NCBI RefSeq assembly: GCF_001530125.1
Contig: NZ_LDUG01000006.1
Span: forward strand, 1-64,000
Direction of reading: 5' to 3'
DNA: 64,000 bases
Origin: Thiobacillus denitrificans
GTDB lineage: Bacteria; Pseudomonadota; Gammaproteobacteria; Burkholderiales; Thiobacillaceae
The notes under the pieces are model-generated. The model had not been told where the DNA came from. It did no database searches and saw nothing but the letters and a program-made list of their open reading frames with translations. Positions within the stretch are counted from its first letter, which is position 1; every line of letters starts with the position of its first letter. Shown here in pieces: positions 1 to 64,000 of this stretch. The translations under genes were made by a program, and so were the position numbers.

Positions 1-2
1 CC

Positions 3-164
3 GTGTTGTATGCCGGCATCGGCGGGCTGGCGGCATTTCTCGTCATTGGTCAATTCGACCTGAAATTCGCCAGTTACAAGTTCATTGCGATGGCCTCGTG
101 CTTCCTGGGCCTGATCTATTCCCAGCGCTTGCAAACAATCACCGGCGAACAAGGCAACAAATAG
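3..164 (+). CDS. C-terminal fragment of a membrane protein (gene cut by window edge)
   Basis: An open frame enters from the left edge and ends at TAG 162-164, giving 53 residues. The first half is hydrophobic (AGIGGLAAFLVIG, then a second segment around MASCFLGLIYS), followed by a short polar tail ending GEQGNK. That looks like the last one or two membrane helices of a transporter or permease. I do not recognise the family. It points towards hisG and its TA remnant, so it is convergent with them. Confidence 0.55.
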   Translation: MLYAGIGGLAAFLVIGQFDLKFASYKFIAMASCFLGLIYSQRLQTITGEQGNK

Positions 165-212
165 CGCACAGCTCTTGAGCTGGGCGAACGCCAAGGGCAA
201 CCCTGGGGGTGC

Positions 213-297
213 CGTTGTAGGAGGCCCGCCCTCGGGCCGATGCCGTGGAGGTTGCGACGGCGCGCAAATCGGGGCGAGGGCGCCCCCGCCCACAGGG
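213..297. repeat. REP-like intergenic unit
   Basis: A single unit of the window's commonest GC-rich repeat. It opens with GTTGTAGGAGG, contains the palindrome GGCCCGCCCTCGGGCC and the hairpin GGGCGAGGGCGCCC, and closes with CCCACAGG. The same architecture recurs at 1466-1784, 5215-5428 and about 14870-14958. The paired TGTAGGAG and CTCCTACA ends resemble the REP doublets known from Pseudomonas and Xanthomonas. Confidence 0.8.
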
Positions 298-331
298 CTG
301 GCCAATACCAACAAATAACGATGAAAGAGCC

Positions 332-414
332 TTTTCGTAGTAGCCGAGTGCCGAGGGCGTGCTCGCTTCTTCAACCAGCAACGGCAGGATTGCAGAGCTA
401 TCCCAGAATTTCAC
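332..414 (-). pseudogene. truncated vapC toxin gene (first 27 codons only)
   Basis: The frame starts at GTG 414, overlapping the vapB stop as in the intact module, and encodes a PIN-domain N-terminus (MKFWDSSAIL) identical to the toxin at 2059-2493. Identity ends at base 332; the open frame then runs into unrelated REP DNA. Only the first catalytic aspartate (Asp5) remains, so no active PIN nuclease can be made. The gene has been cut by whatever event created the 381 bp repeat. Confidence 0.85.
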
Positions 415-695
415 CGCGCCGACTCGCGCTCTTCCAGCAAAGCCTGGAGTACGCTGGCATGCTGCAGTGCTACGGGGAGCGGTGCCAAACGACAGGCCGT
501 TCCATGGCCTCGCCGCAGGATGCCTTTGCGTTCCAGAAGCGCAAGCTCGTCCGATTGGCCGTTTTCACTCACGACCGGGATGAGCCGGGCGGCCGGCCGG
601 TCGTGGTCGGTGATGAGGATGGTCTCGCCGTGGCGCACTTGTTCAATCAGCGCACTCAACTGATTTTTGGTGGCGGATATTGAGGCGGTTTTCAT
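411..695 (-). CDS. vapB: orphan antitoxin, Phd/YefM family (vapB copy 1)
   Basis: This encodes 94 residues. The N-terminal half is a Phd/YefM-type DNA-binding fold (ISATKNQLSALIEQVRHGE, then ILITDHDRPAARLIPV), and the C-terminal half is the charged, toxin-wrapping tail. It differs from the second copy (2490-2774) at four residues. Its partner toxin is truncated, so it is an orphan antitoxin. By family knowledge it could still bind the vapBC operator or neutralise VapC from the intact module; that is inference. It lies 21 bp downstream of hisG. Confidence 0.8.
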   Translation of the reverse strand: MKTASISATKNQLSALIEQVRHGETILITDHDRPAARLIPVVSENGQSDELALLERKGILRRGHGTACRLAPLPVALQHASVLQALLEERESAR

Positions 696-716
696 TTGGC
701 CATTATAGCCATTCAG

Positions 717-1379
717 TTACGCAGCGCCGCGTGTACCGACCGCCGACGAGAAGCCATCGATCACCGGCTGGATCAGGCTGCGCTTGAGCTTGAGCGCGGC
801 CTGATTGACGATCAGGCGCGAACTGATGTCGCTGATGTGTTCCACCGCGACCAGGCCGTTGGCCTTGAGGGTGCCGCCGGTGGAAACCAGGTCGACGATG
901 ACGTCGGACAGGCCGACCAGCGGGGCGAGCTCCATCGAGCCATACAGCTTGATGAGGTCGATGTGCACGCCCTTGCCGGCAAAGTGTTCGCGCGCGGCGT
1001 TGACGTACTTGGTGGCGACGCGGATGCGCGCGCCCTGCTTTACCGTGCCGGCGTAGTCGTAGCCTTCGCGCACGGCGACCATCATGCGGCAGCACGCGAT
1101 CTGCAGGTCGAGCGGCTGATAGAGGCCGTTGCCGCCGTGTTCGTTGAGCACATCCTTGCCGGCAATGCCAAGGTCGGCGGCGCCGTATTGCACGTAGGTC
1201 GGGACGTCGCTGGCGCGCACGATGATGAGCCGCACGTCGGCGCGGTTGGTGCCGATGATGAGCTTGCGCGAGGACTCGGGGTTCTCGGTCGGCGTGATGC
1301 CTGCCGCCGCCAGCAGCGGCAGCGTTTCTTCAAAGATGCGGCCCTTGGACAGGGCGAGGGTGATTCCGGTGTAGGTCAT
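717..1379 (-). CDS. hisG: ATP phosphoribosyltransferase, short form
   Basis: The enzyme catalyses the first step of histidine synthesis, joining ATP and PRPP to make phosphoribosyl-ATP. At 220 residues it is the short HisG form, which lacks the C-terminal regulatory domain and normally works with the HisRS-like subunit HisZ; hisZ is not in this window. Recognisable parts are the N-terminus [18 protein letters not shown] and the PRPP-binding stretch [17 protein letters not shown] 1379 is chosen over the longer start at 1403 because conservation begins at TLALSKGR. hisG follows murA in many betaproteobacteria; here vapBC and repeats separate them. Confidence 0.95.
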
Positions 1380-1465
1380 GATGGCTTGTATCAGGGGTTG
1401 CATTTATTCAACCCGGATTATCCATTGAAATGCGGGGACGAATCGCCGCGCAACAGATTCGCGCT

Positions 1466-1784
1466 GTTGTAGGAGGCCCGCCCTCGGGCCGAATGCGGGC
1501 GGTTGTCCGGTGCGGGCAATCGCGGCGAGGGCGCCGCTCCTACAGGTCTGCGCTGTTGTAGGAGGCCCGCCCTCGGGCCGAAGCCTTGGCGGTTGCGGCG
1601 GTGCGAAATTCGGGGCGGGGCGCCCCTCCTACAGGTCCGCGCTGTTGTAGGAGCCCCCGCAAGGAGGAGGCCGTGGTTGTAAAAGCCGACGAGTCGGCAA
1701 CAACCACGCACGCCCACCCTCGGGCCGAAGCCTTGTCGGTTGCGGCGGTACGAAATTCGGGGCGGGGGCGCCCCTCCCACAGGG
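1466..1784. repeat. array of three REP-like units
   Basis: The units lie at 1466-1546, 1555-1635 and 1644-1784. Each begins GTTGTAGGAGG or a variant and ends CCTCCTACAGG or CCTCCCACAGG, with internal palindromes around GGCCCGCCCTCGGGCC and GGGGCGGGGCGCCCC. A conserved spacer TCNGCGCT lies between units. The third unit is interrupted by a separate hairpin element (1647-1716). The array lies in the 679 bp gene-free gap between hisG and vapC. Confidence 0.85.
1647..1716. repeat. nested hairpin element, copy 1
   Basis: Within the third REP unit lies a sequence with a long stem. GTGGTTGT (1673-1680) pairs perfectly with ACAACCAC (1700-1707), enclosing the palindrome GCCGACGAGTCGGC (1685-1698). 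A homologous element lies at 14806-14866. Between the copies one stem pair changes from T-A to C-G on both strands, which suggests that the fold itself is conserved. Confidence 0.65.
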
Positions 1785-1806
1785 GGGATACCCTGTGGGC
1801 CGTGCT

Positions 1807-1893
1807 GTCATCGCGAGCCCGCAGGGCGTGGCGATCCAGCGCTCTTCGATTCCGCTGGCATTCTGAATTGCTTCGCACTGCTCGCAATGACGG
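1807..1893. repeat. GTCAT-ended dispersed repeat, full copy
   Basis: The 87 bp element starts GTCATCGCGAG and ends CTCGCAATGAC, which are imperfect inverted termini. It contains GGCGATCCAG and ATTGCTTCGC, the hallmark words of a repeat family common in many bacterial chromosomes. A left-truncated relative lies at 2814-2877 next to murA. Orientation relative to the flanking DNA is the same in both places. Confidence 0.7.
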
Positions 1894-2058
1894 CATCTGC
1901 ATGGCTCCAGTGCACGCGCCGGATGCGCGCGCCGCCGAGGATGGCCATGATGAGCAGGGGCAACTCGGACGAGTGGCCGAACGGCAGTAGCAGGGGACGA
2001 CTGGCGACCACGAGGCGGGATTGAACATACGGGGAATCTCATGCCACTTTCCCCTCGT
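1894..2058. other. gene-free stretch with a possible murA 3'-end remnant
   Basis: Bases 1906-1931 match the last 26 bp of murA (2889-2914) with three mismatches (CAGTGC-CGCGCC-GATGCG-GCGCC). They sit about 13 bp from the GTCAT repeat, just as the real murA end does. On the minus strand this reads GARIRRVH against GARIRRAH in MurA. Upstream, the same frame reads LLLPFGHSSELPLLIMAILG, which looks like a scrap of a membrane protein, perhaps an O-antigen ligase. No functional gene is visible. Confidence 0.45.
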
Positions 2059-2493
2059 TCAATCCGCAAAATTTCGGATGACCATAAAGCCTTCGCGCTC
2101 GGCCGCCAGACTCAAGCGGGTATCCAGGCATACGAATTGCCAACCTTTCGGTCTATGCTCGCAGACAAGCAGCGCTGCTGCCAATTGCAGTGAATCGGCG
2201 GCGCGCAGAGGGTGAAGCCGCAGCAGGCGTTGAGCGATCTGGCGCACGCCGTCCAGGGGTTGCACTTCATGCCAGGCTGCCTGCAGCGCTGCCAATTGAC
2301 CCAGCGCCAGCGTGATTTCTGTCGAATCAAGCTTGGCTTCACGTTCGAGCCTGGCCAAGGCGGAAGCGCACTCGACCGGGGTTCCCCACCATGCAACGAT
2401 TTCAGGATTGTTTTCGTAATAGCCGAGTGCTGAGGGCGTGCTCGCTTCTTCAACCAGCAACGGCAGGATTGCAGAGCTATCCCAGAATTTCAC
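2059..2493 (-). CDS. vapC: PIN-domain ribonuclease toxin, VapC family
   Basis: The protein has 144 residues, a normal VapC length. All four acidic positions expected of a PIN nuclease can be placed: Asp5 (FWDSSA), Glu41 (VECASAL), Asp100 (AADSLQLAAAL) and Asp124 (CLDTRL). By family knowledge it would cleave RNA and inhibit translation unless bound by VapB. It starts at GTG 2493, whose bases overlap the vapB TGA as GTGA, so the two genes are translationally coupled. The module sits directly 3' of murA in the same orientation. Confidence 0.88.
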   Translation of the reverse strand: MKFWDSSAILPLLVEEASTPSALGYYENNPEIVAWWGTPVECASALARLEREAKLDSTEITLALGQLAALQAAWHEVQPLDGVRQIAQRLLRLHPLRAADSLQLAAALLVCEHRPKGWQFVCLDTRLSLAAEREGFMVIRNFAD

Positions 2494-2791
2494 CGCGCCG
2501 ACTCGCGTTCTTCCAGCAAAGCCTGGAGTGCGCTGGCATGCTGCAGTGCTACGGGGGGCGGTGCCAAACGACAGGCCGTTCCATGGCCTCGCCGCAGGAT
2601 GCCTTTGCGTTCCAGAAGCGCAAGCTCGTCCGATTGGCCGTTTTCACTCACGACCGGGATGAGCCGGGCGACCGGCCGGTCGTGGTCGGTGATGAGGATG
2701 GTCTCGCCGTGGCGAACTTGCTCAATCAGCGCACTCAACTGATTTTTGGTGGTGGATATTGAGGCGGTTTTCATTTGGCCATTATAGCCAT
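2411..2791 (-). repeat. 381 bp direct repeat, copy 2
   Basis: This is the partner of 332-712. It contains the complete vapB and the first 27 codons of the intact vapC. Upstream of the shared block this copy continues with AATTATATTGGGGC, whereas copy 1 runs straight into the 3' end of hisG. Confidence 0.9.
2490..2774 (-). CDS. vapB: antitoxin, Phd/YefM family (vapB copy 2)
   Basis: This 94-residue antitoxin precedes vapC and overlaps it by four bases. The N-terminal Phd/YefM region (ISTTKNQLSALIEQ, ILITDHDRPVARLIPV) should bind the module's own promoter; the C-terminal part would cap the toxin. The TATA-rich DNA just upstream (ATTATAGCCATAATTATAT, 2780-2799) is AT-rich against a GC-rich background and is the likely promoter-operator. 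The antitoxin is nearly identical to the orphan copy beyond hisG. Confidence 0.88.
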   Translation of the reverse strand: MKTASISTTKNQLSALIEQVRHGETILITDHDRPVARLIPVVSENGQSDELALLERKGILRRGHGTACRLAPPPVALQHASALQALLEERESAR

Positions 2792-2813
2792 AATTATATT
2801 GGGGCAGTTACGC

Positions 2814-2877
2814 GGCGATCCAGGATGCTTCGACTCAGCGGGCGTTCTGGATTGCTTCGCGTTGCTCGCAATGACGG
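2814..2877. repeat. GTCAT-ended dispersed repeat, left-truncated copy
   Basis: The sequence from GGCGATCCAG through ATTGCTTCGC to CTCGCAATGACGG aligns with 1829-1894. The left terminus seen at 1807 is missing. It fills most of the gap between murA and vapB. Confidence 0.65.
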
Positions 2878-2889
2878 CGGCAGCATATT

Positions 2890-4143
<1,254 letters not shown>

Positions 4144-4380
4144 TCAGCGCGCAGCCCAGTCTTCGGGGGTATAGGTCTTCATCGACAGCGCATGGATCTC
4201 CGCGTGCATGCGCGAACCGAGTGCGTCGTACACCAGCCGGTGCTGCTGGATCATGTTCTTGCCGGTGAAGGCCGGGCTGACGATCACCGCCTGAAAATGC
4301 TGGCCGTCGCCGTCCAGTTCGATGTGGTCACACGGCAGTTTCTCGGTGATCCAGCCTTTGATGTCGTCGGGGGTAACCAT
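4144..4380 (-). CDS. ibaG: BolA/IbaG-family protein
   Basis: The 78-residue protein has the BolA-like fold. Its signature regions are IELDGDGQHFQAVIVSPAF, then the invariant-histidine region around NMIQQHRLVYDALG and the end HALSMKTYTPEDW. IbaG/BolA proteins partner monothiol glutaredoxins in Fe-S and redox handling; which role applies here cannot be read from sequence. It sits between the ABC-2 permease gene and murA, as in E. coli where ibaG lies beside mla genes and murA. It is probably co-transcribed with both. Confidence 0.9.
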   Translation of the reverse strand: MVTPDDIKGWITEKLPCDHIELDGDGQHFQAVIVSPAFTGKNMIQQHRLVYDALGSRMHAEIHALSMKTYTPEDWAAR

Positions 4381-4395
4381 GCGTGTTGTGCCTCT

Positions 4396-5151
4396 TCAGT
4401 GTCTGAGTTTGTAGCCGCTTTTCAGCAGCGCCAGAGTGAGCGCGGATATTGCCACAAAGCAGGCACTGGCGACCAGCAAACCGAGCCAGGGATCGGTGTC
4501 GGACTGGCCGACAAACGCATAGCGAAAGCCGTCGATCAGGTAGAACACCGGGTTGGCATGCGAGATCCCCTGCCAGAAGGGGGGCAGTGAATGGATCGAG
4601 TAGAACACGCCGGACAGGAAGGTGAGCGGCAGGATGAGGAAGTTCTGGAATGCCGCCAACTGGTCGTATTTTTCCGCCCAGATGCCGGCGACGATGCCGA
4701 TCGCGCCCATGATGGCGCAGGCCAGCAGCGCATACGCCAGCAGCCAGCCCCAGTGCGGCATCTGCCACGGGGCGAACCACAGGGTCACCACCCAGACGCC
4801 AAGCCCGACCACCAGGCCGCGGATCACCGCCGCGCCCAGATAGGCCAGGAAAAATTCCAGGTAGGACAGCGGCGGCAGCAGCACGAACACGATGTTGCCC
4901 TGCATCTTCGACTGGATCAGGCTGGACGAGCTGTTGGAGAACGCGTTCTGCAGCATGCTCATCATCACCAGCCCCGGCACCAGGAAGCTGGTGTAGGAGA
5001 CGCCGGGATAGACTTCGACGTGCGCTTCCAGCACATGCGAGAAGATCAGCAGATACAGCAGGGCCGTCACCACCGGGGCGACCACCGTCTGCACCGCCAC
5101 TTTCCAGAAGCGCAGCATTTCCTTGTAGAAGAGTGCCGGCAATCCGCTCAT
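4396..5151 (-). CDS. ABC-2 type transporter permease
   Basis: This is a 251-residue inner-membrane protein with about six hydrophobic segments and an ABC-2 core (TSFLVPGLVMMSMLQNAF, later FLSGVFYSIHSLPPFWQ). It should pair with the ATPase at 5432-6340; the substrate is unknown, and such pairs export polysaccharides, lipids or drugs. ATG 5151 is preferred, with GAGGG just upstream. A longer open frame to 5349 only translates REP DNA and gives an implausible Arg/Pro-rich N-terminus. A REP array separates it from its ATPase gene. Confidence 0.88.
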   Translation of the reverse strand: MSGLPALFYKEMLRFWKVAVQTVVAPVVTALLYLLIFSHVLEAHVEVYPGVSYTSFLVPGLVMMSMLQNAFSNSSSSLIQSKMQGNIVFVLLPPLSYLEFFLAYLGAAVIRGLVVGLGVWVVTLWFAPWQMPHWGWLLAYALLACAIMGAIGIVAGIWAEKYDQLAAFQNFLILPLTFLSGVFYSIHSLPPFWQGISHANPVFYLIDGFRYAFVGQSDTDPWLGLLVASACFVAISALTLALLKSGYKLRH

Positions 5152-5214
5152 GTGAACACCCTCGAATCCGTCACGCCGGCGTCCATCCCCGAAAGAGGCA
5201 ATTCCGGGATGACG

Positions 5215-5428
5215 CGCCGCATTCGGGGCGAGGGCGCCCCGAATTTCGCGCCGTCGCAACCACCACGGCTTCGGCCCGGGGGCGGGCCTCCTACAACAGC
5301 GCGGACCTGTAGGAGGGGCGCCCTCGCCCCGAATTTCGTGCCATCGCAATCACCACGGCTTCGGCCCGGGGGCGGGCCTCCTACAACAGCGCGGACCTGT
5401 GGGAGGGGCGCCCTCGCCCCGATTTTCG
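5215..5428. repeat. REP-like array inside an operon
   Basis: The array holds about two and a half tandem REP-like units in reverse orientation, with GGGCGGGCCTCCTACAACAGCGC and CTGTAGGAGGGGCGCCC words. It fills almost the whole 280 bp between the ATPase and permease genes of one transporter. Hairpins in such units can stabilise upstream mRNA or stop RNA polymerase, so the array could set unequal levels of the two subunits. Confidence 0.8.
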
Positions 5429-5431
5429 TGC

Positions 5432-6336
<905 letters not shown>

Positions 6337-6340
<4 letters not shown>

Positions 6341-6615
6341 GCAGGCAACAGCTCGGACACCCCGTACAGCTCGGCCAGGGTGGCGAAGCTGGTCGGCAGG
6401 CCGGTGCAGGCAAGGCTGCGGCCGGCTTGCCGGGCCTGTCGCATGGCGCTGAAGATGAGGGGGAGCGCAGCCGAATCGGCGGTTTCGACGCCGCTGAAAT
6501 CCAGCGTGTCAACACCCTTGGCAAGCTGCGGCTGCAATTCGCGCAGCAGGCCGCCGACGCTGTCGACGGTCACCGCACCGGTGATGCGACAGCCGTTGCC
6601 CTCACATGCAATCAT
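6337..6615 (-). CDS. mlaB: STAS-domain protein MlaB
   Basis: The 92-residue STAS-domain protein is the cytoplasmic regulator of the MlaFEDB phospholipid transporter, where it binds and stabilises the MlaF ATPase. The STAS core is visible as TLDFSGVETADSAALPLIFSAM, with the conserved serine in ADSAAL. It lies directly after mlaC (four-base overlap) and before the ABC-2 ATPase gene. The mlaC-mlaB order matches the E. coli operon. Confidence 0.88.
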
Positions 6616-7262
6616 GAGCCGGGTCGCGGCGCCGGCTTGGCCTCACCGCGTGCAGACTGGGCAGCCAGCGTTTTGATCAGCCCGTCAATCCCGTTCTGGC
6701 GAATGGTGCTGGCAAAGGATGACCGGTAATTGGTCACCAGGCTGACGCCGTCGATCGTCACGTCATAGACCTTCCAGCCGAAAGCCGTTTTGTACATGCT
6801 GTAGTTGATGGGAATCGGTTGCCCGCCCGGCTGGAGGATTTCGGAGCGCACGGTCACATCGGTGTCGTCCGGCTTCATCGTCAGCGGTTTGAATTCGACG
6901 ACCTGGTCGGTGAACGCGGTGAGCGAACTGGAATAGGTGCGCACCAGCAGGTTGCGGAATTCGGTCACCAGTTTCTGTTTCTGCTTGGCGGTGGCACGTG
7001 GCCAGTGCCTGCCGAGGGCCAGCTGGGTCATGCGATTGAAGTCAAAGTTAGGCAGAATTTTGGCTTCGACCAGCTGATACACCTTGGCCAGGTTGCCGCG
7101 CTGAAGCTCCTTGTCCTGTTTCAGGATGGTGATAACTTCCTGCGTGGTGGTACGTGCCAGCACGTCGGGCGGGGTGTCGGACGGCATGTTGGCGGCGAGC
7201 GCCGCAGGCGCATTGAACCCCAGCAGCAGTGCCAGCAACGGCATTAAAAATGAGCGCAACAT
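6612..7262 (-). CDS. mlaC: periplasmic phospholipid-binding protein MlaC
   Basis: The 216-residue protein starts with a signal peptide (MLRSFLMPLLALLLGFNAPAALA). The mature part has the MlaC/Ttg2D pattern NFDFNRMTQLALGRHWPRAT, then KQKLVTEFRNLLVRTYSSSL and VYDVTIDGVSLVTNYRSSF. MlaC shuttles phospholipid across the periplasm between the outer-membrane MlaA complex and the inner-membrane MlaFEDB complex. No mlaA is present in this operon; a TolC-family gene occupies the place just upstream. Confidence 0.93.
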   Translation of the reverse strand: MLRSFLMPLLALLLGFNAPAALAANMPSDTPPDVLARTTTQEVITILKQDKELQRGNLAKVYQLVEAKILPNFDFNRMTQLALGRHWPRATAKQKQKLVTEFRNLLVRTYSSSLTAFTDQVVEFKPLTMKPDDTDVTVRSEILQPGGQPIPINYSMYKTAFGWKVYDVTIDGVSLVTNYRSSFASTIRQNGIDGLIKTLAAQSARGEAKPAPRPGS

Positions 7263-7343
7263 ATCAAGTATTCCTGTTCGAGAAAATCGGGGGACAAATC
7301 GGCGCGGCGCAGATCGGCAAGGCTAAGCGTAGACGCCCGCTGC

Positions 7344-8708
7344 TTACCGGAGTTCACCCGACAGGCGCGCCAACTGCGCCACATTCATGTTGTAGTCGTT
7401 GACCGTACGCAAATATTCGGTCTGTGCCAGGGTATAGTTCCTGATCGCGTCGGCCACCTTGTCGGCGCTTTCGAGCCCGGCCGAAAAATCGGCCAGCGAC
7501 GCCACCATCCAGCGCCGCGCCGCTGCGGCGCCTGCGGCCAGATCGCGCTGTGAATCATGGTTGGCCCGGGCGTTTGCATAGGCCTCGCCCACTTCAAACG
7601 GAATGCCGGCCACCGCAAAAGCCTTCTTGTGGTTGAGCGCTTCCAGTTCGGCCTGCGCCTGATTGACGCGGGCATTCGTCGCACCGAACACGCTGTCCCA
7701 TTTCACGCCCACCACCGGGGTGAGACCGCCGCCATTGAAGGGGTCGTTGAGGTAGGGGTTGTCCAGCCGCTCGCGCTGCGAGGCATAGTTGAACTGCCCG
7801 ATCACGCCAGCGTAGACGTCCGGCATGCGATCCGCTTTTTTGGCGGCCACCAGGGCACGGCGGGTGCGCAGTCCCGCTTCGAGCTGCTGCATTTCGGGAC
7901 GCTCCAGCAAGGCGCGCGACTGGAATTCGGCCAGATCGATCTGCGGGAAAGTCACCGGCTCGATCCGTGCATCGGCCACCGTGAGATCAGATTTCAGCCC
8001 CGCGCCGGTCAGCACTTTCAAGCCATCGAGGCTGATTTTTTCGACCGCGCGTGACTGGTGCACATACTTGGCCAGCATCCCTTTTGCGGTTTGCAGCGCA
8101 TACAGGTCGGATTGCCTGGATTCGCCGGTTTCTTCCTTGAGGTTGCGCTCGACCGAGGTGATGGCCTGATTCAGCCGCCCCTGCATGTCTTCCAGGAAAA
8201 CCCGGGTATCACGCGCGGTCAGATAGCCGAAGTAGGCACGCTTGGTGTCATACACCGTGTCGCCGCGCGTCTGCTTGAGTTCGCCGCGCTTGAGGTCGAC
8301 ATTGCCCTGCGCCGCCTCGCCGTAGCGCTCGATCTTGCCGAAGGTATAGAGCGGCTTGATCAGCGCGAAGTCGAGGTGGGTCCAGTCGGAAACGCCGTTA
8401 AAGCTGTTGCCGTCGGAGCGTGGCGTCGTTCCGCTGTAGGTGTTGCCGTCCTGATAGAACCCGCCCTCCACTTTCGGCGCCAGCCCCACAAAGGCGTTGG
8501 CGTTGAGCCGCCAGCCCGCTTTGCCCTGTACTTCCTGCAACATGCCGCGCGCGGCTTCGACCACCTGTTCGCGCTCCTTGATGCGGGGATCGGCGGCGAG
8601 GCTCATTTCCACCGCCTGCTGCAGGTTGATGGTCTCTGCCTGCCCAGGCAGGGTGGTCAGCAGCACGCCGGCTGCCAGGAGGGTATGGGTGAGTGCGTTG
8701 CGTTTCAT
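7344..8708 (-). CDS. TolC-family outer-membrane protein within the mla operon
   Basis: The 454-residue protein has a signal peptide (LLAAGVLLTTLPGQA) and the outer-membrane efflux-protein layout: two long alpha-helical repeats, with the motif INLQQAVEMSLAADPRI at the start and LAQTEYLRTVNDYNMNVAQL at the end. TolC-type trimers form periplasm-spanning exit ducts. Its ATG overlaps the mlaD stop by four bases, so it is an integral operon member. Many betaproteobacteria carry mlaA (vacJ) at this point. The duct could serve the ABC-2 exporter encoded downstream, or be linked to lipid transport; neither can be decided from sequence. Confidence 0.88.
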   Translation of the reverse strand: MKRNALTHTLLAAGVLLTTLPGQAETINLQQAVEMSLAADPRIKEREQVVEAARGMLQEVQGKAGWRLNANAFVGLAPKVEGGFYQDGNTYSGTTPRSDGNSFNGVSDWTHLDFALIKPLYTFGKIERYGEAAQGNVDLKRGELKQTRGDTVYDTKRAYFGYLTARDTRVFLEDMQGRLNQAITSVERNLKEETGESRQSDLYALQTAKGMLAKYVHQSRAVEKISLDGLKVLTGAGLKSDLTVADARIEPVTFPQIDLAEFQSRALLERPEMQQLEAGLRTRRALVAAKKADRMPDVYAGVIGQFNYASQRERLDNPYLNDPFNGGGLTPVVGVKWDSVFGATNARVNQAQAELEALNHKKAFAVAGIPFEVGEAYANARANHDSQRDLAAGAAAARRWMVASLADFSAGLESADKVADAIRNYTLAQTEYLRTVNDYNMNVAQLARLSGELR

Positions 8709-9172
8709 TGAGGCGCTCCTTCTTGAGCTTGGCCGTACATAAACCGTCCGATCAGATTCTCCAGCACCACGGCTGACTGGGTGATGAAGATCTGGTCCTG
8801 GTCCTTCAACATTTTGCTGTCGCCACCCGCTTCCAGCCCGACATATTGTTCGCCCAGCAAACCCGAGGTCATGATGGCGGCAGCGGTGTCCTTGGGAAAA
8901 GCATAGCGGTTATCCAGCCGCAGGGTAACGGCGGCTTCGAATGTTTCATTGTCGAAACGGATATCCGCCACCCGGCCAACCACCACGCCGGCGCTTTTAA
9001 TCGGCGCACGCGGCTTGAGCCCGCCGATATTGTCGAAACGGGCGACAACTTCGTAGCTGTTCGACGCGCTGACGACGCTCGTGCTGCCGACCTTGAGCGC
9101 CAGGAACAGCAACGCGGCAATGCCTGCGACGACGAATAATCCCACCCAGAGATCGAGTACGGTCTTGTTCAT
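8705..9172 (-). CDS. mlaD: MCE-domain protein MlaD
   Basis: The 155-residue protein has one N-terminal membrane helix (LWVGLFVVAGIAALLFLALKVG) followed by a single MCE domain (SYEVVARFDNIGGLKPRAPIK, GVVVGRVADIRFD). MlaD forms a hexameric ring in the periplasm on top of MlaE and hands lipids to MlaC. It abuts mlaE without a gap and overlaps the TolC-type gene. The length agrees with short-form MlaD. Confidence 0.95.
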   Translation of the reverse strand: MNKTVLDLWVGLFVVAGIAALLFLALKVGSTSVVSASNSYEVVARFDNIGGLKPRAPIKSAGVVVGRVADIRFDNETFEAAVTLRLDNRYAFPKDTAAAIMTSGLLGEQYVGLEAGGDSKMLKDQDQIFITQSAVVLENLIGRFMYGQAQEGAPQ

Positions 9173-9961
9173 TTAATTGAGTCCCCGAAACATGAATGCG
9201 GTCAAAACAAAATCCAGCGCCAGCACGACCAGGCTGGAGGTCACCACGGTGCGCGTGGTGGCGCCCGATACGCCTTCGGCGGTCGGCGGTGCGTCATAGC
9301 CTTCGAACAGCGCGATGGTGGTGATGGCGACGCCGAACACCACGCTCTTGATGACGCCGTTCAAAATATCCTGCTCGAGATCGACCGCGCTCTTCATCTG
9401 CGACCAGAACGCCCCTTCGTCCACCCCGATCAACTGCACGCCGACCAGATAGCCGCCGAAAATCCCCATCGCCGAGAACAGCGCGGCCAGGAGCGGCATC
9501 GAAATCACCCCCGCCCAGAAGCGCGGCGCCACCACACGGGCGATCGGGTCCACCGCCATCATTTCCATCGCCGACAGTTGCTCGGTCGCCTTCATCAGGC
9601 CGATCTCGGCGGTGATGGCCGATCCGGCACGGCTGGCGAACAAAAGCGCCGCCACCACCGGCCCCAGTTCGCGCACCAGGGACAGCGCCACCAGAATGCC
9701 CAGCGCCTCTTCCGCGCCGTAGGTCTGCAATGTCTCGTAGCCCTGCAAGCCGAGCACCATGCCGACAAACAGCCCCGACACCAGAATGATGATGAGCGAG
9801 AGCACGCCGGTGAAGTACATCTCGCGGATGGTCAGCCCGAAGCGGCGGAATGCGGTGCCCGAGTGCAGCAGGACCGCGACGAAGAAACGGGCCGCAAAGC
9901 CGATGCGCCAGACGGCCTGTATGGCGCGGTTTCCCAGGTTTTCAATCGATCGCTTAAGCAC
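9173..9961 (-). CDS. mlaE: phospholipid-transport permease MlaE
   Basis: The 262-residue inner-membrane permease belongs to the MlaE/Ttg2B family. It has five to six hydrophobic segments and the family signature [20 protein letters not shown], then [16 protein letters not shown]. It forms the membrane core of MlaFEDB. GTG 9961 is chosen because it follows a GGGGG ribosome-binding site and overlaps the mlaF stop by eight bases; the longer frame up to 10039 lies within mlaF. Confidence 0.94.
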
Positions 9962-10766
9962 GCTGTTTCCCCCGTCGCAAGTCGTCGGCATAAGGCGGCG
10001 CCGGATAATGGAACGGCACCGGGCCGTCGGCCTCGCCATGCACGAACTGGTGCACGTACGGCAAGTCGGACGCCCGGATCTCTGCTGCGGTGCCTTCGGC
10101 GACGATCACACCTTCCGAGACGAAATAAATGTAATCGACGATCTTAAGCGACTCCTGCACGTCGTGGGTCACCACCAGCGAGGTCAGCCCCAGGGTGTCG
10201 GTCAGGCGACGGATCAGATTGCCGGTGATGCCCAGCGAAATGGGGTCGAGCCCGGCAAACGGCTCGTCGTACATCACTAGCATGGGGTCGAGCGCAATCG
10301 CGCGCGCCAGCGCCACCCGCCGCGCCATGCCGCCGGAGAGCTCAGCCGGCATCAGGTGCGAAGCGCCGCGCAGGCCCACCGCATGCAGCTTCATCAGCAC
10401 CAGGTCACGGATGGCGTCTTCCGGCAGATCGGTGTGCTCGCGCAACTGGAACGCCACGTTGTCGAACACCGAGATGTCGGTGAACAGCGCGCCGAACTGG
10501 AACAGCATGCCCATCTTGCGGCGCAGGCGGTAGAGGCCGGCCTCGTCGAGTTCGCCCAGCGACTCGCCCGCCACGCGCACTGTTCCCTGGCCGGGCTTGA
10601 TCTGCCCGCCAATCAGACGCAAAAGCGTGGTTTTGCCGCAACCGCTGCTGCCCATGATGGCAATGACCTGCCCGCGCCGGGCGCTCAGGGTGATGCCCTT
10701 CAAAACCGGGCGGTCACCATAGCCAAATTCGACATCCTCGATTTCGACCAGATTGTCGTTTTGCAA
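9954..10766 (-). CDS. mlaF: phospholipid-transport ATPase MlaF
   Basis: The 270-residue ABC ATPase drives the Mla complex. Walker A GSSGCGKT lies at 39-46, the signature LSGGM at 143-147 and Walker B LVMYDEP at 163-169. It is the first gene of a minus-strand operon mlaF-mlaE-mlaD-tolC-like-mlaC-mlaB-ABC ATPase-(REP)-permease-ibaG-murA. The role is maintenance of outer-membrane lipid asymmetry. The direction of net transport is debated for the family. Confidence 0.95.
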
Positions 10767-10863
10767 GAAATCCAGCCTGTATTTTTGTTAAGGGCAGCTA
10801 TTTTACCGAAGCACGCCCCCGCCACCGCAATCATGCAGGCGTTTTTAAACCGCTATTCACTAT

Positions 10864-11319
10864 TCAGTAGCCCATCACCTGCTTCAGGGTGTTGATCTGT
10901 TCCAGCAAATCGGCATTGCCGCTGCGACTGAATACAAACAGGGGCTCACCCGTCGTCGCCTGCTGCGTGATGCGTTGTGCCAGCGCACGCAGGTCGGGGG
11001 CCTCGTCCAGCCACCAGACATGCTGGGCTTCCCACGCCGGCGTTGCCAGCAGCACCCGCGCCGAATCGGGTTTTGCAGACGCTGCATCACCCGGCTCCAG
11101 CACGAAATAGAAGCTGTCCCGGGTGTCGTACAGCCATTGCGCCCAGGTCGCTTTGGATGCGGCCTGCCAGACCGCTGCCGGCAGATAGACCGCCTGGAAT
11201 TGCGTGTTGTAATAAGACAACAGCCAGTCATCCGGCAGGTCATCGGGATAAAACCCGCCCCGCCACGCGGCATGCTGCCAGCCGCGGGCGCCGACCAGAA
11301 CAAGGGGATTGGATGTCAT
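10864..11319 (-). CDS. short DUF72-like protein
   Basis: The 151 residues begin like DUF72 proteins (LVGARGWQHAAWRGGFYPDDLP, then DWLLSYYNTQFQAVYLPAA) but are only about two thirds of the usual DUF72 length. It may be a compact member of the family or a shortened one. It lies just downstream of cysS (10 bp gap) in the same orientation. Function unknown. Confidence 0.65.
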   Translation of the reverse strand: MTSNPLVLVGARGWQHAAWRGGFYPDDLPDDWLLSYYNTQFQAVYLPAAVWQAASKATWAQWLYDTRDSFYFVLEPGDAASAKPDSARVLLATPAWEAQHVWWLDEAPDLRALAQRITQQATTGEPLFVFSRSGNADLLEQINTLKQVMGY

Positions 11320-11329
11320 GGCAAAGGCG

Positions 11330-12697
11330 TCAGGCGCGGCGCCAGGTGGTGCCGCCTGCTCCGTCTTCCAGCACGATGCCGGCCGCGGTCAGCTCGTCGC
11401 GGATGCGGTCGGAGCCGGCGAAGTCTCGCGCCTTGCGCGCTGCCTGGCGCGCGGCGATGAGGGCCTCGATTTCGGCTTCGGAGAGGCCGCCGGGCGCGGC
11501 CCCCGCCTGCAGGAAGTCCGCCGCATCGCGCTGCAGCAGGCCGAGCACCCCGCCGAGGCTACGCAGGATCTGCGCGGCGTCGTCGTCGCCCCGGTTGGCC
11601 TCGCCGGCCAGATCGAACAGCACCGCGAGGGCTTCCGGGGTATTGAAGTCGTCGTCCATTGCCGCGCGGAAACGCTGCGCCGCAGGCTGGCTCCAGTCGG
11701 GCGCGGCCGCCGTCAGCGGCGCGTGCTTCAGCGCGGTATACAGGCGCGTCAGCGCGCCTTTGGCGTCGTCCAGATGCGCATCCGAATAGTTCAGCGGGCT
11801 GCGGTAGTGCGCGCGCAGGATGAAGAAGCGCACCACTTCGGCGTCGTATTGCGCCAGCACCTCGCGAATGGTGAAGAAGTTGCCCAGCGACTTGGACATT
11901 TTTTCGTTGTCCACCCGCACGAAGCCGTTGTGCATCCAGTAGTTGACGAATGTGCAGCCGTTCGCGCCTTCGGACTGGGCGATCTCGTTTTCGTGATGCG
12001 GAAACTGCAGATCCTGGCCGCCGCCGTGGATGTCGAAATGCTTGCCGAGCAGGTCGGCGCTCATCGCCGAGCATTCGATGTGCCAGCCGGGGCGCCCCGG
12101 CCCCCACGGCGAGTTCCACACGGGTTCGCCCGGTTTGGCGGCTTTCCACAGCACGAAATCCATCGGGTCGCGCTTGCTGGGATCGACCCCCACCCGCTCG
12201 CCCGCGCGCAGCTCGTCGAGGCTTTTGCCGGACAGGCGGCCGTAGGCGGGGAAGGCTCGCACGCTGTAATAGACGTCGCCATTCGGCGCCGGGTAGGCCA
12301 AGCCGTTCTTGATCAGTTGCTCGATCAGCACCAGCATCTGCGCCACATATTCGGTGGCGCGCGGCTCGTGGTCAGGCGGCAGCACGCCGAGCGCGCGTTC
12401 GTCCTCGTGCATCGCGGCGATGAAGCGCCCGGTCAGCGCGGCCGGAGTTTCGCCGTTGTCCGCAGCGCGCTTGATGATCTTGTCGTCGATGTCGGTGATG
12501 TTTCTCACGTACTCGACCTGATAGCCACTCGCACGCAGCCAGCGCGTCACCATGTCGAACACCACGAATACCCGCGCGTGCCCCAGATGACACAGGTCGT
12601 ACACGGTCATGCCGCAGACGTACATGCGGACCTGGCCAGGGGTGAGCGGAACGAATTCTTCCTTGGTGCGGGTGAGGGAGTTGGTGATGTGCAGCAT
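11330..12697 (-). CDS. cysS: cysteinyl-tRNA synthetase
   Basis: The 455-residue class I aminoacyl-tRNA synthetase charges tRNA-Cys. The zinc-binding Cys28 lies in [10 protein letters not shown], the HIGH-like motif is HLGH at 37-40, and KMSKS occurs in [13 protein letters not shown] at about residue 268. The DALR-type C-terminal domain and the ending [15 protein letters not shown] are present, so the gene is complete. It is divergent from the TPR-protein gene. Confidence 0.97.
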
Positions 12698-12812
12698 GGT
12701 GCGGATTCAGGCCAAAGGCGAAATGACAGGGGGGCGCAATGAGGCGGCGTGTCGATTGGTGAAATATCCGGGCTAAAATGCCGGCTTATCCGAGATGATC
12801 CGAGCATATCAC

Positions 12813-13382
12813 ATGGCTTTGTCGCGCTTTTTCGCCGCCGTTGTCGCCTGTGCCCTCCTCGCCGGCACGCCTGTTCTGGCCGATGAAATCCAGGAAATCA
12901 ACCAGCAGTACCGCCAGGGCGACCTGACCGGTGCGCTCGACCGCGCCAACCGCTTTCTGGCCCAAAATCCGCAGGATGCGCAGGCACGCTTTTTGAAAGG
13001 CCTGATCCTCGCCGACCAGGGCAAGACCAACGATGCCATCGCCGTGTTTACCGGGCTGACCGAGGACTACCCCGAGCTGCCCGAGCCCTACAACAACCTG
13101 GCGGTGATCTACGCCTCGCAAAGCAAGTATGAAGCGGCCAGGTACGCGCTTGAAATGGCGATCCGCGCCCATCCCGGCTACGCCACCGCACATGAAAACC
13201 TCGGCGACATTTATGTCAAAATGGCGTCGATTTCGTATGAAAAGGCACAGGCGCTGGACAGCACGAATACGACTGCGCAAACCAAGCTCACGCTGATCCG
13301 GAACATGCTCGGGGAACAGCCAGACAAGCCGGCAACGGCCAAGCCCCTGCCGGACCCCAGCCAGCCCGCACCGGCCAGATAA
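12813..13382 (+). CDS. exported tetratricopeptide-repeat protein
   Basis: ATG 12813 gives 189 residues with a clear signal peptide ([23 protein letters not shown]). The mature protein carries about three TPR units (from [22 protein letters not shown] to [22 protein letters not shown]) and a Pro-rich end. A start six codons earlier at 12795 is possible but spoils the signal peptide. It lies upstream of ppiB and lpxH in the same direction. Probably a periplasmic protein-interaction scaffold; specific role unknown. Confidence 0.8.
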
Positions 13383-13456
13383 GGCCATGCACCCGCCCCG
13401 ATGCCGCAAAAACGGCCACCGGAAGCTCTTTTACCTTACTTTTCTTTAGGACACAC

Positions 13457-13948
13457 ATGGTCAAGCTGCACACCAATCACGGCATCATCACCCTCGAACT
13501 CGACGCCGAGAAAGCGCCGAAAACGGTGGAAAGCTTCCTGCAATACGTGCGCGACGGGTTTTTCGACGGCACGGTTTTCCACCGCGTGATCGACGGCTTC
13601 ATGATCCAGGGCGGCGGCTTCGAGCCCGGCATGACGCAAAAGCCCACCCGTGGCCCGATCGAGAACGAAGCCGCCAACGGCCTGAAAAACGAGGCCTACA
13701 CCGTCGCCATGGCGCGCACTTCCGATCCCGGTTCGGCCACCGCGCAGTTCTTCATCAACATCGCCAACAACAGCTTCCTCAACTTCACTGCGCCCACGCC
13801 GCAGGGCTACGGCTACGCCGTGTTCGGCAAGGTCGTCGAAGGCACGGACGTGATCGACAAGATCAAGAAGCTGAAAACCGGCAACCGCGCCGGGCACCAG
13901 GACGTGCCGCTGGAAGACGTGGTCATCACCCAGGCGGAAATCGTCTGA
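13457..13948 (+). CDS. ppiB: cytoplasmic peptidyl-prolyl cis-trans isomerase (cyclophilin)
   Basis: The 163-residue cyclophilin has no signal peptide, as for PpiB. Core residues are visible in [20 protein letters not shown] (catalytic Arg in FHRVI) and in [12 protein letters not shown]. It accelerates proline isomerisation during folding. A ribosome-binding site is weak (TTTAGGACACAC before ATG). Its TGA at 13946-13948 overlaps the apparent CTG start of lpxH, suggesting translational coupling. Confidence 0.96.
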
Positions 13949-14703
13949 AGACGAGCCCGCCCTCGCCGGGAACAACAGGTCGCAGCTTCTTTGTTGCCGA
14001 CCTGCACCTGACTGACGAACGCCCGGTCGCCACCGGGCGTTTTTTTCGCTTTCTGCAGGAAGACGCTGCCGGTGCGGATGCGCTCTACATCCTCGGCGAC
14101 CTGTTCGATGCCTGGGTCGGCGACGACCACGACGCGCAGGTGGCGCACGACACCGCGCGCCAGCTCAAGTCCCTCGTTGATGCAGGCACGCCGGTGTATT
14201 TCATGCACGGCAACCGCGACTTCATGCTGGCCGCGCGCTACGCCGCACAGTCCGGCATGACGCTGCTGGCCGACCCCGCCCGGATTGATCTGTATGGCGT
14301 GCCGACGCTGCTGATGCACGGCGATACGCTGTGTACCGACGACACCGCCTACCAGGCGTTTCGCCGCCGGGTGCGGCACCCGCTGACGCTAGCGTTGCTG
14401 CGCCGCCTGCCGCTGGCGCTGCGCCACCGCCTGGCACGTCAGGCGCGGGCGGGCAGCGAAGCGGCCAAGGCCGGCAAGCCGGCCGAAATCATGGATGTGA
14501 ATGCCGAGGAAGTGGTGCACGTGCTGCGCGAGCGACAGGTCTGCCGCCTGATCCACGGCCATACCCATCGGCCGGCGCGGCATCTGCATGCGATCGATGG
14601 ACAGGACTGCGAGCGCTGGGTGGTGCCGGACTGGTATGCCCGCTGGGGCTATGTGGCGTGCGACGCCGCCGGCTGTGCGCTCAGGATTGAATATTTAGCG
14701 TAA
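13945..14703 (+). CDS. lpxH: UDP-2,3-diacylglucosamine diphosphatase, apparent CTG start
   Basis: LpxH hydrolyses UDP-2,3-diacylglucosamine to lipid X in lipid A synthesis, on the cytoplasmic face of the inner membrane. All calcineurin-like metal motifs are present: [31 protein letters not shown] and HGHTHRP. The frame holds no ATG, GTG or TTG between the stop at 13447-13449 and the GTG at 14140, which lies after the first two motifs. The best candidate is CTG 13945, preceded by GGCGGA and overlapping the ppiB stop as CTGA, giving 252 residues. The last 264 bp are duplicated at 15666-15931, beyond a TA module. Confidence 0.85.
14019..14046 (+). terminator. intrinsic-terminator-like hairpin inside lpxH
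   Basis: ACGCCCGGT (14019-14027) and ACCGGGCGT (14032-14040) form a perfect 9 bp stem with a CGCC loop, followed by a run of seven T. It lies about 70 bp after the ppiB stop but inside the lpxH reading frame (residues [10 protein letters not shown]). It could end a fraction of ppiB transcripts or attenuate lpxH. Coding constraint is an alternative explanation. Confidence 0.6.
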
Positions 14704-15012
14704 AACTCGCGCAGCGACTCGTTCGTCCCCTCGCCCGCTTGCGGGAGATAACCAACGACTTGCCCGCTTGCGCAGCTTATTTGATCCGGCCAAGTGAGGT
14801 TTGAAGTAGGCGCACCCGCAAGGGGCAGGCCGTCGCTGTAAAGCCGACAAGTCGGCAACAGCCACGCACCGGCGCCGCGCAACCGCCAGCATTCGGCCCG
14901 GGGGCGGGCCTCCCACACAAGCGCTCACCTGCAGGAGGGACGCCCTCGCCACGAATTAACCCGGATTGTCTATTGGCCGCTTTGTGGCGGGTCCGCTGCA
15001 GTCGCAGGGCCA
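14704..15012. repeat. repeat-filled gap between lpxH and the TA module
   Basis: No gene is visible. Bases 14806-14866 hold the second copy of the nested hairpin element (GCTGT 14835-14839 pairing with ACAGC 14858-14862 around GCCGACAAGTCGGC). About 14870-14958 is a degenerate REP-like unit in reverse orientation (GGGGGCGGGCCTCCCACA, then CTGCAGGAGGGACGCCCTCGCC). The rest is unique sequence with CCCGCTTGCG words. Confidence 0.65.
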
Positions 15013-15333
15013 CTATGCCTCAAACAACTCCGAGTGGGTGCCGGCACGAACGAAGTTGATCAGCTTGCCCTCGACCTGGTAGATCAGCAGGAAGTCGCCG
15101 CCGACGTGACACTCCCGATGGTCGGCCCATTCGCCCTTGAGCGGGTGATCGAGCCACTCCGGCCCGAGCGGGGCATCGTTGGCAATGAGCAACAGCATCA
15201 CCTCCTTGAGCCGCTTCATGTCGTAGCGGCCGGAGCGCGAGAGCCGTTCCCAGTCTTTTTGAAACGCCTTGGTGTAGTCCGTTGCCCGCGGCAGCGGCGC
15301 CCGTTTAGCGCTGACGGGTTTTTTCGAGGTCAT
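15013..15333 (-). CDS. yafQ: mRNA interferase toxin, YafQ/RelE family
   Basis: The 106-residue protein ends with the YafQ core: HPLKGEWADHRECHVGGDFLLIY and FVRAGTHSELF. The histidines, aspartate and terminal HSELF-type motif match the residues YafQ uses for ribosome-dependent mRNA cleavage. About 15 Lys/Arg-rich residues at the N-terminus precede the conserved start ATDYTKAFQKDW. The coding start overlaps the end of dinJ by 29 bp, so the true start may be slightly further in. The module is convergent with lpxH and is bracketed by lpxH tail sequences. Confidence 0.87.
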   Translation of the reverse strand: MTSKKPVSAKRAPLPRATDYTKAFQKDWERLSRSGRYDMKRLKEVMLLLIANDAPLGPEWLDHPLKGEWADHRECHVGGDFLLIYQVEGKLINFVRAGTHSELFEA

Positions 15334-15583
15334 CGAACAAGGCTTCAGCAGTCTCGAAACGCGCCTGGCGGGCCTTCATCATCGCGCGCGACTCTTCAAT
15401 GGCGGCTTGTGTCGGGGCGTTCGGCACCTTCAGTTCCAGCGGAAAGGCCTGGTCATTGACCACGCGCTTGAGCAAAATACGCACGGCATCCGAAACGGAC
15501 AAGCCCATGGCTGCCAGGGCCTCGCTGGCCTGAGCCTTCACTTCGTCGTCCACGCGGACGTGCAGCATCGAGGTATGCGCCAC
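15305..15583 (-). CDS. dinJ: antitoxin, RelB/DinJ family
   Basis: The 92 residues show a ribbon-helix-helix N-terminus (MLHVRVDDEVKAQASEALAAMGLSVSDAVRILL) and a charged C-terminal tail. This is the cognate antitoxin of YafQ and should repress its own promoter. The upstream DNA (CTATAAAATTTGCATTATGTATC, 15596-15618) is AT-rich and a likely promoter-operator region. Antitoxin precedes toxin, the usual order. Confidence 0.87.
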   Translation of the reverse strand: MAHTSMLHVRVDDEVKAQASEALAAMGLSVSDAVRILLKRVVNDQAFPLELKVPNAPTQAAIEESRAMMKARQARFETAEALFDDLEKTRQR

Positions 15584-15665
15584 GGTATGACCCTCCTATA
15601 AAATTTGCATTATGTATCTCTTTTGAGACGCATTCAAGTCAGCCATTAACAGAGCCCCGAGCATG

Positions 15666-15931
15666 TGGCACGTCAGGCGCGGACGGGCAGCGAAGCGGCC
15701 AAGGCCGGCAAGCCGGCCGCGATCAAGGATGTGAATGCCGAGGAAGTGGTGCACGTGCTACGCGAGCGACAGGTCTGCCGCCTGATCCACGGCCATACCC
15801 ATCGGCCGGCGCGGCATCTGCATGCGATCGATGGACAGGACTGCGAGCGCTGGGTGGTGCCGGACTGGTAAGCCCGCTGGGGCTATGTGGCGTGCGACGC
15901 CGCTGGCTGTGCGCTCCGGGTTGAAAATTTA
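15666..15931 (+). pseudogene. duplicated lpxH 3' end
   Basis: This region matches 14432-14697 of lpxH with about ten mismatches by eye alignment. It keeps the HGHTHRP metal motif but has no N-terminal part. A T-to-A change turns the Tyr codon of DWYARWG into TAA, and a Met codon is changed to Lys. It cannot make an active enzyme. It lies beyond dinJ-yafQ, so that module is enclosed by direct repeats of the lpxH tail. Confidence 0.92.
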
Positions 15932-15944
15932 ATCTGAATTTTTC

Positions 15945-16082
15945 ACCACAGAGGCACAGAGGAAAAAAACAGGATATTGCGGCACGCTCGCGATCCCCCA
16001 TCGGGTAAGCCAGTCGAATGACACCTGGTTTAACGGGTTTCTCTGTGTCTCTGTGTCTCTGTGTCTCTGTGCCTCTGTGGTT
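15945..16082. repeat. CACAGAG-ended element, copy 1
   Basis: About 138 bp begin ACCACAGAGGCACAGAG and end with tandem TCTCTGTG units and GCCTCTGTGGT. The ends are inverted repeats of one another. The interior is not shared with the other copies in full. Related elements are at 19653-19804, 23088-23223 and 52757-52860. Confidence 0.75.
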
Positions 16083-16099
16083 CAACCGCTTTTCCAGGT

Positions 16100-16753
16100 T
16101 CATGACGGCGCGTTGATCGCCGTCATGCCTTCCGGCACGCGGAACAGTTCGGGCTGCAGGGGGTGTTTCGATTCGCTTTCAAGCTGCCGCGTGCGTCCGG
16201 TGTACTCGCGTTCCTCCAGCGGCAGGCCGAGTTTGAGCGTGGCGCCGGATTCCCACACCAGGTTCGCCAGATCACAGTCGTGCTGCAGTTCACGCGGCGA
16301 CGCCTCCCATACGCGGTACTGCATGGCGGCCAGCACGAATTTCAGCTCGGCCATCGCGCGTGCCGCATCCGGCGCGGCAGCACGGGCGGCCACGCCCTCG
16401 CTGCACACCACCTCCTTCAGCACCAGACTGAAACGCTGCGTGCCCGGCGCGGCCGGCTGCGTGTCGAGACGGGGTTTCCAGCCAGCGGGTTTGGGCGGCA
16501 AGGCGCCGGCAGTGAACACCATCGCCAGCTTGTTGTCGCGCGTGACGTTGGTGACCTGGCGCTGGCGGCGGTCAAGCAGCAGGAAGTCGCCGTCGTCATT
16601 GCCGTCATCCATGCGCATATAGTCCGCGGTGACCAGGATGCGCGTCAGGTAGGACGGATCGCCGGGATCCTGGTCGACATAACGCAATGCGATCATGTCG
16701 GCCGCGTGGACAGTACCAACCCCCAACAGGAACAACATCAGCCACGTTCTCAT
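16100..16753 (-). CDS. exported protein of unknown function
   Basis: The 217-residue protein has a cleavable signal peptide (MRTWLMLFLLGVGTVHA). The mature part contains MIALRYVDQDPGDPSYLTRILVTADYMRMDDG, which suggests a periplasmic beta-rich domain, followed by an alpha-helical middle. I do not recognise a family. Its ATG overlaps the metZ stop by four bases, so it is co-expressed with metZ. Confidence 0.7.
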   Translation of the reverse strand: MRTWLMLFLLGVGTVHAADMIALRYVDQDPGDPSYLTRILVTADYMRMDDGNDDGDFLLLDRRQRQVTNVTRDNKLAMVFTAGALPPKPAGWKPRLDTQPAAPGTQRFSLVLKEVVCSEGVAARAAAPDAARAMAELKFVLAAMQYRVWEASPRELQHDCDLANLVWESGATLKLGLPLEEREYTGRTRQLESESKHPLQPELFRVPEGMTAINAPS

Positions 16754-17925
16754 TCTGCAAACCCTCGTATCAGATCATTCTGGATATCGGCCAGCGATTC
16801 CAGCCCCACCGCGATGCGCACCAGGCCGTCGCCGATGCCGGCCGCCGCGCGCTGTTCCGCCGTCACGCGGCTGTGCGTGGTGGTGGCCGGATGGGTGATG
16901 GTGGTCTTGGTGTCGCCCAGGTTGGCTGTGATCGACAGCATTTTGGTCGCGTCGATCAGCTTCCACGCGGCCGCCTGGCCGCCCTTGAGCTCGAACGCGA
17001 CGATGCCGCCGCCGGTTTTCTGCTGTGCCATCGCCAGTTGGTGCTGCGGGTGCGACGGCAGGCCGGGATACCACACACGCGCAACCTGCGGCTGTGCTTC
17101 CAGCCATTGCGCCAGCGCCAGCGCGTTTTTCGAATGCGCCTCCATGCGCAGCGCAAGCGTCTCCATGCCCTTCAGGATCACCCAGGCGTTGAACGCCGAC
17201 AGCGTCGGCCCGGCGGTGCGCAGGAAGGTATAGACGCCTTCCATCAGCGCCTGGCTGCCGAGCACCGCGCCGCCGAGCACCCTGCCCTGGCCGTCGAGAT
17301 ACTTGGTAGCGGAATGGATCACGATGTCGGCGCCGAGTTTCAACGGCTGTTGCAGCGCCGGCGAACAGAAGCAGTTGTCGACCGCGAGCCACGCGCCTGC
17401 CTCGTGCGCGATATCGGCGAGCGCGCGGATGTCGCTCACTTCGGTGAGCGGATTGGACGGCGACTCGACGAAGAACAGCCTGGTATTCGGCTTCACCGCC
17501 GCGCGCCACTCGGCCGGGTCGGTCGGCGACACATAGGTCGTCTCGATGCCGAAGCGGCCGAGGATGTTGGAAAACAACTGGACCGTCGAGCCGAAAATCG
17601 AGCGCGACGCGACGACATGCTCGCCGGCCTTCATCAGCCCCATCACGGTCGCCAGGATCGCCGCCATGCCGGACGCGAACGCCACGCAGCGCTCGGCACC
17701 TTCGAGCGCCGCCAGCCGGTCTTCCATCATGCTGACGGTGGGGTTGGTGAAGCGCGCGTAGATCGGGCCGGGCTGCTCGCCCTTGAAGCGCGCCGCCGCC
17801 TCGGCCGCGCTAGCGAACACGAAGCTGGAGGTGAGGAACAGTGCCTCCGAATGCTCGTTGAACTGGCTGCGCACCGTGCCGGCGCGGACGCCCAGCGTTT
17901 CGATGTCGTATTCGTCGTGGTTCAT
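16750..17925 (-). CDS. metZ: O-succinylhomoserine sulfhydrylase
   Basis: The 391-residue PLP enzyme of the Cys/Met metabolism family should make homocysteine directly from O-succinylhomoserine and sulfide, a fitting route for an organism rich in reduced sulfur. The PLP lysine lies in SATKYLDGQGR, and YARFTNPTVSMMEDRLAALEG is typical of the family. Placement after purF is a common proteobacterial order and favours MetZ over MetB. ATG 17925 follows TTGGAG. An intrinsic terminator lies between purF and this gene. Confidence 0.92.
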   Translation of the reverse strand: MNHDEYDIETLGVRAGTVRSQFNEHSEALFLTSSFVFASAAEAAARFKGEQPGPIYARFTNPTVSMMEDRLAALEGAERCVAFASGMAAILATVMGLMKAGEHVVASRSIFGSTVQLFSNILGRFGIETTYVSPTDPAEWRAAVKPNTRLFFVESPSNPLTEVSDIRALADIAHEAGAWLAVDNCFCSPALQQPLKLGADIVIHSATKYLDGQGRVLGGAVLGSQALMEGVYTFLRTAGPTLSAFNAWVILKGMETLALRMEAHSKNALALAQWLEAQPQVARVWYPGLPSHPQHQLAMAQQKTGGGIVAFELKGGQAAAWKLIDATKMLSITANLGDTKTTITHPATTTHSRVTAEQRAAAGIGDGLVRIAVGLESLADIQNDLIRGFAE

Positions 17926-17940
17926 GTTCGACTCCAAAAT

Positions 17941-17976
17941 AAAAAAACCCCGAACAGCGCGCGCGATTCGGGGTTT
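17941..17976 (-). terminator. intrinsic terminator after purF
   Basis: On the minus strand AAACCCCGAA pairs with TTCGGGGTTT (10 bp, bases 17945-17954 with 17967-17976) around a GCGCGCGC-containing loop, followed by TTTTTTTATTTT. It ends the purF transcript only about 15 bp before the metZ start, so metZ needs read-through or regulated antitermination. Confidence 0.85.
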
Positions 17977-18080
17977 CCCTGGCGACGCTTTAGCCGTATT
18001 TATTGAGCGCCCGCAAGCTGAGGTTCAAATCGGCGCCTACTGCATTACGCGACCAAATTTACGCCCGGCGCCCCGCGGGG

Positions 18081-19604
<1,524 letters not shown>

Positions 19605-19652
19605 GCTGCGCACCTATTCATAAAATTGGGTCTTAAAAACCTCAGTTCATTT

Positions 19653-19804
19653 ACCACAGAGATATGTCCCGCAGGGACGGTATCCCTTGGGACACAGAGA
19701 AAACAACAGGTTGCAGAAAGACTTACCGTCGCCAAACCGGAGAATGATACGTACAGGACTTCGTTCCTTGTTTTTCAACTCTGTGCCTCTGTGACTCTGT
19801 GGTT
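19653..19804. repeat. CACAGAG-ended element, copy 2
   Basis: This element of about 152 bp lies between purF and cvpA. The left arm ACCACAGAG is followed at 19662-19692 by an inserted module (ATATGTCCCGCAGGGACGG then TATCCCTTGGGAC) before GACACAGAG. The right arm is CTCTGTGCCTCTGTGACTCTGTGGT. The same module is found at 52811-52842 and 39022-39051. Confidence 0.75.
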
Positions 19805-19821
19805 AACTGCTTTTTCCGGGA

Positions 19822-20313
19822 TCACTCAAAACGAACGTATTTCGCCACGTTTGTCGGCAGCAGCGGCAAGGCGCGCTGCGCCATCGCCTGCAGGCTGTCC
19901 GACAGCATGGCCTGTTTCCAGAAGTCGGTGCGCGGCAGCGAGGTCAGCCCGGCGGCAAGTGTCAGGCCGATCAGAATCACCAGCCCCTTGGCCAGCCCCA
20001 CCACCCCGCCCAGCACCTTGTCGGCACCGCCCAGTCCAACCGCCTTGACCAGCGAGGCCAGCACATGCCCCAGCAGCAGCACGCCGATCAGCACCAGCAG
20101 AAAGATCACCGCAAAGCCGGCAAAATAGCGGATCGCCGGGTTTTCGGTCCCGATCGGCAGCAGCGGCGCCACCATCAACGCACCCCACTTGCCCAGCATA
20201 AACGCCAGCACCCAGGCCGCCAGCGAGAACAGCGTGTCGACCATGCCGAGCATCAGGCCGCGCACCACGGTGAGGATCAGCACCAGCACCACAATGAGGT
20301 CGAGCATGCTCAC
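19822..20313 (-). CDS. cvpA: CvpA family membrane protein
   Basis: The 163-residue inner-membrane protein has four hydrophobic segments and the CvpA opening MSMLDLIVVLVLILTVVRGLMLG. In E. coli CvpA is required for colicin V production and bile or stress resistance; its biochemical role is not settled. The gene overlaps the SPOR-domain gene upstream by four bases and precedes purF. Confidence 0.9.
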   Translation of the reverse strand: MSMLDLIVVLVLILTVVRGLMLGMVDTLFSLAAWVLAFMLGKWGALMVAPLLPIGTENPAIRYFAGFAVIFLLVLIGVLLLGHVLASLVKAVGLGGADKVLGGVVGLAKGLVILIGLTLAAGLTSLPRTDFWKQAMLSDSLQAMAQRALPLLPTNVAKYVRFE

Positions 20314-20924
20314 TTTGTAAGGATCTGCCCGGTCATGCCGTTTTCGGCCAGTTTCACCGCGGCCGCCACAGCGGCTTCGCGCGAGGGATAGGGACCCACC
20401 CGCACGCGCGTCAAGGCACCCACCTTGTCCGTATAGGCCGGCAAGCCGGCCTCGGCGGCGCGCGCCTTGAGTGCCTGGGCCTTGGCGGAATCGGACAGGG
20501 CGGCCAGTTGCACCACGAATGCCTCGCTGGCTGCTTGCGGCGCAGGCGCCGCAGCGGGCTTGGGCAGCGGGGGCGGAACGGACACGGGTTCGACCGGTGC
20601 CGCTTTGACTGGTTCAGGTTTGGGGGCGGGCTCGGCCTGAGGCACCGGCTTGGCGGGTTCGACCTGAGGCGCGGGTTGCGACGCGGGCGGGGATGGCGGC
20701 GCGGCTGCCACGTCGGGTTCGTCTGCCGGATCCGGCTGCGCCGCGGTATCGAGCACCGGTTGCGGTGCGGCCTCCATGTGCACGGCCAGCGAACTCGCCG
20801 GCGGCGGCTCGTCTTCCAGCAGCAGCGGCAGCACAATCACCGCCAACAAGGTCAGCGCAACCGCGCCAATCAGGCGGCGCCGGGCAAGGCGTTTGAGGTC
20901 ATTTTCACTGCTGGATGGCGGCAT
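20310..20924 (-). CDS. SPOR-domain cell-division protein (DedD-like)
   Basis: The 204 residues comprise a cytoplasmic N-terminus (LKRLARRRLIGAVALTLLAVIVLPLLLED contains one membrane helix), a long Pro/Ala/Lys-rich periplasmic linker, and a C-terminal SPOR domain from about residue 130 (FVVQLAALSDSAKAQALKARAAEAG). SPOR domains bind denuded glycan strands at the septum. Position between folC and cvpA matches dedD of E. coli. Confidence 0.88.
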   Translation of the reverse strand: MPPSSSENDLKRLARRRLIGAVALTLLAVIVLPLLLEDEPPPASSLAVHMEAAPQPVLDTAAQPDPADEPDVAAAPPSPPASQPAPQVEPAKPVPQAEPAPKPEPVKAAPVEPVSVPPPLPKPAAAPAPQAASEAFVVQLAALSDSAKAQALKARAAEAGLPAYTDKVGALTRVRVGPYPSREAAVAAAVKLAENGMTGQILTK

Positions 20925-22182
20925 GGTCGAGGACGGCAGCTACGGTATGGAACGAACCGAAGACGAGAATTCTATCACCTTCGCGCGCCGCGCTTTGCGC
21001 CTCCGCGAGCGCCGTGTTCACATCCGGCTGCACGCTGATCGGTGCGCTGCCCGCATGCACGCGCAGGGTGGCGGCCAGCGCCGCGGCATCCTGCGCCCGC
21101 GGCGAGTCGGGCCTGCACGTCCACCACGCATCGATCTCGCCCTGCAATGCGGCGAACACGCCCGCCGTATCCTTGTCGGCCAGCATGCCCACCACCGCCA
21201 GCGTGCGCCCGGCCACCGGCTGCTCGCGCAGGGTGGCGGCCAGCGCCCGCGCCGCTTCCGGGTTGTGCGCCACGTCGAGAATGACGTCAGGCGCACGGGC
21301 AATGCGCTGGAACCGCCCCGCCACACGTGCCTGCGCCAGCCCCTGGCGGATCGCCGCCTCGCTCACCGGCAGGCGGGCGCGCACGGCCTCCAGCGCCGCC
21401 AGCGCAGCGGCTGCATTGCGCAACTGGAAGGTGCCCGCCATGGCGGGCAGCGGCAGTGCCGGCCAGCTGACAGCCTGACCGCGATAGGTCCACTGGTCGC
21501 CCTCGCGCTGCGCGGAAAAGTCCCGCTCCACGCAACGCAGGTCGGCGCCGATTTGCCGGGCATGCTCGAGCAGACTAGCGGGCGGCGCAGGGTCAGCGCA
21601 AATGGCGGGGCGGCCCGCACGGTAGATCCCCGCTTTCTCGAAGCCGATTTGCTCGCGGGTGTCGCCCAGATATTCCATGTGGTCGAGATCGACGCTGGTG
21701 ACGATCGCGGCCTCTGCGTCGAACACGTTCACCGCGTCGAGCCGCCCGCCCAAACCGACCTCAAGTATGGCCACGTCGACGCTGGCGTCGATGAACTGCG
21801 CCATCGCGCCCAGCGTGCCGAATTCGAAATAGGTCAGCGAGGTGTCGCCGCGCGCGGCGTCGATCCGCTCAAACGCCTGCACCAGTTCGGCGTCGGGGGA
21901 TTCCTGCCCGGCGATCCGCACCCGCTCGTTGTAGCGCAGCAGATGCGGCGAGGTGTAAAGGCCGGTTTTGTAACCGGCGGCACCGAGGATGGCTTCCAGA
22001 TAGGCGCAGGTGGAGCCTTTGCCGTTGGTGCCGCCGACGAGGATGAGCGGGAAAGCCGGCGCCAGGCCCATCGCATCCCTGACCCGGCACACCCGGTCGA
22101 GACCCAGTTCGATGGTGCTGGGATGCAGCCGCTCCAGCCGCGCCAGCCAATCGGCCAGCGAAAGACCCGAGCGTGTCACCAC
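20905..22182 (-). CDS. folC: bifunctional folylpolyglutamate/dihydrofolate synthase
   Basis: FolC adds glutamate to folates and makes dihydrofolate from dihydropteroate. The ATP-binding loop GTNGKGS lies at residues 51-57 and the Mur-ligase-like centre includes TSVDLDHMEYLG. The 425-residue length is normal. It begins with GTG 22182, five bases after the accD stop, and its end overlaps the SPOR-domain gene by 20 bp. accD-folC-dedD-cvpA is a conserved order. Confidence 0.96.
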   Translation of the reverse strand: MVTRSGLSLADWLARLERLHPSTIELGLDRVCRVRDAMGLAPAFPLILVGGTNGKGSTCAYLEAILGAAGYKTGLYTSPHLLRYNERVRIAGQESPDAELVQAFERIDAARGDTSLTYFEFGTLGAMAQFIDASVDVAILEVGLGGRLDAVNVFDAEAAIVTSVDLDHMEYLGDTREQIGFEKAGIYRAGRPAICADPAPPASLLEHARQIGADLRCVERDFSAQREGDQWTYRGQAVSWPALPLPAMAGTFQLRNAAAALAALEAVRARLPVSEAAIRQGLAQARVAGRFQRIARAPDVILDVAHNPEAARALAATLREQPVAGRTLAVVGMLADKDTAGVFAALQGEIDAWWTCRPDSPRAQDAAALAATLRVHAGSAPISVQPDVNTALAEAQSAAREGDRILVFGSFHTVAAVLDHAAIQQ

Positions 22183-22186
22183 AGCC

Positions 22187-23053
22187 CTACGCAGCCAGCG
22201 CGGGCCGGCCCATCATCATCGCCAGCGCGGCGGCGAGTTCGTCGCGCATCTGGCGGCGGTCGATGATGCGGTCGACGGCGCCCTTGTCGACCAGGAACTC
22301 CGCACGCTGAAAGCCTTCCGGCAGCGTCTCGCGCACCGTCTGCTCGATCACGCGCGGGCCGGCAAAGCCGATCAGCGCATTGGGCTCGGCGACGATCAGG
22401 TCGCCCAGCATGGCGAAACTGGCCGACACGCCGCCCATGGTGGGGTCGGTCAGCACCGAAATGAAGGGCAGGCGGTTGCGCGACAACTGCGTCAGCGCGG
22501 CCGAGGTTTTTGCCATCTGCATCAGCGAAAACAGGCCTTCCTGCATGCGCGCGCCGCCGCTGGCGGCAAAGCAGATGAAGGCCGAGTTCGATTCGATCGC
22601 CGCTTCCACGCCGAGGACAAAACGTTCGCCCACCACCGAGCCCATCGATCCGCCCATGAACTTGAACTCGAACGCCGCCGCCACCACCGGCACCGCCTTG
22701 ACGCTGCCGCCCAGCACGACCAGCGCGTCGGTTTCCGAGGTGCCGGCCTGCGCTTCCTTCAGGCGGTCTGGATATTTCTTGCCGTCCTTGAATTTCAGCG
22801 GGTCGAGCGGCGTCACCTGCGCGCCGATCTCGTGCTGACCCTCGGCATCCAGCAGCATGGCCAGCCGCGCGCGAGCACCGATTCGGTGATGGTGGCCGCA
22901 CTTGGGGCACACCTCCAGGTTGCTTTCAAGGTCGGCACGGTAGAGCACCTCGTTGCACGCCGGGCACTTCGACCACAGCCCTTCCGGCATCGATTTGCGT
23001 GCCTCGACCCGGCGCTTGATTTTAGGCGGCAGTATTTTTTGGAACCAGCTCAT
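22187..23053 (-). CDS. accD: acetyl-CoA carboxylase carboxyltransferase, beta subunit
   Basis: AccD with AccA (encoded at 58673-59641) transfers CO2 from carboxybiotin to acetyl-CoA, giving malonyl-CoA. The N-terminal zinc ribbon has Cys30, Cys33, Cys49 and Cys52. The crotonase-like core includes [12 protein letters not shown] and SGGARMQEG. At 288 residues it is complete. A CACAGAG element separates it from trpA upstream. Confidence 0.96.
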
Positions 23054-23087
23054 GTTTTTCTCCGTTTATCCTTGAAACCGCAGTTGA

Positions 23088-23223
23088 ACCACAGAGGCAC
23101 AGAGCGCACAGAGGAAAAACAACACCTTGCATGTGTCAGTGCGCCCACCCGATGGGTGAAGGCGGGTTGATAAACAACCCATTGATTTTCTGCCGTTCTC
23201 CGTGCCTCTGTGTCTCTGTGGTG
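23088..23223. repeat. CACAGAG-ended element, copy 3
   Basis: About 136 bp between trpA and accD start ACCACAGAGGCACAGAG and end GTGCCTCTGTGTCTCTGTGGT. The interior holds small hairpins (CACCCGATGGGTG, GGGTTGATAAACAACCC) not present in the other copies. Confidence 0.75.
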
Positions 23224-23235
23224 GGGTTTTCAGGT

Positions 23236-24042
23236 TTATTTCGATGCGGCGTCGACGCCGCGGCGCAACTCGGCCACCAGCTGCTTGACGCGGGTGGCGC
23301 ACTCGCCTTCCGGCGCGGTCTCGATCTCGCTCACGATGCGGCTGCCCACCACCACGGCGTCGGCAATCCGCGCCACCGCCTCGGCGGTCGCCGCGTCACG
23401 AATGCCGAAGCCCACGCCGACCGGCAGGTTGCAATGCTTGCGGATGATGGCAAGCTTTTGCGCCACTTCATCCATATCGAGATTGGCCGACCCCGTCACC
23501 CCCTTGAGCGAGACGTAGTAAATGAAACCGCCGGCGACCGCCGCCACCTGTTCCACCCGCGATTCGGGCGTGGTCGGCGACAACAGGAAAATCGGGTCGA
23601 GACCATATGCCTTGAAGACGTCCGACACACCCGCAGATTCCTCGGGCGGAATGTCCACCGTCAGCACGCCGTCCACCCCGGCCGCCTTCGCCGCCTTGGC
23701 AAAGGTCTCGTAGCCCATGTGCTCGACCGGATTGGCATAGCCCATCAGCACCACCGGCGTCGTCGTATTGGTCTTGCGGAATTCCGCCGTCATCGCCAGC
23801 ACATCTTTGAGCCCGACCTTGTTTGCCAGCGCCCGCTCGGACGCGCGCTGAATCACCGGACCGTCGGCCATCGGGTCGGAAAACGGCACCCCGAGTTCGA
23901 TGATGTCGGCACCGGCTTCCACCAGCACGTGCATCAGCGGCACCGTCAGCCCCTTTCCGGGATCGCCGGCGGTGATGAAGGGAATCAGGGCTTTCTTGTT
24001 GTGCGCTTTGAGCGCGATAAAGGTCTGGCCGATGCGGCTCAT
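23236..24042 (-). CDS. trpA: tryptophan synthase alpha chain
   Basis: The 268-residue TIM-barrel subunit cleaves indole-3-glycerol phosphate to indole. Catalytic Glu49 (IELGVPF) and Asp60 (MADGPVIQ) are present. In most relatives trpA follows trpB directly; here mrr and a TA module lie in between, so trpA is now about 1.6 kb from trpB. It starts only four bases from the mrr stop, so transcription presumably continues through the insertion. Confidence 0.97.
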
Positions 24043-24045
24043 GGT

Positions 24046-24954
24046 TCAGTCTTCTTCAAAATAATCAGTGTCCAGGCGCTTCACCGTATAAACATCTTTG
24101 GTGGAAACGCCCAGATCGTGGTCCATCATCAGTTCTGCCAGCATCGGGCCGTCGATCAGAACGACCCGGTGATTCACTTGCGCCGCGTAGTCAGTCGCGC
24201 CTTTGGAAAAGCCCGCGCTGGTAATGAAAACGCCTTTGCTTGCCTTGTTCCCCGCCAGCGCACCTACAAATTTCTGAATCTCGGGGCGGCCAACATCCGC
24301 CTCCCACCGCTTGGCCTGGATGTAGATCACATCCAGCCCGAGCCGGTCTTCATTGATGATGCCATCGATGCCGCCATCACCACTTTTCCCAACCACCCGC
24401 CCCGCGTCTTCCTGCGTGCCGCCATAACCCATCTTCAGCAGCAACTCGACGACCAGTTCCTCAAAACGTGATGGCCTGACGCTTTTGATTCGATCCAGCA
24501 ACTCGATAGCCAGTGCCTCGCGTATTTGTTTGTAGCCCCCAGCAATGAGTTCGTCGGGTGTTTCAGGATTTACTAAAGCTGACTCAACAAACTTGCTCTC
24601 GTCCTTTGGCTTGCCCGCATTAAAAATCACAAACTCAGGAAAGCGCTTCAGATACCTGACATTCAAGGGCTGTGGGTTCTCATTCAGAACCTGCAATCCA
24701 CGTGCGGTAATCCTGAAAACGCCACGCCGCAAGTTCTCAAGTAACCCCGCCTGTTTGAGATAGCTCTTTGCCCAGCCCACACGGTTATCAAACATACCCT
24801 GCTTGCCGCTGGCGAGCTTGATTGAAAGCTCCGTCTCAGTCAGTGCAAACTGCTTTGTCAGCAACGGCAGCAATTCCTGCTTGGTATGTTCCTGACCATC
24901 CGCACAGGCTTTCAGAAGCGGCAGGAAAACGCTTTGGAAATCGGGGATAGCCAT
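24046..24954 (-). CDS. mrr: Mrr-type restriction endonuclease
   Basis: The 302-residue protein has an N-terminal winged-helix Mrr_N domain (about 1-95) and a C-terminal PD-(D/E)XK nuclease domain. The nuclease motifs are GDGGIDG at 192-198 and IQAKRW at 212-217. Mrr enzymes cut methylated DNA, so this is a type IV defence gene. Its sequence is richer in Lys, Asn and AT codons than the flanking trp genes, consistent with acquisition. Its start codon lies directly at the edge of the duplicated trpB tail. Confidence 0.9.
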   Translation of the reverse strand: MAIPDFQSVFLPLLKACADGQEHTKQELLPLLTKQFALTETELSIKLASGKQGMFDNRVGWAKSYLKQAGLLENLRRGVFRITARGLQVLNENPQPLNVRYLKRFPEFVIFNAGKPKDESKFVESALVNPETPDELIAGGYKQIREALAIELLDRIKSVRPSRFEELVVELLLKMGYGGTQEDAGRVVGKSGDGGIDGIINEDRLGLDVIYIQAKRWEADVGRPEIQKFVGALAGNKASKGVFITSAGFSKGATDYAAQVNHRVVLIDGPMLAELMMDHDLGVSTKDVYTVKRLDTDYFEED

Positions 24955-25010
24955 GCTTACAGCGTAATCCCCGACAGCTTCGCCACGGTGTTGATGTCCT
25001 TGTCGCCGCG
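24950..25010 (-). pseudogene. duplicated trpB 3' end (about 60 bp)
   Basis: GCCATGCTTACAGCGTAATC and the following 40 bases match 25610-25670, the end of trpB with its stop codon, with one mismatch. Similarity fades after 25010. Together with the real trpB end it brackets brnT and its antitoxin. The mrr start codon is the CAT within the repeat. Confidence 0.9.
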
Positions 25011-25083
25011 CTTGGAGGTACGCCCCAATTGAATTTCATTCATGTTCATGTGTTCAAGGCAGGCAGATCAAACCAGACAGCGC

Positions 25084-25323
25084 TCACTTGCGCGCTGTAC
25101 GCTTTGCTTGCACGGTAATACGCGTTGTTTGTTCCGTAAGGTTCAGCAACCCTAGCAAGGCCTGATTCACCGCTTCCGAAGTCGGAAAGGCTTTTGCAAC
25201 CTTGTCGTTCAGCAAAACAAGATTGGTGCCTTTCGAGTAACGTTCAAAGTACTTCCCGCGCACACCCTTGCCCAAGTCCTTGCGCGTGTATTCGGCCCGC
25301 ATTTCATCTTTAATCTTGCTCAT
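25084..25323 (-). CDS. putative antitoxin paired with BrnT-like toxin
   Basis: The 79-residue protein contains RGKYFERYSKGTNLVLLND and FPTSEAVNQALLGLLNL, a short strand followed by helices that could form a DNA-binding antitoxin fold. It lacks the obvious features of classical BrnA, so the assignment rests on position. It overlaps the end of brnT by 14 bp, with the toxin gene first, as in brnTA modules. Confidence 0.7.
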   Translation of the reverse strand: MSKIKDEMRAEYTRKDLGKGVRGKYFERYSKGTNLVLLNDKVAKAFPTSEAVNQALLGLLNLTEQTTRITVQAKRTARK

Positions 25324-25585
25324 AAATACCTCGCTCGTGTTTAGTCGCCTTGCGGGCGCTGATGATTCTCAAGATGCGGCCACGTTCAACATTGACCACC
25401 AGCAACACCCGGTTGCGATCCGACACGCCAAAAGTGAGCAGGCGATGCTCATCCACCGAGTGGTCCGGGTCGTCGAATGTCAGCGCCAGCGGATCGCCAA
25501 ACACCGTCGCCGCCTCTTCAAACGAAACACCGTGTTTCGCCAGGTTCGCCGCAGCCTTGGCCGCATCCCAAGCAAACTTCAGCAT
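25310..25585 (-). CDS. brnT: BrnT-family toxin
   Basis: The 91 residues match the BrnT ribonuclease pattern: FAWDAAKAAANLAKHGVSFEEA, FGDPLALTFDD, and the end RIISARKATKHERGIYE. BrnT has a RelE-like fold and inhibits translation. The gene precedes its antitoxin, which is the order typical for BrnT systems and opposite to the other two TA modules here. It lies 32 bp from the trpB stop in the same direction. Confidence 0.88.
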   Translation of the reverse strand: MLKFAWDAAKAAANLAKHGVSFEEAATVFGDPLALTFDDPDHSVDEHRLLTFGVSDRNRVLLVVNVERGRILRIISARKATKHERGIYEQD

Positions 25586-25616
25586 CGCACATTTTCCGCC
25601 AGGTGCACGGCCATGC

Positions 25617-26816
25617 TTACAGCGTAATCCCCGACAGCTTCGCCACGGTGTCGATGTCCTTGTCGCCGCGCCCGGAGAGATTCACCAGGATGATCTGGTC
25701 TTTCTTCATGGTCGGCGCGAGTTTTTTCGCCTGCGCAACGGCATGGCTGGATTCGAGCGCGGGAATGATGCCTTCAAGCCGGCACAGGTCGTGGAAGGCG
25801 GCCAGGGCTTCGTCGTCGTTGATGACAACGTATTCGGCGCGGCCGGCGTCCTTCAGATAGCTGTGCTCGGGGCCGACGCCGGGGTAGTCGAGGCCGGCGG
25901 AGATGGAGTGGGTTTCGATGATCTGGCCGTTTTCGTCCTGCATCAGATAGCTGCGGAAGCCGTGCAGCACGCCCGGGGTGCCGGCCGACAAGGGCGCGGC
26001 ATGTTTGCCGGAAGCAATCCCGGAGCCACCGGCTTCGACACCGATCAGGCGCACGCCTTCATACGGGATGTAGGGATGGAAAATGCCGATGGCATTGGAG
26101 CCGCCACCGACGCAGGCGATCACCGCATCGGGCTGGCGGCCGGTCAGCTCGGGCATCTGGGTGAGGCATTCGCGGCCGATCACGCACTGGAAGTCGCGCA
26201 CCAGCATGGGGTACGGATGCGGGCCGGCGGCGGTGCCGAGGATGTAGAAGGTCGACTCGACGTTGGTGACCCAGTCGCGCATCGCTTCGTTGAGCGCATC
26301 CTTCAAAGTTTTGGATCCGGAAGATACCGGCACCACGGTGGCACCGAGCAGCTTCATGCGAAAGACGTTGGGCGCCTGGCGGATGACGTCTTCGGCGCCC
26401 ATGTAGACCACGCATTCCATGCCGTAGCGCGCGGCGACGGTGGCCGAGGCGACACCGTGCTGACCGGCGCCGGTCTCGGCGATGACGCGCTTCTTGCCCA
26501 TGCGCCGCGCCAGTATCGCCTGGCCGATGGTGTTGTTGATCTTGTGCGCGCCGGTGTGGTTGAGGTCTTCGCGCTTGAGAAAGATCTGCGCGCCGCCGTA
26601 TTGCTCGGAAAGCCGTTTGGCGTGATACACCGGGCTGGGGCGGCCGACGTAGTGCTTCAGCTCGTATTCGAATTCGGCGATGAAGGCGGGATCGTTGCGC
26701 GCGCGGTCATACTCGACGCGCAATTCTTCCAGCGCCGCCATCAGGGTTTCGGCGACGAAAATGCCGCCGTAAGGGCCGAAGTGGCCGCGGGAATCGGGGA
26801 GATCAGTCAGTTTCAT
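25617..26816 (-). CDS. trpB: tryptophan synthase beta chain
   Basis: The 399-residue PLP enzyme condenses indole with serine. The PLP lysine is Lys92 in HTGAHKINN, and the phosphate-binding GGGSNA loop is present. ATG 26816 overlaps the trpF stop (ATGA). The last 60 bp, including the stop, occur again at 24950-25010 beyond the TA module. The enzyme itself is complete. Confidence 0.97.
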
Positions 26817-27430
26817 GATGCTTTCGCTTTCGCAATGAATTGCGCAATCTTGTGCGCGTCCTTGATTCCTTTTATTGCCTCGACGCCGGAGGACACATCC
26901 ACCGCCCAGGGGCGCACTCCTTGCACCGCTTCGGCGACGTTGTCCGGCGTCAGTCCGCCCGACAGGATGACCAGTTTGGGCAGATCCGGCGGAATCAGGC
27001 GCCAGTCGAACCGCTCGCCGGTGCCGCCCGGCACGCCGGGCACCCAAGCGTCGAGCAGCAGGCCGCGCGCGGCATCGAAGTCAGCCGCGTATTTTAGCAA
27101 ATCCGTGTCCCGGTTCACGCGCACCGCCTTGATATAGGGCCGGCCGTAGCGCGCGCAGTCGATCGGCGTCTCATCGCCGTGAAACTGCAGCAGGTCGAGC
27201 GGAACGGCCTGCAACACCGATTCAATGAAGGCCGGTTCGGCGTTGACGAACAGCCCGACCGATTGCACGAACGGCGGCAGTTCGCGCAGCAGTGCGGCGG
27301 CGGTTTCGATGGTCACGTGGCGCGGGCTTTTTTCGTAGAACACGAAACCCAGTGCGTCCGCCCCGGCATCACAGGCGGCATGCAGGTCCTGCAGTCGGGT
27401 GATGCCGCAGATTTTTACGCGTACAGCCAT
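26813..27430 (-). CDS. trpF: phosphoribosylanthranilate isomerase
   Basis: TrpF is a 205-residue TIM barrel catalysing an Amadori rearrangement in tryptophan synthesis. The catalytic cysteine is in VKICGITR (Cys8) and the aspartate in LLLDAWVPG. The phosphate-binding end [10 protein letters not shown] and VDVSSGVE are intact. ATG 27430 overlaps truA by 16 bp, a truA-trpF-trpB arrangement common in proteobacteria. The longer frame to 27928 translates truA DNA. Confidence 0.96.
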
Positions 27431-28194
27431 CGGTCTGAGGTTTCCGGCAAGCCAAAGTGCGCAGGATACCGGATGTGGGTGAGATACAGCCCAGCGCCGT
27501 CGAAGGTGGGCGCAGCAAGCGTGCGGTCGCGGCCGGCCAGGATCTCGTGCAGCCACTCGGGCGGCTGGCTGCCTGCGCCGACCTGGACGAGGCAACCCAT
27601 GAGGTTGCGCACCATGTGGTGCAGGAAGCCGTCGGCGCGGAAGTCGCAAAAAAGATAATCGCCACGCCGCTCGACGTGCGCCAGCCGCAGTTCCTTGACG
27701 GGCGATTTGGCCTGGCATGCAGCGGCGCGGAAGGCGGAAAAATCGTGCTGCCCGATCAGGTGCGCCGCGGCCAGGTTCATCGCGGCGGCATCGAGCGGAC
27801 GGTGATACCAGCCGATCAGCCCGTGGTTGATCGCAGGTCGCACGGGGTGATTCAGCAACACGTAGCGGTAGCCGCGATGGGTGGCGGCAAACCGCGCATG
27901 GAAATCCTCGCCGACTTCGCGCGCCCACAGCACGGCCACCCCTGCCGGCAGGTGGCTGTTGACGCCGCGCACCCAGGCGGTCAGCGGGCGATTCGCCGTG
28001 GTATCGAAATGCACCACCTGCAGCGCGGCGTGCACCCCGGTGTCGGTGCGTCCGGCGGCGATGACGCTTATTTTTTCACCGGCAATGATGGACACCGCGG
28101 CTGCCAGCGCATCCTGCACGCCACAGCCTTGCAGCTGCGACTGCCAGCCGCAAAAGCCGACGCCGCAATACTCCAGACCCAATACGATTCTCAT
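27415..28194 (-). CDS. truA: tRNA pseudouridine(38-40) synthase
   Basis: TruA converts uridines 38-40 of the tRNA anticodon arm to pseudouridine. The catalytic aspartate is in [10 protein letters not shown], and the RNA-binding [11 protein letters not shown] motif is present. ATG 28194 gives 259 residues, the usual length. It overlaps the membrane-protein gene upstream by four bases. Confidence 0.96.
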
Positions 28195-28805
28195 GCCAAT
28201 ACGATCCACAGCAGAAGCAAGCCCGCGAGTATGACGGCGCTGTCGCGGCTTTGCCAGCGCTCGGCCTCGAGGGTGTAGGTGGCGGGCGTTGCCTCGTCGG
28301 ACAGCGGCACGCGCAGCGCATCCAGCCAGCGCGCCGGTTTGGGCGCATGCTCGACATAGTCCAGGGTCAGCCCCAGGCGCACCGCAAAGGCGCGACGGTC
28401 GAAGCCGAACCAGGTCAGCGGACGGGCCAAGGTGTAGAGGCCGTAAATCAGGCGGGGGCGGGACGTATTCGCCAGCAGCACTGCCAGCCCAGCCAGCATC
28501 AGCACCAGCCGCCCGGCGCGCAGCACGCCTTGCTGCAGACCCTCCACGCTGGGGCTGGCCCATCCCAGCGACGGCCACAGTGCAGTACCCGGCAGGACAT
28601 AGGCATAGGTAAGCAGCAGCACCGCCAGTAGCCAGCGGGTGCGGCGCAGCAGGCGCCAACCTTCATGGCGGACCGGCGCAAACAGAAAGGCCGTCGCGGT
28701 AGCGACGGCCAGGATGATCAGCACAGGCAGCGCGGCGCGTTCCACCGCCACTGCCCACCCGCACCACAACAGGATGCGGGCAGCCGGATGGAGCGTTTTA
28801 ACCAA
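28191..28805 (-). CDS. membrane protein resembling ECF transporter T components
   Basis: The 204 residues contain about five hydrophobic segments. The stretch LLANTSRPRLIYGLYTLARPL followed by FAVRLGLTLDYVE recalls the EcfT/CbiQ family, the energy-coupling membrane subunit of vitamin and metal importers. No matching S component or ATPase is nearby, so the call is tentative. The gene overlaps fimV (8 bp) and truA (4 bp), implying co-expression with them. Confidence 0.6.
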   Translation of the reverse strand: MVKTLHPAARILLWCGWAVAVERAALPVLIILAVATATAFLFAPVRHEGWRLLRRTRWLLAVLLLTYAYVLPGTALWPSLGWASPSVEGLQQGVLRAGRLVLMLAGLAVLLANTSRPRLIYGLYTLARPLTWFGFDRRAFAVRLGLTLDYVEHAPKPARWLDALRVPLSDEATPATYTLEAERWQSRDSAVILAGLLLLWIVLA

Positions 28806-31179
28806 GCGAACTCAACATGCCTTTCGCGTCGGCCTTTTGCTTGTCGCTGCCTTCGGCCAGCACTTCGCTGAGGATTTCACGCGCACCTTCCTTGTCGCCC
28901 ATTTCAACATAGGCGCGGGCAAGGTCGAGCTTGGTGCCGGCTTCGTCCAGTTCGAGTTCGTTGCCGCCGGCTTCGCCAAGGTCGAGGTCGAGGCCGCTGA
29001 AATCGAATTTGCTGTCGGGACCGTTGTCTTCATCCAGGCCCAGATCGAGTTTCAGTGTGTCATCCGCCGTCGCGGGCACATCCAGATCAGGCAGGTCGAA
29101 GTCGAGGCCCAGGGTGTCCATTTCCACGTAGCCCGCCTCGGGTGCCACGACCTCATCGGACGGAGAATCGAAATTGAGCACGTGCCCTGCCGACTCGAAC
29201 TCCAGCGGCCCGCTGATAGTCACGACTTCAGGCTCGGGTTCAAGTTCGGGCTCGGACGCAGCCTCGGTTTCAACCGGGGCGGCCGTCTGCGCGTCGGCGA
29301 CGGGTTTGGGCGCGGATTCGTCGGCAAACGTCACGGCGCCACCGGCCACTGCTGCAGTGGCTGCCACCGTGGCTGCCGGGGCTGCACTCGACTGCACGCC
29401 GCCGTACAGCGGGTTGGTCGGGTCGATGCTACGGCCCATTTCGCAGGCCTTGTCCCACAACGGACTTGATTTGCTGCCCAGCGCTGCATAGAGCTCGCCG
29501 GCGACCGCCTCGAACGTCACGGTGTTGTGCTGCGCGGCGTAGATTTCCAGCAGCTTGACGCGGATTTCGTGACGGTCCGGATTGTTGCTGATGGCCTCCT
29601 TGAGGATTTCCTCGGCCTGCGCATCGCGGCCATAGGCCATGTACACCTCGGCTTCGGCGATGGGGTCGACATCGTGGGTGTCGATGGTGCCCAGGCCCGC
29701 CTGGCTGAAGTCGGTGAGGAAGGAGGTGTCGCCGGTATTGACGCTGCCGCCCGACGCGGCACCGATCACGGTATTGGGTCGAACGTCACCGCCGGTCATG
29801 ATGCTATCGTCAAGCGTGGTGCTGCCCGTTTTGCGACGGCGACCGCCGCCTGCCATCATCCACCACAGCACCCCACCCAGACCGAGCGCAGCCAGGCCGC
29901 CGCCCCAATACATCGGGGTCGCGAGCAGGGGGGCGTACCAGTTCTCGGCGGGTTCGGAGGGCACCAGCGGCGACACGGCCAGCGCAACCGGCGCGGGTGC
30001 AGACGCTACTGGGGCTTCTGCTACGGCAGGCACGGAAGCCGGTGCTTCAGCTTGCGCCCGCTCCTGCATCTCGACCAGCTTCTGCATGTCCTGAATCTGT
30101 TTTTCCAGCGTGGCCACGCGCTGATCCGATTCCTGCAGCGCGTTTTCACGTGCGGTCGCGTCTTCTTCCTGGGCGCGAAGCTTTTCCTGCAGGGCACGGG
30201 TTTCGTCCGCTTTGCCCGCAGCGGCAGTTGCCGGCGGTGTGGCCTTGGACAACTTCAGCACATCCTGCTGTGCCTCGGGTGCCGGCTTGGCGCGGTCTTC
30301 CACCTTGGGGGTGATCTTGCCGCTGCTGGCCTGGTCCGCGGCGACCGGGGCCGCCGGGGCAGCGCTGACCGCGCCGGCCAGTTTCTGGCGATAGGCGCGC
30401 CAGTCATCCGCCTGCAGCCTGAGTTCACGCACGGCCTCTTGCTGCGGAATGGCCGCCACTTTTTCAGCCGACGGCACGTTGAGCGTTTTGCCTGCTTTGA
30501 GGCGGTTCATGTTGCCATCAAAAGCCTGGTCGTTCTCGCGGTAGAGCCCCAGCAGGGTCTGCTCCAGACTGACGCCTTCTGGACGCACCCGGTTGGCAAT
30601 CCCCGTCAGCGTGTCACCCCGTTTGACCGTCACACGGTCGGGCGCCGCGGCCTGCGGGGCGGGCACCGACGGGCGGGCCGTGGCCGGAGCCGTCGAGGCT
30701 TGCGGAGCCGCCGCAGGTGCGGTAGCGGGCGCTCTGGCTGGCGCTACGGCCACGGGCGACACCGTCTGGACGCCGCCCATGCCGGGTGGATCGAGCAGCA
30801 TGGTGTATTCGCGCACCAGCCGTCCCGAGGCCCAGTTCAGCTCGACCAGCATGTCGATGAAGGGATCATTCACCGGCCGGCTGGAGCTGACCTTCAGCAC
30901 CGCGCGGCCGTTGGGCCGCTTCTCGACCGTAAAGCGCAGGGAGGACAACACCGGGGCAAATTCGACGCGGGCGTCGCGAAAAGCCTGGTCGGAAGCGAGG
31001 CTGGCCGACAGGCTGTCGAGTTCGGCCTTGTCTGCCGCGAACAACTCGATCTCCGCCGCGAGCGGCTGACCCAGCGCCGAGGTGACCGACAGTTTGCCCA
31101 GCCCTGCAGCATGCGCCATCAGTGGCATGGCGATCAGGCCTGCAGCCACCAGTTGGGTGGTGAAGCGCTTCAATTTCAT
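28798..31179 (-). CDS. fimV: FimV pilus-assembly/polarity protein
   Basis: The 793-residue protein is a long, acidic FimV. It has a signal peptide (LVAAGLIAMPLMAHAAG), an N-terminal periplasmic domain (GKLSVTSALGQPLAAEIEL), a LysM domain near residues 195-240 (DRVTVKRGDTLTGIANRV), a coiled coil, one membrane helix (MYWGGGLAALGLGGVLWWMMAG), a cytoplasmic TPR part and the FimV C-terminal motif (KLDLARAYVEMGDKEGAREIL). FimV organises type IV pili and cell-pole signalling. ATG 31179 is chosen to start the signal peptide. Confidence 0.93.
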   Translation of the reverse strand: MKLKRFTTQLVAAGLIAMPLMAHAAGLGKLSVTSALGQPLAAEIELFAADKAELDSLSASLASDQAFRDARVEFAPVLSSLRFTVEKRPNGRAVLKVSSSRPVNDPFIDMLVELNWASGRLVREYTMLLDPPGMGGVQTVSPVAVAPARAPATAPAAAPQASTAPATARPSVPAPQAAAPDRVTVKRGDTLTGIANRVRPEGVSLEQTLLGLYRENDQAFDGNMNRLKAGKTLNVPSAEKVAAIPQQEAVRELRLQADDWRAYRQKLAGAVSAAPAAPVAADQASSGKITPKVEDRAKPAPEAQQDVLKLSKATPPATAAAGKADETRALQEKLRAQEEDATARENALQESDQRVATLEKQIQDMQKLVEMQERAQAEAPASVPAVAEAPVASAPAPVALAVSPLVPSEPAENWYAPLLATPMYWGGGLAALGLGGVLWWMMAGGGRRRKTGSTTLDDSIMTGGDVRPNTVIGAASGGSVNTGDTSFLTDFSQAGLGTIDTHDVDPIAEAEVYMAYGRDAQAEEILKEAISNNPDRHEIRVKLLEIYAAQHNTVTFEAVAGELYAALGSKSSPLWDKACEMGRSIDPTNPLYGGVQSSAAPAATVAATAAVAGGAVTFADESAPKPVADAQTAAPVETEAASEPELEPEPEVVTISGPLEFESAGHVLNFDSPSDEVVAPEAGYVEMDTLGLDFDLPDLDVPATADDTLKLDLGLDEDNGPDSKFDFSGLDLDLGEAGGNELELDEAGTKLDLARAYVEMGDKEGAREILSEVLAEGSDKQKADAKGMLSSLG

Positions 31180-31312
31180 CCAGTATCTCCTTGTTCGCCC
31201 CGCGCGGCGGAGCTGTTGAATCCTTGACGCCACTATTGACGGCTCGCCAGCCACAATCTTTAGTGCACAAATCGCACCAGCCCGAAGCTTACTGCCTTCA
31301 GCCTTTATCTGC

Positions 31313-32440
31313 TCAGGCTTCCAGCAGGATCCGCAGCATGCGTCGTAGCGGCTCCGCCGCACCCCACAGCAACTGGTCGCCGACCGTGAACGCGGTCAGG
31401 TACTCGGGCCCCATGGTGAGCTTGCGCATGCGGCCGATCGGCACGGTCAGCGTGCCGGTCACCGCCGCCGGGGTGAGTTCGCCCATGGTGATGTCGCGGT
31501 CGTTCGGCACCACCTTCACCCACTGGTTATGGGCGGCGATCAGGCTGTGGATGTCGGCCAGCGGCACATCGCGGGTCAGTTTGATGGTGAGCGCCTGCGA
31601 GTGGCAGCGCATCGCGCCCACGCGCACGCACAGGCCGTCGATGGGGATCGGCTTGTCGCTGCGGCGCATGATCTTGTTGGCCTCGGCCTGCGCCTTCCAT
31701 TCTTCCTTCGATTGGCCGGATTCCAGCGCGACGTCGATCCACGGGATCAGGTTGCCCGCCAGCGGCACCGGCCAGGCGTCGACAGGATAGCGGTCGGAAC
31801 GGATGAAGTCGGCCACCTTGCGATCGATTTCGAGAATCGCGGAGGCCGGGTCGTCGAGCAGGTCCGCGACTTCGGCGTGCACCGCGCCCATCTGGGCGAT
31901 CAGTTCGCGCATGTTGCGCGCGCCGGCGCCGGAGGCAGCCTGGTAGGTCATCGGCGACACCCATTCGACCAACCCGGCGTCGAACAGCCCGCCCATCGCC
32001 ATCAGCATCAACGACACCGTGCAGTTGCCGCCGACGTAGGTCTTGACCCCGTTGGCGATGCCGTCCCGAATCACATTGCCGTTGACCGGGTCGAGGATGA
32101 TGATGGCCTCGTCCTTCATCCTGAGCGTCGAGGCGGCATCGATCCAGTTGCCGTTCCAGCCGGCCGCGCGCAGCTTCGGGTAGATTTCCTTCGTGTAGTC
32201 GCCGCCCTGGCAGGTGATGATGGTGTCGCACAGTTTCAGCTCGTCGATGCTGGCGGCATCCTTCAGCGGCGGCAGCTGCCCCCCATCAATCGTGCGACCG
32301 ATGTCGGGGCCGGTGCCGCCGACGTTCGAGGTGGTAAAGAACACCGGATCGATGTGGTCGAAATCGCGCTCTTCCTTCATGCGGCCCATGAGCACGGAGC
32401 CCACCATGCCGCGCCAGCCAATCAGCCCTACTTTCATCAT
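31313..32440 (-). CDS. asd: aspartate-semialdehyde dehydrogenase
   Basis: Asd reduces aspartyl phosphate to the semialdehyde, the branch point to lysine, methionine and threonine and to peptidoglycan diaminopimelate. The active-site cysteine is Cys140 in [10 protein letters not shown], and the NADP-binding loop is GWRGMVGSV. The 375-residue length fits the Gram-negative form. It follows leuB after a small inverted repeat. Confidence 0.97.
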
Positions 32441-32451
32441 TACAACTCCTT

Positions 32452-32522
32452 TAGTCGAGAGCCAAGAGTGGAGAGTCGAGTGTTTGTGGTGCCCTCTCGG
32501 CTCTCCGCTCTCGACTCTCCGC
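32452..32522. repeat. GAGAGTCGAG inverted repeat between leuB and asd
   Basis: TCGAGAGCCAAGAGTGGAGA plus GTCGAG is mirrored by CTCTCGGCTCTCCGCTCTCG plus ACTCTCC. The roughly 70 bp form a long imperfect hairpin with tandem GAGAG words. It lies in the middle of the leu-asd transcript. Confidence 0.7.
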
Positions 32523-32528
32523 TTGTTT

Positions 32529-33605
32529 TCAAATCGCCTTCACCACCGCGTCGCCCATCTCGCTGCACGACACCTTCTGTGTGCCTTCGGTCCAGATGTC
32601 ACCGGTGCGCAGGCCCTGTGCGATCACTTTCTTCACCGCACCCTCGATGCGGTCGGCGGTCGCCAGATCGGCGACGGTGTAGCGGTACATCATCGCCAGC
32701 GACAGGATCGTCGCCAACGGATTCGCCAGGTTTTTGCCGGCGATGTCGGGCGCGGAGCCGTGGATCGGCTCGTACATGCCCTTGTTGTGCTCGTCCAGCG
32801 AGGCCGACGGCAGCATGCCGATCGAGCCGGACAGCATCGACGCCGCATCCGACAGGATGTCGCCGAAGAGGTTGCCGGTGACGATGGTGTCGAACTGCTT
32901 GGGCGCACGGATCAGCTGCATCGCCGCGTTGTCGACGTACATGTGGGAGAGCGCGACCTCGGGGTAGTCCTTCGACACCTCGATCATCACTTCCTTCCAC
33001 AGCTCCGAGCATTCCAGCACGTTGGCCTTCTCCACCGAGCACAGCTTCCTGCCGCGTTTCATCGCGATGCCGAACGCGACGTGCGCGACGCGACTCACTT
33101 CGGATTCGGCATACAGCATGGTGTTGAAGCCGACGCGCTCACTCCCACCATTAGGGCTTGGCCGGATTTCGATCCCGCGCGGCTGCCCGAAATACACATC
33201 TCCGGTGAGCTCGCGCACGATCATGAGGTCGAGCCCGGCCACCACTTCTGGCTTCAGCGAGGACGCCGACGCGAGCTCGGGATACAGTAGCGCCGGCCGC
33301 AGGTTGGCGAACAGGTTCAGTTCCTTGCGGATGCGCAAGAGGCCACGCTCGGGGCGCAGCGGGCGGTCGAGCGTGTCGTACTGCGGGCCGCCGACGGCAC
33401 CGAGCAGCACCGCGTCGGCTTCGCGCGCCAGTTTCAGCGTCGCCTCCGGCAGCGGGTCGCCCGCCGCGTCATAGCCGGCGCCGCCGATCGGCGCGGTCTC
33501 CATTTCGATTTTCGCGCCGTCGGCACGCAGCGCCTCCAGCACCTTGACCGCCTGCGCGACGATTTCCGGGCCGATGCCGTCACCGGGCAATATTGCGACT
33601 TTCAT
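32529..33605 (-). CDS. leuB: 3-isopropylmalate dehydrogenase
   Basis: LeuB oxidatively decarboxylates 3-isopropylmalate in leucine synthesis. The 358 residues begin [14 protein letters not shown]; substrate-binding arginines lie in [16 protein letters not shown], and the NAD region [14 protein letters not shown] is intact. In relatives leuD normally precedes it directly; here an unknown lipoprotein gene separates them. Confidence 0.97.
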
Positions 33606-33622
33606 AAAATTGAATGCCCTAT

Positions 33623-34183
33623 CTAGATCAAATGGTCTCTCTGGAGCAATTCCAGAAATTCTCTTGCCAATGGATTGGCCGTGTCCTCAGCACCAACACT
33701 CATGCTTGCCTGCCCTTTCCAAATGGTTTTTTTCTGGACAGGATCGAACACTTGAAGAACAACCTCATAACCCACGAGTGTCTCGGTCCTAGTCTTTCTG
33801 GAGAAGTTGGTCGAGGTCTGCTTCCTCGCCCTCGGCACTGAAAACACCAATACATGATGCGGGGGCTCTCTTTTTCCCAAGTCACCGCTCCCTGTCGCCG
33901 TGACGGCAGAGGCCCTGACCCCCCTCAACTTCAGAAGATCGACCATTTCAGCAGCCGCCCTGGAAACCTCTCCAGATATCCATGCAGAAGATGGATCGAC
34001 AAGCAGAGGCTGCGCATCCGCATTCAGTCTGACGGGAAGTACTGCCACATGAACATCTGTCAGTTTGACATTTTTTTCTATCAATTCAGATTCAGCGCTG
34101 GTCACTCTCGATGTAGTGGCGCACCCACCCAGCAAGGCAATTCCGATGACCACAGCTAGGCATTGAATCAGCTTTGATTTCAT
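33623..34183 (-). CDS. lipoprotein of unknown function inserted in the leu operon
   Basis: The 186-residue protein has a lipoprotein signal peptide with lipobox LLGGC (Cys21). The mature part includes [18 protein letters not shown] and [25 protein letters not shown], which suggests a beta-sandwich domain. I recognise no family. Base composition is clearly more AT-rich than the neighbouring leu genes, and the protein is rich in Lys, Ser and Thr. It interrupts leuD-leuB in the same orientation, so it is probably an acquired gene using the leu transcript. Confidence 0.75.
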
Positions 34184-34211
34184 CTATTGGAATCCAGATT
34201 TACCCACCGGC

Positions 34212-34850
34212 TCAGGCAAACAGCCAGGGCGCTTCCTGCTTGCGCCGTTCTTCATATGCCTTGATCTTGTCGGCCTGCAGCAGGGTGAGGCCGATGTCGT
34301 CAAGGCCGTTGAGCAGGCGATGCTTGCGCCCGCCGTCAACCTCGAACGCCAGCACCTCGCCGCCGGGCGTGGTCACGGTTTGCTTGTCGAGATCGACATT
34401 GAGGCGGTAGCCCTCGGAGGCTTCGCATTCGCGGAACAGGCGATCGACCACCGCGGCATCGAGCACGATCGGCAGGATGCCGTTCTTGAAGCAGTTGTTG
34501 TAGAAGATGTCGGCGTAGGACGGCGCGATGATGGCGCGGATGCCGTAGTCTTCCAGCGCCCACGGCGCGTGCTCGCGGCTCGAGCCGCAACCGAAGTTGT
34601 CGTGCGCCAGCAGCACGCTGGCACCCTTGTAGCGCGGGAAGTTCAGCACGAATTCCGGATTCGGCTGGCGCGTGGCGGGGTCCATGCCCGGCTCGCCGTG
34701 ATCGAGATAACGCCATTCGTCGAACAGGTTGGGACCGAAGCCGGCGCGCTTGATCGACTTCAAAAACTGCTTGGGAATGATGGCGTCAGTGTCGACGTTG
34801 GCGCGGTCGAGCGGCACCACCCGTCCATTGAGTGTGGTGAATGCCCGCAT
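34212..34850 (-). CDS. leuD: 3-isopropylmalate dehydratase small subunit
   Basis: LeuD (212 residues) pairs with LeuC to isomerise 2-isopropylmalate to 3-isopropylmalate. The swivel-domain signature [15 protein letters not shown] is present. It starts five bases after a small entericidin-like gene, which separates it from leuC; this leuC-entericidin-leuD arrangement is familiar in betaproteobacteria. Confidence 0.97.
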
Positions 34851-34855
34851 GCTGA

Positions 34856-34990
34856 CTAGTTACCGGCCTTGCTGCCGGCTTTTTCGATCGAGTCACCCGC
34901 TTTCTGGACATCCTGGCCAAAACCTTCCATGGTATTGCAGCCCGCCAGGGTGAAAGCAGCGGCCATCAAAACAGCGATCATCGATTTCAT
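34856..34990 (-). CDS. entericidin-like small lipoprotein
   Basis: This 44-residue gene has ATG at 34990 with a good ribosome-binding site (AAGGAG). The signal peptide [18 protein letters not shown] has a lipobox LAGC, so the mature lipopeptide starts at Cys18. The rest ([20 protein letters not shown]) is the amphipathic entericidin A/B pattern. Entericidins are membrane-associated toxin/antidote-like lipopeptides in E. coli; the role of the single copies found in leu operons is unknown. Confidence 0.85.
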
Positions 34991-35000
34991 GGTGTTCTCC

Positions 35001-36404
35001 TTAAAAGTGACGTACATCGACAAAATGCCCGGCGCACGCGGCAGCAGCCGCCATCGCCGGACTGACCAAATGGGTGCGGCCGCCCTGCCCTTGCCGCCCC
35101 TCGAAATTGCGGTTGGACGTGGAGGCGCAGCGCTCGCCCGGCTCCAGCCGGTCGGCGTTCATCGCCAGGCACATCGAGCAGCCAGGCTCGCGCCATTCGA
35201 AGCCGGCTTCGACAAAAATCTTGTCCAGGCCTTCAGCCTCGGCCTGTTGCTTGACCAGACCGGAGCCCGGCACCACCATCGCCAGCTTGACATTGGGCGC
35301 GACCTTGCGGCCCTTCGCCACGCTGGCGGCTTCGCGCAGATCCTCGATCCGCGAGTTGGTGCACGAGCCGATGAAGACCTTGTCGATTTTAATTTCGGCC
35401 AGTGGCGTGCCGGCCTGCAAGCCCATGTATTCCAGCGCACGCGTCCAGTCGTGCCGCTTGACCTCGCTCGGCGCATCGGCCGGGTTGGGCACACGGCCAT
35501 TGATGGTCGTCACCATCTCGGGCGAGGTGCCCCAGGTGACCTGCGGATCGATTTTCGTGGCGTCGAGTTCGACCACGCGGTCGAACACCGCATCGGCGTC
35601 CGAATGCAGCGTGTTCCACCACGCCACTGCCTTATCCCACGCTGCGCCCTTGGGTGAATAGGGGCGGCCTTTGACGTAGTCGATGGTGGTCTGGTCGACC
35701 GCCACCATACCGGCGCGCGCGCCCGCCTCGATCGCCATGTTGCACAGCGTCATGCGGCCTTCCATGGTCAGCGTGCGAATCGCCGAACCGCCGAACTCCA
35801 GCGCATAGCCGGTGCCGCCGGCGGTGCCGATCTCGCCGATGATCGCAAGCGCGATGTCCTTCGCGGTGACGCCTTTTCCAAGCCGGCCTTCGACTTTGAC
35901 CAGCATGGTCTTCGACGGCTTCTGCCACAGGCATTGCGTGGCCAGCACGTGCTCGACCTCGGAGGTGCCGATGCCAAACGCCAGCGCGCCGAACGCGCCA
36001 TGGGTCGATGTATGCGAATCGCCACACACCACGGTCATCCCGGGCAGGGTCAGGCCCTCTTCGGGGCCGATGACGTGGACGATGCCCTGGCGGATGTCGT
36101 CCATCTTGAATTCGGTGATGCCGTACTCGGCGCAGTTGGCGTCGAGCGTTTCCACCTGCAGGCGCGAGATTGGATCGGCGATACCCTGGCTGCGGTCGGT
36201 CGTCGGCACGTTGTGGTCGGGCACGGCAATCGCCGCATCGGCGCGGCGCGGGGTTCGATGCGCCAGTTTCAGCCCTTCGAACGCCTGCGGGCTGGTGACT
36301 TCGTGCACCAGATGGCGGTCGATATAGAGCAGCGTGGTGCCGTCGGCTTCGACATAGACCACGTGGGCGTCCCACAATTTCTGGAATAAGGTGAGTCCTG
36401 ACAT
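35001..36404 (-). CDS. leuC: 3-isopropylmalate dehydratase large subunit
   Basis: LeuC (467 residues) carries the 4Fe-4S cluster of isopropylmalate isomerase. Cluster ligands are visible in FIGSCTNSR and GCSMCLAMN. The N-terminus ([16 protein letters not shown]) and [19 protein letters not shown] are typical. It heads the minus-strand leuC-entericidin-leuD-lipoprotein-leuB-asd run. Confidence 0.97.
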
Positions 36405-36443
36405 TCTGAATAAGGCGAGACAGCGCGTAAAAAACTGATTATT

Positions 36444-37607
36444 TCATAGCTTGCCGGGTGCGGGCACGGATTTTGTATTCCCCCACAGGGCATAAACCGC
36501 CCACGCCAGCGCCGCACTCACCGCAGCCAGGGTAAAAGTCCATGCCGAACCCAGCGTATCCCACGTCAAACCGCTGGCCAACCCGCCGATGGTGCCGCCG
36601 ACGCCGTAGGACAGGCTGGTGTAGAGCGCCTGCCCGCGCGCCTGGTGGCGCCCGCGAAAATGGGCATGGATCAGCGCCACCGCGGCGGCGTGATAGGTGC
36701 CGAAGGTAAAGGCATGCAGCGTCTGCGCGCCCCACACCAGCCAGGCCGACTCCACCCCCCACGCAATCAGCAGAAAGCGCAGCACCGCCAGCGCGAAGCT
36801 CGCCAGAATCAGCTTGCGCGGCGTCACCCGTGCGAAAATGCGCGGAATAATCAGGAAAATGCCGATTTCGCAGATCACGCCGAGCGCCCACAACCAGCCC
36901 ACGGTGGACTTGTCGTAGCCGTGGTCGACCAGATAGATCGAATAGAAGGTGTAATACGGCCCGTGTGTCACTGCCATCAGCATGCAGGCAGCCAGCAGCG
37001 ACGCCACCTCGGGCCGCTTCACGATATCCCAGCCCGAATGCTGGTCGCTGTGATGCGGCAGGATCTCGGCCTCGGGAATCACCCGCGCGAAGGCGACAAT
37101 GCCCAGCATCACCGCCAGCACCGCCCACGGCAGCCAGCTGATCGAAACATAGTCGAAGGCATAACCCAGCCCCACCACCATCAGGATGAAGCCGACCGAG
37201 CCCCACAGGCGGATGCGGCCGTAGTCGATAGTGCGCTCGCCCAGATGGGATAGCGTCATCGCCTCGACCAGCGGCAGCGACGCACTCCAGAAAAAGCTCA
37301 GCGCCGCCATCACCGCGAACAGCCACCAGAAACCGTCGCCGACAAACACCCCGGCGAACACCAGCACGCTGCCGATCGCCGCAATCTGCACGATCGCCGT
37401 ACGGCGGCCGGTATGGTCGGCGATATGTCCCCAGATATTGGGCGCGAAAATCCGCATCACCTGCAGCAGCGACATCAGCACGCCGATCTGGAATGCGTTG
37501 AACGCCAGCGACTGCAGATACAGCCCCCAGAACGGCGACATCGCGCCGACGAAGGCGAAGTAGAAGAAATAGAAACCGGACAGGCGCCAGTAGGGAACTG
37601 CATTCAT
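36444..37607 (-). CDS. MFS transporter, PPP/HcaT-like
   Basis: The 387-residue inner-membrane protein has about twelve membrane helices and the opening WRLSGFYFFYFAFVGAMSPFWGLYL, characteristic of the phenylpropionate-permease-like MFS subgroup. The loop motif GHIADHTGRR corresponds to MFS motif A. Substrate unknown. It lies between leuC and a flavin-reductase gene on the same strand but with no overlap. Confidence 0.87.
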   Translation of the reverse strand: MNAVPYWRLSGFYFFYFAFVGAMSPFWGLYLQSLAFNAFQIGVLMSLLQVMRIFAPNIWGHIADHTGRRTAIVQIAAIGSVLVFAGVFVGDGFWWLFAVMAALSFFWSASLPLVEAMTLSHLGERTIDYGRIRLWGSVGFILMVVGLGYAFDYVSISWLPWAVLAVMLGIVAFARVIPEAEILPHHSDQHSGWDIVKRPEVASLLAACMLMAVTHGPYYTFYSIYLVDHGYDKSTVGWLWALGVICEIGIFLIIPRIFARVTPRKLILASFALAVLRFLLIAWGVESAWLVWGAQTLHAFTFGTYHAAAVALIHAHFRGRHQARGQALYTSLSYGVGGTIGGLASGLTWDTLGSAWTFTLAAVSAALAWAVYALWGNTKSVPAPGKL

Positions 37608-37666
37608 GCGGCGGGATTATCCCTGAGCTTGGCGCTGAATCCGCAGGCGTGGATATATTCAGCAGG

Positions 37667-38203
37667 CTATTTAGCCGCGGAGCGCCGCCTGACCGTTTCG
37701 CCTGCCACGGCGAAGACGCCGTTGCCGCGATGGTGCAACGTCTGCGGCTGCCGGATCGCGGTGTCGACCCATGCCTTAACCACCTCGAGGATGAAAAAGT
37801 TGTAGCGATTGACCAGCCGGGTATCGGCCACCCGGCATTCGAGGCTGGCATAGCATTCCGCAATCAGCGGCGGCTTCACCGCTACGGCGGTAACCGGCGT
37901 GAGACGGTATTGGGCGAACTTGTCTACCGTGCGGCCAGAGCAGTTGCCGATGCCCACCACTTGCTTTGACAGTTCCAGTGTCGGGATATTGATCACGCAT
38001 TCCCTGGTCGCCCTCAGCGTGTCGAACGAGGCATTGCGGCCGCTGATCACGCAACCGACCAGCGGCGGCTCGAATTCCATCATGGTATGCCACGACATCG
38101 TCATGATGTTGGCTTGGCCCTTGCGGGCGGTGGTGACCAGCACCACTGGCCCCGGCTCCAGCAGGCCATAGACTTTGGCCAGCGGATACGCACGTTTCGC
38201 CAT
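37667..38203 (-). CDS. flavin reductase-like FMN-binding protein
   Basis: The 178-residue protein has a flavin-reductase-like split barrel: VVLVTTARKGQANIMTMSWH followed by PPLVGCVISGRNASFDTLRATRECVINIP. Such proteins bind FMN and either supply reduced flavin or act as oxidoreductases. ATG 38203 with GGAGG upstream is preferred to 38242. Its partner is not identifiable from the neighbourhood. Confidence 0.85.
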   Translation of the reverse strand: MAKRAYPLAKVYGLLEPGPVVLVTTARKGQANIMTMSWHTMMEFEPPLVGCVISGRNASFDTLRATRECVINIPTLELSKQVVGIGNCSGRTVDKFAQYRLTPVTAVAVKPPLIAECYASLECRVADTRLVNRYNFFILEVVKAWVDTAIRQPQTLHHRGNGVFAVAGETVRRRSAAK

Positions 38204-38382
38204 GCCGGCACCTCCTGACTGGATCACGGACGCTTCCAGCATAGTCGGCTCCTGGTGTGCCTGTCATACGTCGCCCAACCATTACATCAGCGCCAGCGCG
38301 GCCGGACCGGCTAACGACTCTTGTATCTGGGGGAAGCTGGCCTACCCTGAATGTATTCTTGAATGCTTTGGAGGAGATCACC

Positions 38383-38754
38383 ATGCAGCACGTTTCAGCC
38401 GACATCAACACGCTCTTACAGGAGTCAGCGGCGGACCCCGATTTTCCCCATGCTCCACTAAGCTGGACGCGGGGCGACGCGGAAAAAATTGCGCGCGAGG
38501 AAGGGCTTGAACTCGCAGAAGATCACTGGGAAACCATTCGCGCCCTGCAAAACTATTATGCCCAGCATGAAGACGAAACCGTCAACAACCTGCGCGAATT
38601 GCACGACGCCCTGGATGAGCACTTCCACCCGAAAGGCGGGATCAAGTATTTGTACACGTTGTTTCCAGGCGGGCCCATTGCCCAGAGCTGCCGCCTGGCC
38701 GGGCTGAAGGCGCCGTTCATCGCCACCGACCTCAGCTTTGGCAGTGTGGCTTAG
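38383..38754 (+). CDS. DsrC/TusE-family sulfur-carrier-like protein lacking the C-terminal cysteine
   Basis: The 123 residues share the DsrC fold signatures: EGLELAEDHWETIRALQNYY, PKGGIKYLYTLFPGGPIAQSC and RLAGLKAP. Cys103 corresponds to the inner conserved cysteine of DsrC. The penultimate cysteine that carries the persulfide in DsrC and TusE is absent; the tail reads ATDLSFGSVA. The protein therefore cannot cycle as a DsrC trisulfide and may be regulatory or divergent. The start has a strong GGAGGAG site. Confidence 0.85.
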   Translation: MQHVSADINTLLQESAADPDFPHAPLSWTRGDAEKIAREEGLELAEDHWETIRALQNYYAQHEDETVNNLRELHDALDEHFHPKGGIKYLYTLFPGGPIAQSCRLAGLKAPFIATDLSFGSVA

Positions 38755-38968
38755 CAGGTTGCACCGGCGCGTAGCAATTTCAAGATGCCGTGAGTGGTGG
38801 ACGTCTGGCGCGCCTGCGCGCAGCGCCCGCGCCCCCATTGACCGGGTAGGCCGAAAAGCCTGCCAGCACCATTGAGCGTCCACAACGGTCGCTCGTCCAA
38901 CGGCGCGCCCATCATGCTGGGAGCGCCCACATCAGCAGACTGCCCACGCTTCGCATCATGCCAATCTA

Positions 38969-39160
38969 GCAGCCTGTCGGACTTGAAGAATCGAAGCGAA
39001 AATTCGGCTGGGCGAGGGCAGCCCCAAGGGATACCGTCCCGATGGGACATAATTTTGACGATTTCGCCGGGCAATAGTCGTTCTATTGCCCAAGAAAGCG
39101 GCGAAATATGAACCGGCCAGGCGGATTTGCAGCCGATTTACTTCAAGTCCGACAGGCTGC
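38969..39160. mobile_element. 192 bp fold-back element with perfect 20 bp inverted repeats (MITE-like)
   Basis: The ends GCAGCCTGTCGGACTTGAAG (38969-38988) and its exact complement (39141-39160) bound a region without a gene. Inside, ATTTCGCC / GGCGAAAT encloses GGGCAATAG / CTATTGCCC, a second strong nested hairpin (about 39060-39110), and bases 39022-39051 hold the GGGATACCGTCCC module. No flanking target duplication is evident. It lies in the 543 bp gap between the DsrC-like and GGDEF genes; the remainder of the gap shows nothing recognisable. Confidence 0.75.
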
Positions 39161-39297
39161 CAGGCTGCATCGGTGGCTGAACAATCCGCATGGCGCGCTT
39201 GAAACCACAGTCGCGGAACCACACCGACGACGATGCGGCCCATGATTACCCAAAGCGTGGCCGCCATCTGCCCGCCAGCGCTTGATCTACGGCGAAA

Positions 39298-40179
39298 ATG
39301 CCCACATACTCGGCAAGGAGACGGTTGCGTCTCCTCTCCGGGTTCTTTGCCCAACTTCAACGCCAGGTATTCAACCCCCCTTTGGTCCCGCTGACCCTAT
39401 CCCCCCAGATCGACCTGCAAGCCCTGCAGCTCGACGACGCGCGCGCCCTGTTGAAACACGACGCAAAAGAAAGCCAGCAGGAAGCTGGGGAATCGCTTAC
39501 CGACTATTTGCAGCGTGTGATCGACGGCCTGTGCGAGATCTCGCTCAAGGACCCATTGACGGGGCTGGGCAACCGCCGGCATCTCCGCTCGACACTCGAA
39601 CGCTCGATCGAAACCGTTGCACGTTCCGGCGAATCGGTACTGTTGCTGCTGCTGGACATCGACCATTTCAAGGCCATCAACGACACCCATGGCCATCTGG
39701 CCGGCGACCAGGTACTGCAGGCGATAGCCAACTGCCTGGCGGACTGCGTGCGTCCCATGGACACCGTCGTCCGCTACGGCGGCGAAGAATTTGCGGTCAT
39801 CCTGCCCCACTGCCGGCCCCTTTTCGGACGTGCGGTGGCCGAGCGGATTCGCCAAACCGTTGCGTCGCTCTCGATACCCGTCGCAGCACGGATCAACGTC
39901 CAGGTCACGATCAGCATTGGTGGTGCCTATGCGCCGGAATGGGTGCGTTCCACCGCCGATTTGTGGATCGAGCGCGCCGACCAGCAGCTCTACCGCGCCA
40001 AATCCAGCGGCCGCAACCAGGTATGCCTGGATCAGCCACGAGAGCTTTCGGTCAGCGCAGAAGAAAAAGGGCTGTTGTTTGCCCACATCGCCACGGATGA
40101 GGCGACCATGATCAGGAATCTTTCGGGCGACGCCCCCCCTGATACCCAGGGCAACGCCACGAATCTAGTAAACGCATGA
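39298..40179 (+). CDS. diguanylate cyclase (GGDEF domain)
   Basis: The 293-residue protein lacks a membrane segment or recognisable sensor; about 80 N-terminal residues precede the catalytic domain (from [12 protein letters not shown]). The active-site motif is GGEEF at 161-165, expected to be functional. The product-inhibition site RPMD (152-155) lies five residues before it, so c-di-GMP feedback is likely. The gene overlaps the MinD-like ATPase gene by four bases, indicating tight co-expression. Confidence 0.9.
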
Positions 40180-41012
40180 ACGATGTACTGACCCCCACCG
40201 CCGAACACCCGAGCACGGCCAAGCTTCCCCTGAAACCGCTGGGCAAGGTCATCGCCGTCACCAGCGGCAAGGGCGGCGTCGGCAAAACCTTTGTCTCCGC
40301 CAACCTCGCCGCCGCGCTGGCCAAACGCGGCCACAAGGTGCTGGTGCTCGACGCCGACCTCGGCCTCGCCAATCTCGACGTGGTGCTCAACCTGTACCCC
40401 AAGATCACGCTGCACGACGTGTTCACTGGCAAGGCCAAGCTGGAAGACGCCATTATTCAGGCGCCGGGCGGCTTTTCCGTGCTGCTGGCCGGCTCCGGCA
40501 TGGTCGAGTATTCGCGCCTGACGCCCGAAGTACGTGACGAATTCCTGCGCATCATCAGCAGCCTGGTGCCGCATTACGATGTGGTCTTGCTGGATACCGG
40601 CGCCGGGATTTCCGACGTCGTCCTGTTCGCCGTTTCGCTGGCGTCAGAAGTGCTGATGGTCGCCACCCCCGAGCCGACCTCGCTCACCGATGCCTACGCC
40701 ACCATCAAAGTGCTGGTGGGGCAGCAACAACGGCAGACCGTGCGCGTAGTCGTCAACCAGACCTCCCGATCCGGTTCTGGCCTGGCCATCACGAATCAGT
40801 TGCAACAGGTGCTCGACCGCTTCGTCGTCACTGAGCCAGACCGGCCCATCCGCCTGGTCCACATGGGCGACATTCCCGTCGACCCCGAAGTGCGCCAGGC
40901 CATCATGCGGCGCCATTTGCTGATGCAGGCCATGCCCGGCTGCCCTGCCGGCGTGGCCATTTCGCAACTCGCCCGCAAGCTGGAAGAAAGCGTCATCCCC
41001 AAGCCGGCGTAG
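40176..41012 (+). CDS. MinD/FlhG-like P-loop ATPase
   Basis: The 278-residue SIMIBI-class ATPase has the deviant Walker A GKGGVGKT at 31-38, [14 protein letters not shown] and [12 protein letters not shown]. It resembles FlhG/YlxH-type number and position regulators more than plasmid ParA. No flhF or flagellar genes are present here; its partner is the co-translated diguanylate cyclase. A link between c-di-GMP signalling and polar organisation (compare FimV) is inference. Confidence 0.85.
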
Positions 41013-41069
41013 TCCCTTGCAGCCGGGGGCCGGGCAACCCGTCGCCTTAGCGTTGAACGGCTGCAGGGA
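41013..41069. terminator. possible bidirectional hairpin between convergent genes
   Basis: TCCCTTGCAGCCG (41013-41025) and CGGCTGCAGGGA (41058-41069) are inverted repeats with one bulged base and a 32 bp loop. They lie between the ends of the ATPase gene and the HDOD gene. The right arm is within the HDOD coding end and no T-run follows, so terminator function is uncertain. Confidence 0.35.
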
Positions 41070-41877
41070 CCGACTCGACCAGCGCCATCACCTTGTCCGG
41101 CTCCATCCGCAGCAAGGCGGCGATCTCGCGGTAATCATCCGGCAGGGCGTCGTTATCCCAACCCCGGGCGGAATGTCGTGCCAGATTGGCCGCCAGCTTC
41201 ACATTGCGCACCCGGCTCGTATTCGCCTGTGCCGGGTCCATCAGGTTCAGCAGCAATTCGGGCAATTTCCATTCGATCGTCAGCTGGCGCTGAAACTCCA
41301 TGCCGGTAAACCCCATCACCTGTTTCTGCGCATCCGCGCTGCGCAGCGTGGTGTCGGCCGCCTGCCGCTTCTGGATTTCGAGCATCTGCCCGGGGTTGAA
41401 ACACCACATCAGCATTTCGGCGACATGGTAGAGCAGCGCGGACACGTGCACCTCTTCCGCGTGCAGGTCGTGCAGGCGCAGCGCCCAGTCGTATGCGTAA
41501 TGCGCCGAACGCTGCGCACGCCGAACCGTATGCAGCAGTTGCACCAGCGCCTCGATGTGGCCATCCAGCATGTCCTCTGAAATCGGCGTCGCCGGTACCT
41601 CGCGGAAGAAGGCATCGAGGCCCATCATGAGCAGCGCCTCCTTCACGTCCACCAGCTCATATTTCTGGTTGCGATGCTTGTGCGTCTGCATATAGCGCAG
41701 CAGCTTGACCGTCATCAGCGGATCGTCGGTCACGACATTGGCAATGCCGCGGGCATTGAGCAGTGACTCATCGGCGCGCAGACGTTCGAGTTCGCGCGCC
41801 GTGTGCTTTAAAACAGGAATATCAGCCTGCCCCAAAAAGGCGAGCCAGGCTGCCATGCTTTTAGGTTGCTGCGACAT
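41047..41877 (-). CDS. HDOD-domain signalling protein
   Basis: The 276-residue protein has an HDOD domain: IPVLKHTARELERL, then ANVVTDDPLMTVKLLRYMQTH and LLYHVAEMLMWCF. HDOD proteins lack full catalytic HD residues and act as signalling adaptors, often near c-di-GMP enzymes such as the GGDEF gene next door. ATG 41877 follows GGAG; a start at 41925 would add 16 residues. Confidence 0.8.
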   Translation of the reverse strand: MSQQPKSMAAWLAFLGQADIPVLKHTARELERLRADESLLNARGIANVVTDDPLMTVKLLRYMQTHKHRNQKYELVDVKEALLMMGLDAFFREVPATPISEDMLDGHIEALVQLLHTVRRAQRSAHYAYDWALRLHDLHAEEVHVSALLYHVAEMLMWCFNPGQMLEIQKRQAADTTLRSADAQKQVMGFTGMEFQRQLTIEWKLPELLLNLMDPAQANTSRVRNVKLAANLARHSARGWDNDALPDDYREIAALLRMEPDKVMALVESVPAAVQR

Positions 41878-42036
41878 CATCTCTCCATGACAGTCCGGCG
41901 TGACGCATTGATCGTGAATGCGCACCCGAAACGGATACCTGATGAATCGGTGTATCCCGTCTTAACTTGAGCCCCTGCCTATCGGGCCAGGGCGGGGCGC
42001 CTGCAAGCTATTGCCCAACCGACCGTTTTGTAAGGG

Positions 42037-42519
42037 CTATTGCATGTAGGCAAAGCCTTCTTCCTGCTGCAGCCGCACGATTTCCGCATCGGCCATCGGG
42101 ACCATCTTGACGAAGCCATGGATGTCCTTGGGCTGGAGGCCCTGAAGGCGGGCGGCCGCCCTGCACATCCGGTATTCGACCACCGCCCCCACGGACAGGC
42201 TCTGCGCCCGATGCATCAGGTCCTTGTTCTTTGCATAGTTCTTGATCGCAAAAAATGGAATGGCGCCTCCATGCAGCACGATCACGATTTTGTTGTCCAA
42301 TGGATCGGCACCGTTGAGCACGCTGATCAGACTGGCCCGGTCCAGCACGCTCGACAAGCCAGCCGTTGTGTCTGACGTGGTATCGAACACCACTTTCTGC
42401 CCGCTGTAGGTTTGCTCAATCTCGGTTGCGCTGCCCCAGGGGGCCAGGCCATTCGCACCGACATGCCCCACATGGGCCGTCAGCGCAAGCATGGGTATCA
42501 GGAGAAATTCCCACTTCAT
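42037..42519 (-). CDS. exported DsrE-like protein 1
   Basis: The 160-residue protein has a signal peptide (LLIPMLALTAHVGHVGANG) and a DsrE/F-like fold with VVFDTTSDTTAGLSSVL, KIVIVLHGGAIPFFA and the conserved single cysteine in VEYRMCRAAARLQG. DsrE-type proteins carry sulfur as persulfide; exported versions occur in sulfur oxidisers. It lies 103 bp after a paralogue in the same direction. Confidence 0.8.
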   Translation of the reverse strand: MKWEFLLIPMLALTAHVGHVGANGLAPWGSATEIEQTYSGQKVVFDTTSDTTAGLSSVLDRASLISVLNGADPLDNKIVIVLHGGAIPFFAIKNYAKNKDLMHRAQSLSVGAVVEYRMCRAAARLQGLQPKDIHGFVKMVPMADAEIVRLQQEEGFAYMQ

Positions 42520-42622
42520 TTGCCCACTCCAATCAGGGTTTTTACCGGTGAATACACGCTGGATTGCTCACTTGATCCGCCAAGAGCCCGCCCAGCGGGC
42601 AGGCCCCGGTTCCAGTCACGGA

Positions 42623-43147
42623 TTATTTTTTCAGCTGCGGCTGGTCAAGGTAGCGGATGTCCTTCACCGGCAGCGGCAGCGGATTGATGTATTTATAGCC
42701 TTTGCCCTGCCAGTAAGCCACTTCCGGGAAACCCGCCGGCACCACGGTGACGAAGCCATGCATGTCCTCGGTGGCGAATCCGGCTGCCTTCATGGCATTG
42801 AAGCACATCTTGAATTCGACGCCCTCCTTCGCCAGTTCGGCCATCTTGTCCATGGCGCTCTGGTATTTGAGGTAATTCTCTTTGGCGAAGGCACGCAGTT
42901 CGGGACCGTGGGTGACGACCACGACCTTGCCGCCGGTCACCCGCCTGGTGTTTTTGATAAAGTTGTAAAGGGTGTTCAGCTGCTGCGGGTCTTCATAGTT
43001 GACGTCGAAAACCGTATCGGTCACCGGCATTGCGTGCATGTCGGCCTTGGCTGTGCCATAGGGTGAAAACTCATTCGCCAGCGCCTGATTTAACGGCATC
43101 ATTGCAAAAACGGTCGCAACCGCAATCCCCGTCAATTTGATATTCAT
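42623..43147 (-). CDS. exported DsrE-like protein 2
   Basis: The 174-residue paralogue has a signal peptide (GIAVATVFAMMPLNQALA) and matching regions VFDVNYEDPQQLNTLYNFI, KVVVVTHGPELRAFA and EFKMCFNAMKAAGF with the conserved cysteine. It is probably co-transcribed with the gene at 42037. The pair suggests a periplasmic sulfur-binding function; substrate and partner are not evident. Confidence 0.82.
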   Translation of the reverse strand: MNIKLTGIAVATVFAMMPLNQALANEFSPYGTAKADMHAMPVTDTVFDVNYEDPQQLNTLYNFIKNTRRVTGGKVVVVTHGPELRAFAKENYLKYQSAMDKMAELAKEGVEFKMCFNAMKAAGFATEDMHGFVTVVPAGFPEVAYWQGKGYKYINPLPLPVKDIRYLDQPQLKK

Positions 43148-43304
43148 GTTTCTGTCTCCTCATTAATATTCAATATTCAGGTGCGCACAGGATCCCGCCC
43201 GGCCGCGCACAAAAACCGGGCTTCGTTACGGTAAACCGATGCAACAGAATTTGTCTTCAAGTGGTCGAGAATGATGGCCCGGCCCCGCTCGCTGGCAATC
43301 CGTC

Positions 43305-43868
43305 TCAAACATTGCGCAGCCAATCGGTCAGATATTTCGCTTCAGTCAAAATCGTGTCCGGGTCACCGAGGGCGTTGGCAATCAAGCTGATTCCCTGCAG
43401 CGAAGCCACCATGTGCAGCGCCAGCACGGACGCCTTCTGCTTTGTTTTTCCCAGCAGCCGGAACTGTTGTTCACTCCAGGCAATCATCGTCCTGAACGGC
43501 GCCGAAGCCTCGCTGCTCAGCGGCCCCCGGCCCTTGGCCAGTTCATAGCACAGGCTACCGATCGGACAACCGTAGCGGGCATCGATGTCGCGGTCATGGA
43601 CCCAGATCCCCACCAGCGCCTCCAGGCGCTTGCGCGGGTCGGCCAGTAGATCGATCTCGTCGATCGCATGGCTGATTTCGGCCTGTCGACGATTCAGGAT
43701 CGACTTCGCCACTTCGTCCTTTGTTTTGAAATAGTAATAGACACTGCCTAACGCCACATTGGAAGCAAGCGCAATATCGGCCAGTGTGGTGTGGGCGAAG
43801 CCTTGCCGGTGTATCAACACCGCTGCGGCATCGGTCAAGCGCTCCCTTTTATCCGGTGCGTTTTTCAC
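43305..43868 (-). CDS. TetR-family transcriptional regulator
   Basis: The 187-residue regulator has a TetR helix-turn-helix at residues 10-55 (LTDAAAVLIHRQGFAHTTLADIALASNVALGSVYYYF) and a ligand-binding C-terminal domain. GTG 43868 is chosen, with AGGA upstream; the frame is open to 44003 but the extra part is not conserved-looking. It is divergent from the SYLF gene. The spacer holds GATAGTTGGTTAACTCACTA followed by TATC, near-symmetrical arms GATAGT/ACTATATC (about 43885-43910) and a candidate operator. Confidence 0.87.
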   Translation of the reverse strand: MKNAPDKRERLTDAAAVLIHRQGFAHTTLADIALASNVALGSVYYYFKTKDEVAKSILNRRQAEISHAIDEIDLLADPRKRLEALVGIWVHDRDIDARYGCPIGSLCYELAKGRGPLSSEASAPFRTMIAWSEQQFRLLGKTKQKASVLALHMVASLQGISLIANALGDPDTILTEAKYLTDWLRNV

Positions 43869-44059
43869 GGGTTGATCCTGGAAAAGATAGTTGGTTAACT
43901 CACTATATCGGGTCCGTACGCCCAGTGCAAACCCTCCCACTACACGGGCCTCCAGCCTGATGGGCGAGCACTTGGGCTGTGCCGTAATGTCACGTGAAGC
44001 CAACCCGCCCGGCCTGAACTATATTGAAAAGCCTTAGTTTCCATTCAAGGAGAGAATCC

Positions 44060-44629
44060 ATGACTTTCATAGTTTCAACACAGCGCATTTCTGTTCCTGC
44101 TCTGTTATTCACGGCCCTGATCGCCATGTTCCCGGTTGCGCCCCCGGCGCACGCAGCCAGCGCTGCCGAAATTGACGGGGAGGTCGATCGGGCTCTGTCT
44201 GACTTCCAGAAAATCGACGGCGCCAGTGCCTTTCTCGGGATTGCAAAGGGGGTGCTGGTGTTTCCCAAGGTCTACAAAGCCGGTATCGGTGTGGGCGGCG
44301 AATACGGCGAAGGTGCACTGCGGGTAGGCGGGAAAACCGTCGACTACTACAGCACCGCAGCCGCTTCCTTTGGCTTCCAACTGGGCGCGCAGGCCAAGAG
44401 CATTGTGGTGATCTTCACGGAGGAATCCGCCCTCAGGAAATTCCGTGAAAGCGAAGGCTGGAAGGTGGGGGTGGATGGCTCGGTCGCCCTGGTGGACATC
44501 GGCGTCGGCAAGGCGGTGGACACCACCAACATCAAGGACCCGGTGATCGGCTTCATCTTCGGCCAGAAGGGCCTGATGTACAACCTCACGCTGGAAGGCT
44601 CGAAGTTCACCAGGCTGGACAAGAAATAA
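44060..44629 (+). CDS. exported SYLF-domain (YSC84-like) lipid-binding protein
   Basis: The 189-residue protein has a signal peptide (LLFTALIAMFPVAPPAHA) and a SYLF domain (ASAFLGIAKGVLVFPKVYKAG, GIGVGGEYGEGALRV, VDGSVALVDIGVG). SYLF domains bind phosphoinositides in eukaryotes; bacterial versions are often stress-induced envelope proteins. ATG 44060 follows AAGGAGAG. It faces the TetR gene head to head and may be its target. Confidence 0.87.
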   Translation: MTFIVSTQRISVPALLFTALIAMFPVAPPAHAASAAEIDGEVDRALSDFQKIDGASAFLGIAKGVLVFPKVYKAGIGVGGEYGEGALRVGGKTVDYYSTAAASFGFQLGAQAKSIVVIFTEESALRKFRESEGWKVGVDGSVALVDIGVGKAVDTTNIKDPVIGFIFGQKGLMYNLTLEGSKFTRLDKK

Positions 44630-44646
44630 TCGCGAAACCACGATGC

Positions 44647-45342
44647 GTGTGGAGACTTGAACCCTGGGCTGTCGGGTCAAATATCGTGGATCGGTCGCCT
44701 GCAGCGAGCAAACGTGTGCAGGCGCGAGTGGAAGAAATCGCGAACAGCCTCAGCCACGGATTCGGGCTGATCGCGGCACTCGCGGCAACCCCTTTCCTGA
44801 TCACGCATGCGGTGCGGCATGGCGATGCGGGGTTCATTGTCGGCGCGAGCATCTTCGCCGCGACCATGGTGCTGCTGTACCTTGCCTCCACCCTTTATCA
44901 TGCTCTGCCTGTCGGCCGCGCAAAGGGGGTGTTTCGGGTCATCGAGCACGCTGCAATCTTTCTTCTCATCGCGGGGACGTACACTCCGTTCACCCTGGGC
45001 GTACTGCGTGGCGCATGGGGCTGGACGCTGCTTGGGCTCGTCTGGAGCCTTGCCGCGGCCGGGGTGGCGCTGAAGGCATTAAACCAGATGGCCCATCCCA
45101 TCCTCTCCACCGGCCTGTATCTGCTCATGGGCTGGCTCATTGTGATCGCGGCCCAGCCCTTGTCTGCCCGCGTACCCGCATCCGGCCTGCTATGGCTGGT
45201 CGCCGGCGGCCTGGCTTACACGCTGGGGGTGATTTTCTTCGCGCTCGACGCGCGCCTGCGTTACGGCCATTTCATCTGGCATCTGTTCGTGATGGTGGGT
45301 ACCGCCTGCCATTTCTTCGCCGTGTACTGGTACGCTGCTTGA
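44647..45342 (+). CDS. hemolysin III / PAQR-family membrane protein
   Basis: The 231-residue frame encodes seven hydrophobic segments with the HlyIII/PAQR signature: IANSLSHGFGLIAALAATPF, LYLASTLYHALP, FLLIAGTYTPFTLG and the terminal histidines HFIWHLFVMVGTACHFF. These histidines and the serine/aspartate cluster bind a metal in the family. The start is uncertain (GTG 44647 or GTG 44716); the first 20 residues look non-conserved. Confidence 0.88.
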   Translation: MWRLEPWAVGSNIVDRSPAASKRVQARVEEIANSLSHGFGLIAALAATPFLITHAVRHGDAGFIVGASIFAATMVLLYLASTLYHALPVGRAKGVFRVIEHAAIFLLIAGTYTPFTLGVLRGAWGWTLLGLVWSLAAAGVALKALNQMAHPILSTGLYLLMGWLIVIAAQPLSARVPASGLLWLVAGGLAYTLGVIFFALDARLRYGHFIWHLFVMVGTACHFFAVYWYAA

Positions 45343-45400
45343 TAAAGCTGCCCGGGGCCCGACATTCGGGCGCCTTGATCGGGTTTCCCGGATTCTCAAT

Positions 45401-45794
45401 TCATGATCCGGAGCGGAGGTGCTGCCGGTCTTTGGACAGTTCCGCCAGGCTCGCTGCGAACAGCCTCGGCCTGGCTCGGGCCTTGTGCATGGCGAGCCAC
45501 GCCACGCCGGCGCCGGCTACCAGGAAAACCCCGGTCAACCCGCCCAGCGCCATGCGCCGGTGTGACCCCCAGAAGGCAACCGCAATCAGGATCGCCAGCA
45601 GCACCAGGCCAACGCCGAGGCAGAACAGTGCGACCAGGCCCATCACCAGGAATGTGATCAGGTGCTCGCGCGCTTCCGCCACATCCGTGGACAATAGCTC
45701 CAGACAGGAGCTGAACAATACCGATCAAACTCACTGACAGCGTTTTGAGGGACTCAAACAAGCCCCCGGGCGAAGCATGAGATGGCTCAGCCAT
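45401..45794 (-). pseudogene. frameshifted YqjE-like (phage-holin-superfamily) membrane protein gene
   Basis: The reading frame from ATG 45794 gives the expected YqjE start (GGLFESLKTLSVSLIGIVQ), then loses its frame at about 45700-45711. The continuation LELLSTDVAEAREHLITFLV is in another frame, down to the stop at 45401. One extra base (or two missing) near CAGCTCCTGTCTGGAG explains this. It is either a pseudogene, a sequencing error, or a shifted gene. YqjE normally sits beside YqjD/ElaB-type genes, as here. Confidence 0.75.
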
Positions 45795-45801
45795 CACCTG
45801 G

Positions 45802-46134
45802 TTAGCGCCGCCCGATCAGCAGACCGATCACCAGGCCGGCGCCGGCGGCGGCGCCAATGGACTGCCACGGATGCGTGTGGACATACTCATCCGTCGCCCG
45901 GGCGGCGGCCTTGGTCCTCACCAGCAGCGCTGCCTGGGCATCGGCCATTTTGGCTTTCACCTCGGCGAGGGACGCTTCCGCCTTGGCGCGCGCTGCGGTC
46001 ACTGCCTCGCCGCCCTGGTTGGCCGTGGCCTTCAGCAGGGCTTCCGCATCAGCAACCACTACCTTGAAATCGTTGATCAGCTGTTGTTTCGTCACGCCGG
46101 ATGGATCTGTTTCGGCAGAATAATGAGCGTTCAT
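45802..46134 (-). CDS. DUF883/ElaB/YqjD-family protein
   Basis: The 110 residues are mostly a long amphipathic helix (LINDFKVVVADAEALLKATANQG and onwards) followed by the family hallmark WQSIGAAAGAGLVIGLLIGRR, a C-terminal membrane anchor. E. coli homologues bind ribosomes at the inner membrane in stationary phase. It lies immediately upstream of the yqjE-like gene. Confidence 0.9.
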   Translation of the reverse strand: MNAHYSAETDPSGVTKQQLINDFKVVVADAEALLKATANQGGEAVTAARAKAEASLAEVKAKMADAQAALLVRTKAAARATDEYVHTHPWQSIGAAAGAGLVIGLLIGRR

Positions 46135-46317
46135 GGGTACTTCTCCCTCTCGTTAATGATGCAAAAAGCCGAGGCTTTCGATAGCACGCCTGAACTCAGG
46201 CACAAGGGCATTTAACGCCCGGCTTTCAAGAAAAGCCTCCCAAATCACGGCCTTAAACATTATTTAGCCTAGACTTTCTAACAACCATTACAACCCGATC
46301 GCTGGCCGCGAGCCCCA

Positions 46318-47442
46318 TTACAACGTCACGGCACGCAGGCGCTCGGCTGCCTGTTCCGGATTGATGGTATTGACGAACAGCCCCGAGCCCAGCTCGAAAC
46401 CGGTGGGAATCGAGGTGCGCGGGCAGATTTCCAGGTGCCAGTGGTAGCTCGCGGCGTACTCGCCGCGAGCCCTGTCGGGCGGCACGCCATGCGTCGAGTC
46501 CGAGCCGCCATGCGGCACGGAGTGCAGGAAGAAGTTGTACTGCGCGCCGCCGATGACGGCGTCCAGCCGCGCCATGGTGCGCTTCATCACCCGCGCCAGA
46601 TCGGCCATGTCCTCGCCGCGCACGTCGAGGAAATCCGCCTGGTGCACCAGCGGCAGGATGTGCACTTCCCACTCGTAGCGGCTGGCAAACGGCTTGATGG
46701 CGATGAACTTCTCGCCGCGCTCGACCACGTACTGGCCGACATTGATCTTGCGCCGCACCGCCCCCGAGTTGCGGTCGTAAATCGTCGCTTCGAAGGTCAG
46801 CGCCTCGTCGATCAGCGCGCAGAAGATGCAGTGGTGGTGCTTGGCGAAATGCGCAGCGCTGTTCTTCACTTCGGCGTCGACGTTTTCAGGCACCACCGGC
46901 ATCGCGATCACCTGGCTGTGGGTGTGCGGAATCGATGCGCCGGCCGCCGGGCCGAAGTTCTTGAATACCAGCACGTACTTCAGCCGGTCGTCCGACTCAA
47001 ACAGTTGCCGCATGCGTGTCTGATACACGCCGAACAGCGCCGCCAGATGGCTTTCCGCCATGTCGTGCACGGCGATACCGTGTTCATGGTGATCGATGAT
47101 GACTTCGTGCCGCCCGTAGCCGTCAATGGTCTGCTGCAGGCCGAAGTTGAAGCCGGGCTGTTCGCGATCGTCGCCCAGCACCGGGTAGAGGTTTTCCACC
47201 ATGCGGATCTGCCAATCGCCTTCAGGCGGCCAGCTTAGAATCAGCGGCGGCGTCTTGTGTTCGTTGCCGCGGCAGAACGGACAGGTTTCCACATGCTTGC
47301 GGGTGTCGCGCGGCGCCAGTTCCTCGGCCTTTTTCGGGCGCAGGCTGCGCGCAGTGGCCACCAGCACCGATTCACTCGGCACGATGGGATTAATGCGGAT
47401 TTCGCGGACTTCGCTCGTCTCGGGGGTATTTGGGTCTGACAT
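46318..47442 (-). CDS. GalT-like nucleotidylyltransferase (HIT superfamily)
   Basis: The 374-residue protein has two zinc-type CxxC pairs (CPFC, CIFC) and the active-site triad SIPHTHSQVIAMP, a variant of the GalT HxHxQ motif. It resembles galactose-1-phosphate uridylyltransferase, but no other Leloir genes are near and the nucleotide-sugar substrate could differ. Length and motif spacing suggest an intact enzyme. Confidence 0.82.
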   Translation of the reverse strand: MSDPNTPETSEVREIRINPIVPSESVLVATARSLRPKKAEELAPRDTRKHVETCPFCRGNEHKTPPLILSWPPEGDWQIRMVENLYPVLGDDREQPGFNFGLQQTIDGYGRHEVIIDHHEHGIAVHDMAESHLAALFGVYQTRMRQLFESDDRLKYVLVFKNFGPAAGASIPHTHSQVIAMPVVPENVDAEVKNSAAHFAKHHHCIFCALIDEALTFEATIYDRNSGAVRRKINVGQYVVERGEKFIAIKPFASRYEWEVHILPLVHQADFLDVRGEDMADLARVMKRTMARLDAVIGGAQYNFFLHSVPHGGSDSTHGVPPDRARGEYAASYHWHLEICPRTSIPTGFELGSGLFVNTINPEQAAERLRAVTL

Positions 47443-47613
47443 GCAATTTCTCCTCTGACTGTCAGCTTAAATCAGCCGGGCCAAGCTGTCGGTTCAATAT
47501 GCTTATGTCCCCAGTCGTGCTTTTTATCCCTGTCACCGCAAAGGCCTTGCGTTGACGAAGCCCTGCTCCGCGCCGACAATGGAAACCTTTGCCGCAGCTT
47601 CGGAGCTTGACCC

Positions 47614-47898
47614 ATGGATATCGATAAAACCCTGCACGACGAACAGCGCATTATGCGCATGATGCGCAAGACGCTCACCTCCATCGTGCGCGACACCGCG
47701 CCGCGCGATGGCAACCCCAGCCCCTTGACCGAAGCCACCGTGCTCGGCATCAAGGATTGCCTGGTGGTGATTTCCAACCGTGAAGTCGAACTCGCCAGGC
47801 TCACCGGGCGCACCCTGGAAGAGCGCCCGCATTACTCTGACGAAAAGCCCAGCGCCCACGTCGTCAAGCTCAGCAGCATCCCGAAAAAAACGCACTGA
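47614..47898 (+). CDS. conserved-looking small protein of unknown function
   Basis: The 94 residues are largely helical at the start (LHDEQRIMRMMRKTLTSIVRDT) and contain LGIKDCLVVISNREVELARLTG. No known domain is evident. It is followed two bases later by a second small gene in the same direction, suggesting a two-gene unit. Confidence 0.65.
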   Translation: MDIDKTLHDEQRIMRMMRKTLTSIVRDTAPRDGNPSPLTEATVLGIKDCLVVISNREVELARLTGRTLEERPHYSDEKPSAHVVKLSSIPKKTH

Positions 47899-47900
47899 CC

Positions 47901-48152
47901 ATGCCGCAAGCCACCAGTCTGTTCACCGATGTCGAATCGAAAGTCGTCGGCACCTCGGCGGTGGTGATCTATGCGCCCGCAGGCAAGAAACGCCAGCGCT
48001 TTCCCGAAGGGGTGGTCGAGGTTTACAGCAGCGAAACCGAGGCGCTGGCGCACGCCGACCCGAACACGGGCCGTCATGCGGCCATCGCCAGCGGCCCGTC
48101 GCGTTCGTCCGAAGGCTTCAGGCTGTTCTATCTGGTGCGCTGGCTGAACTGA
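47901..48152 (+). CDS. small protein of unknown function
   Basis: The 83 residues contain VGTSAVVIYAPAGKKRQRFPEGVVEVY followed by RSSEGFRLFYLVRWLN. The mix of short strands suggests a small beta-rich cytoplasmic protein. No family recognised. It converges on der with a three-base gap, where ACTGATATTCAGT can fold into a weak hairpin. Confidence 0.6.
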   Translation: MPQATSLFTDVESKVVGTSAVVIYAPAGKKRQRFPEGVVEVYSSETEALAHADPNTGRHAAIASGPSRSSEGFRLFYLVRWLN

Positions 48153-48155
48153 TAT

Positions 48156-49565
48156 TCAGTCTTTGCCGTAGACCTTGCGCCGCACCCGCTTCTTGCGCCG
48201 CATCCGCGTCGCCTCGCTTTCGGTCATCGGGCCGCGCGTCTTGCCTTCAAACGGATTATTGGCACCGCCTTCCTTGATCTGGATACGCAACGGCGTGCCC
48301 TGCAAGTTAAACGCCTTGCGGAAACTGCTTTCCAGATAGCGCTTGTAGTCATCGCGCAGGCCTTCCAGCGCGTTGCCGTGCAGCACGATCACCGGCGGAT
48401 TCTTGCCGCCCTGGTGGGCATAGCGCGGCTTGGGACGAAACAAGCCATTCTTGGGTGGCGCGTGTTGTTCCACCGCCATCTCCAGCACCCGTGTCAGCTT
48501 GGGCGTCGACAGCTTGATGAAGGCGGCGGCGTGCGCGGCTTCGACGTCCTTCAGCAGGTTTTCCAGGCCCTTGCCCTTCAGCGCCGAAATGTAGTTGAAA
48601 CGAGCAAAGTCGAGAAACGCCAGCTTGCGCCCGATGTCGCGCTTGACGTCTTCGCGCTGCTCGGCGGAAAGCCCGTCCCATTTGTTGACCGCAACCACCA
48701 GCGCGCGCCCGGTTTCAAGCACGAAACCTGCCAGATGCGCGTCCTGCTCGGAAATGTTCTCGTGCGCGTCGAGCACCAGCACCACCACATTGGCGTCCTC
48801 GATCGCCTGCAGGGTCTTGATGACGGAGAATTTTTCCACCGTCTCGAACACCTTGCCGCGGCGGCGCAGGCCGGCAGTGTCGATCAGGATGTAGGGCTTG
48901 CCGTCACGCTCGAACTCGACATAGATCGAATCGCGCGTGGTGCCCGGCTGGTCGAACGCGATGACGCGTTCCTCGCCCACCAGCGTGTTGACCAGCGTCG
49001 ACTTGCCGACGTTGGGGCGCCCCACCAGGGCGATCTTGGGGATGCCGAAATCGTCTCTTTTCTCTTCCTCTTCGGAAAACGGCGTCAGCGCCTCGGCCAC
49101 CAGATCGGAAACGCCGTCGCCATGCGCGCTGGAAATGGCCAGCGGCTGGCCCAGCGCCAGTTCGTGGAACTCGGCGGTGATCACGGCAGCGTTCATGCCT
49201 TCGGCCTTGTTGACCGCGAGCAGCACCGGGCACGACGCACGGCGCAGGCGGTCGGCGATCAGCTTGTCCTGCGGCGTCAGGCCCGCCCGGGCATCGACCA
49301 GGAAAATGATGGCGTCGGCCTCGTCGATGGCCTGCAGCGTCTGGCGCGCCATTTCGGCGAGAATGCCGTCGGTGACGACCGGCTCCAGACCGCCGGTGTC
49401 GACCACCAGATAGGGCTTCTCGCCGAGGCGCCCGCGCCCGTAATGGCGATCTCGCGTCATCCCGGGTAGATCGTGCACCAGCGCGTCGCGCGTGCCAGTG
49501 AGGCGGTTAAAGAGAGTGGACTTGCCGACGTTGGGTCGGCCGACCAGAACCAGGGTAGGGAGCAT
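48156..49565 (-). CDS. der: ribosome-assembly GTPase Der (EngA)
   Basis: Der has two tandem GTPase domains needed for 50S subunit maturation. Both P-loops read GRPNVGKST (first at residues 9-17, second near 185), each followed by DTGG or DTAGL, and the C-terminal KH-like domain ends in an Arg/Lys-rich tail. ATG 49565 gives 469 residues. It is the last gene of rlmN-pilF-rodZ-ispG-hisS-yfgM-bamB-der. Confidence 0.97.
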
Positions 49566-49686
49566 TAGCGAAAATTCGAATCCATAAACATTTACAAGGC
49601 AGCCATCGAGGGCAGAAAGGGTTGATTGGTTTTCCTTTGTGCCCTCGGCGTCTTCCTTATCGATCAATCATCAAGTCGCTCAAGAC

Positions 49687-50826
49687 TCACTTGAGCCTGA
49701 AAGCGACGATGCTGCCCTTGTCGGTCTGCACTGCAAAACCCGGCCCGATGTCGATCGGCGCAGTGCGCACGCTGCTGTCGACCCTGGCGCGCGCAACGAA
49801 GCTGCCGTCCTCGGCCGACAGGACATGCACGACACCTTCGCGGTCGGCCACCACCACCCAGTCGCCCAACGCCAGCGGCGCGGTCACCAGGCGGCGCGCC
49901 AGTTTGTCCTGGCGCCAGCCGGCGCGGCCACTGGTTTTGTCGTAGGCGGTGACGGCGTCCTTGTCGTCGGTGACGTAGACATTGCGCTCGTCCATCGCCA
50001 CCCCGCTGTTGCTGGAGGTGTCGCGCGTCCACAATGGCGCGCCGTTGCGACGGTCAAAGCAGGCCACGCGGCCCTGGTAGGCGACGGCGCATACCTGCCG
50101 CTCGTCCACCACCGGATTGCCCATCACATCAGCCACCCGTTCGAGTTCGGTCGCCCCACGCGGCAGTGCCACCGTGGCCTCCCACAGCTGCGCGCCGTTG
50201 CTGGCATCGAGCGCGACCAGCTTGCCGCCGGGGAATCCGACGTAGAGCATGCCGTCGCGCACCACCATGCCGCCCGACCCGCGCAGGCTCAAGGCCGGCA
50301 GGTTCCGGGTGTACAGCCACTTGCGGCTGCCGTCCGCCACAGCCAGGCCATGCACGCTGCCATCGCCGGTGCGCGCGATGACGATGTCGGCGACAGCCAG
50401 CAACTGCCCCGTCACCTCGCTCGACAGCGTCACCTTCCAGCGCACCTGGCCACTGGCCTGATCCAGCGCCAGCAAATCGCCCTTGCCGCTGCCCGCCAGC
50501 ACCAGGCCCTGGCCCACGCCGGCGCCGGCGGACAGCTTCACGCCGGCGTCGGTTTTCCACACGGTGTTGCCGGTGGCCACGGCAATGCGCACCACCTGGC
50601 TGCCGCCCGCGGCGAAGACGTCGTCGCGGGCGGCGACGGGGTGGAACACATGACCGGCGGTGTTGCCGGTCTCGCCTTTCCAGGCCTCGGTGAGGCTGGC
50701 GGACGGTTTGAACTCAACCAGTTCGGCGGGCTTGGCCTTGGCCGGGCCGGAACCGAACCAGCCGCCGACCGTGCTGCACCCCGACAGAGCCAATACCAGG
50801 CCGACGACCATCAAGCGCATCTTCAT
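49687..50826 (-). CDS. bamB: outer-membrane assembly lipoprotein BamB
   Basis: The 379-residue lipoprotein (lipobox LALSGC, Cys17) forms an eight-bladed PQQ-type propeller; repeats such as LVLAGSGKGDLLALDQASGQVRW recur along the chain. BamB is part of the BAM complex that inserts beta-barrel proteins. It overlaps yfgM by four bases. Confidence 0.96.
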   Translation of the reverse strand: MKMRLMVVGLVLALSGCSTVGGWFGSGPAKAKPAELVEFKPSASLTEAWKGETGNTAGHVFHPVAARDDVFAAGGSQVVRIAVATGNTVWKTDAGVKLSAGAGVGQGLVLAGSGKGDLLALDQASGQVRWKVTLSSEVTGQLLAVADIVIARTGDGSVHGLAVADGSRKWLYTRNLPALSLRGSGGMVVRDGMLYVGFPGGKLVALDASNGAQLWEATVALPRGATELERVADVMGNPVVDERQVCAVAYQGRVACFDRRNGAPLWTRDTSSNSGVAMDERNVYVTDDKDAVTAYDKTSGRAGWRQDKLARRLVTAPLALGDWVVVADREGVVHVLSAEDGSFVARARVDSSVRTAPIDIGPGFAVQTDKGSIVAFRLK

Positions 50827-51464
50827 TTGGCTTCTCCTCCCAGTGCGTCGAGCTTCAGTTCGACGATGTTGCGGTAGGGGTTGTCTTCCGCCATTTTGCC
50901 GAAGGCCGCCTGATAAGCGGCGCGCGCTTCGGCAGACTTATTTTGTGCCAGCAGCACATCGCCCTTCAGATCATGGAAGCGGAAGGCAAATGCATCGCTG
51001 TGGGTGGCGGACAGCGTTTTCAGTGCGGCGTCATATTGCTTCTGGTCGAGCTGCACTCCGGCCAGCCGCAGGCGCGCCAGATCCCTGACCGCAGGCTCCT
51101 TGCTGTTGGCCGCCGCCCACTCCAACTGGGCCTGCGCGCTTTTCAGGTCCTTGGCGCCGACGTTCAGCCTGGCCAGCAGCAACGCTGCACGCGGCGCATA
51201 GGCGGTGCCCTTGTACTGGTCGATCAGCATCGCCCCGGCCTCGCGCGCCGCCTTGGCGTCGTTGGCCGCCAGCGACTGGGTGAGTTGTTCGTACACGGTT
51301 GCGGCTTCCAGGCTTTGCGTCACCACGTGGTTCTGCCAGTAGCGCCAGCCTGCCGCCACAGCAATCACCACGGCGAGGCCGATCATCAACAGATTGCCCC
51401 AGCGTTTCCACCAGGCTTTCAGTTCGTCCAGCCGTTCCTGTTCGTCGAGATCGTAGGTTGCCAT
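50823..51464 (-). CDS. yfgM: YfgM-like TPR membrane protein
   Basis: The 213-residue protein has a cytoplasmic N-terminus (YDLDEQERLDELKAWWKRWGN), one membrane helix (LLMIGLAVVIAVAAGWRYW) and a periplasmic TPR domain. YfgM is an ancillary SecYEG and periplasmic chaperone-network subunit. It starts six bases from the hisS stop, as in other proteobacteria. Confidence 0.92.
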   Translation of the reverse strand: MATYDLDEQERLDELKAWWKRWGNLLMIGLAVVIAVAAGWRYWQNHVVTQSLEAATVYEQLTQSLAANDAKAAREAGAMLIDQYKGTAYAPRAALLLARLNVGAKDLKSAQAQLEWAAANSKEPAVRDLARLRLAGVQLDQKQYDAALKTLSATHSDAFAFRFHDLKGDVLLAQNKSAEARAAYQAAFGKMAEDNPYRNIVELKLDALGGEAK

Positions 51465-51469
51465 TGCGT

Positions 51470-52744
51470 TTATGCCTTTTCAGTTGATGCTTGTTTCAGA
51501 TATTCGATAGCCAGCGTCACCTCGACGCAGGTCTGCTCGGCCGTTCCGCGCAGCGGTTTCAATGTCACCTGCTGCGCCGCGACCTCGTCGTCGCCGATGA
51601 TTACCGCATAACGCGCGCGGCTGGCATCGGCCTTTTTCATTTGCGATTTGAAGCTGCCGCCGCCGCAATGCAGCACGGCAGCGAGCCCGGCACTGCGCAG
51701 TGCAGTCGCCACCTGCCAGGCATACGCCTGCGCCGCATCGCCAGCGTGGACGATATATGCATCCGACACCGCTGGCGCCAACGGCGTGCCGGCCACCTCC
51801 ATCAGCGAGAGCAGGCGCTCGATGCCCATGGCGAAACCGGCAGCGGGTGCCGGCTTGCCGCCCAGCTGCTCGATCAGGCCGTCATAGCGCCCGCCGGCGC
51901 ACACCGTGCCCTGCGCGCCGAGCTGGTCGGTCACCCATTCGAACACGGTGCGGTTGTAGTAGTCGAGCCCGCGCACCAGGCGCGGGTTGAGCTCGAAGGC
52001 GATGCCGTTGGCGCGCAGCAGCGCCTGCAGCGTATCGAAGTGCGCCAGCGCCGCCTCATCGAGCTCGTCCATCAGCCTGGGCGCCGCATCGTTCAGCGCC
52101 TGCATCGCGGGATTCTTGCTGTCGAGAATGCGCAGCGGATTGCTGTGCAGCCGCCGCTTCGAATCCTCGTCAAGCGCATCCTGATTCGCCTCGAAATAGG
52201 CAATCAGCTTGGCGCGGTGGCAATGCCGCGATTCATAGTCGCCCAGGGTGTTGAGCTGCAGCGTCGGCGCAATCCCCAACTCGCGCCAGAGGTCGGCGCA
52301 CATCACGATCAGTTCGGCATCGACGTCGGGGCCGGCAAACCCCAGCGCCTCGACGCCGACCTGGTGAAACTGCCGGTAGCGCCCCTTCTGCGGCCGCTCG
52401 TGGCGGAACATCGGGCCGCTGTACCACAGGCGCTTGCCGCCGTCGTATAACAGGTTGTGCTGGATCACCGCGCGCACCGACGAGGCCGTGCCTTCCGGGC
52501 GCAGCGCCAGCGATTCGCCGTTCAGCTCGTCGACAAAGGTGTACATCTCCTTTTCGACGATGTCGGTCACCTCGCCGATGGCGCGCTTGAACAGCCCGGT
52601 GTGCTCGAGGATGGGCGTACGCATCTCGCGGTAGCCGTAGCGGCGCAGCCAGTCGCGCACGATCGCCTCGAACGCCTGCCAGGTGTCGGTGGCATCGGGC
52701 AGGCAGTCGTTCATGCCGCGCACGGATTGAATGTTGTTGCTCAT
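51470..52744 (-). CDS. hisS: histidyl-tRNA synthetase
   Basis: The 424-residue class II synthetase shows motif 2 ([20 protein letters not shown]), the histidine-specific [15 protein letters not shown] and the C-terminal anticodon-binding domain. It charges tRNA-His. A CACAGAG element of about 104 bp separates it from ispG upstream. Confidence 0.97.
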
Positions 52745-52756
52745 CTAAAAAATCTC

Positions 52757-52860
52757 ACCACAGAGGCACGGAGAAAACACCATGCGTGATATCCAACCGT
52801 TTTTCTCTGTGTCCCAAGGGATACCGTTCCTGCGGAACATATCTCTGTGCCTCTGTGGTT
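52757..52860. repeat. CACAGAG-ended element, copy 4
   Basis: This compact copy has left arm ACCACAGAGGCACGGAG and right arm CTCTGTGCCTCTGTGGT. The roughly 30 bp module (CCCAAGGGATACCGTTCC then TGCGGAACATAT, 52811-52842) lies in the right arm, in the opposite orientation to copy 2 at 19662-19692. Confidence 0.75.
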
Positions 52861-52867
52861 AAGGGTT

Positions 52868-54097
52868 TTAACGCGCAGCCACGCCATAGCGGGTGCGCAC
52901 ATAGTCTTCGACGATCGCCTGGAAATCCGCGGCAATCCGGTCGCCCTTAAGCGTCACGGTCTTTTCGCCATCGACATACACCGGCGCGACCGGCACTTCG
53001 CCGGTGCCGGGCAGCGAGATGCCGATGTTGGCGTGCTTGGATTCGCCGGGGCCATTGACCACGCAGCCCATCACCGCCACCTGCATCGACTCGACGCCGG
53101 AATACTGGCTGCGCCACAGCGGCATCTGGTTGCGCAGATAGGTTTCGATATCCTGCGCCAGTTCCTGGAATACGGTCGAAGTGGTGCGGCCACAGCCGGG
53201 GCAGGCGGTAACTTGCGGAGTAAATGCGCGCAGGCCCAGCGCCTGCAGGATTTCCTGGCCGACGCGGACTTCCTGGGTACGATCGCCGCCCGGCTCCGGC
53301 GTCAGGGAAATTCGGATGGTGTCGCCGATGCCTTCCTGCAACAGCACCGCTAGTGCGGCGGTCGAGGCGACGATGCCCTTCGAGCCCATGCCGGCTTCGG
53401 TCAGCCCCAGGTGCAGCGGGTAGTCGCACTGCGCGGCGAGGTCGCGGTACACCGCAATCAGGTCCTGCACCCGGCTCATCTTGCACGAGAGGATGATCTT
53501 GTCGCCACCAAGGCCCAGCGCCTCGGCTTTTTTCGCCGATTCCAGCGCGGAGGCCACCATCGCGCGGCGCATCACCACCTCGGCGTCTTCCGGCTGCGCG
53601 AGGCGCGCGTTGTCGTCCATCATGCGCACCGCCAGCGCCTGGTCGAGACTGCCCCAGTTGACGCCGATGCGCACCGGCTTGTCGTAGCGGCACGCCACCT
53701 CGATCAGGGTCGCGAACTGCTCGTCGCGCTTGTTTCCGCGGCCGATGTTGCCCGGGTTGATGCGCAACTTGGACAGCGCCTCGGCGCATTCCGGCACCTG
53801 GGTCAGCAGCTTGTGGCCGTTGAAATGGAAGTCGCCGATCAGCGGCACCCGGCAACCCAGCACGTCAAGGCGTTCGCGTATGCGCGGCACCGCGGCGGCG
53901 GCTTCCAGCGTGTTGACGGTGAGGCGCACCAGTTCGGAGCCGGCCTCGGCGAGCGCCTGCACCTGGCGCACCGTACCCGTGATGTCGACGGTATCGGTAT
54001 TGGTCATCGACTGCACCACCACGGGCGCGTCGCCGCCGACCAGCACATGACCGATCCGCACCTGGCGGGTTGGACGACGGACTATTTTGGACATCAT
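52868..54097 (-). CDS. ispG: 4-hydroxy-3-methylbut-2-enyl diphosphate synthase
   Basis: IspG (409 residues from ATG 54097) makes HMBPP in the MEP isoprenoid pathway using a 4Fe-4S cluster. Cluster cysteines are in [10 protein letters not shown] and near [10 protein letters not shown]. The N-terminal TIM barrel starts [19 protein letters not shown]. It follows rodZ by 30 bp. Confidence 0.96.
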
Positions 54098-54127
54098 TCT
54101 TCCAGGGTGGTTATTCTTCAAGCGTGG

Positions 54128-54922
54128 CTATTCTTCAAGCGTAAAACGGGCGACCGTCACGGCAATGAAGGGTTTCAAGTCGATGGGACGGCCGTTATAC
54201 GTCACACGCGCTTGCGATGCGTTGCCGATCACCACCTCGAACGGGGGCTGGCCGTTGACATCGACGCGGCTGCCGGGCGGATTGAGCTGGCGATGCAGCA
54301 TGCGGCCACTGGCATCCTTGATTTCGACCCAGGCCTCGTCGCCGAATTCGAGATGCAGCACGCCGCTGATCACCGGGGCTTCGAGCGCGCCGGCCTCATC
54401 CGGCTCGGGGGCCAAGGGGGTCTCCGTCGCAGGCGCGGCCGACGCAACAGGCACAGGGACAGGGGCAAGCTCAACGACAGCAGGCGCGGGACGGGTTTGC
54501 GTAGCGGCCGGCACCCGCTCGCTCGAACTATCCCCCCCCTCGCTGTTGAGCCACCCATACAGCGCAACCGGCGCCACCACCACCACCAGCAGACCCAGCA
54601 GCAACAGAATCAGCCAGGGCGAGGTCAACCAGAAATGCGACGGTGGAGGCGCGGCGGGGCTGACCGCAGTGGGCTCGGCCGGCGCGCCTTCCATGCGCGC
54701 CAACAGCGCTTCGGGCGCAAGCCCCAGCAGGCGCGCGTAGTTGCGCACAAACCCGCGCGCGAACACGGGCTGACCGAGGCTCTCAAAATCATCCGTCTCC
54801 ATGGCCTCGACCTGACGCTGCATCAGGCGCAAGCGTGCAGCGACATCTTCCTGCGTCACGCCCTGCGCCTCACGCGACTCGCACAAAATCTGCCCGACCG
54901 AGGGTTGGCCGCTCTCGCTCAT
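54128..54922 (-). CDS. rodZ: cytoskeletal protein RodZ
   Basis: The 264 residues include an N-terminal Xre-type helix-turn-helix (LCESREAQGVTQEDVAARL) that binds MreB, one membrane helix (LILLLLGLLVVVVAPVALYGW), a Pro-rich linker and a C-terminal beta domain. It maintains rod shape. The last codons with the stop are tandemly duplicated (54109-54142). It overlaps pilF by four bases. Confidence 0.93.
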   Translation of the reverse strand: MSESGQPSVGQILCESREAQGVTQEDVAARLRLMQRQVEAMETDDFESLGQPVFARGFVRNYARLLGLAPEALLARMEGAPAEPTAVSPAAPPPSHFWLTSPWLILLLLGLLVVVVAPVALYGWLNSEGGDSSSERVPAATQTRPAPAVVELAPVPVPVASAAPATETPLAPEPDEAGALEAPVISGVLHLEFGDEAWVEIKDASGRMLHRQLNPPGSRVDVNGQPPFEVVIGNASQARVTYNGRPIDLKPFIAVTVARFTLEE

Positions 54923-55692
54923 TCGTATTGCCCGGTCAGCAACAGCCGCGCCTCATTCGAATCGGGGAAGCGCTTACGCAGCTGCAAGCCGTAGGCCGCT
55001 TCCTGCGCACGGTCACCCAGCTTGCGTTCAAGCCGCACGCCCAGCCACAGGCTTTCCGCGGTCGGCGGCGCCAGCTCGGCGTGGCGTCCGAGCAGGCGCT
55101 GCGTCTCCATCAGCCTGTCCTGGCGAAAATGCAGCCCCGCCAGCTTCAACACGGTGTTGGGGTTGTCGGGCTGCAGCTTGAGCGACTTCAGCAGATTCGC
55201 TTCGGCCAGCGCAAGGTCGCCTTTCTTTTCCGCGCACAGGCCGGCATTGGCCATGGCCTGCTCAGGATGGGCATACAGCGGATTGCGCAGGGCCGTGCTG
55301 AACTGTTCGAGCCCTTCGTCGTAACGGCCAAGCGTGCAGAGAAACCAGCCGAAATTGGTGCGCGCCTCCGAATCGCTGCGATCCAGTTCGATGGCACGGC
55401 GGAAGTTTTCCTCGGCCAGCTTGTCTTCGGCCAGCTCCATGTAGATCAGGCCATAGATGTTGTAGGCCGGGCCAAAGCGGTTGTCGGCGATGATCGCCTT
55501 GCGCAGCTCGTCGAGCGCGACCTTGTACTGGGCGCGGGCAAAATAGGCCCCGGCCAGGTCGGTGAAGGCGCGCGCACGCTGACGGCTTTCGCTGTCGACC
55601 TGCGTGTTGGCGACACCGCTGCCGCTGTCCATCGGCTGCACCGCGCAACCCGCCAGCATCGCTGCGGCCAGGATGCCTATCCATTTTTTCAC
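54919..55692 (-). CDS. pilF: type IV pilus assembly lipoprotein PilF/PilW
   Basis: The 257-residue lipoprotein (lipobox AMLAGC, Cys16) carries about five TPR units, for example [28 protein letters not shown]. It is the pilotin for the PilQ secretin. GTG 55692 overlaps the rlmN stop as GTGA. FimV (28.8-31.2 kb) is the other pilus-related gene in the window. Confidence 0.93.
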
Positions 55693-56822
55693 GCCGTCTC
55701 CTTGTGCATTCGTTTCATTACGCGGCCGCTCTTGTCGGCCACCTTGCCTGCCAGCTGGCCGCAAGCGGCGTCGATATCATCCCCGCGCGTCTTGCGTGTG
55801 GTGACCACCAATCCGGCGTCCTGCAGAATCTCGCGGAATACGCGCATCGCCTCGGCACGCGGCTTTTCGTAGCCCGAATCCGGGAACGGATTGAACGGGA
55901 TGAGGTTGAACTTGCACGGCACCTCGCGCACCAGCTCGATCAGCTGGCGCGCATGCTCGGGCGCATCGTTCACCCCGGCCAGCATCACGTATTCGAAGGT
56001 GATGAAATCGCGCGGCGCATGCACCAGATAACGCCGGCACGCCGCCATCAGTTCACGCAGCGGATACTTCTTGTTGATCGGCACGATCTGGTCGCGTAGC
56101 GCGTCGCTGGGCGCATGCAGGCTCACTGCCAGCGCCACCGGGCAGCGTTCGGCCAGGCGGTCCATCGCCGGCACCAGGCCCGAGGTCGACACCGTCACCC
56201 GCCGCCGCGACAGGCCGTAGGCATGGTCGTCGAGCATGATGCCGAGCGCGGTCACCACATTCTCCAGGTTCGCCAACGGCTCGCCCATGCCCATCATCAC
56301 CACATTGGTCACCGGACGGTCGGAAATTTCGCCTGTGGTGCGATTGGGCACGCTGTGATTGGGCGCGGTGCGGTTGGGCTCGGTTTTCAGGCTGTGATGT
56401 GCCACCCACAACTGGCCGATGATTTCGGCCACCGTCAAGTTGCGGTTAAAGCCCTGGCGCCCGGTCGAGCAGAAGGTGCACTCCAGCGCGCAGCCGACCT
56501 GCGACGACACGCACAGGGTGCCGCGATCCGCTTCCGGGATGAAGACGGTTTCGATGCCATTGGCGACACCGACATCGAACAGCCACTTGCGCGTGCCGTC
56601 GGTCGAGGTGTGCGCGTAGCTGATCGCCGGCGGCGCCACCACTGCCTGCTGCTGCAGCTTCTCGCGCAGGCTTTTGGCGATGTCGGTCATCTGCGCAAAA
56701 TCCGCCACCCCGGCCTGATGCACCCAGTGGAACACCTGCCTGGCGCGAAACGGCTTCTCGCCGAGTTCAGCGAACCAGGCAGTCAGTCCTTCGAGGTCGA
56801 AATCAAGCAGGTTTTGCGGCAT
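55689..56822 (-). CDS. rlmN: 23S rRNA A2503 / tRNA A37 C2-methyltransferase, with an inserted pentapeptide repeat
   Basis: The 377-residue radical-SAM enzyme has the cluster cysteines Cys111, Cys115 and Cys118 ([12 protein letters not shown]). It methylates A2503 in 23S rRNA and A37 in some tRNAs. Between [15 protein letters not shown] and [15 protein letters not shown] there is an unusual [15 protein letters not shown] stretch, encoded by three 15 bp tandem units (56337-56381). It should lie in a surface loop. Confidence 0.95.
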
Positions 56823-56832
56823 GCGGGTGCGT

Positions 56833-57261
56833 TTAGCGGCCGGCGTAGACTTCGCAGGCGGGGAAGAAATAGGCGATTTCGATCGCGGCGGTTTCCGGCG
56901 CGTCGGAGCCATGCACCGCATTGGCGTCGATGCTCTCGGCGAAATCGGCGCGAATGGTGCCGGCTTCGGCCTTTTTCGGGTCGGTCGCACCCATCAACGC
57001 GCGGTTCTTGGCAATGGCGTCTTCGCCTTCCAGCACCTGCAGCACAACCGGGCCGGAAATCATGAACTCGACCAGGTCCTTGAAGAAGGGACGCTCGCGG
57101 TGCACACCGTAGAAACCTTCGGCTTCCTGGCGCGACAGGTGCTTCATCCTGGACGCCACCACCTTGAGGCCATTGCTCTCGAAACGGCTGACGATCTTGC
57201 CGACCACATTCTTGGCGACGGCATCGGGTTTGATGATGGAAAAGGTACGCTGAACAGCCAT
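56833..57261 (-). CDS. ndk: nucleoside diphosphate kinase
   Basis: The 142-residue enzyme balances NTP pools. The phosphohistidine motif is [12 protein letters not shown], and the start [17 protein letters not shown] is classical. It precedes rlmN with a 10 bp gap and probably begins the operon that runs to der. Confidence 0.97.
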
Positions 57262-57360
57262 GTGTATGCTCCGGACAAAAACAAGAAGAAACGTTTAAAA
57301 AACCATGAAAATCAGCCTGCTAGCATAACATGCCCCACCCCGGGCTGTCTTGTTGCACAG

Positions 57361-58671
57361 CTAGTCCGCGACGCGTGGCAGCAGCCCGGGCTCGCCGGGC
57401 AAAGCGAGCAGATCGGCATCGAGGCCGATCCCCGCCGCCCACGCCAGCCGTCCGTTACACCACAGCAAGGGCAGGCGATCGCGATGCCACGGCGGAATGG
57501 CGTGTTCCTGCAGCAGATTCTTCAGGCTGCGATGGGGGCCACCGGCATGCAGGCGCAGACGTTCGCCGCCCTGCCGCACTCCCAGTGTGACCTCGCCCGC
57601 GGTCAGCGCGTCACGTTTCAGGCCGGCGCCGGTCACCGCCTCCATCTGCACGCAGACCCCGGCGGCCGGCACCCACAGCGACGCCTCGCCCTGCCAGACA
57701 ACCGGCTGAACCGTGTCGGGCGCCAGTGGCGCGAGATAGGCGCCGCCGCGAAAGCGCCACACCTCCACCGCCCCCAGCCTGACGCGCACCCGCGCATCGG
57801 CTTGCGCATCCCGCAACTGATGCAGCGCCTCGTCGAGCCGCCGCGCGCTGGGCATCGGCTGGCCGTGCTGCTCAATAAAATAGCGCAGCAGGTTGCGCGC
57901 GCGCGGCGTCGACAGACGCCCCAGCGCGACGCAGTCGAGGCGATCGGCCGCGATGGCCTCCCTCGCGTCGAGCCGCGCCAGATCGTCCAGCAAGTTGGCG
58001 GCATCGGCCTGCAGCGCGGCCGCGCGCGCGAGGGTGGCGCCGCTGCCGGGAAAATGCGCGGCGAGCAGCGGCATCACCTGCTGGCGCAGCGCATTGCGGC
58101 GGTAGCGGATGTCCCGATTGCTCTCGTCGTCGACCCAGTCCAGGCCATGCGACTGCGCATAATCCTGCAGCGCGGCTCGCGCCACCCCCAGCAGCGGCCG
58201 CAGTTGCGCCGGGCGCCAGCCCGAGCGGGATTGCAGCTCGGCCATCGCCGCCAGGCCTTTCGGTCCGGCACCCCGTAGTCCCTGCAACAAAAACGTTTCG
58301 GCCTGGTCGTCCCGCTGATGCGCGGTAAGCAGAAAATCCGCGTCCAGCGCGGCAAAGATGCGCTGGCGCTCGCGCCGCGCAGCGGCTTCGATACCAGCCG
58401 CATCGTCGCGCGCAATCCGGACCCGGTGAATACTTAATTCAACCGCATGCGATGCGCACAGTCGCGCGCAGAAATCGGCCCAGTCGTCGGCGTGGGGCGA
58501 CAGGCCGTGGTGCACGTGCACGGCCTGCAGTTCAAACGGATGTTGATCGCGCAGCGCCAAGAGGACGTGCAGCAGGACCACCGAATCGAGCCCGCCCGAG
58601 AGTCCAAGCACCAGCCGCGCGTGCGGCGGGACGTGGCGGGCAAGCGCGTCCGCCACGGCAGCGATGACCAC
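57361..58671 (-). CDS. tilS: tRNA(Ile)-lysidine synthase
   Basis: TilS makes lysidine at C34 of tRNA-Ile(CAU). The PP-loop SGGLDSVVLLH, the motif HVHHGLSPHADDW and LLTAHQRDDQAETFLLQGLRG are intact. The C-terminal domain ends around the stop at 57361. GTG 58671 (436 residues) overlaps accA by a few bases; ATG 58704 is an alternative. accA-tilS is a conserved pair. Confidence 0.93.
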   Translation of the reverse strand: MVIAAVADALARHVPPHARLVLGLSGGLDSVVLLHVLLALRDQHPFELQAVHVHHGLSPHADDWADFCARLCASHAVELSIHRVRIARDDAAGIEAAARRERQRIFAALDADFLLTAHQRDDQAETFLLQGLRGAGPKGLAAMAELQSRSGWRPAQLRPLLGVARAALQDYAQSHGLDWVDDESNRDIRYRRNALRQQVMPLLAAHFPGSGATLARAAALQADAANLLDDLARLDAREAIAADRLDCVALGRLSTPRARNLLRYFIEQHGQPMPSARRLDEALHQLRDAQADARVRVRLGAVEVWRFRGGAYLAPLAPDTVQPVVWQGEASLWVPAAGVCVQMEAVTGAGLKRDALTAGEVTLGVRQGGERLRLHAGGPHRSLKNLLQEHAIPPWHRDRLPLLWCNGRLAWAAGIGLDADLLALPGEPGLLPRVAD

Positions 58672-58672
58672 C

Positions 58673-59641
58673 TTATTTGGCAGGAGTTTCCTTGAAGCTG
58701 CCATACGCCCGCAGGCGCTGGTAACGCGCCGCCAGCAGCGCATCGAGCGACAGCTTGCGCAACTCGGCCAGGGTGTCGGTGAGCGCGCGGCGCATCGACT
58801 GGAACATGGTGTCCCAGTCACGTTGGGCGCCGCCCAGCGGCTCTTCGATGATGCGGTCGACCAGGCCATTGGCCTTCAGGCGGTCGGCGGTGATGCCGAG
58901 GGTTTCGGCGGCGACCGAGGCCTTGTCGGCGCTCTTCCACAGGATCGAGGCGCAGCCCTCGGGCGAGATCACCGAATACGTGGAATATTGCAGGATCATC
59001 GTGCGGTCGCCCACACCGATGGCCAGCGCGCCGCCTGAGCCGCCTTCGCCGACGATGGAGCAGATAATCGGCGTCTGCAGCTCGGCCATCACATACAGAT
59101 TGCGCGCAATCGCCTCGGACTGCCCACGCTCCTCGGCACCAATGCCAGGATAGGCGCCGGGGGTGTCGATGAAGGTGAAAATCGGCAGCCTGAATTTTTC
59201 CGCCAGGCGCATCAGGCGCAAGGCCTTGCGATAGCCTTCTGGACGCGGCATGCCGAAATTGCGGACAATTTTTTCCTTGGTATCGCGGCCTTTCTGGTGG
59301 CCGATCACCATCACCGGCTCGCCGTTGAAGCGTGCCATGCCGCCGACGATCGCCTGATCGTCGGCGTAGGCGCGGTCGCCGTGCAGTTCGGCAAAATCGG
59401 TGAACAGCCCCTGCACGTAATCGAGCGTATAAGGCCGCTGCGGATGACGCGCCACCTGCGACACCTGCCAGGCGTTGAGCTTGGCGTAGATGTCACGGGT
59501 CAGGGTCTGGCTCTTTTTCTGCAGGCGGCGGATTTCCTCCGAAATATCGAGGGCGGAGTCGTCCTGCACGAAGCGCAGCTCTTCGATCTTGGCTTCAAGC
59601 TCGGCGATCGGCTGTTCAAAATCGAGGAAGGTGGTTTTCAT
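58673..59641 (-). CDS. accA: acetyl-CoA carboxylase carboxyltransferase, alpha subunit
   Basis: The 322-residue subunit completes the carboxyltransferase with AccD (22.2-23.1 kb). Landmarks are [19 protein letters not shown] at the start, [11 protein letters not shown] and [18 protein letters not shown]. It overlaps tilS at its 3' end. Confidence 0.97.
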
Positions 59642-59735
59642 CGGTGGTCTTCATCAAGCTGTCGCAGAAAACAGGTTAGCCGGGCATTTTAACAGCCCGC
59701 CGCAGTTTGCCGTTCGGATCAGCGCCATGCGCTTC

Positions 59736-60218
59736 TTAATGATGGTGATGGCCGTGGGCGCCGTGTGCATGGCGATGCTCGACCTCGTCCGCCGTCGCCG
59801 CACGCAACTCGGCCACCACACACTGGAAATGCACCGCCTGCCCGGCATAGGGATGGTTGCCGTCGACCACCACCTTGTCTTCTGCAATGTCGGTCACGGT
59901 GTAGAGCATTTCCCCGCTGCCGTCGACCGGCGAGCCGACGAACTGCATGCCGATCTCGATGTCGTCGGGGAAACCCTCGCGCGGCTCCAGCCGCACCAGC
60001 TCATCTTCGTATTCGCCGAAGGCATCGGCAGGCTGCAGTTTGAGGTCGACCGTATCGCTCACTGCCTTGCCTTCCAGCGCCTCTTCCACCATCGGAAAGA
60101 TATTGTCGTAACCGCCGTGCAGATAGCTGACCGGCTCCTCGCTTTCTTCCAGCAGCTTGCCCTCCAGGTCACGAACGATGTAGGTAATGGTGACGACGGT
60201 GTCTTTGCTGATATTCAA
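59736..60218 (-). CDS. slyD: FKBP-type peptidyl-prolyl isomerase SlyD
   Basis: The 160 residues have the FKBP domain interrupted by the insert-in-flap chaperone domain (YLHGGYDNIFPMVEEALEGK, then FVGSPVDGSGEMLYTVTDI). The tail is rich in histidine (RHAHGAHGHHHH), a nickel-binding feature of SlyD that aids hydrogenase maturation and folding. It overlaps the bcp gene by four bases. Confidence 0.93.
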   Translation of the reverse strand: MNISKDTVVTITYIVRDLEGKLLEESEEPVSYLHGGYDNIFPMVEEALEGKAVSDTVDLKLQPADAFGEYEDELVRLEPREGFPDDIEIGMQFVGSPVDGSGEMLYTVTDIAEDKVVVDGNHPYAGQAVHFQCVVAELRAATADEVEHRHAHGAHGHHHH

Positions 60219-60694
60219 TTGAGTTCCCCTTTATTCATTAAAGCAACAAGATGAAGCACTTCCGCCGCGTGGCCGCGACTGGAAACGCCGTACAGGGCGT
60301 GACGGATGATGCCCTGTTTGTCGATGATGAAAGTGGCGCGCACCGCGCTTCTGCGCATGATGCCGTCCACTTCCTTGTCCTGCAGCACGCCATAGGCCTC
60401 GCTGGTCGCGTGTTCCTTGTCGGCCAGCAAGCGCACGCTGATGCCGTGCTTGTCGCGAAACTCGCCATGCTTGATGCAGTCGTCGCGCGACACCCCGAGC
60501 ACCGTGGCGCCCAGCTTGGCGAAATCGTTTTCCAGTTCGGAAAACTCGATCGCCTCGGCGGTGCAGCCCGGCGTGTCGTCGCGCACGTAAAAATACAGCA
60601 CGAGGGTTTTTCCCCGAAACTGGGACAACTCGACGAGTGCCATGTCTGCATCGGGGTTGGAAAAACCCGGCGCGCGATCTCCCGCTTTCAGCAT
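60215..60694 (-). CDS. bcp: thioredoxin-dependent thiol peroxidase (BCP/PrxQ)
   Basis: The 159-residue peroxiredoxin has the peroxidatic cysteine at Cys44 (DDTPGCTAEAIEF). The resolving cysteine often found five residues later is missing, so it is probably a 1-Cys form or uses another partner. It detoxifies H2O2 and organic peroxides. It heads a bcp-slyD pair divergent from the L16 hydroxylase gene. Confidence 0.93.
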   Translation of the reverse strand: MLKAGDRAPGFSNPDADMALVELSQFRGKTLVLYFYVRDDTPGCTAEAIEFSELENDFAKLGATVLGVSRDDCIKHGEFRDKHGISVRLLADKEHATSEAYGVLQDKEVDGIMRRSAVRATFIIDKQGIIRHALYGVSSRGHAAEVLHLVALMNKGELN

Positions 60695-60766
60695 GATGAA
60701 CGCTACCCTCTATTTTTCGGCAGCATTTTAACAGGGCGCGTCCGCCCACATCGTTATAATTATTTC

Positions 60767-61885
60767 ATGATAACCACCCTGCTTGGCGGCTTGAGCCCCA
60801 CCCGTTTCCTGCGCGATGTCTGGCACAAGCGCCCGCTGCTGATCCGCAACGCCGTGCCGGGCTTCGCCGGACTGCTCTCGCCCGGCGAGATGCAGCAGCT
60901 GGCCGGCCGCGAGGATGTCGAGTCGCGACTGATCCAGGGCAGCGGCACGCACTGGCAGCTCGACCACGGCCCGCTCAAGCGCAGCGACTTCAAGCGCCTG
61001 CCGAAAACCGAATGGACGCTGCTGGTGCAATCGCTCAACCATATTCTTCCCGAAGCCGATGCCCTGCTGGCGCGCTTCAACTTCATCCCGCACGCCCGGC
61101 TCGATGATTTGATGGTGAGTTACGCCGTGCCGGGCGGCAGCGTGGGGCCGCACTTCGATTCCTACGACGTCTTCCTGCTGCAGGGCCAGGGGCACCGGCG
61201 CTGGCAGATCAGCACGCAAGCCGATCTGACCATCCTGGACGACGAGCCGCTGAAAATCCTGCGCTACTTCGAGGCGGAGGAGGAATGGGTGCTCGGCCCC
61301 GGCGACATGCTCTACCTGCCGCCGCATGTCGCGCATTACGGCGTCGCCGAAGACGCCTGCACAACCTATTCGATCGGTTTTCGCGCGCCCACCACCGAAG
61401 AACTGGCGCATGGCTTCCTGATGCACCTGCAGGACACGCTCAAACCGGAAGGCCGCTACGCCGACCCCGATCTGCGCCTGCAAACCCATCCGGGTGAAAT
61501 CAGCCGGGCGATGCTGGCGCAAATCGAAGGCATGATCGCCAAAATCAAATGGGGCAAACGCGACATCGCCGAGTTTGCCGGGCGCTATTTGTCCGAGCCC
61601 AAGCCGAATGTTTTTTTCGACGCGCCCGACGCCCCGCTCACGCGTGCCGCCTTCAACAAGCAGGCCAGCAAGCGCGGCGTGGCGCTCGATCCGAAATCGC
61701 GCCTGCTGTTTGCGGGCGGGCGCTTCTTTATCAACGGCGAGGCGTTCACGCCCGCGGCGGACGAAACTGCCGCGCTGAAGCAACTCGCTGATCAGCGCCG
61801 CCTCGCCCCGCCGCTGCCCGCAACGCTGCGCGAGCGCCTGTATGACTGGTACCAAGCCGGTTGGCTGGAGATCGACGCACCATGA
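60767..61885 (+). CDS. ribosomal protein L16 arginine 3-hydroxylase (YcfD/RoxA-like, cupin-type)
   Basis: The 372-residue Fe(II)/2-oxoglutarate oxygenase has the metal-binding HxD at His129/Asp131 (GPHFDSYDVF) and the distal histidine in LPPHVAHYG. Family members hydroxylate ribosomal protein L16. ATG 60767 has no ribosome-binding site and lies seven bases after TATAAT (60755-60760), hinting at a leaderless mRNA. The gene overlaps the next one by four bases. Confidence 0.88.
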   Translation: MITTLLGGLSPTRFLRDVWHKRPLLIRNAVPGFAGLLSPGEMQQLAGREDVESRLIQGSGTHWQLDHGPLKRSDFKRLPKTEWTLLVQSLNHILPEADALLARFNFIPHARLDDLMVSYAVPGGSVGPHFDSYDVFLLQGQGHRRWQISTQADLTILDDEPLKILRYFEAEEEWVLGPGDMLYLPPHVAHYGVAEDACTTYSIGFRAPTTEELAHGFLMHLQDTLKPEGRYADPDLRLQTHPGEISRAMLAQIEGMIAKIKWGKRDIAEFAGRYLSEPKPNVFFDAPDAPLTRAAFNKQASKRGVALDPKSRLLFAGGRFFINGEAFTPAADETAALKQLADQRRLAPPLPATLRERLYDWYQAGWLEIDAP

Positions 61886-62352
61886 GCCGCTTTGAAACCC
61901 CCGCCGAATTCCGTGACGCATTCGACGCACTGCTGGCCGGCACGCATCGCCAGCTCCGTGTATACGACCACGATCTGGGCCTGCTGGAGATCGACCACGC
62001 GCCGCGTCACGCGGCCCTGCGCGCGCTGTGCGTGGCCGGTGGCGGCCGCCGTATCGAGCTGCTGCTCGACGACATCAGCCTCGTGGCACGCAAGCACCCC
62101 CGCCTGATGCAGCTGGTGCGCGACTTCGGCCATGCCCTCGAAATCCGCCAGGCCGACCCCGACGCGCCGCGTCCCGATCAGGCGTTTGTGCTGGCCGACC
62201 GCCACGGCGTGCTGCTGCGCGCCGACAAGGCCGCGGTGCATGGCACGCTTCACCTGGACGACGCACGCGATGCCGTGTTGCTGAATCAGCGTTTCGAGGG
62301 CATGTGGCAGCGTTCGCCGGCCGGCGTGTCTGCGACAACGCTGGGCTTGTAA
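61882..62352 (+). CDS. protein of unknown function downstream of the L16 hydroxylase
   Basis: The 156 residues (ATG 61882, overlapping the upstream stop as ATGA) contain ELLLDDISLVARKHPRLMQLVRDFGHALEIRQ and QAFVLADRHGVLLRAD. The pattern of a strand, a helix and a second strand with a conserved histidine resembles half of a phospholipase-D-like fold, but no catalytic HKD is visible. Coupling suggests a linked role with the oxygenase. Confidence 0.7.
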   Translation: MSRFETPAEFRDAFDALLAGTHRQLRVYDHDLGLLEIDHAPRHAALRALCVAGGGRRIELLLDDISLVARKHPRLMQLVRDFGHALEIRQADPDAPRPDQAFVLADRHGVLLRADKAAVHGTLHLDDARDAVLLNQRFEGMWQRSPAGVSATTLGL

Positions 62353-62355
62353 TGC

Positions 62356-63141
62356 TTAGAGTTTGCTCAGCCAGTCCAGTTCGGGCTCGCTGAAGCCAGC
62401 TGCCCGGCGTGCCGCCAGATTGAACGGCGGCTTCAGCGGCGGCGCGTCATACTCGACCAGCAACTGCCGGAACCTCGTCTCGGGCTCGAGCCCGCGCGCC
62501 GCGCACAGCCAGCCGAACCAGTGGCTGCCGATGGCGACGTGGCCGATCTCGTCGCGTTCGATGATGGCGAGAATCTCGACCATGCGCAGGTCATTCGCCG
62601 CCCTAAGCTTGTCGACGATCAGCGGCGTGGCATCGAGCCCACGTGCTTCCAGCACGCGCGGCACCAGCGCCATGCGCACCAGCGGGTCGTGTGCGGTTTT
62701 CAGCGCCATGTCCCACAGGCCGTTGTGGGCGGGAAAATCGCCGTAGGCATGACCCAGCGTCGCCAGGTGCGTGTTCAGCAGATCGAAATGCAGCGCTTCC
62801 TCGTCGGCCACCTTGAGCCAGTCGGCGTAATACGCGACCGGCATGCCGGCAAAGCGGTGGGCGGCGTCGAGCGCCAGGTTGATCGCGTTGAATTCGATAT
62901 GCGCCAGCGCATGGATGAGCGCGGCGCGGCCGGGCAGCGTATCGGCGCGGCGGCGCGGGACCTTTTGCGGCGGGACCCGTTCGGGTTTTTGCGGCTGACC
63001 AGGATGGTCGATCGGCTTGCGCGCAGCCTCGCTGGCGGGATCGACCGCGCCGGCCAGCCAGTCCGCCTGCAGCGTGTGCACGCAGGCCACCTTGGCCGCC
63101 GGCTCGCTGGCGCACAAACACTCGGCCAGCCGCTGCGGCAA
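62356..63141 (-). CDS. ferritin-like DUF455 protein
   Basis: The 261 residues contain iron-ligand-type motifs: LIHALAHIEFNAINLALD, DEEALHFDLLNTHL, and IIERDEIGHVAIGSHWF, the pattern of a diiron four-helix-bundle protein. Enzymatic role unknown; the family is distantly like MiaE. No ATG or GTG lies between the lptG stop and the conserved region, so TTG 63141 is the likely start, eight bases beyond the lptG stop. Confidence 0.82.
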   Translation of the reverse strand: MPQRLAECLCASEPAAKVACVHTLQADWLAGAVDPASEAARKPIDHPGQPQKPERVPPQKVPRRRADTLPGRAALIHALAHIEFNAINLALDAAHRFAGMPVAYYADWLKVADEEALHFDLLNTHLATLGHAYGDFPAHNGLWDMALKTAHDPLVRMALVPRVLEARGLDATPLIVDKLRAANDLRMVEILAIIERDEIGHVAIGSHWFGWLCAARGLEPETRFRQLLVEYDAPPLKPPFNLAARRAAGFSEPELDWLSKL

Positions 63142-63146
63142 TCGGC

Positions 63147-64000
63147 TCAGCGCCGGTCCACCCAGCGGATACCCGCCAGCGCGATGCCCAGAAAAACCAG
63201 CAGCGGCAGGGTCGACACCAGCGACGCCGGCCAGTTGTTCAACAGGCCCAGGTGGCCGAGCAGGCGGCTCAGCAGATGGAAGCCGAGACCGGCCAGAATG
63301 CCGAGGAAAATCATGCCGCTGGTGCCGCCTGCGCGCGGCCCCCGGATGGCGAACGGCATCGCGATCAGCATCATGATCGGGATGACGAAGGGGTTGATGA
63401 ATTTCGACCACAGCGCGAGTTCGTACCGCGTCGCGTTCTGGCTGTTTTCCTTGAGGTGCGCGATGTAGCGCCAGAGCGTGCGCGCCGACATTTTTTCCGG
63501 TGCGACCAGCAGCACGCCGAGGATGTCGGGCGTGAGCACCGACTGCCAGTCCTGGTTTGCGCTGCGCTCGGCGCGAATGCCGTCCGCGTCAAACCGCGTT
63601 TCCACCACCTGCTGCAGATCCCAGGCCTGTTGGTTGCCGCGCCAGCTGGCCTGCTCAGCGGCGCGGATCCAGCCCAGCTCGCCCTCGGCGTCGAAGCCGT
63701 AAATCTCGATGCCGCGCAGCGTGTTGTCGGGCATCACTTCGCGCACATTGATGAAGGTGCTGCCGTCCTTGACCCACAGGCCGGAGCGGAATTGCTGCGC
63801 GACCACTGACTGGGTGGCAGACAGTTTGTAACGCTGCGCCGCCTGCTCCGACCACGGCGCCACGTATTCGCCGAACACCAGCACCAGCAGCGACAGCAGC
63901 GTCCCGATGACCGCGAAATACCCGCCCACCCGCCAGTTAGACAGGCCCGACACGCGCATCACCGCGTATTCCGAGTTGCCCACCAGACGCGACAGCGCGA
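63147..64000 (-). CDS. lptG: LPS export permease LptG (5' end beyond window)
   Basis: About 284 residues of LptG are present; the N-terminus is outside the window. LptG and LptF form the membrane part of the LptB2FG ATPase that extracts LPS from the inner membrane. Visible are the conserved SEYAVMRVSG, a large periplasmic beta domain and the final helices (FVIPIMMLIAMPFAIRGPRAGG). The frame is open to the right edge. Confidence 0.95.
   Translation of the reverse strand, partial: ALSRLVGNSEYAVMRVSGLSNWRVGGYFAVIGTLLSLLVLVFGEYVAPWSEQAAQRYKLSATQSVVAQQFRSGLWVKDGSTFINVREVMPDNTLRGIEIYGFDAEGELGWIRAAEQASWRGNQQAWDLQQVVETRFDADGIRAERSANQDWQSVLTPDILGVLLVAPEKMSARTLWRYIAHLKENSQNATRYELALWSKFINPFVIPIMMLIAMPFAIRGPRAGGTSGMIFLGILAGLGFHLLSRLLGHLGLLNNWPASLVSTLPLLVFLGIALAGIRWVDRR

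Follow-up and report, generated by a model that had tools for sequence, protein, structure and literature searches.

Toxin-antitoxin pairs lodged between housekeeping genes and partial copies of them in Thiobacillus denitrificans point to a possible route of entry without a transposon or integrase

Architecture of the cassettes

The window analyzed here comprises the 64,000 nucleotides at positions 1-64,000 of the forward strand of contig NZ_LDUG01000006.1 from Thiobacillus denitrificans (GCF_001530125.1). The toxin-antitoxin (TA) pairs found there lie beside housekeeping genes, as listed in Table 1. A first-pass annotation had ascribed one topology to three TA modules, namely a complete gene, the TA module, and a duplicated 3' end of that gene. 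When the repeats were re-derived independently, this arrangement was recovered for lpxH/dinJ-yafQ and trpB/brnTA, and murA/vapBC proved to have another structure.

Table 1. Features of the three cassettes and their surroundings (window coordinates).
Feature	Position	Strand	Basis or remark
Second copy: vapB and vapC start	332..712	-	98% identical to 2411-2791
Phd/YefM antitoxins	411-695 and 2490-2774		Pfam
hisG	717..1403	-	
murA tail copy and interspersed repeat	1827..1933	-	
Start of gene following hisG in relatives (approximate)	1933..2040	-	Between vapC and murA tail copy
vapC-like	2059-2493	-	No Pfam match; named by position and first-pass annotation
vapBC-like pair, first copy of putative tandem duplication	2059..2774	-	Phd/YefM antitoxin by Pfam
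murA, complete	2890..4143	-	Name from first-pass annotation; end conserved in relatives
lpxH, complete (read from 13999)	13999..14703	+	Pfam metallophosphatase; LpxH name from first-pass annotation; genus orthologues
Duplicated part of lpxH	14432..14697	+	Direct-repeat match
yafQ-type toxin	15013..15333	-	Pfam PF15738
dinJ/relB-type antitoxin	15305..15583	-	Pfam PF04221
lpxH tail copy	15666..15931	+	96% identical; internal stop codons
trpA	23236..24042	-	
mrr-type restriction endonuclease	24046..24954	-	Pfam PF04471, PF14338; PADLOC mREase_IV; between trpB tail copy and trpA
trpB tail copy, 68 nt	24950..25017	-	Direct-repeat match; extends into mrr start
brnA-like antitoxin	25084..25323	-	No Pfam match; named by position and first-pass annotation
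brnT toxin	25310..25585	-	Pfam PF04365
trpB end and 7 nt, first copy	25610..25677	-	Direct-repeat match
trpB, complete	25617..26819	-	Start is the MKLTDLPDS methionine; longest frame reaches 27047

The lpxH repeat measures 266 nt (264 bp in the first-pass annotation) with 96% identity. The displaced copy is closest to the lpxH gene of the window itself, at 96.2%; seven near relatives reach 88-91%. Along the complete gene, similarity displays no marked break. Local copying or gene conversion would thus fit equally as well as an end supplied by a donor. The trpB repeat extends over 68 nt, rather than the 60 bp first noted, again with 96% identity. It consists of 61 nt of trpB, including the stop codon, and a further 7 nt, within which mrr has its start codon in the second copy.

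In the murA region, positions 2811-2916 match 1827-1933 over 107 nt at 79% identity, and the match combines the murA tail with an interspersed repeat. The vapBC copy is preceded by the end of hisG and then followed by the start of the next gene. This order suggests that a unit of murA tail, hisG and vapBC was duplicated in tandem and that one hisG was later lost, the alternative that the first-pass annotation had offered for all three cassettes. Only here do both edges of the repeated unit derive from one neighborhood, in order. A copy of the hisG start ahead of the cassette between murA and hisG is supported at locus L083 (score 43 versus 25 for the best of 30 shuffles) and is weak at L074 (34 versus 30) and L068 (27 versus 22); at L067 and L076 a hisG-start copy was not seen at this position.

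Empty sites and recurrent insertion

The lpxH cassette is absent from the same site in 43 of 44 congeners, and in 37 of the 47 congeners that could be read at the trpB-trpA junction the spacer is 34-84 bp. The junctions in these empty sites coincide with the edges of the repeats. The trpB-trpA junction is a recurrent insertion site. TA or restriction genes occupy it in 11 of 48 genomes, and at this one junction all 11 gene-bearing inserts read hold such genes. The 17 closest relatives of the Mrr protein in a large genome collection are all encoded there, and the site is shared with a methyltransferase-restriction pair; these restriction genes are without a demonstrated tail copy of their own. 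In some genomes several cassettes are stacked, separated by trpB-tail copies that measure 42, 58 or 105 nt. Three different starting points occur within trpB.

Each duplication is an unbroken segment of its target; the lengths vary, and the stop codon can be overrun. In genome G005 the lpxH duplication continues for 24 nt beyond it, part of which is similar to an interspersed repeat. The copies also decay: the lpxH copy of the window contains stop codons, and that in G005 carries an internal deletion. Five trpB inserts have no detectable tail copy, which counts against the explanation favored below.

Enclosing repeats at other toxin-antitoxin loci

A 423-kb sample of the genome (the window and 20 further stretches, 12.9% of the total) was searched for direct repeats of at least 30 nt, 150-4000 nt apart and present in at most four copies. 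Of the 16 low-copy rows obtained (39 before the copy filter), four fall within the window, and judged by this listing the window repeats are above chance. A listed repeat encloses one of the 14 further TA matches in the sampled stretches, three of the 14 being near a stretch end; an enclosed TA pair is the minority state in this genome.

The congener sample consisted of 20 stretches from 12 congeners. The 106 TA loci examined were the best-scoring matches, at most 30 per family search and mostly one per genome, and 26 were set aside because a contig end cut the flank. Random positions, rather than accessory inserts, served as controls, and those near known TA matches were excluded in the own-genome stretches only. 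Among the matches listed, a low-copy direct repeat encloses the TA gene at 15 of 80 testable loci in the genus versus 7 of 582 controls. Outside the window the count is 13 of 78 (Fisher p = 1.3e-8), and such repeats are accordingly not equally common at random positions, which the first-pass annotation had named as an outcome that would speak against it. Gene-end cases, assigned by eye, account for 8 of the 78 listed TA loci outside the window versus 2 of 582 controls (p = 1e-6), and one of these two control positives is itself a Phd-VapC (vapBC) pair. This count leaves out the two cases of the window and five further loci. At L162, L168, L195 and L196 the repeats appear to be interspersed or of the TA-on-TA kind, and L177 is an array next to a RES gene with an apparently broken frame.

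Host genes with enclosing repeats include nrdB, recX and wcaJ. Eight of the ten gene-end loci involve a 3' end and two a 5' end. They measure 550-1288 nt from repeat to repeat, which leaves little space for an integrase beyond the TA pair. The prevalence of 3' ends noted earlier stands, as a bias and not as a rule, since the 5' ends of thiO and ispH are copied outside the window; these two cases led us to abandon the view that copying is confined to 3' ends. Beyond the genus, 9 of 47 loci with full flanks have an enclosing repeat (11 with cut flanks aside), a count that is unfiltered for copy number and lacks a control, and few of these repeats resemble gene ends.

Origin of the cassettes

The arrival of TA pairs at ordinary chromosomal positions calls for explanation where no mobile element is involved. 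In these cassettes the scar left by entry can still be read, and the empty sites are known. For two of the three cassettes, the empty sites and the higher frequency of enclosing repeats at TA loci than at controls support a route that spares the target gene, as proposed in the first-pass annotation; it does not extend to murA/vapBC. The explanation we favor, at about even confidence, is that the trpB and lpxH cassettes are homology-anchored insertions with long target duplication, and that murA/vapBC is a tandem duplication with loss of hisG. The inserts are missing from the same sites in relatives and are flanked by long direct repeats of the target that vary from 42 to 266 nt; both inserts in the window are TA pairs and not restriction-modification genes.

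A linear DNA molecule that enters the cell carrying a TA pair might align by homology with the end of a chromosomal gene, and its other end would then join without homology at an earlier point in that gene, on a sister chromosome or a second chromosome copy. The product would be one complete gene, the TA pair, and part of the target a second time. Any join made at another place would remove neighboring genes and be purged, leaving the gene-sparing duplications. A finished allele could spread among relatives when the flanking genes undergo ordinary exchange, more cassettes could stack at the same site, and the tail copy would either decay or permit clean loss. Neither a donor molecule nor an intermediate was seen, which counts against this scheme.

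The specificity of this route for TA pairs is not proven. It is a serious possibility, somewhat short of even, that duplication accompanies accessory inserts in general and that TA pairs are simply frequent recent arrivals, for which random positions, the controls employed here, are not a fair comparison. The restriction genes at the trpB-trpA junction agree with this, as does L274, a 44-nt copy of a gene end without a recognizable TA pair. The uniform cargo of the 11 inserts at that single junction argues the other way, as does the fact that, of the two controls with a gene-end repeat, one is a vapBC pair. In its widest form, a general and recombinase-free entry of TA pairs by repeatable, gene-sparing, homology-anchored insertion at gene ends, with tail-punctuated TA and restriction arrays at favored operon junctions like trpB-trpA in several bacterial families, the explanation is tentative and rather doubtful.

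Three further explanations were weighed. The main idea of the first-pass annotation was Campbell-type integration, in which a small circle bearing a TA pair with a gene tail enters by a single crossover. It predicts the same topology and is compatible with trpB, lpxH and the stacked cassettes with tails between them, yet nothing supports it specifically; the duplications differ in length and can take in spacer or the beginning of the following gene, 5' ends are copied as well, and we regard it as unlikely. Tandem duplication with later loss accounts for murA/vapBC through the order of hisG and the next gene around the vapBC copy. Its extension to all three cassettes is quite improbable: the trpB and lpxH inserts are missing from most relatives, in the window no remnant of a second TA pair follows either tail, and the absence of basal relatives with a tail-less TA pair at these sites counts against it. 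Site-specific integration into gene 3' ends leaves a complete gene, the cargo and a displaced tail. The cassettes match this classical outcome, and 3' ends prevail, so they could be relics of integrative elements whose recombinase has been lost. There is, however, no fixed attachment core, given the different host genes and the different starting points in trpB, and with 5' copies, copy lengths of 42-266 nt and the narrow span between repeats such an origin is highly improbable.

Comparison with known systems

The cassettes differ from products of site-specific 3'-end integration in that an unsystematic look revealed no recombinase, the duplicated pieces share no constant core, and 5' copies occur too. 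They probably represent a known type of event, insertion with long target duplication, here with TA cargo and through homology-anchored recombination. The titles and abstracts searched, with subscription literature mostly outside reach, contained no description of the pattern for TA pairs. As relayed in PMC3874152 and PMC1643837, insertion with long, variable target duplication has been reported for restriction-modification genes (Nobusato 2000; Furuta 2010), so that the route is new only in part. As in those accounts, there is an empty site, a variable target duplication on the order of 100 bp, and no known mobile element. In contrast to them, the cargo here is mostly TA, duplication usually affects the end of a gene, and the cassettes stack at one junction, where TA and restriction genes have repeatedly landed in a tryptophan operon.

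For stacked toxin-immunity genes, homology-facilitated illegitimate recombination has been proposed (PMC5361080). Those orphan immunity/Rhs 3'-end arrays likewise suggest successive homology-anchored additions that leave 3' fragments displaced among toxin-related genes. In those arrays it is the toxin gene that varies, whereas the cassettes described here are anchored in a housekeeping gene that is unrelated to the cargo and is kept whole. In the merodiploids formed by transformation of pneumococcus (PMC3784515), incoming DNA also creates duplications by pairing with two sister copies, but repeats are needed in both donor and host and the duplications exceed 100 kb. The duplications described here are short and accompany new cargo.

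Results and Discussion

Repeats in the window and the lpxH site

The window comprises bases 1-64000 of contig 56 in a genome of 3.29 Mb. The gene-end copies that the first-pass annotation described beyond two of its toxin-antitoxin (TA) cassettes were borne out as direct repeats of 266 nt at lpxH/dinJ-yafQ and 68 nt at trpB/brnTA, each with 96% identity. The lpxH copy contains internal stops. The second trpB copy overlaps the start of mrr; the same seven bases follow the stop in the first copy, which then diverges towards brnT. A single coding difference, AAC in the tail copy versus GAC in the window trpB, separates the two; AAC is common to many other congeners, and thus the tail copy may derive from another lineage or retain an older state. 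A search of 423 kb of the same genome, from which the CTCCTACAACAGCGC-type interspersed repeats were removed by a filter, gave 16 low-copy direct repeat entries, four of them in the window.

The lpxH junction was read in 44 congeners. In 42 of these a convergent neighbor lies within 222 bp of lpxH, mostly abutting it; that gene is missing in G032, and G005 alone carries the same dinJ-yafQ cassette. Empty sites, for which the first-pass annotation had proposed looking, are thus present in relatives. The G005 lpxH copy has an internal deletion, and its duplication extends 24 nt past the lpxH stop into spacer that the empty site of G063 also has, and part of those 24 nt resembles an interspersed repeat. 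In a tree of TrpA, LpxH, and HisG without support values, G005 does not group as sister to the window, and the shared insert was therefore lost in, or moved between, lineages. Note that the G001 assembly contains two diverged lpxH neighborhoods (L035 and L114), probably from mixed strains.

The trpB-trpA junction

This junction was readable in 47 congeners (28 plus 19 more); five of 56 genomes gave no trpA match, and three further trpA-bearing genomes were left out (G019, at a contig end, G006, and G030). The site is empty, with a spacer of 34-84 bp, in 37 of the 47, and genes occupy it in ten (11 of 48 with the window). In G021 the hicAB, and in G071 the methyltransferase and restriction enzyme, were family-checked; the brnT of G005 and the hicA of G017, G021, G034, and G009 are also family-search matches, and the remaining names are by similarity.

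A genome-collection scan with the window Mrr returned 380 relatives, and the 80 best were taken further; those named belong to assemblies with the titles Thiobacillus, Hydrogenophilales, Sulfurimicrobium, Sulfuricellaceae, and Gallionellaceae. All 17 of the closest among these 80 (61-90% identity) adjoin trpB and/or trpA, the L352 and L353 loci ending at contig ends; at least five (L337, L344, L345, L346, and L351) are congeners already counted. Within the flanks examined, neither gene adjoins mrr in any of the other 63, where one weak reverse trpB-like match was observed. This Mrr subfamily (L337-L353) seems to reside at the trpB-trpA junction in several families, where the more distant Mrr relatives of the scan are not present. 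The L347 record is titled Bordetella parapertussis, and its trpB-insert-mrr-trpA order is that of sulfur-oxidizer MAGs; the title may be mislabeled.

Against 40 shuffles, trpB-tail copies are clear in L341, L343, L344, L345, and L352, weak in L348, L349, and L351, and not detectable in L338, L339, L340, L347, and L350. Measured back from the stop codon, the copy starts at 42 nt in L341, L344, and L345, at 105 nt in L343 and L352, and at 58 nt in the window. Three start points imply at least three separate duplications. The BrnT proteins of L348 and the window are 88% identical and the TrpB proteins 78%, which, judged by identity in this one pair, hints at transfer of the brnTA cassette between lineages.

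Features of the window, inserts at the trpB-trpA junction, and gene-end repeats enclosing TA loci (G, congener genome; L, single locus)
Source	Position or site	Feature	Length (nt)	Identity
Window	1440-1790; 5225-5430; 14890-14957	GC-rich CTCCTACAACAGCGC-type interspersed repeats, both orientations
Window	24950-25017	trpB tail copy
G021, G017	trpB-trpA	hicAB
G005	trpB-trpA	brnTA + hicB
G034, G064, G009	trpB-trpA	hicAB, trpB-tail copy, mrr (G064 hicA looks broken)
G028, G002, G074	trpB-trpA	mrr alone
G071 (L094)	trpB-trpA	HicB-like gene, then type II methyltransferase + restriction enzyme
L337, L342, L346	trpB-mrr	nothing
L339, L340, L341, L344, L345, L349, L351	trpB-mrr	hicAB or hicB
L348	trpB-mrr	brnTA
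L343; L352 (by resemblance, with hicB)	trpB-mrr	ParE-like pair
L338	trpB-mrr	DUF4258-DUF2283 pair
L347; L350 (by resemblance)	trpB-mrr	DUF4160-DUF2442 pair
G061	nrdB	3' end copy	160	95%
G010	near nrdB 3' end	by resemblance	44	86%
G070	ElyC-like gene (below family cut-off)	3' end copy	65	95%
G031	BtuC/FecCD-type permease	3' end copy	108	77%
G012	WcaJ-type transferase	3' end copy	210	90%
G068	RarA-like ATPase	3' end copy	89	84%
Own genome	thiO	5' end copy	229	81%
G071	near ispH 5' end		55	91%

TA loci across the genus

In 56 genomes, many of them drafts whose contigs end at repeats, searches for four families (BrnT, YafQ, HicA, and PIN) yielded 106 loci, each taken with as much as 1.5 kb of flank on either side; the 80 with full flanks were tested and 26 were dropped. 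A low-copy direct repeat encloses the TA genes in 15 of the 80, versus 7 of 582 control positions (one per 1 kb in 40 stretches), which are random positions and not accessory inserts. Without the window's two loci the count is 13 of 78 versus 7 of 582 (p = 1.3e-8), and that of gene-end cases is 8 of 78 versus two of 582 (p = 1e-6); both p values are rough, since neither the loci of one genome nor the positions of one stretch are independent and gene-end cases were picked out by eye. Such repeats are thus not equally common at random positions, the comparison that the first-pass annotation had set. The duplicated 3' end that it had described in the window is seen in six gene-end cases outside it, one of them by resemblance, and 5' ends are involved at thiO and ispH.

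Among the control positives, recA/recX copies enclose a Phd-VapC pair in L267, and in L274 a gene-end copy of 44 nt is present, without a recognizable TA pair between. The other five lie among paralogous genes of L253 (three), in an intergenic region (L266), and within L278. Two TA loci are array-like: in L177 there are three copies of a RES-domain gene tail, with a YafQ-type pair and, by eye, a VapBC-like pair between, and in L197 the tail of an epimerase-like gene (by eye) is present in three copies, HicA lying between the first and second. In L188 (G005), a 442 nt direct repeat of 98% identity apparently reflects tandemly duplicated hicAB.

The murA-hisG region

The murA tail repeat beside vapBC is present, but the topology ascribed to it, that of lpxH and trpB, is not. 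Bases matching the end of hisG precede the murA-side vapBC copy, and after it lies a match to the beginning of the gene that in relatives comes after hisG; next come the murA tail with an interspersed repeat, hisG, and a second vapBC, which is truncated. This order looks like the product of a tandem duplication of murA tail-hisG-vapBC in which the first hisG was later lost. A vapBC also follows hisG in G071 and G005. In five of 29 congeners (L067, L068, L074, L076, and L083) murA and hisG are more than 300 bp apart, with a nucleotidyltransferase-like cassette in the gap; family-checked in L074, the cassette gave weak Pfam matches. One of these cassettes has a decayed copy of the hisG start in front of it. 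Near the murA end of L083, ∼20 nt of murA are in tandem repeat, and the frame seems disturbed.

Probable route of insertion

The inserts share a contiguous copy of the target, which varies in length and can take in the end of the gene, spacer, or the beginning of the next one. At lpxH two observations count against a gene end supplied by the donor: the best match of the window copy is the lpxH of the window itself (96.2%, versus 88-91% for seven near relatives and 80-84% for three others), and similarity along the complete gene has no marked break. The route may favor TA pairs, or TA pairs may simply be frequent recent arrivals. The insertions probably arose when one end was anchored by homology and the other joined illegitimately inside the same gene; together the two joins would generate the target copy and leave the host gene whole. 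A similar idea is put forward for the stacked toxin-immunity genes of Vibrio in one report (PMC5361080). Some restriction-modification insertions, as described in two others, have a long, variable target duplication on the order of 100 bp, and the target copies observed here fit that description (PMC3874152; PMC1643837).
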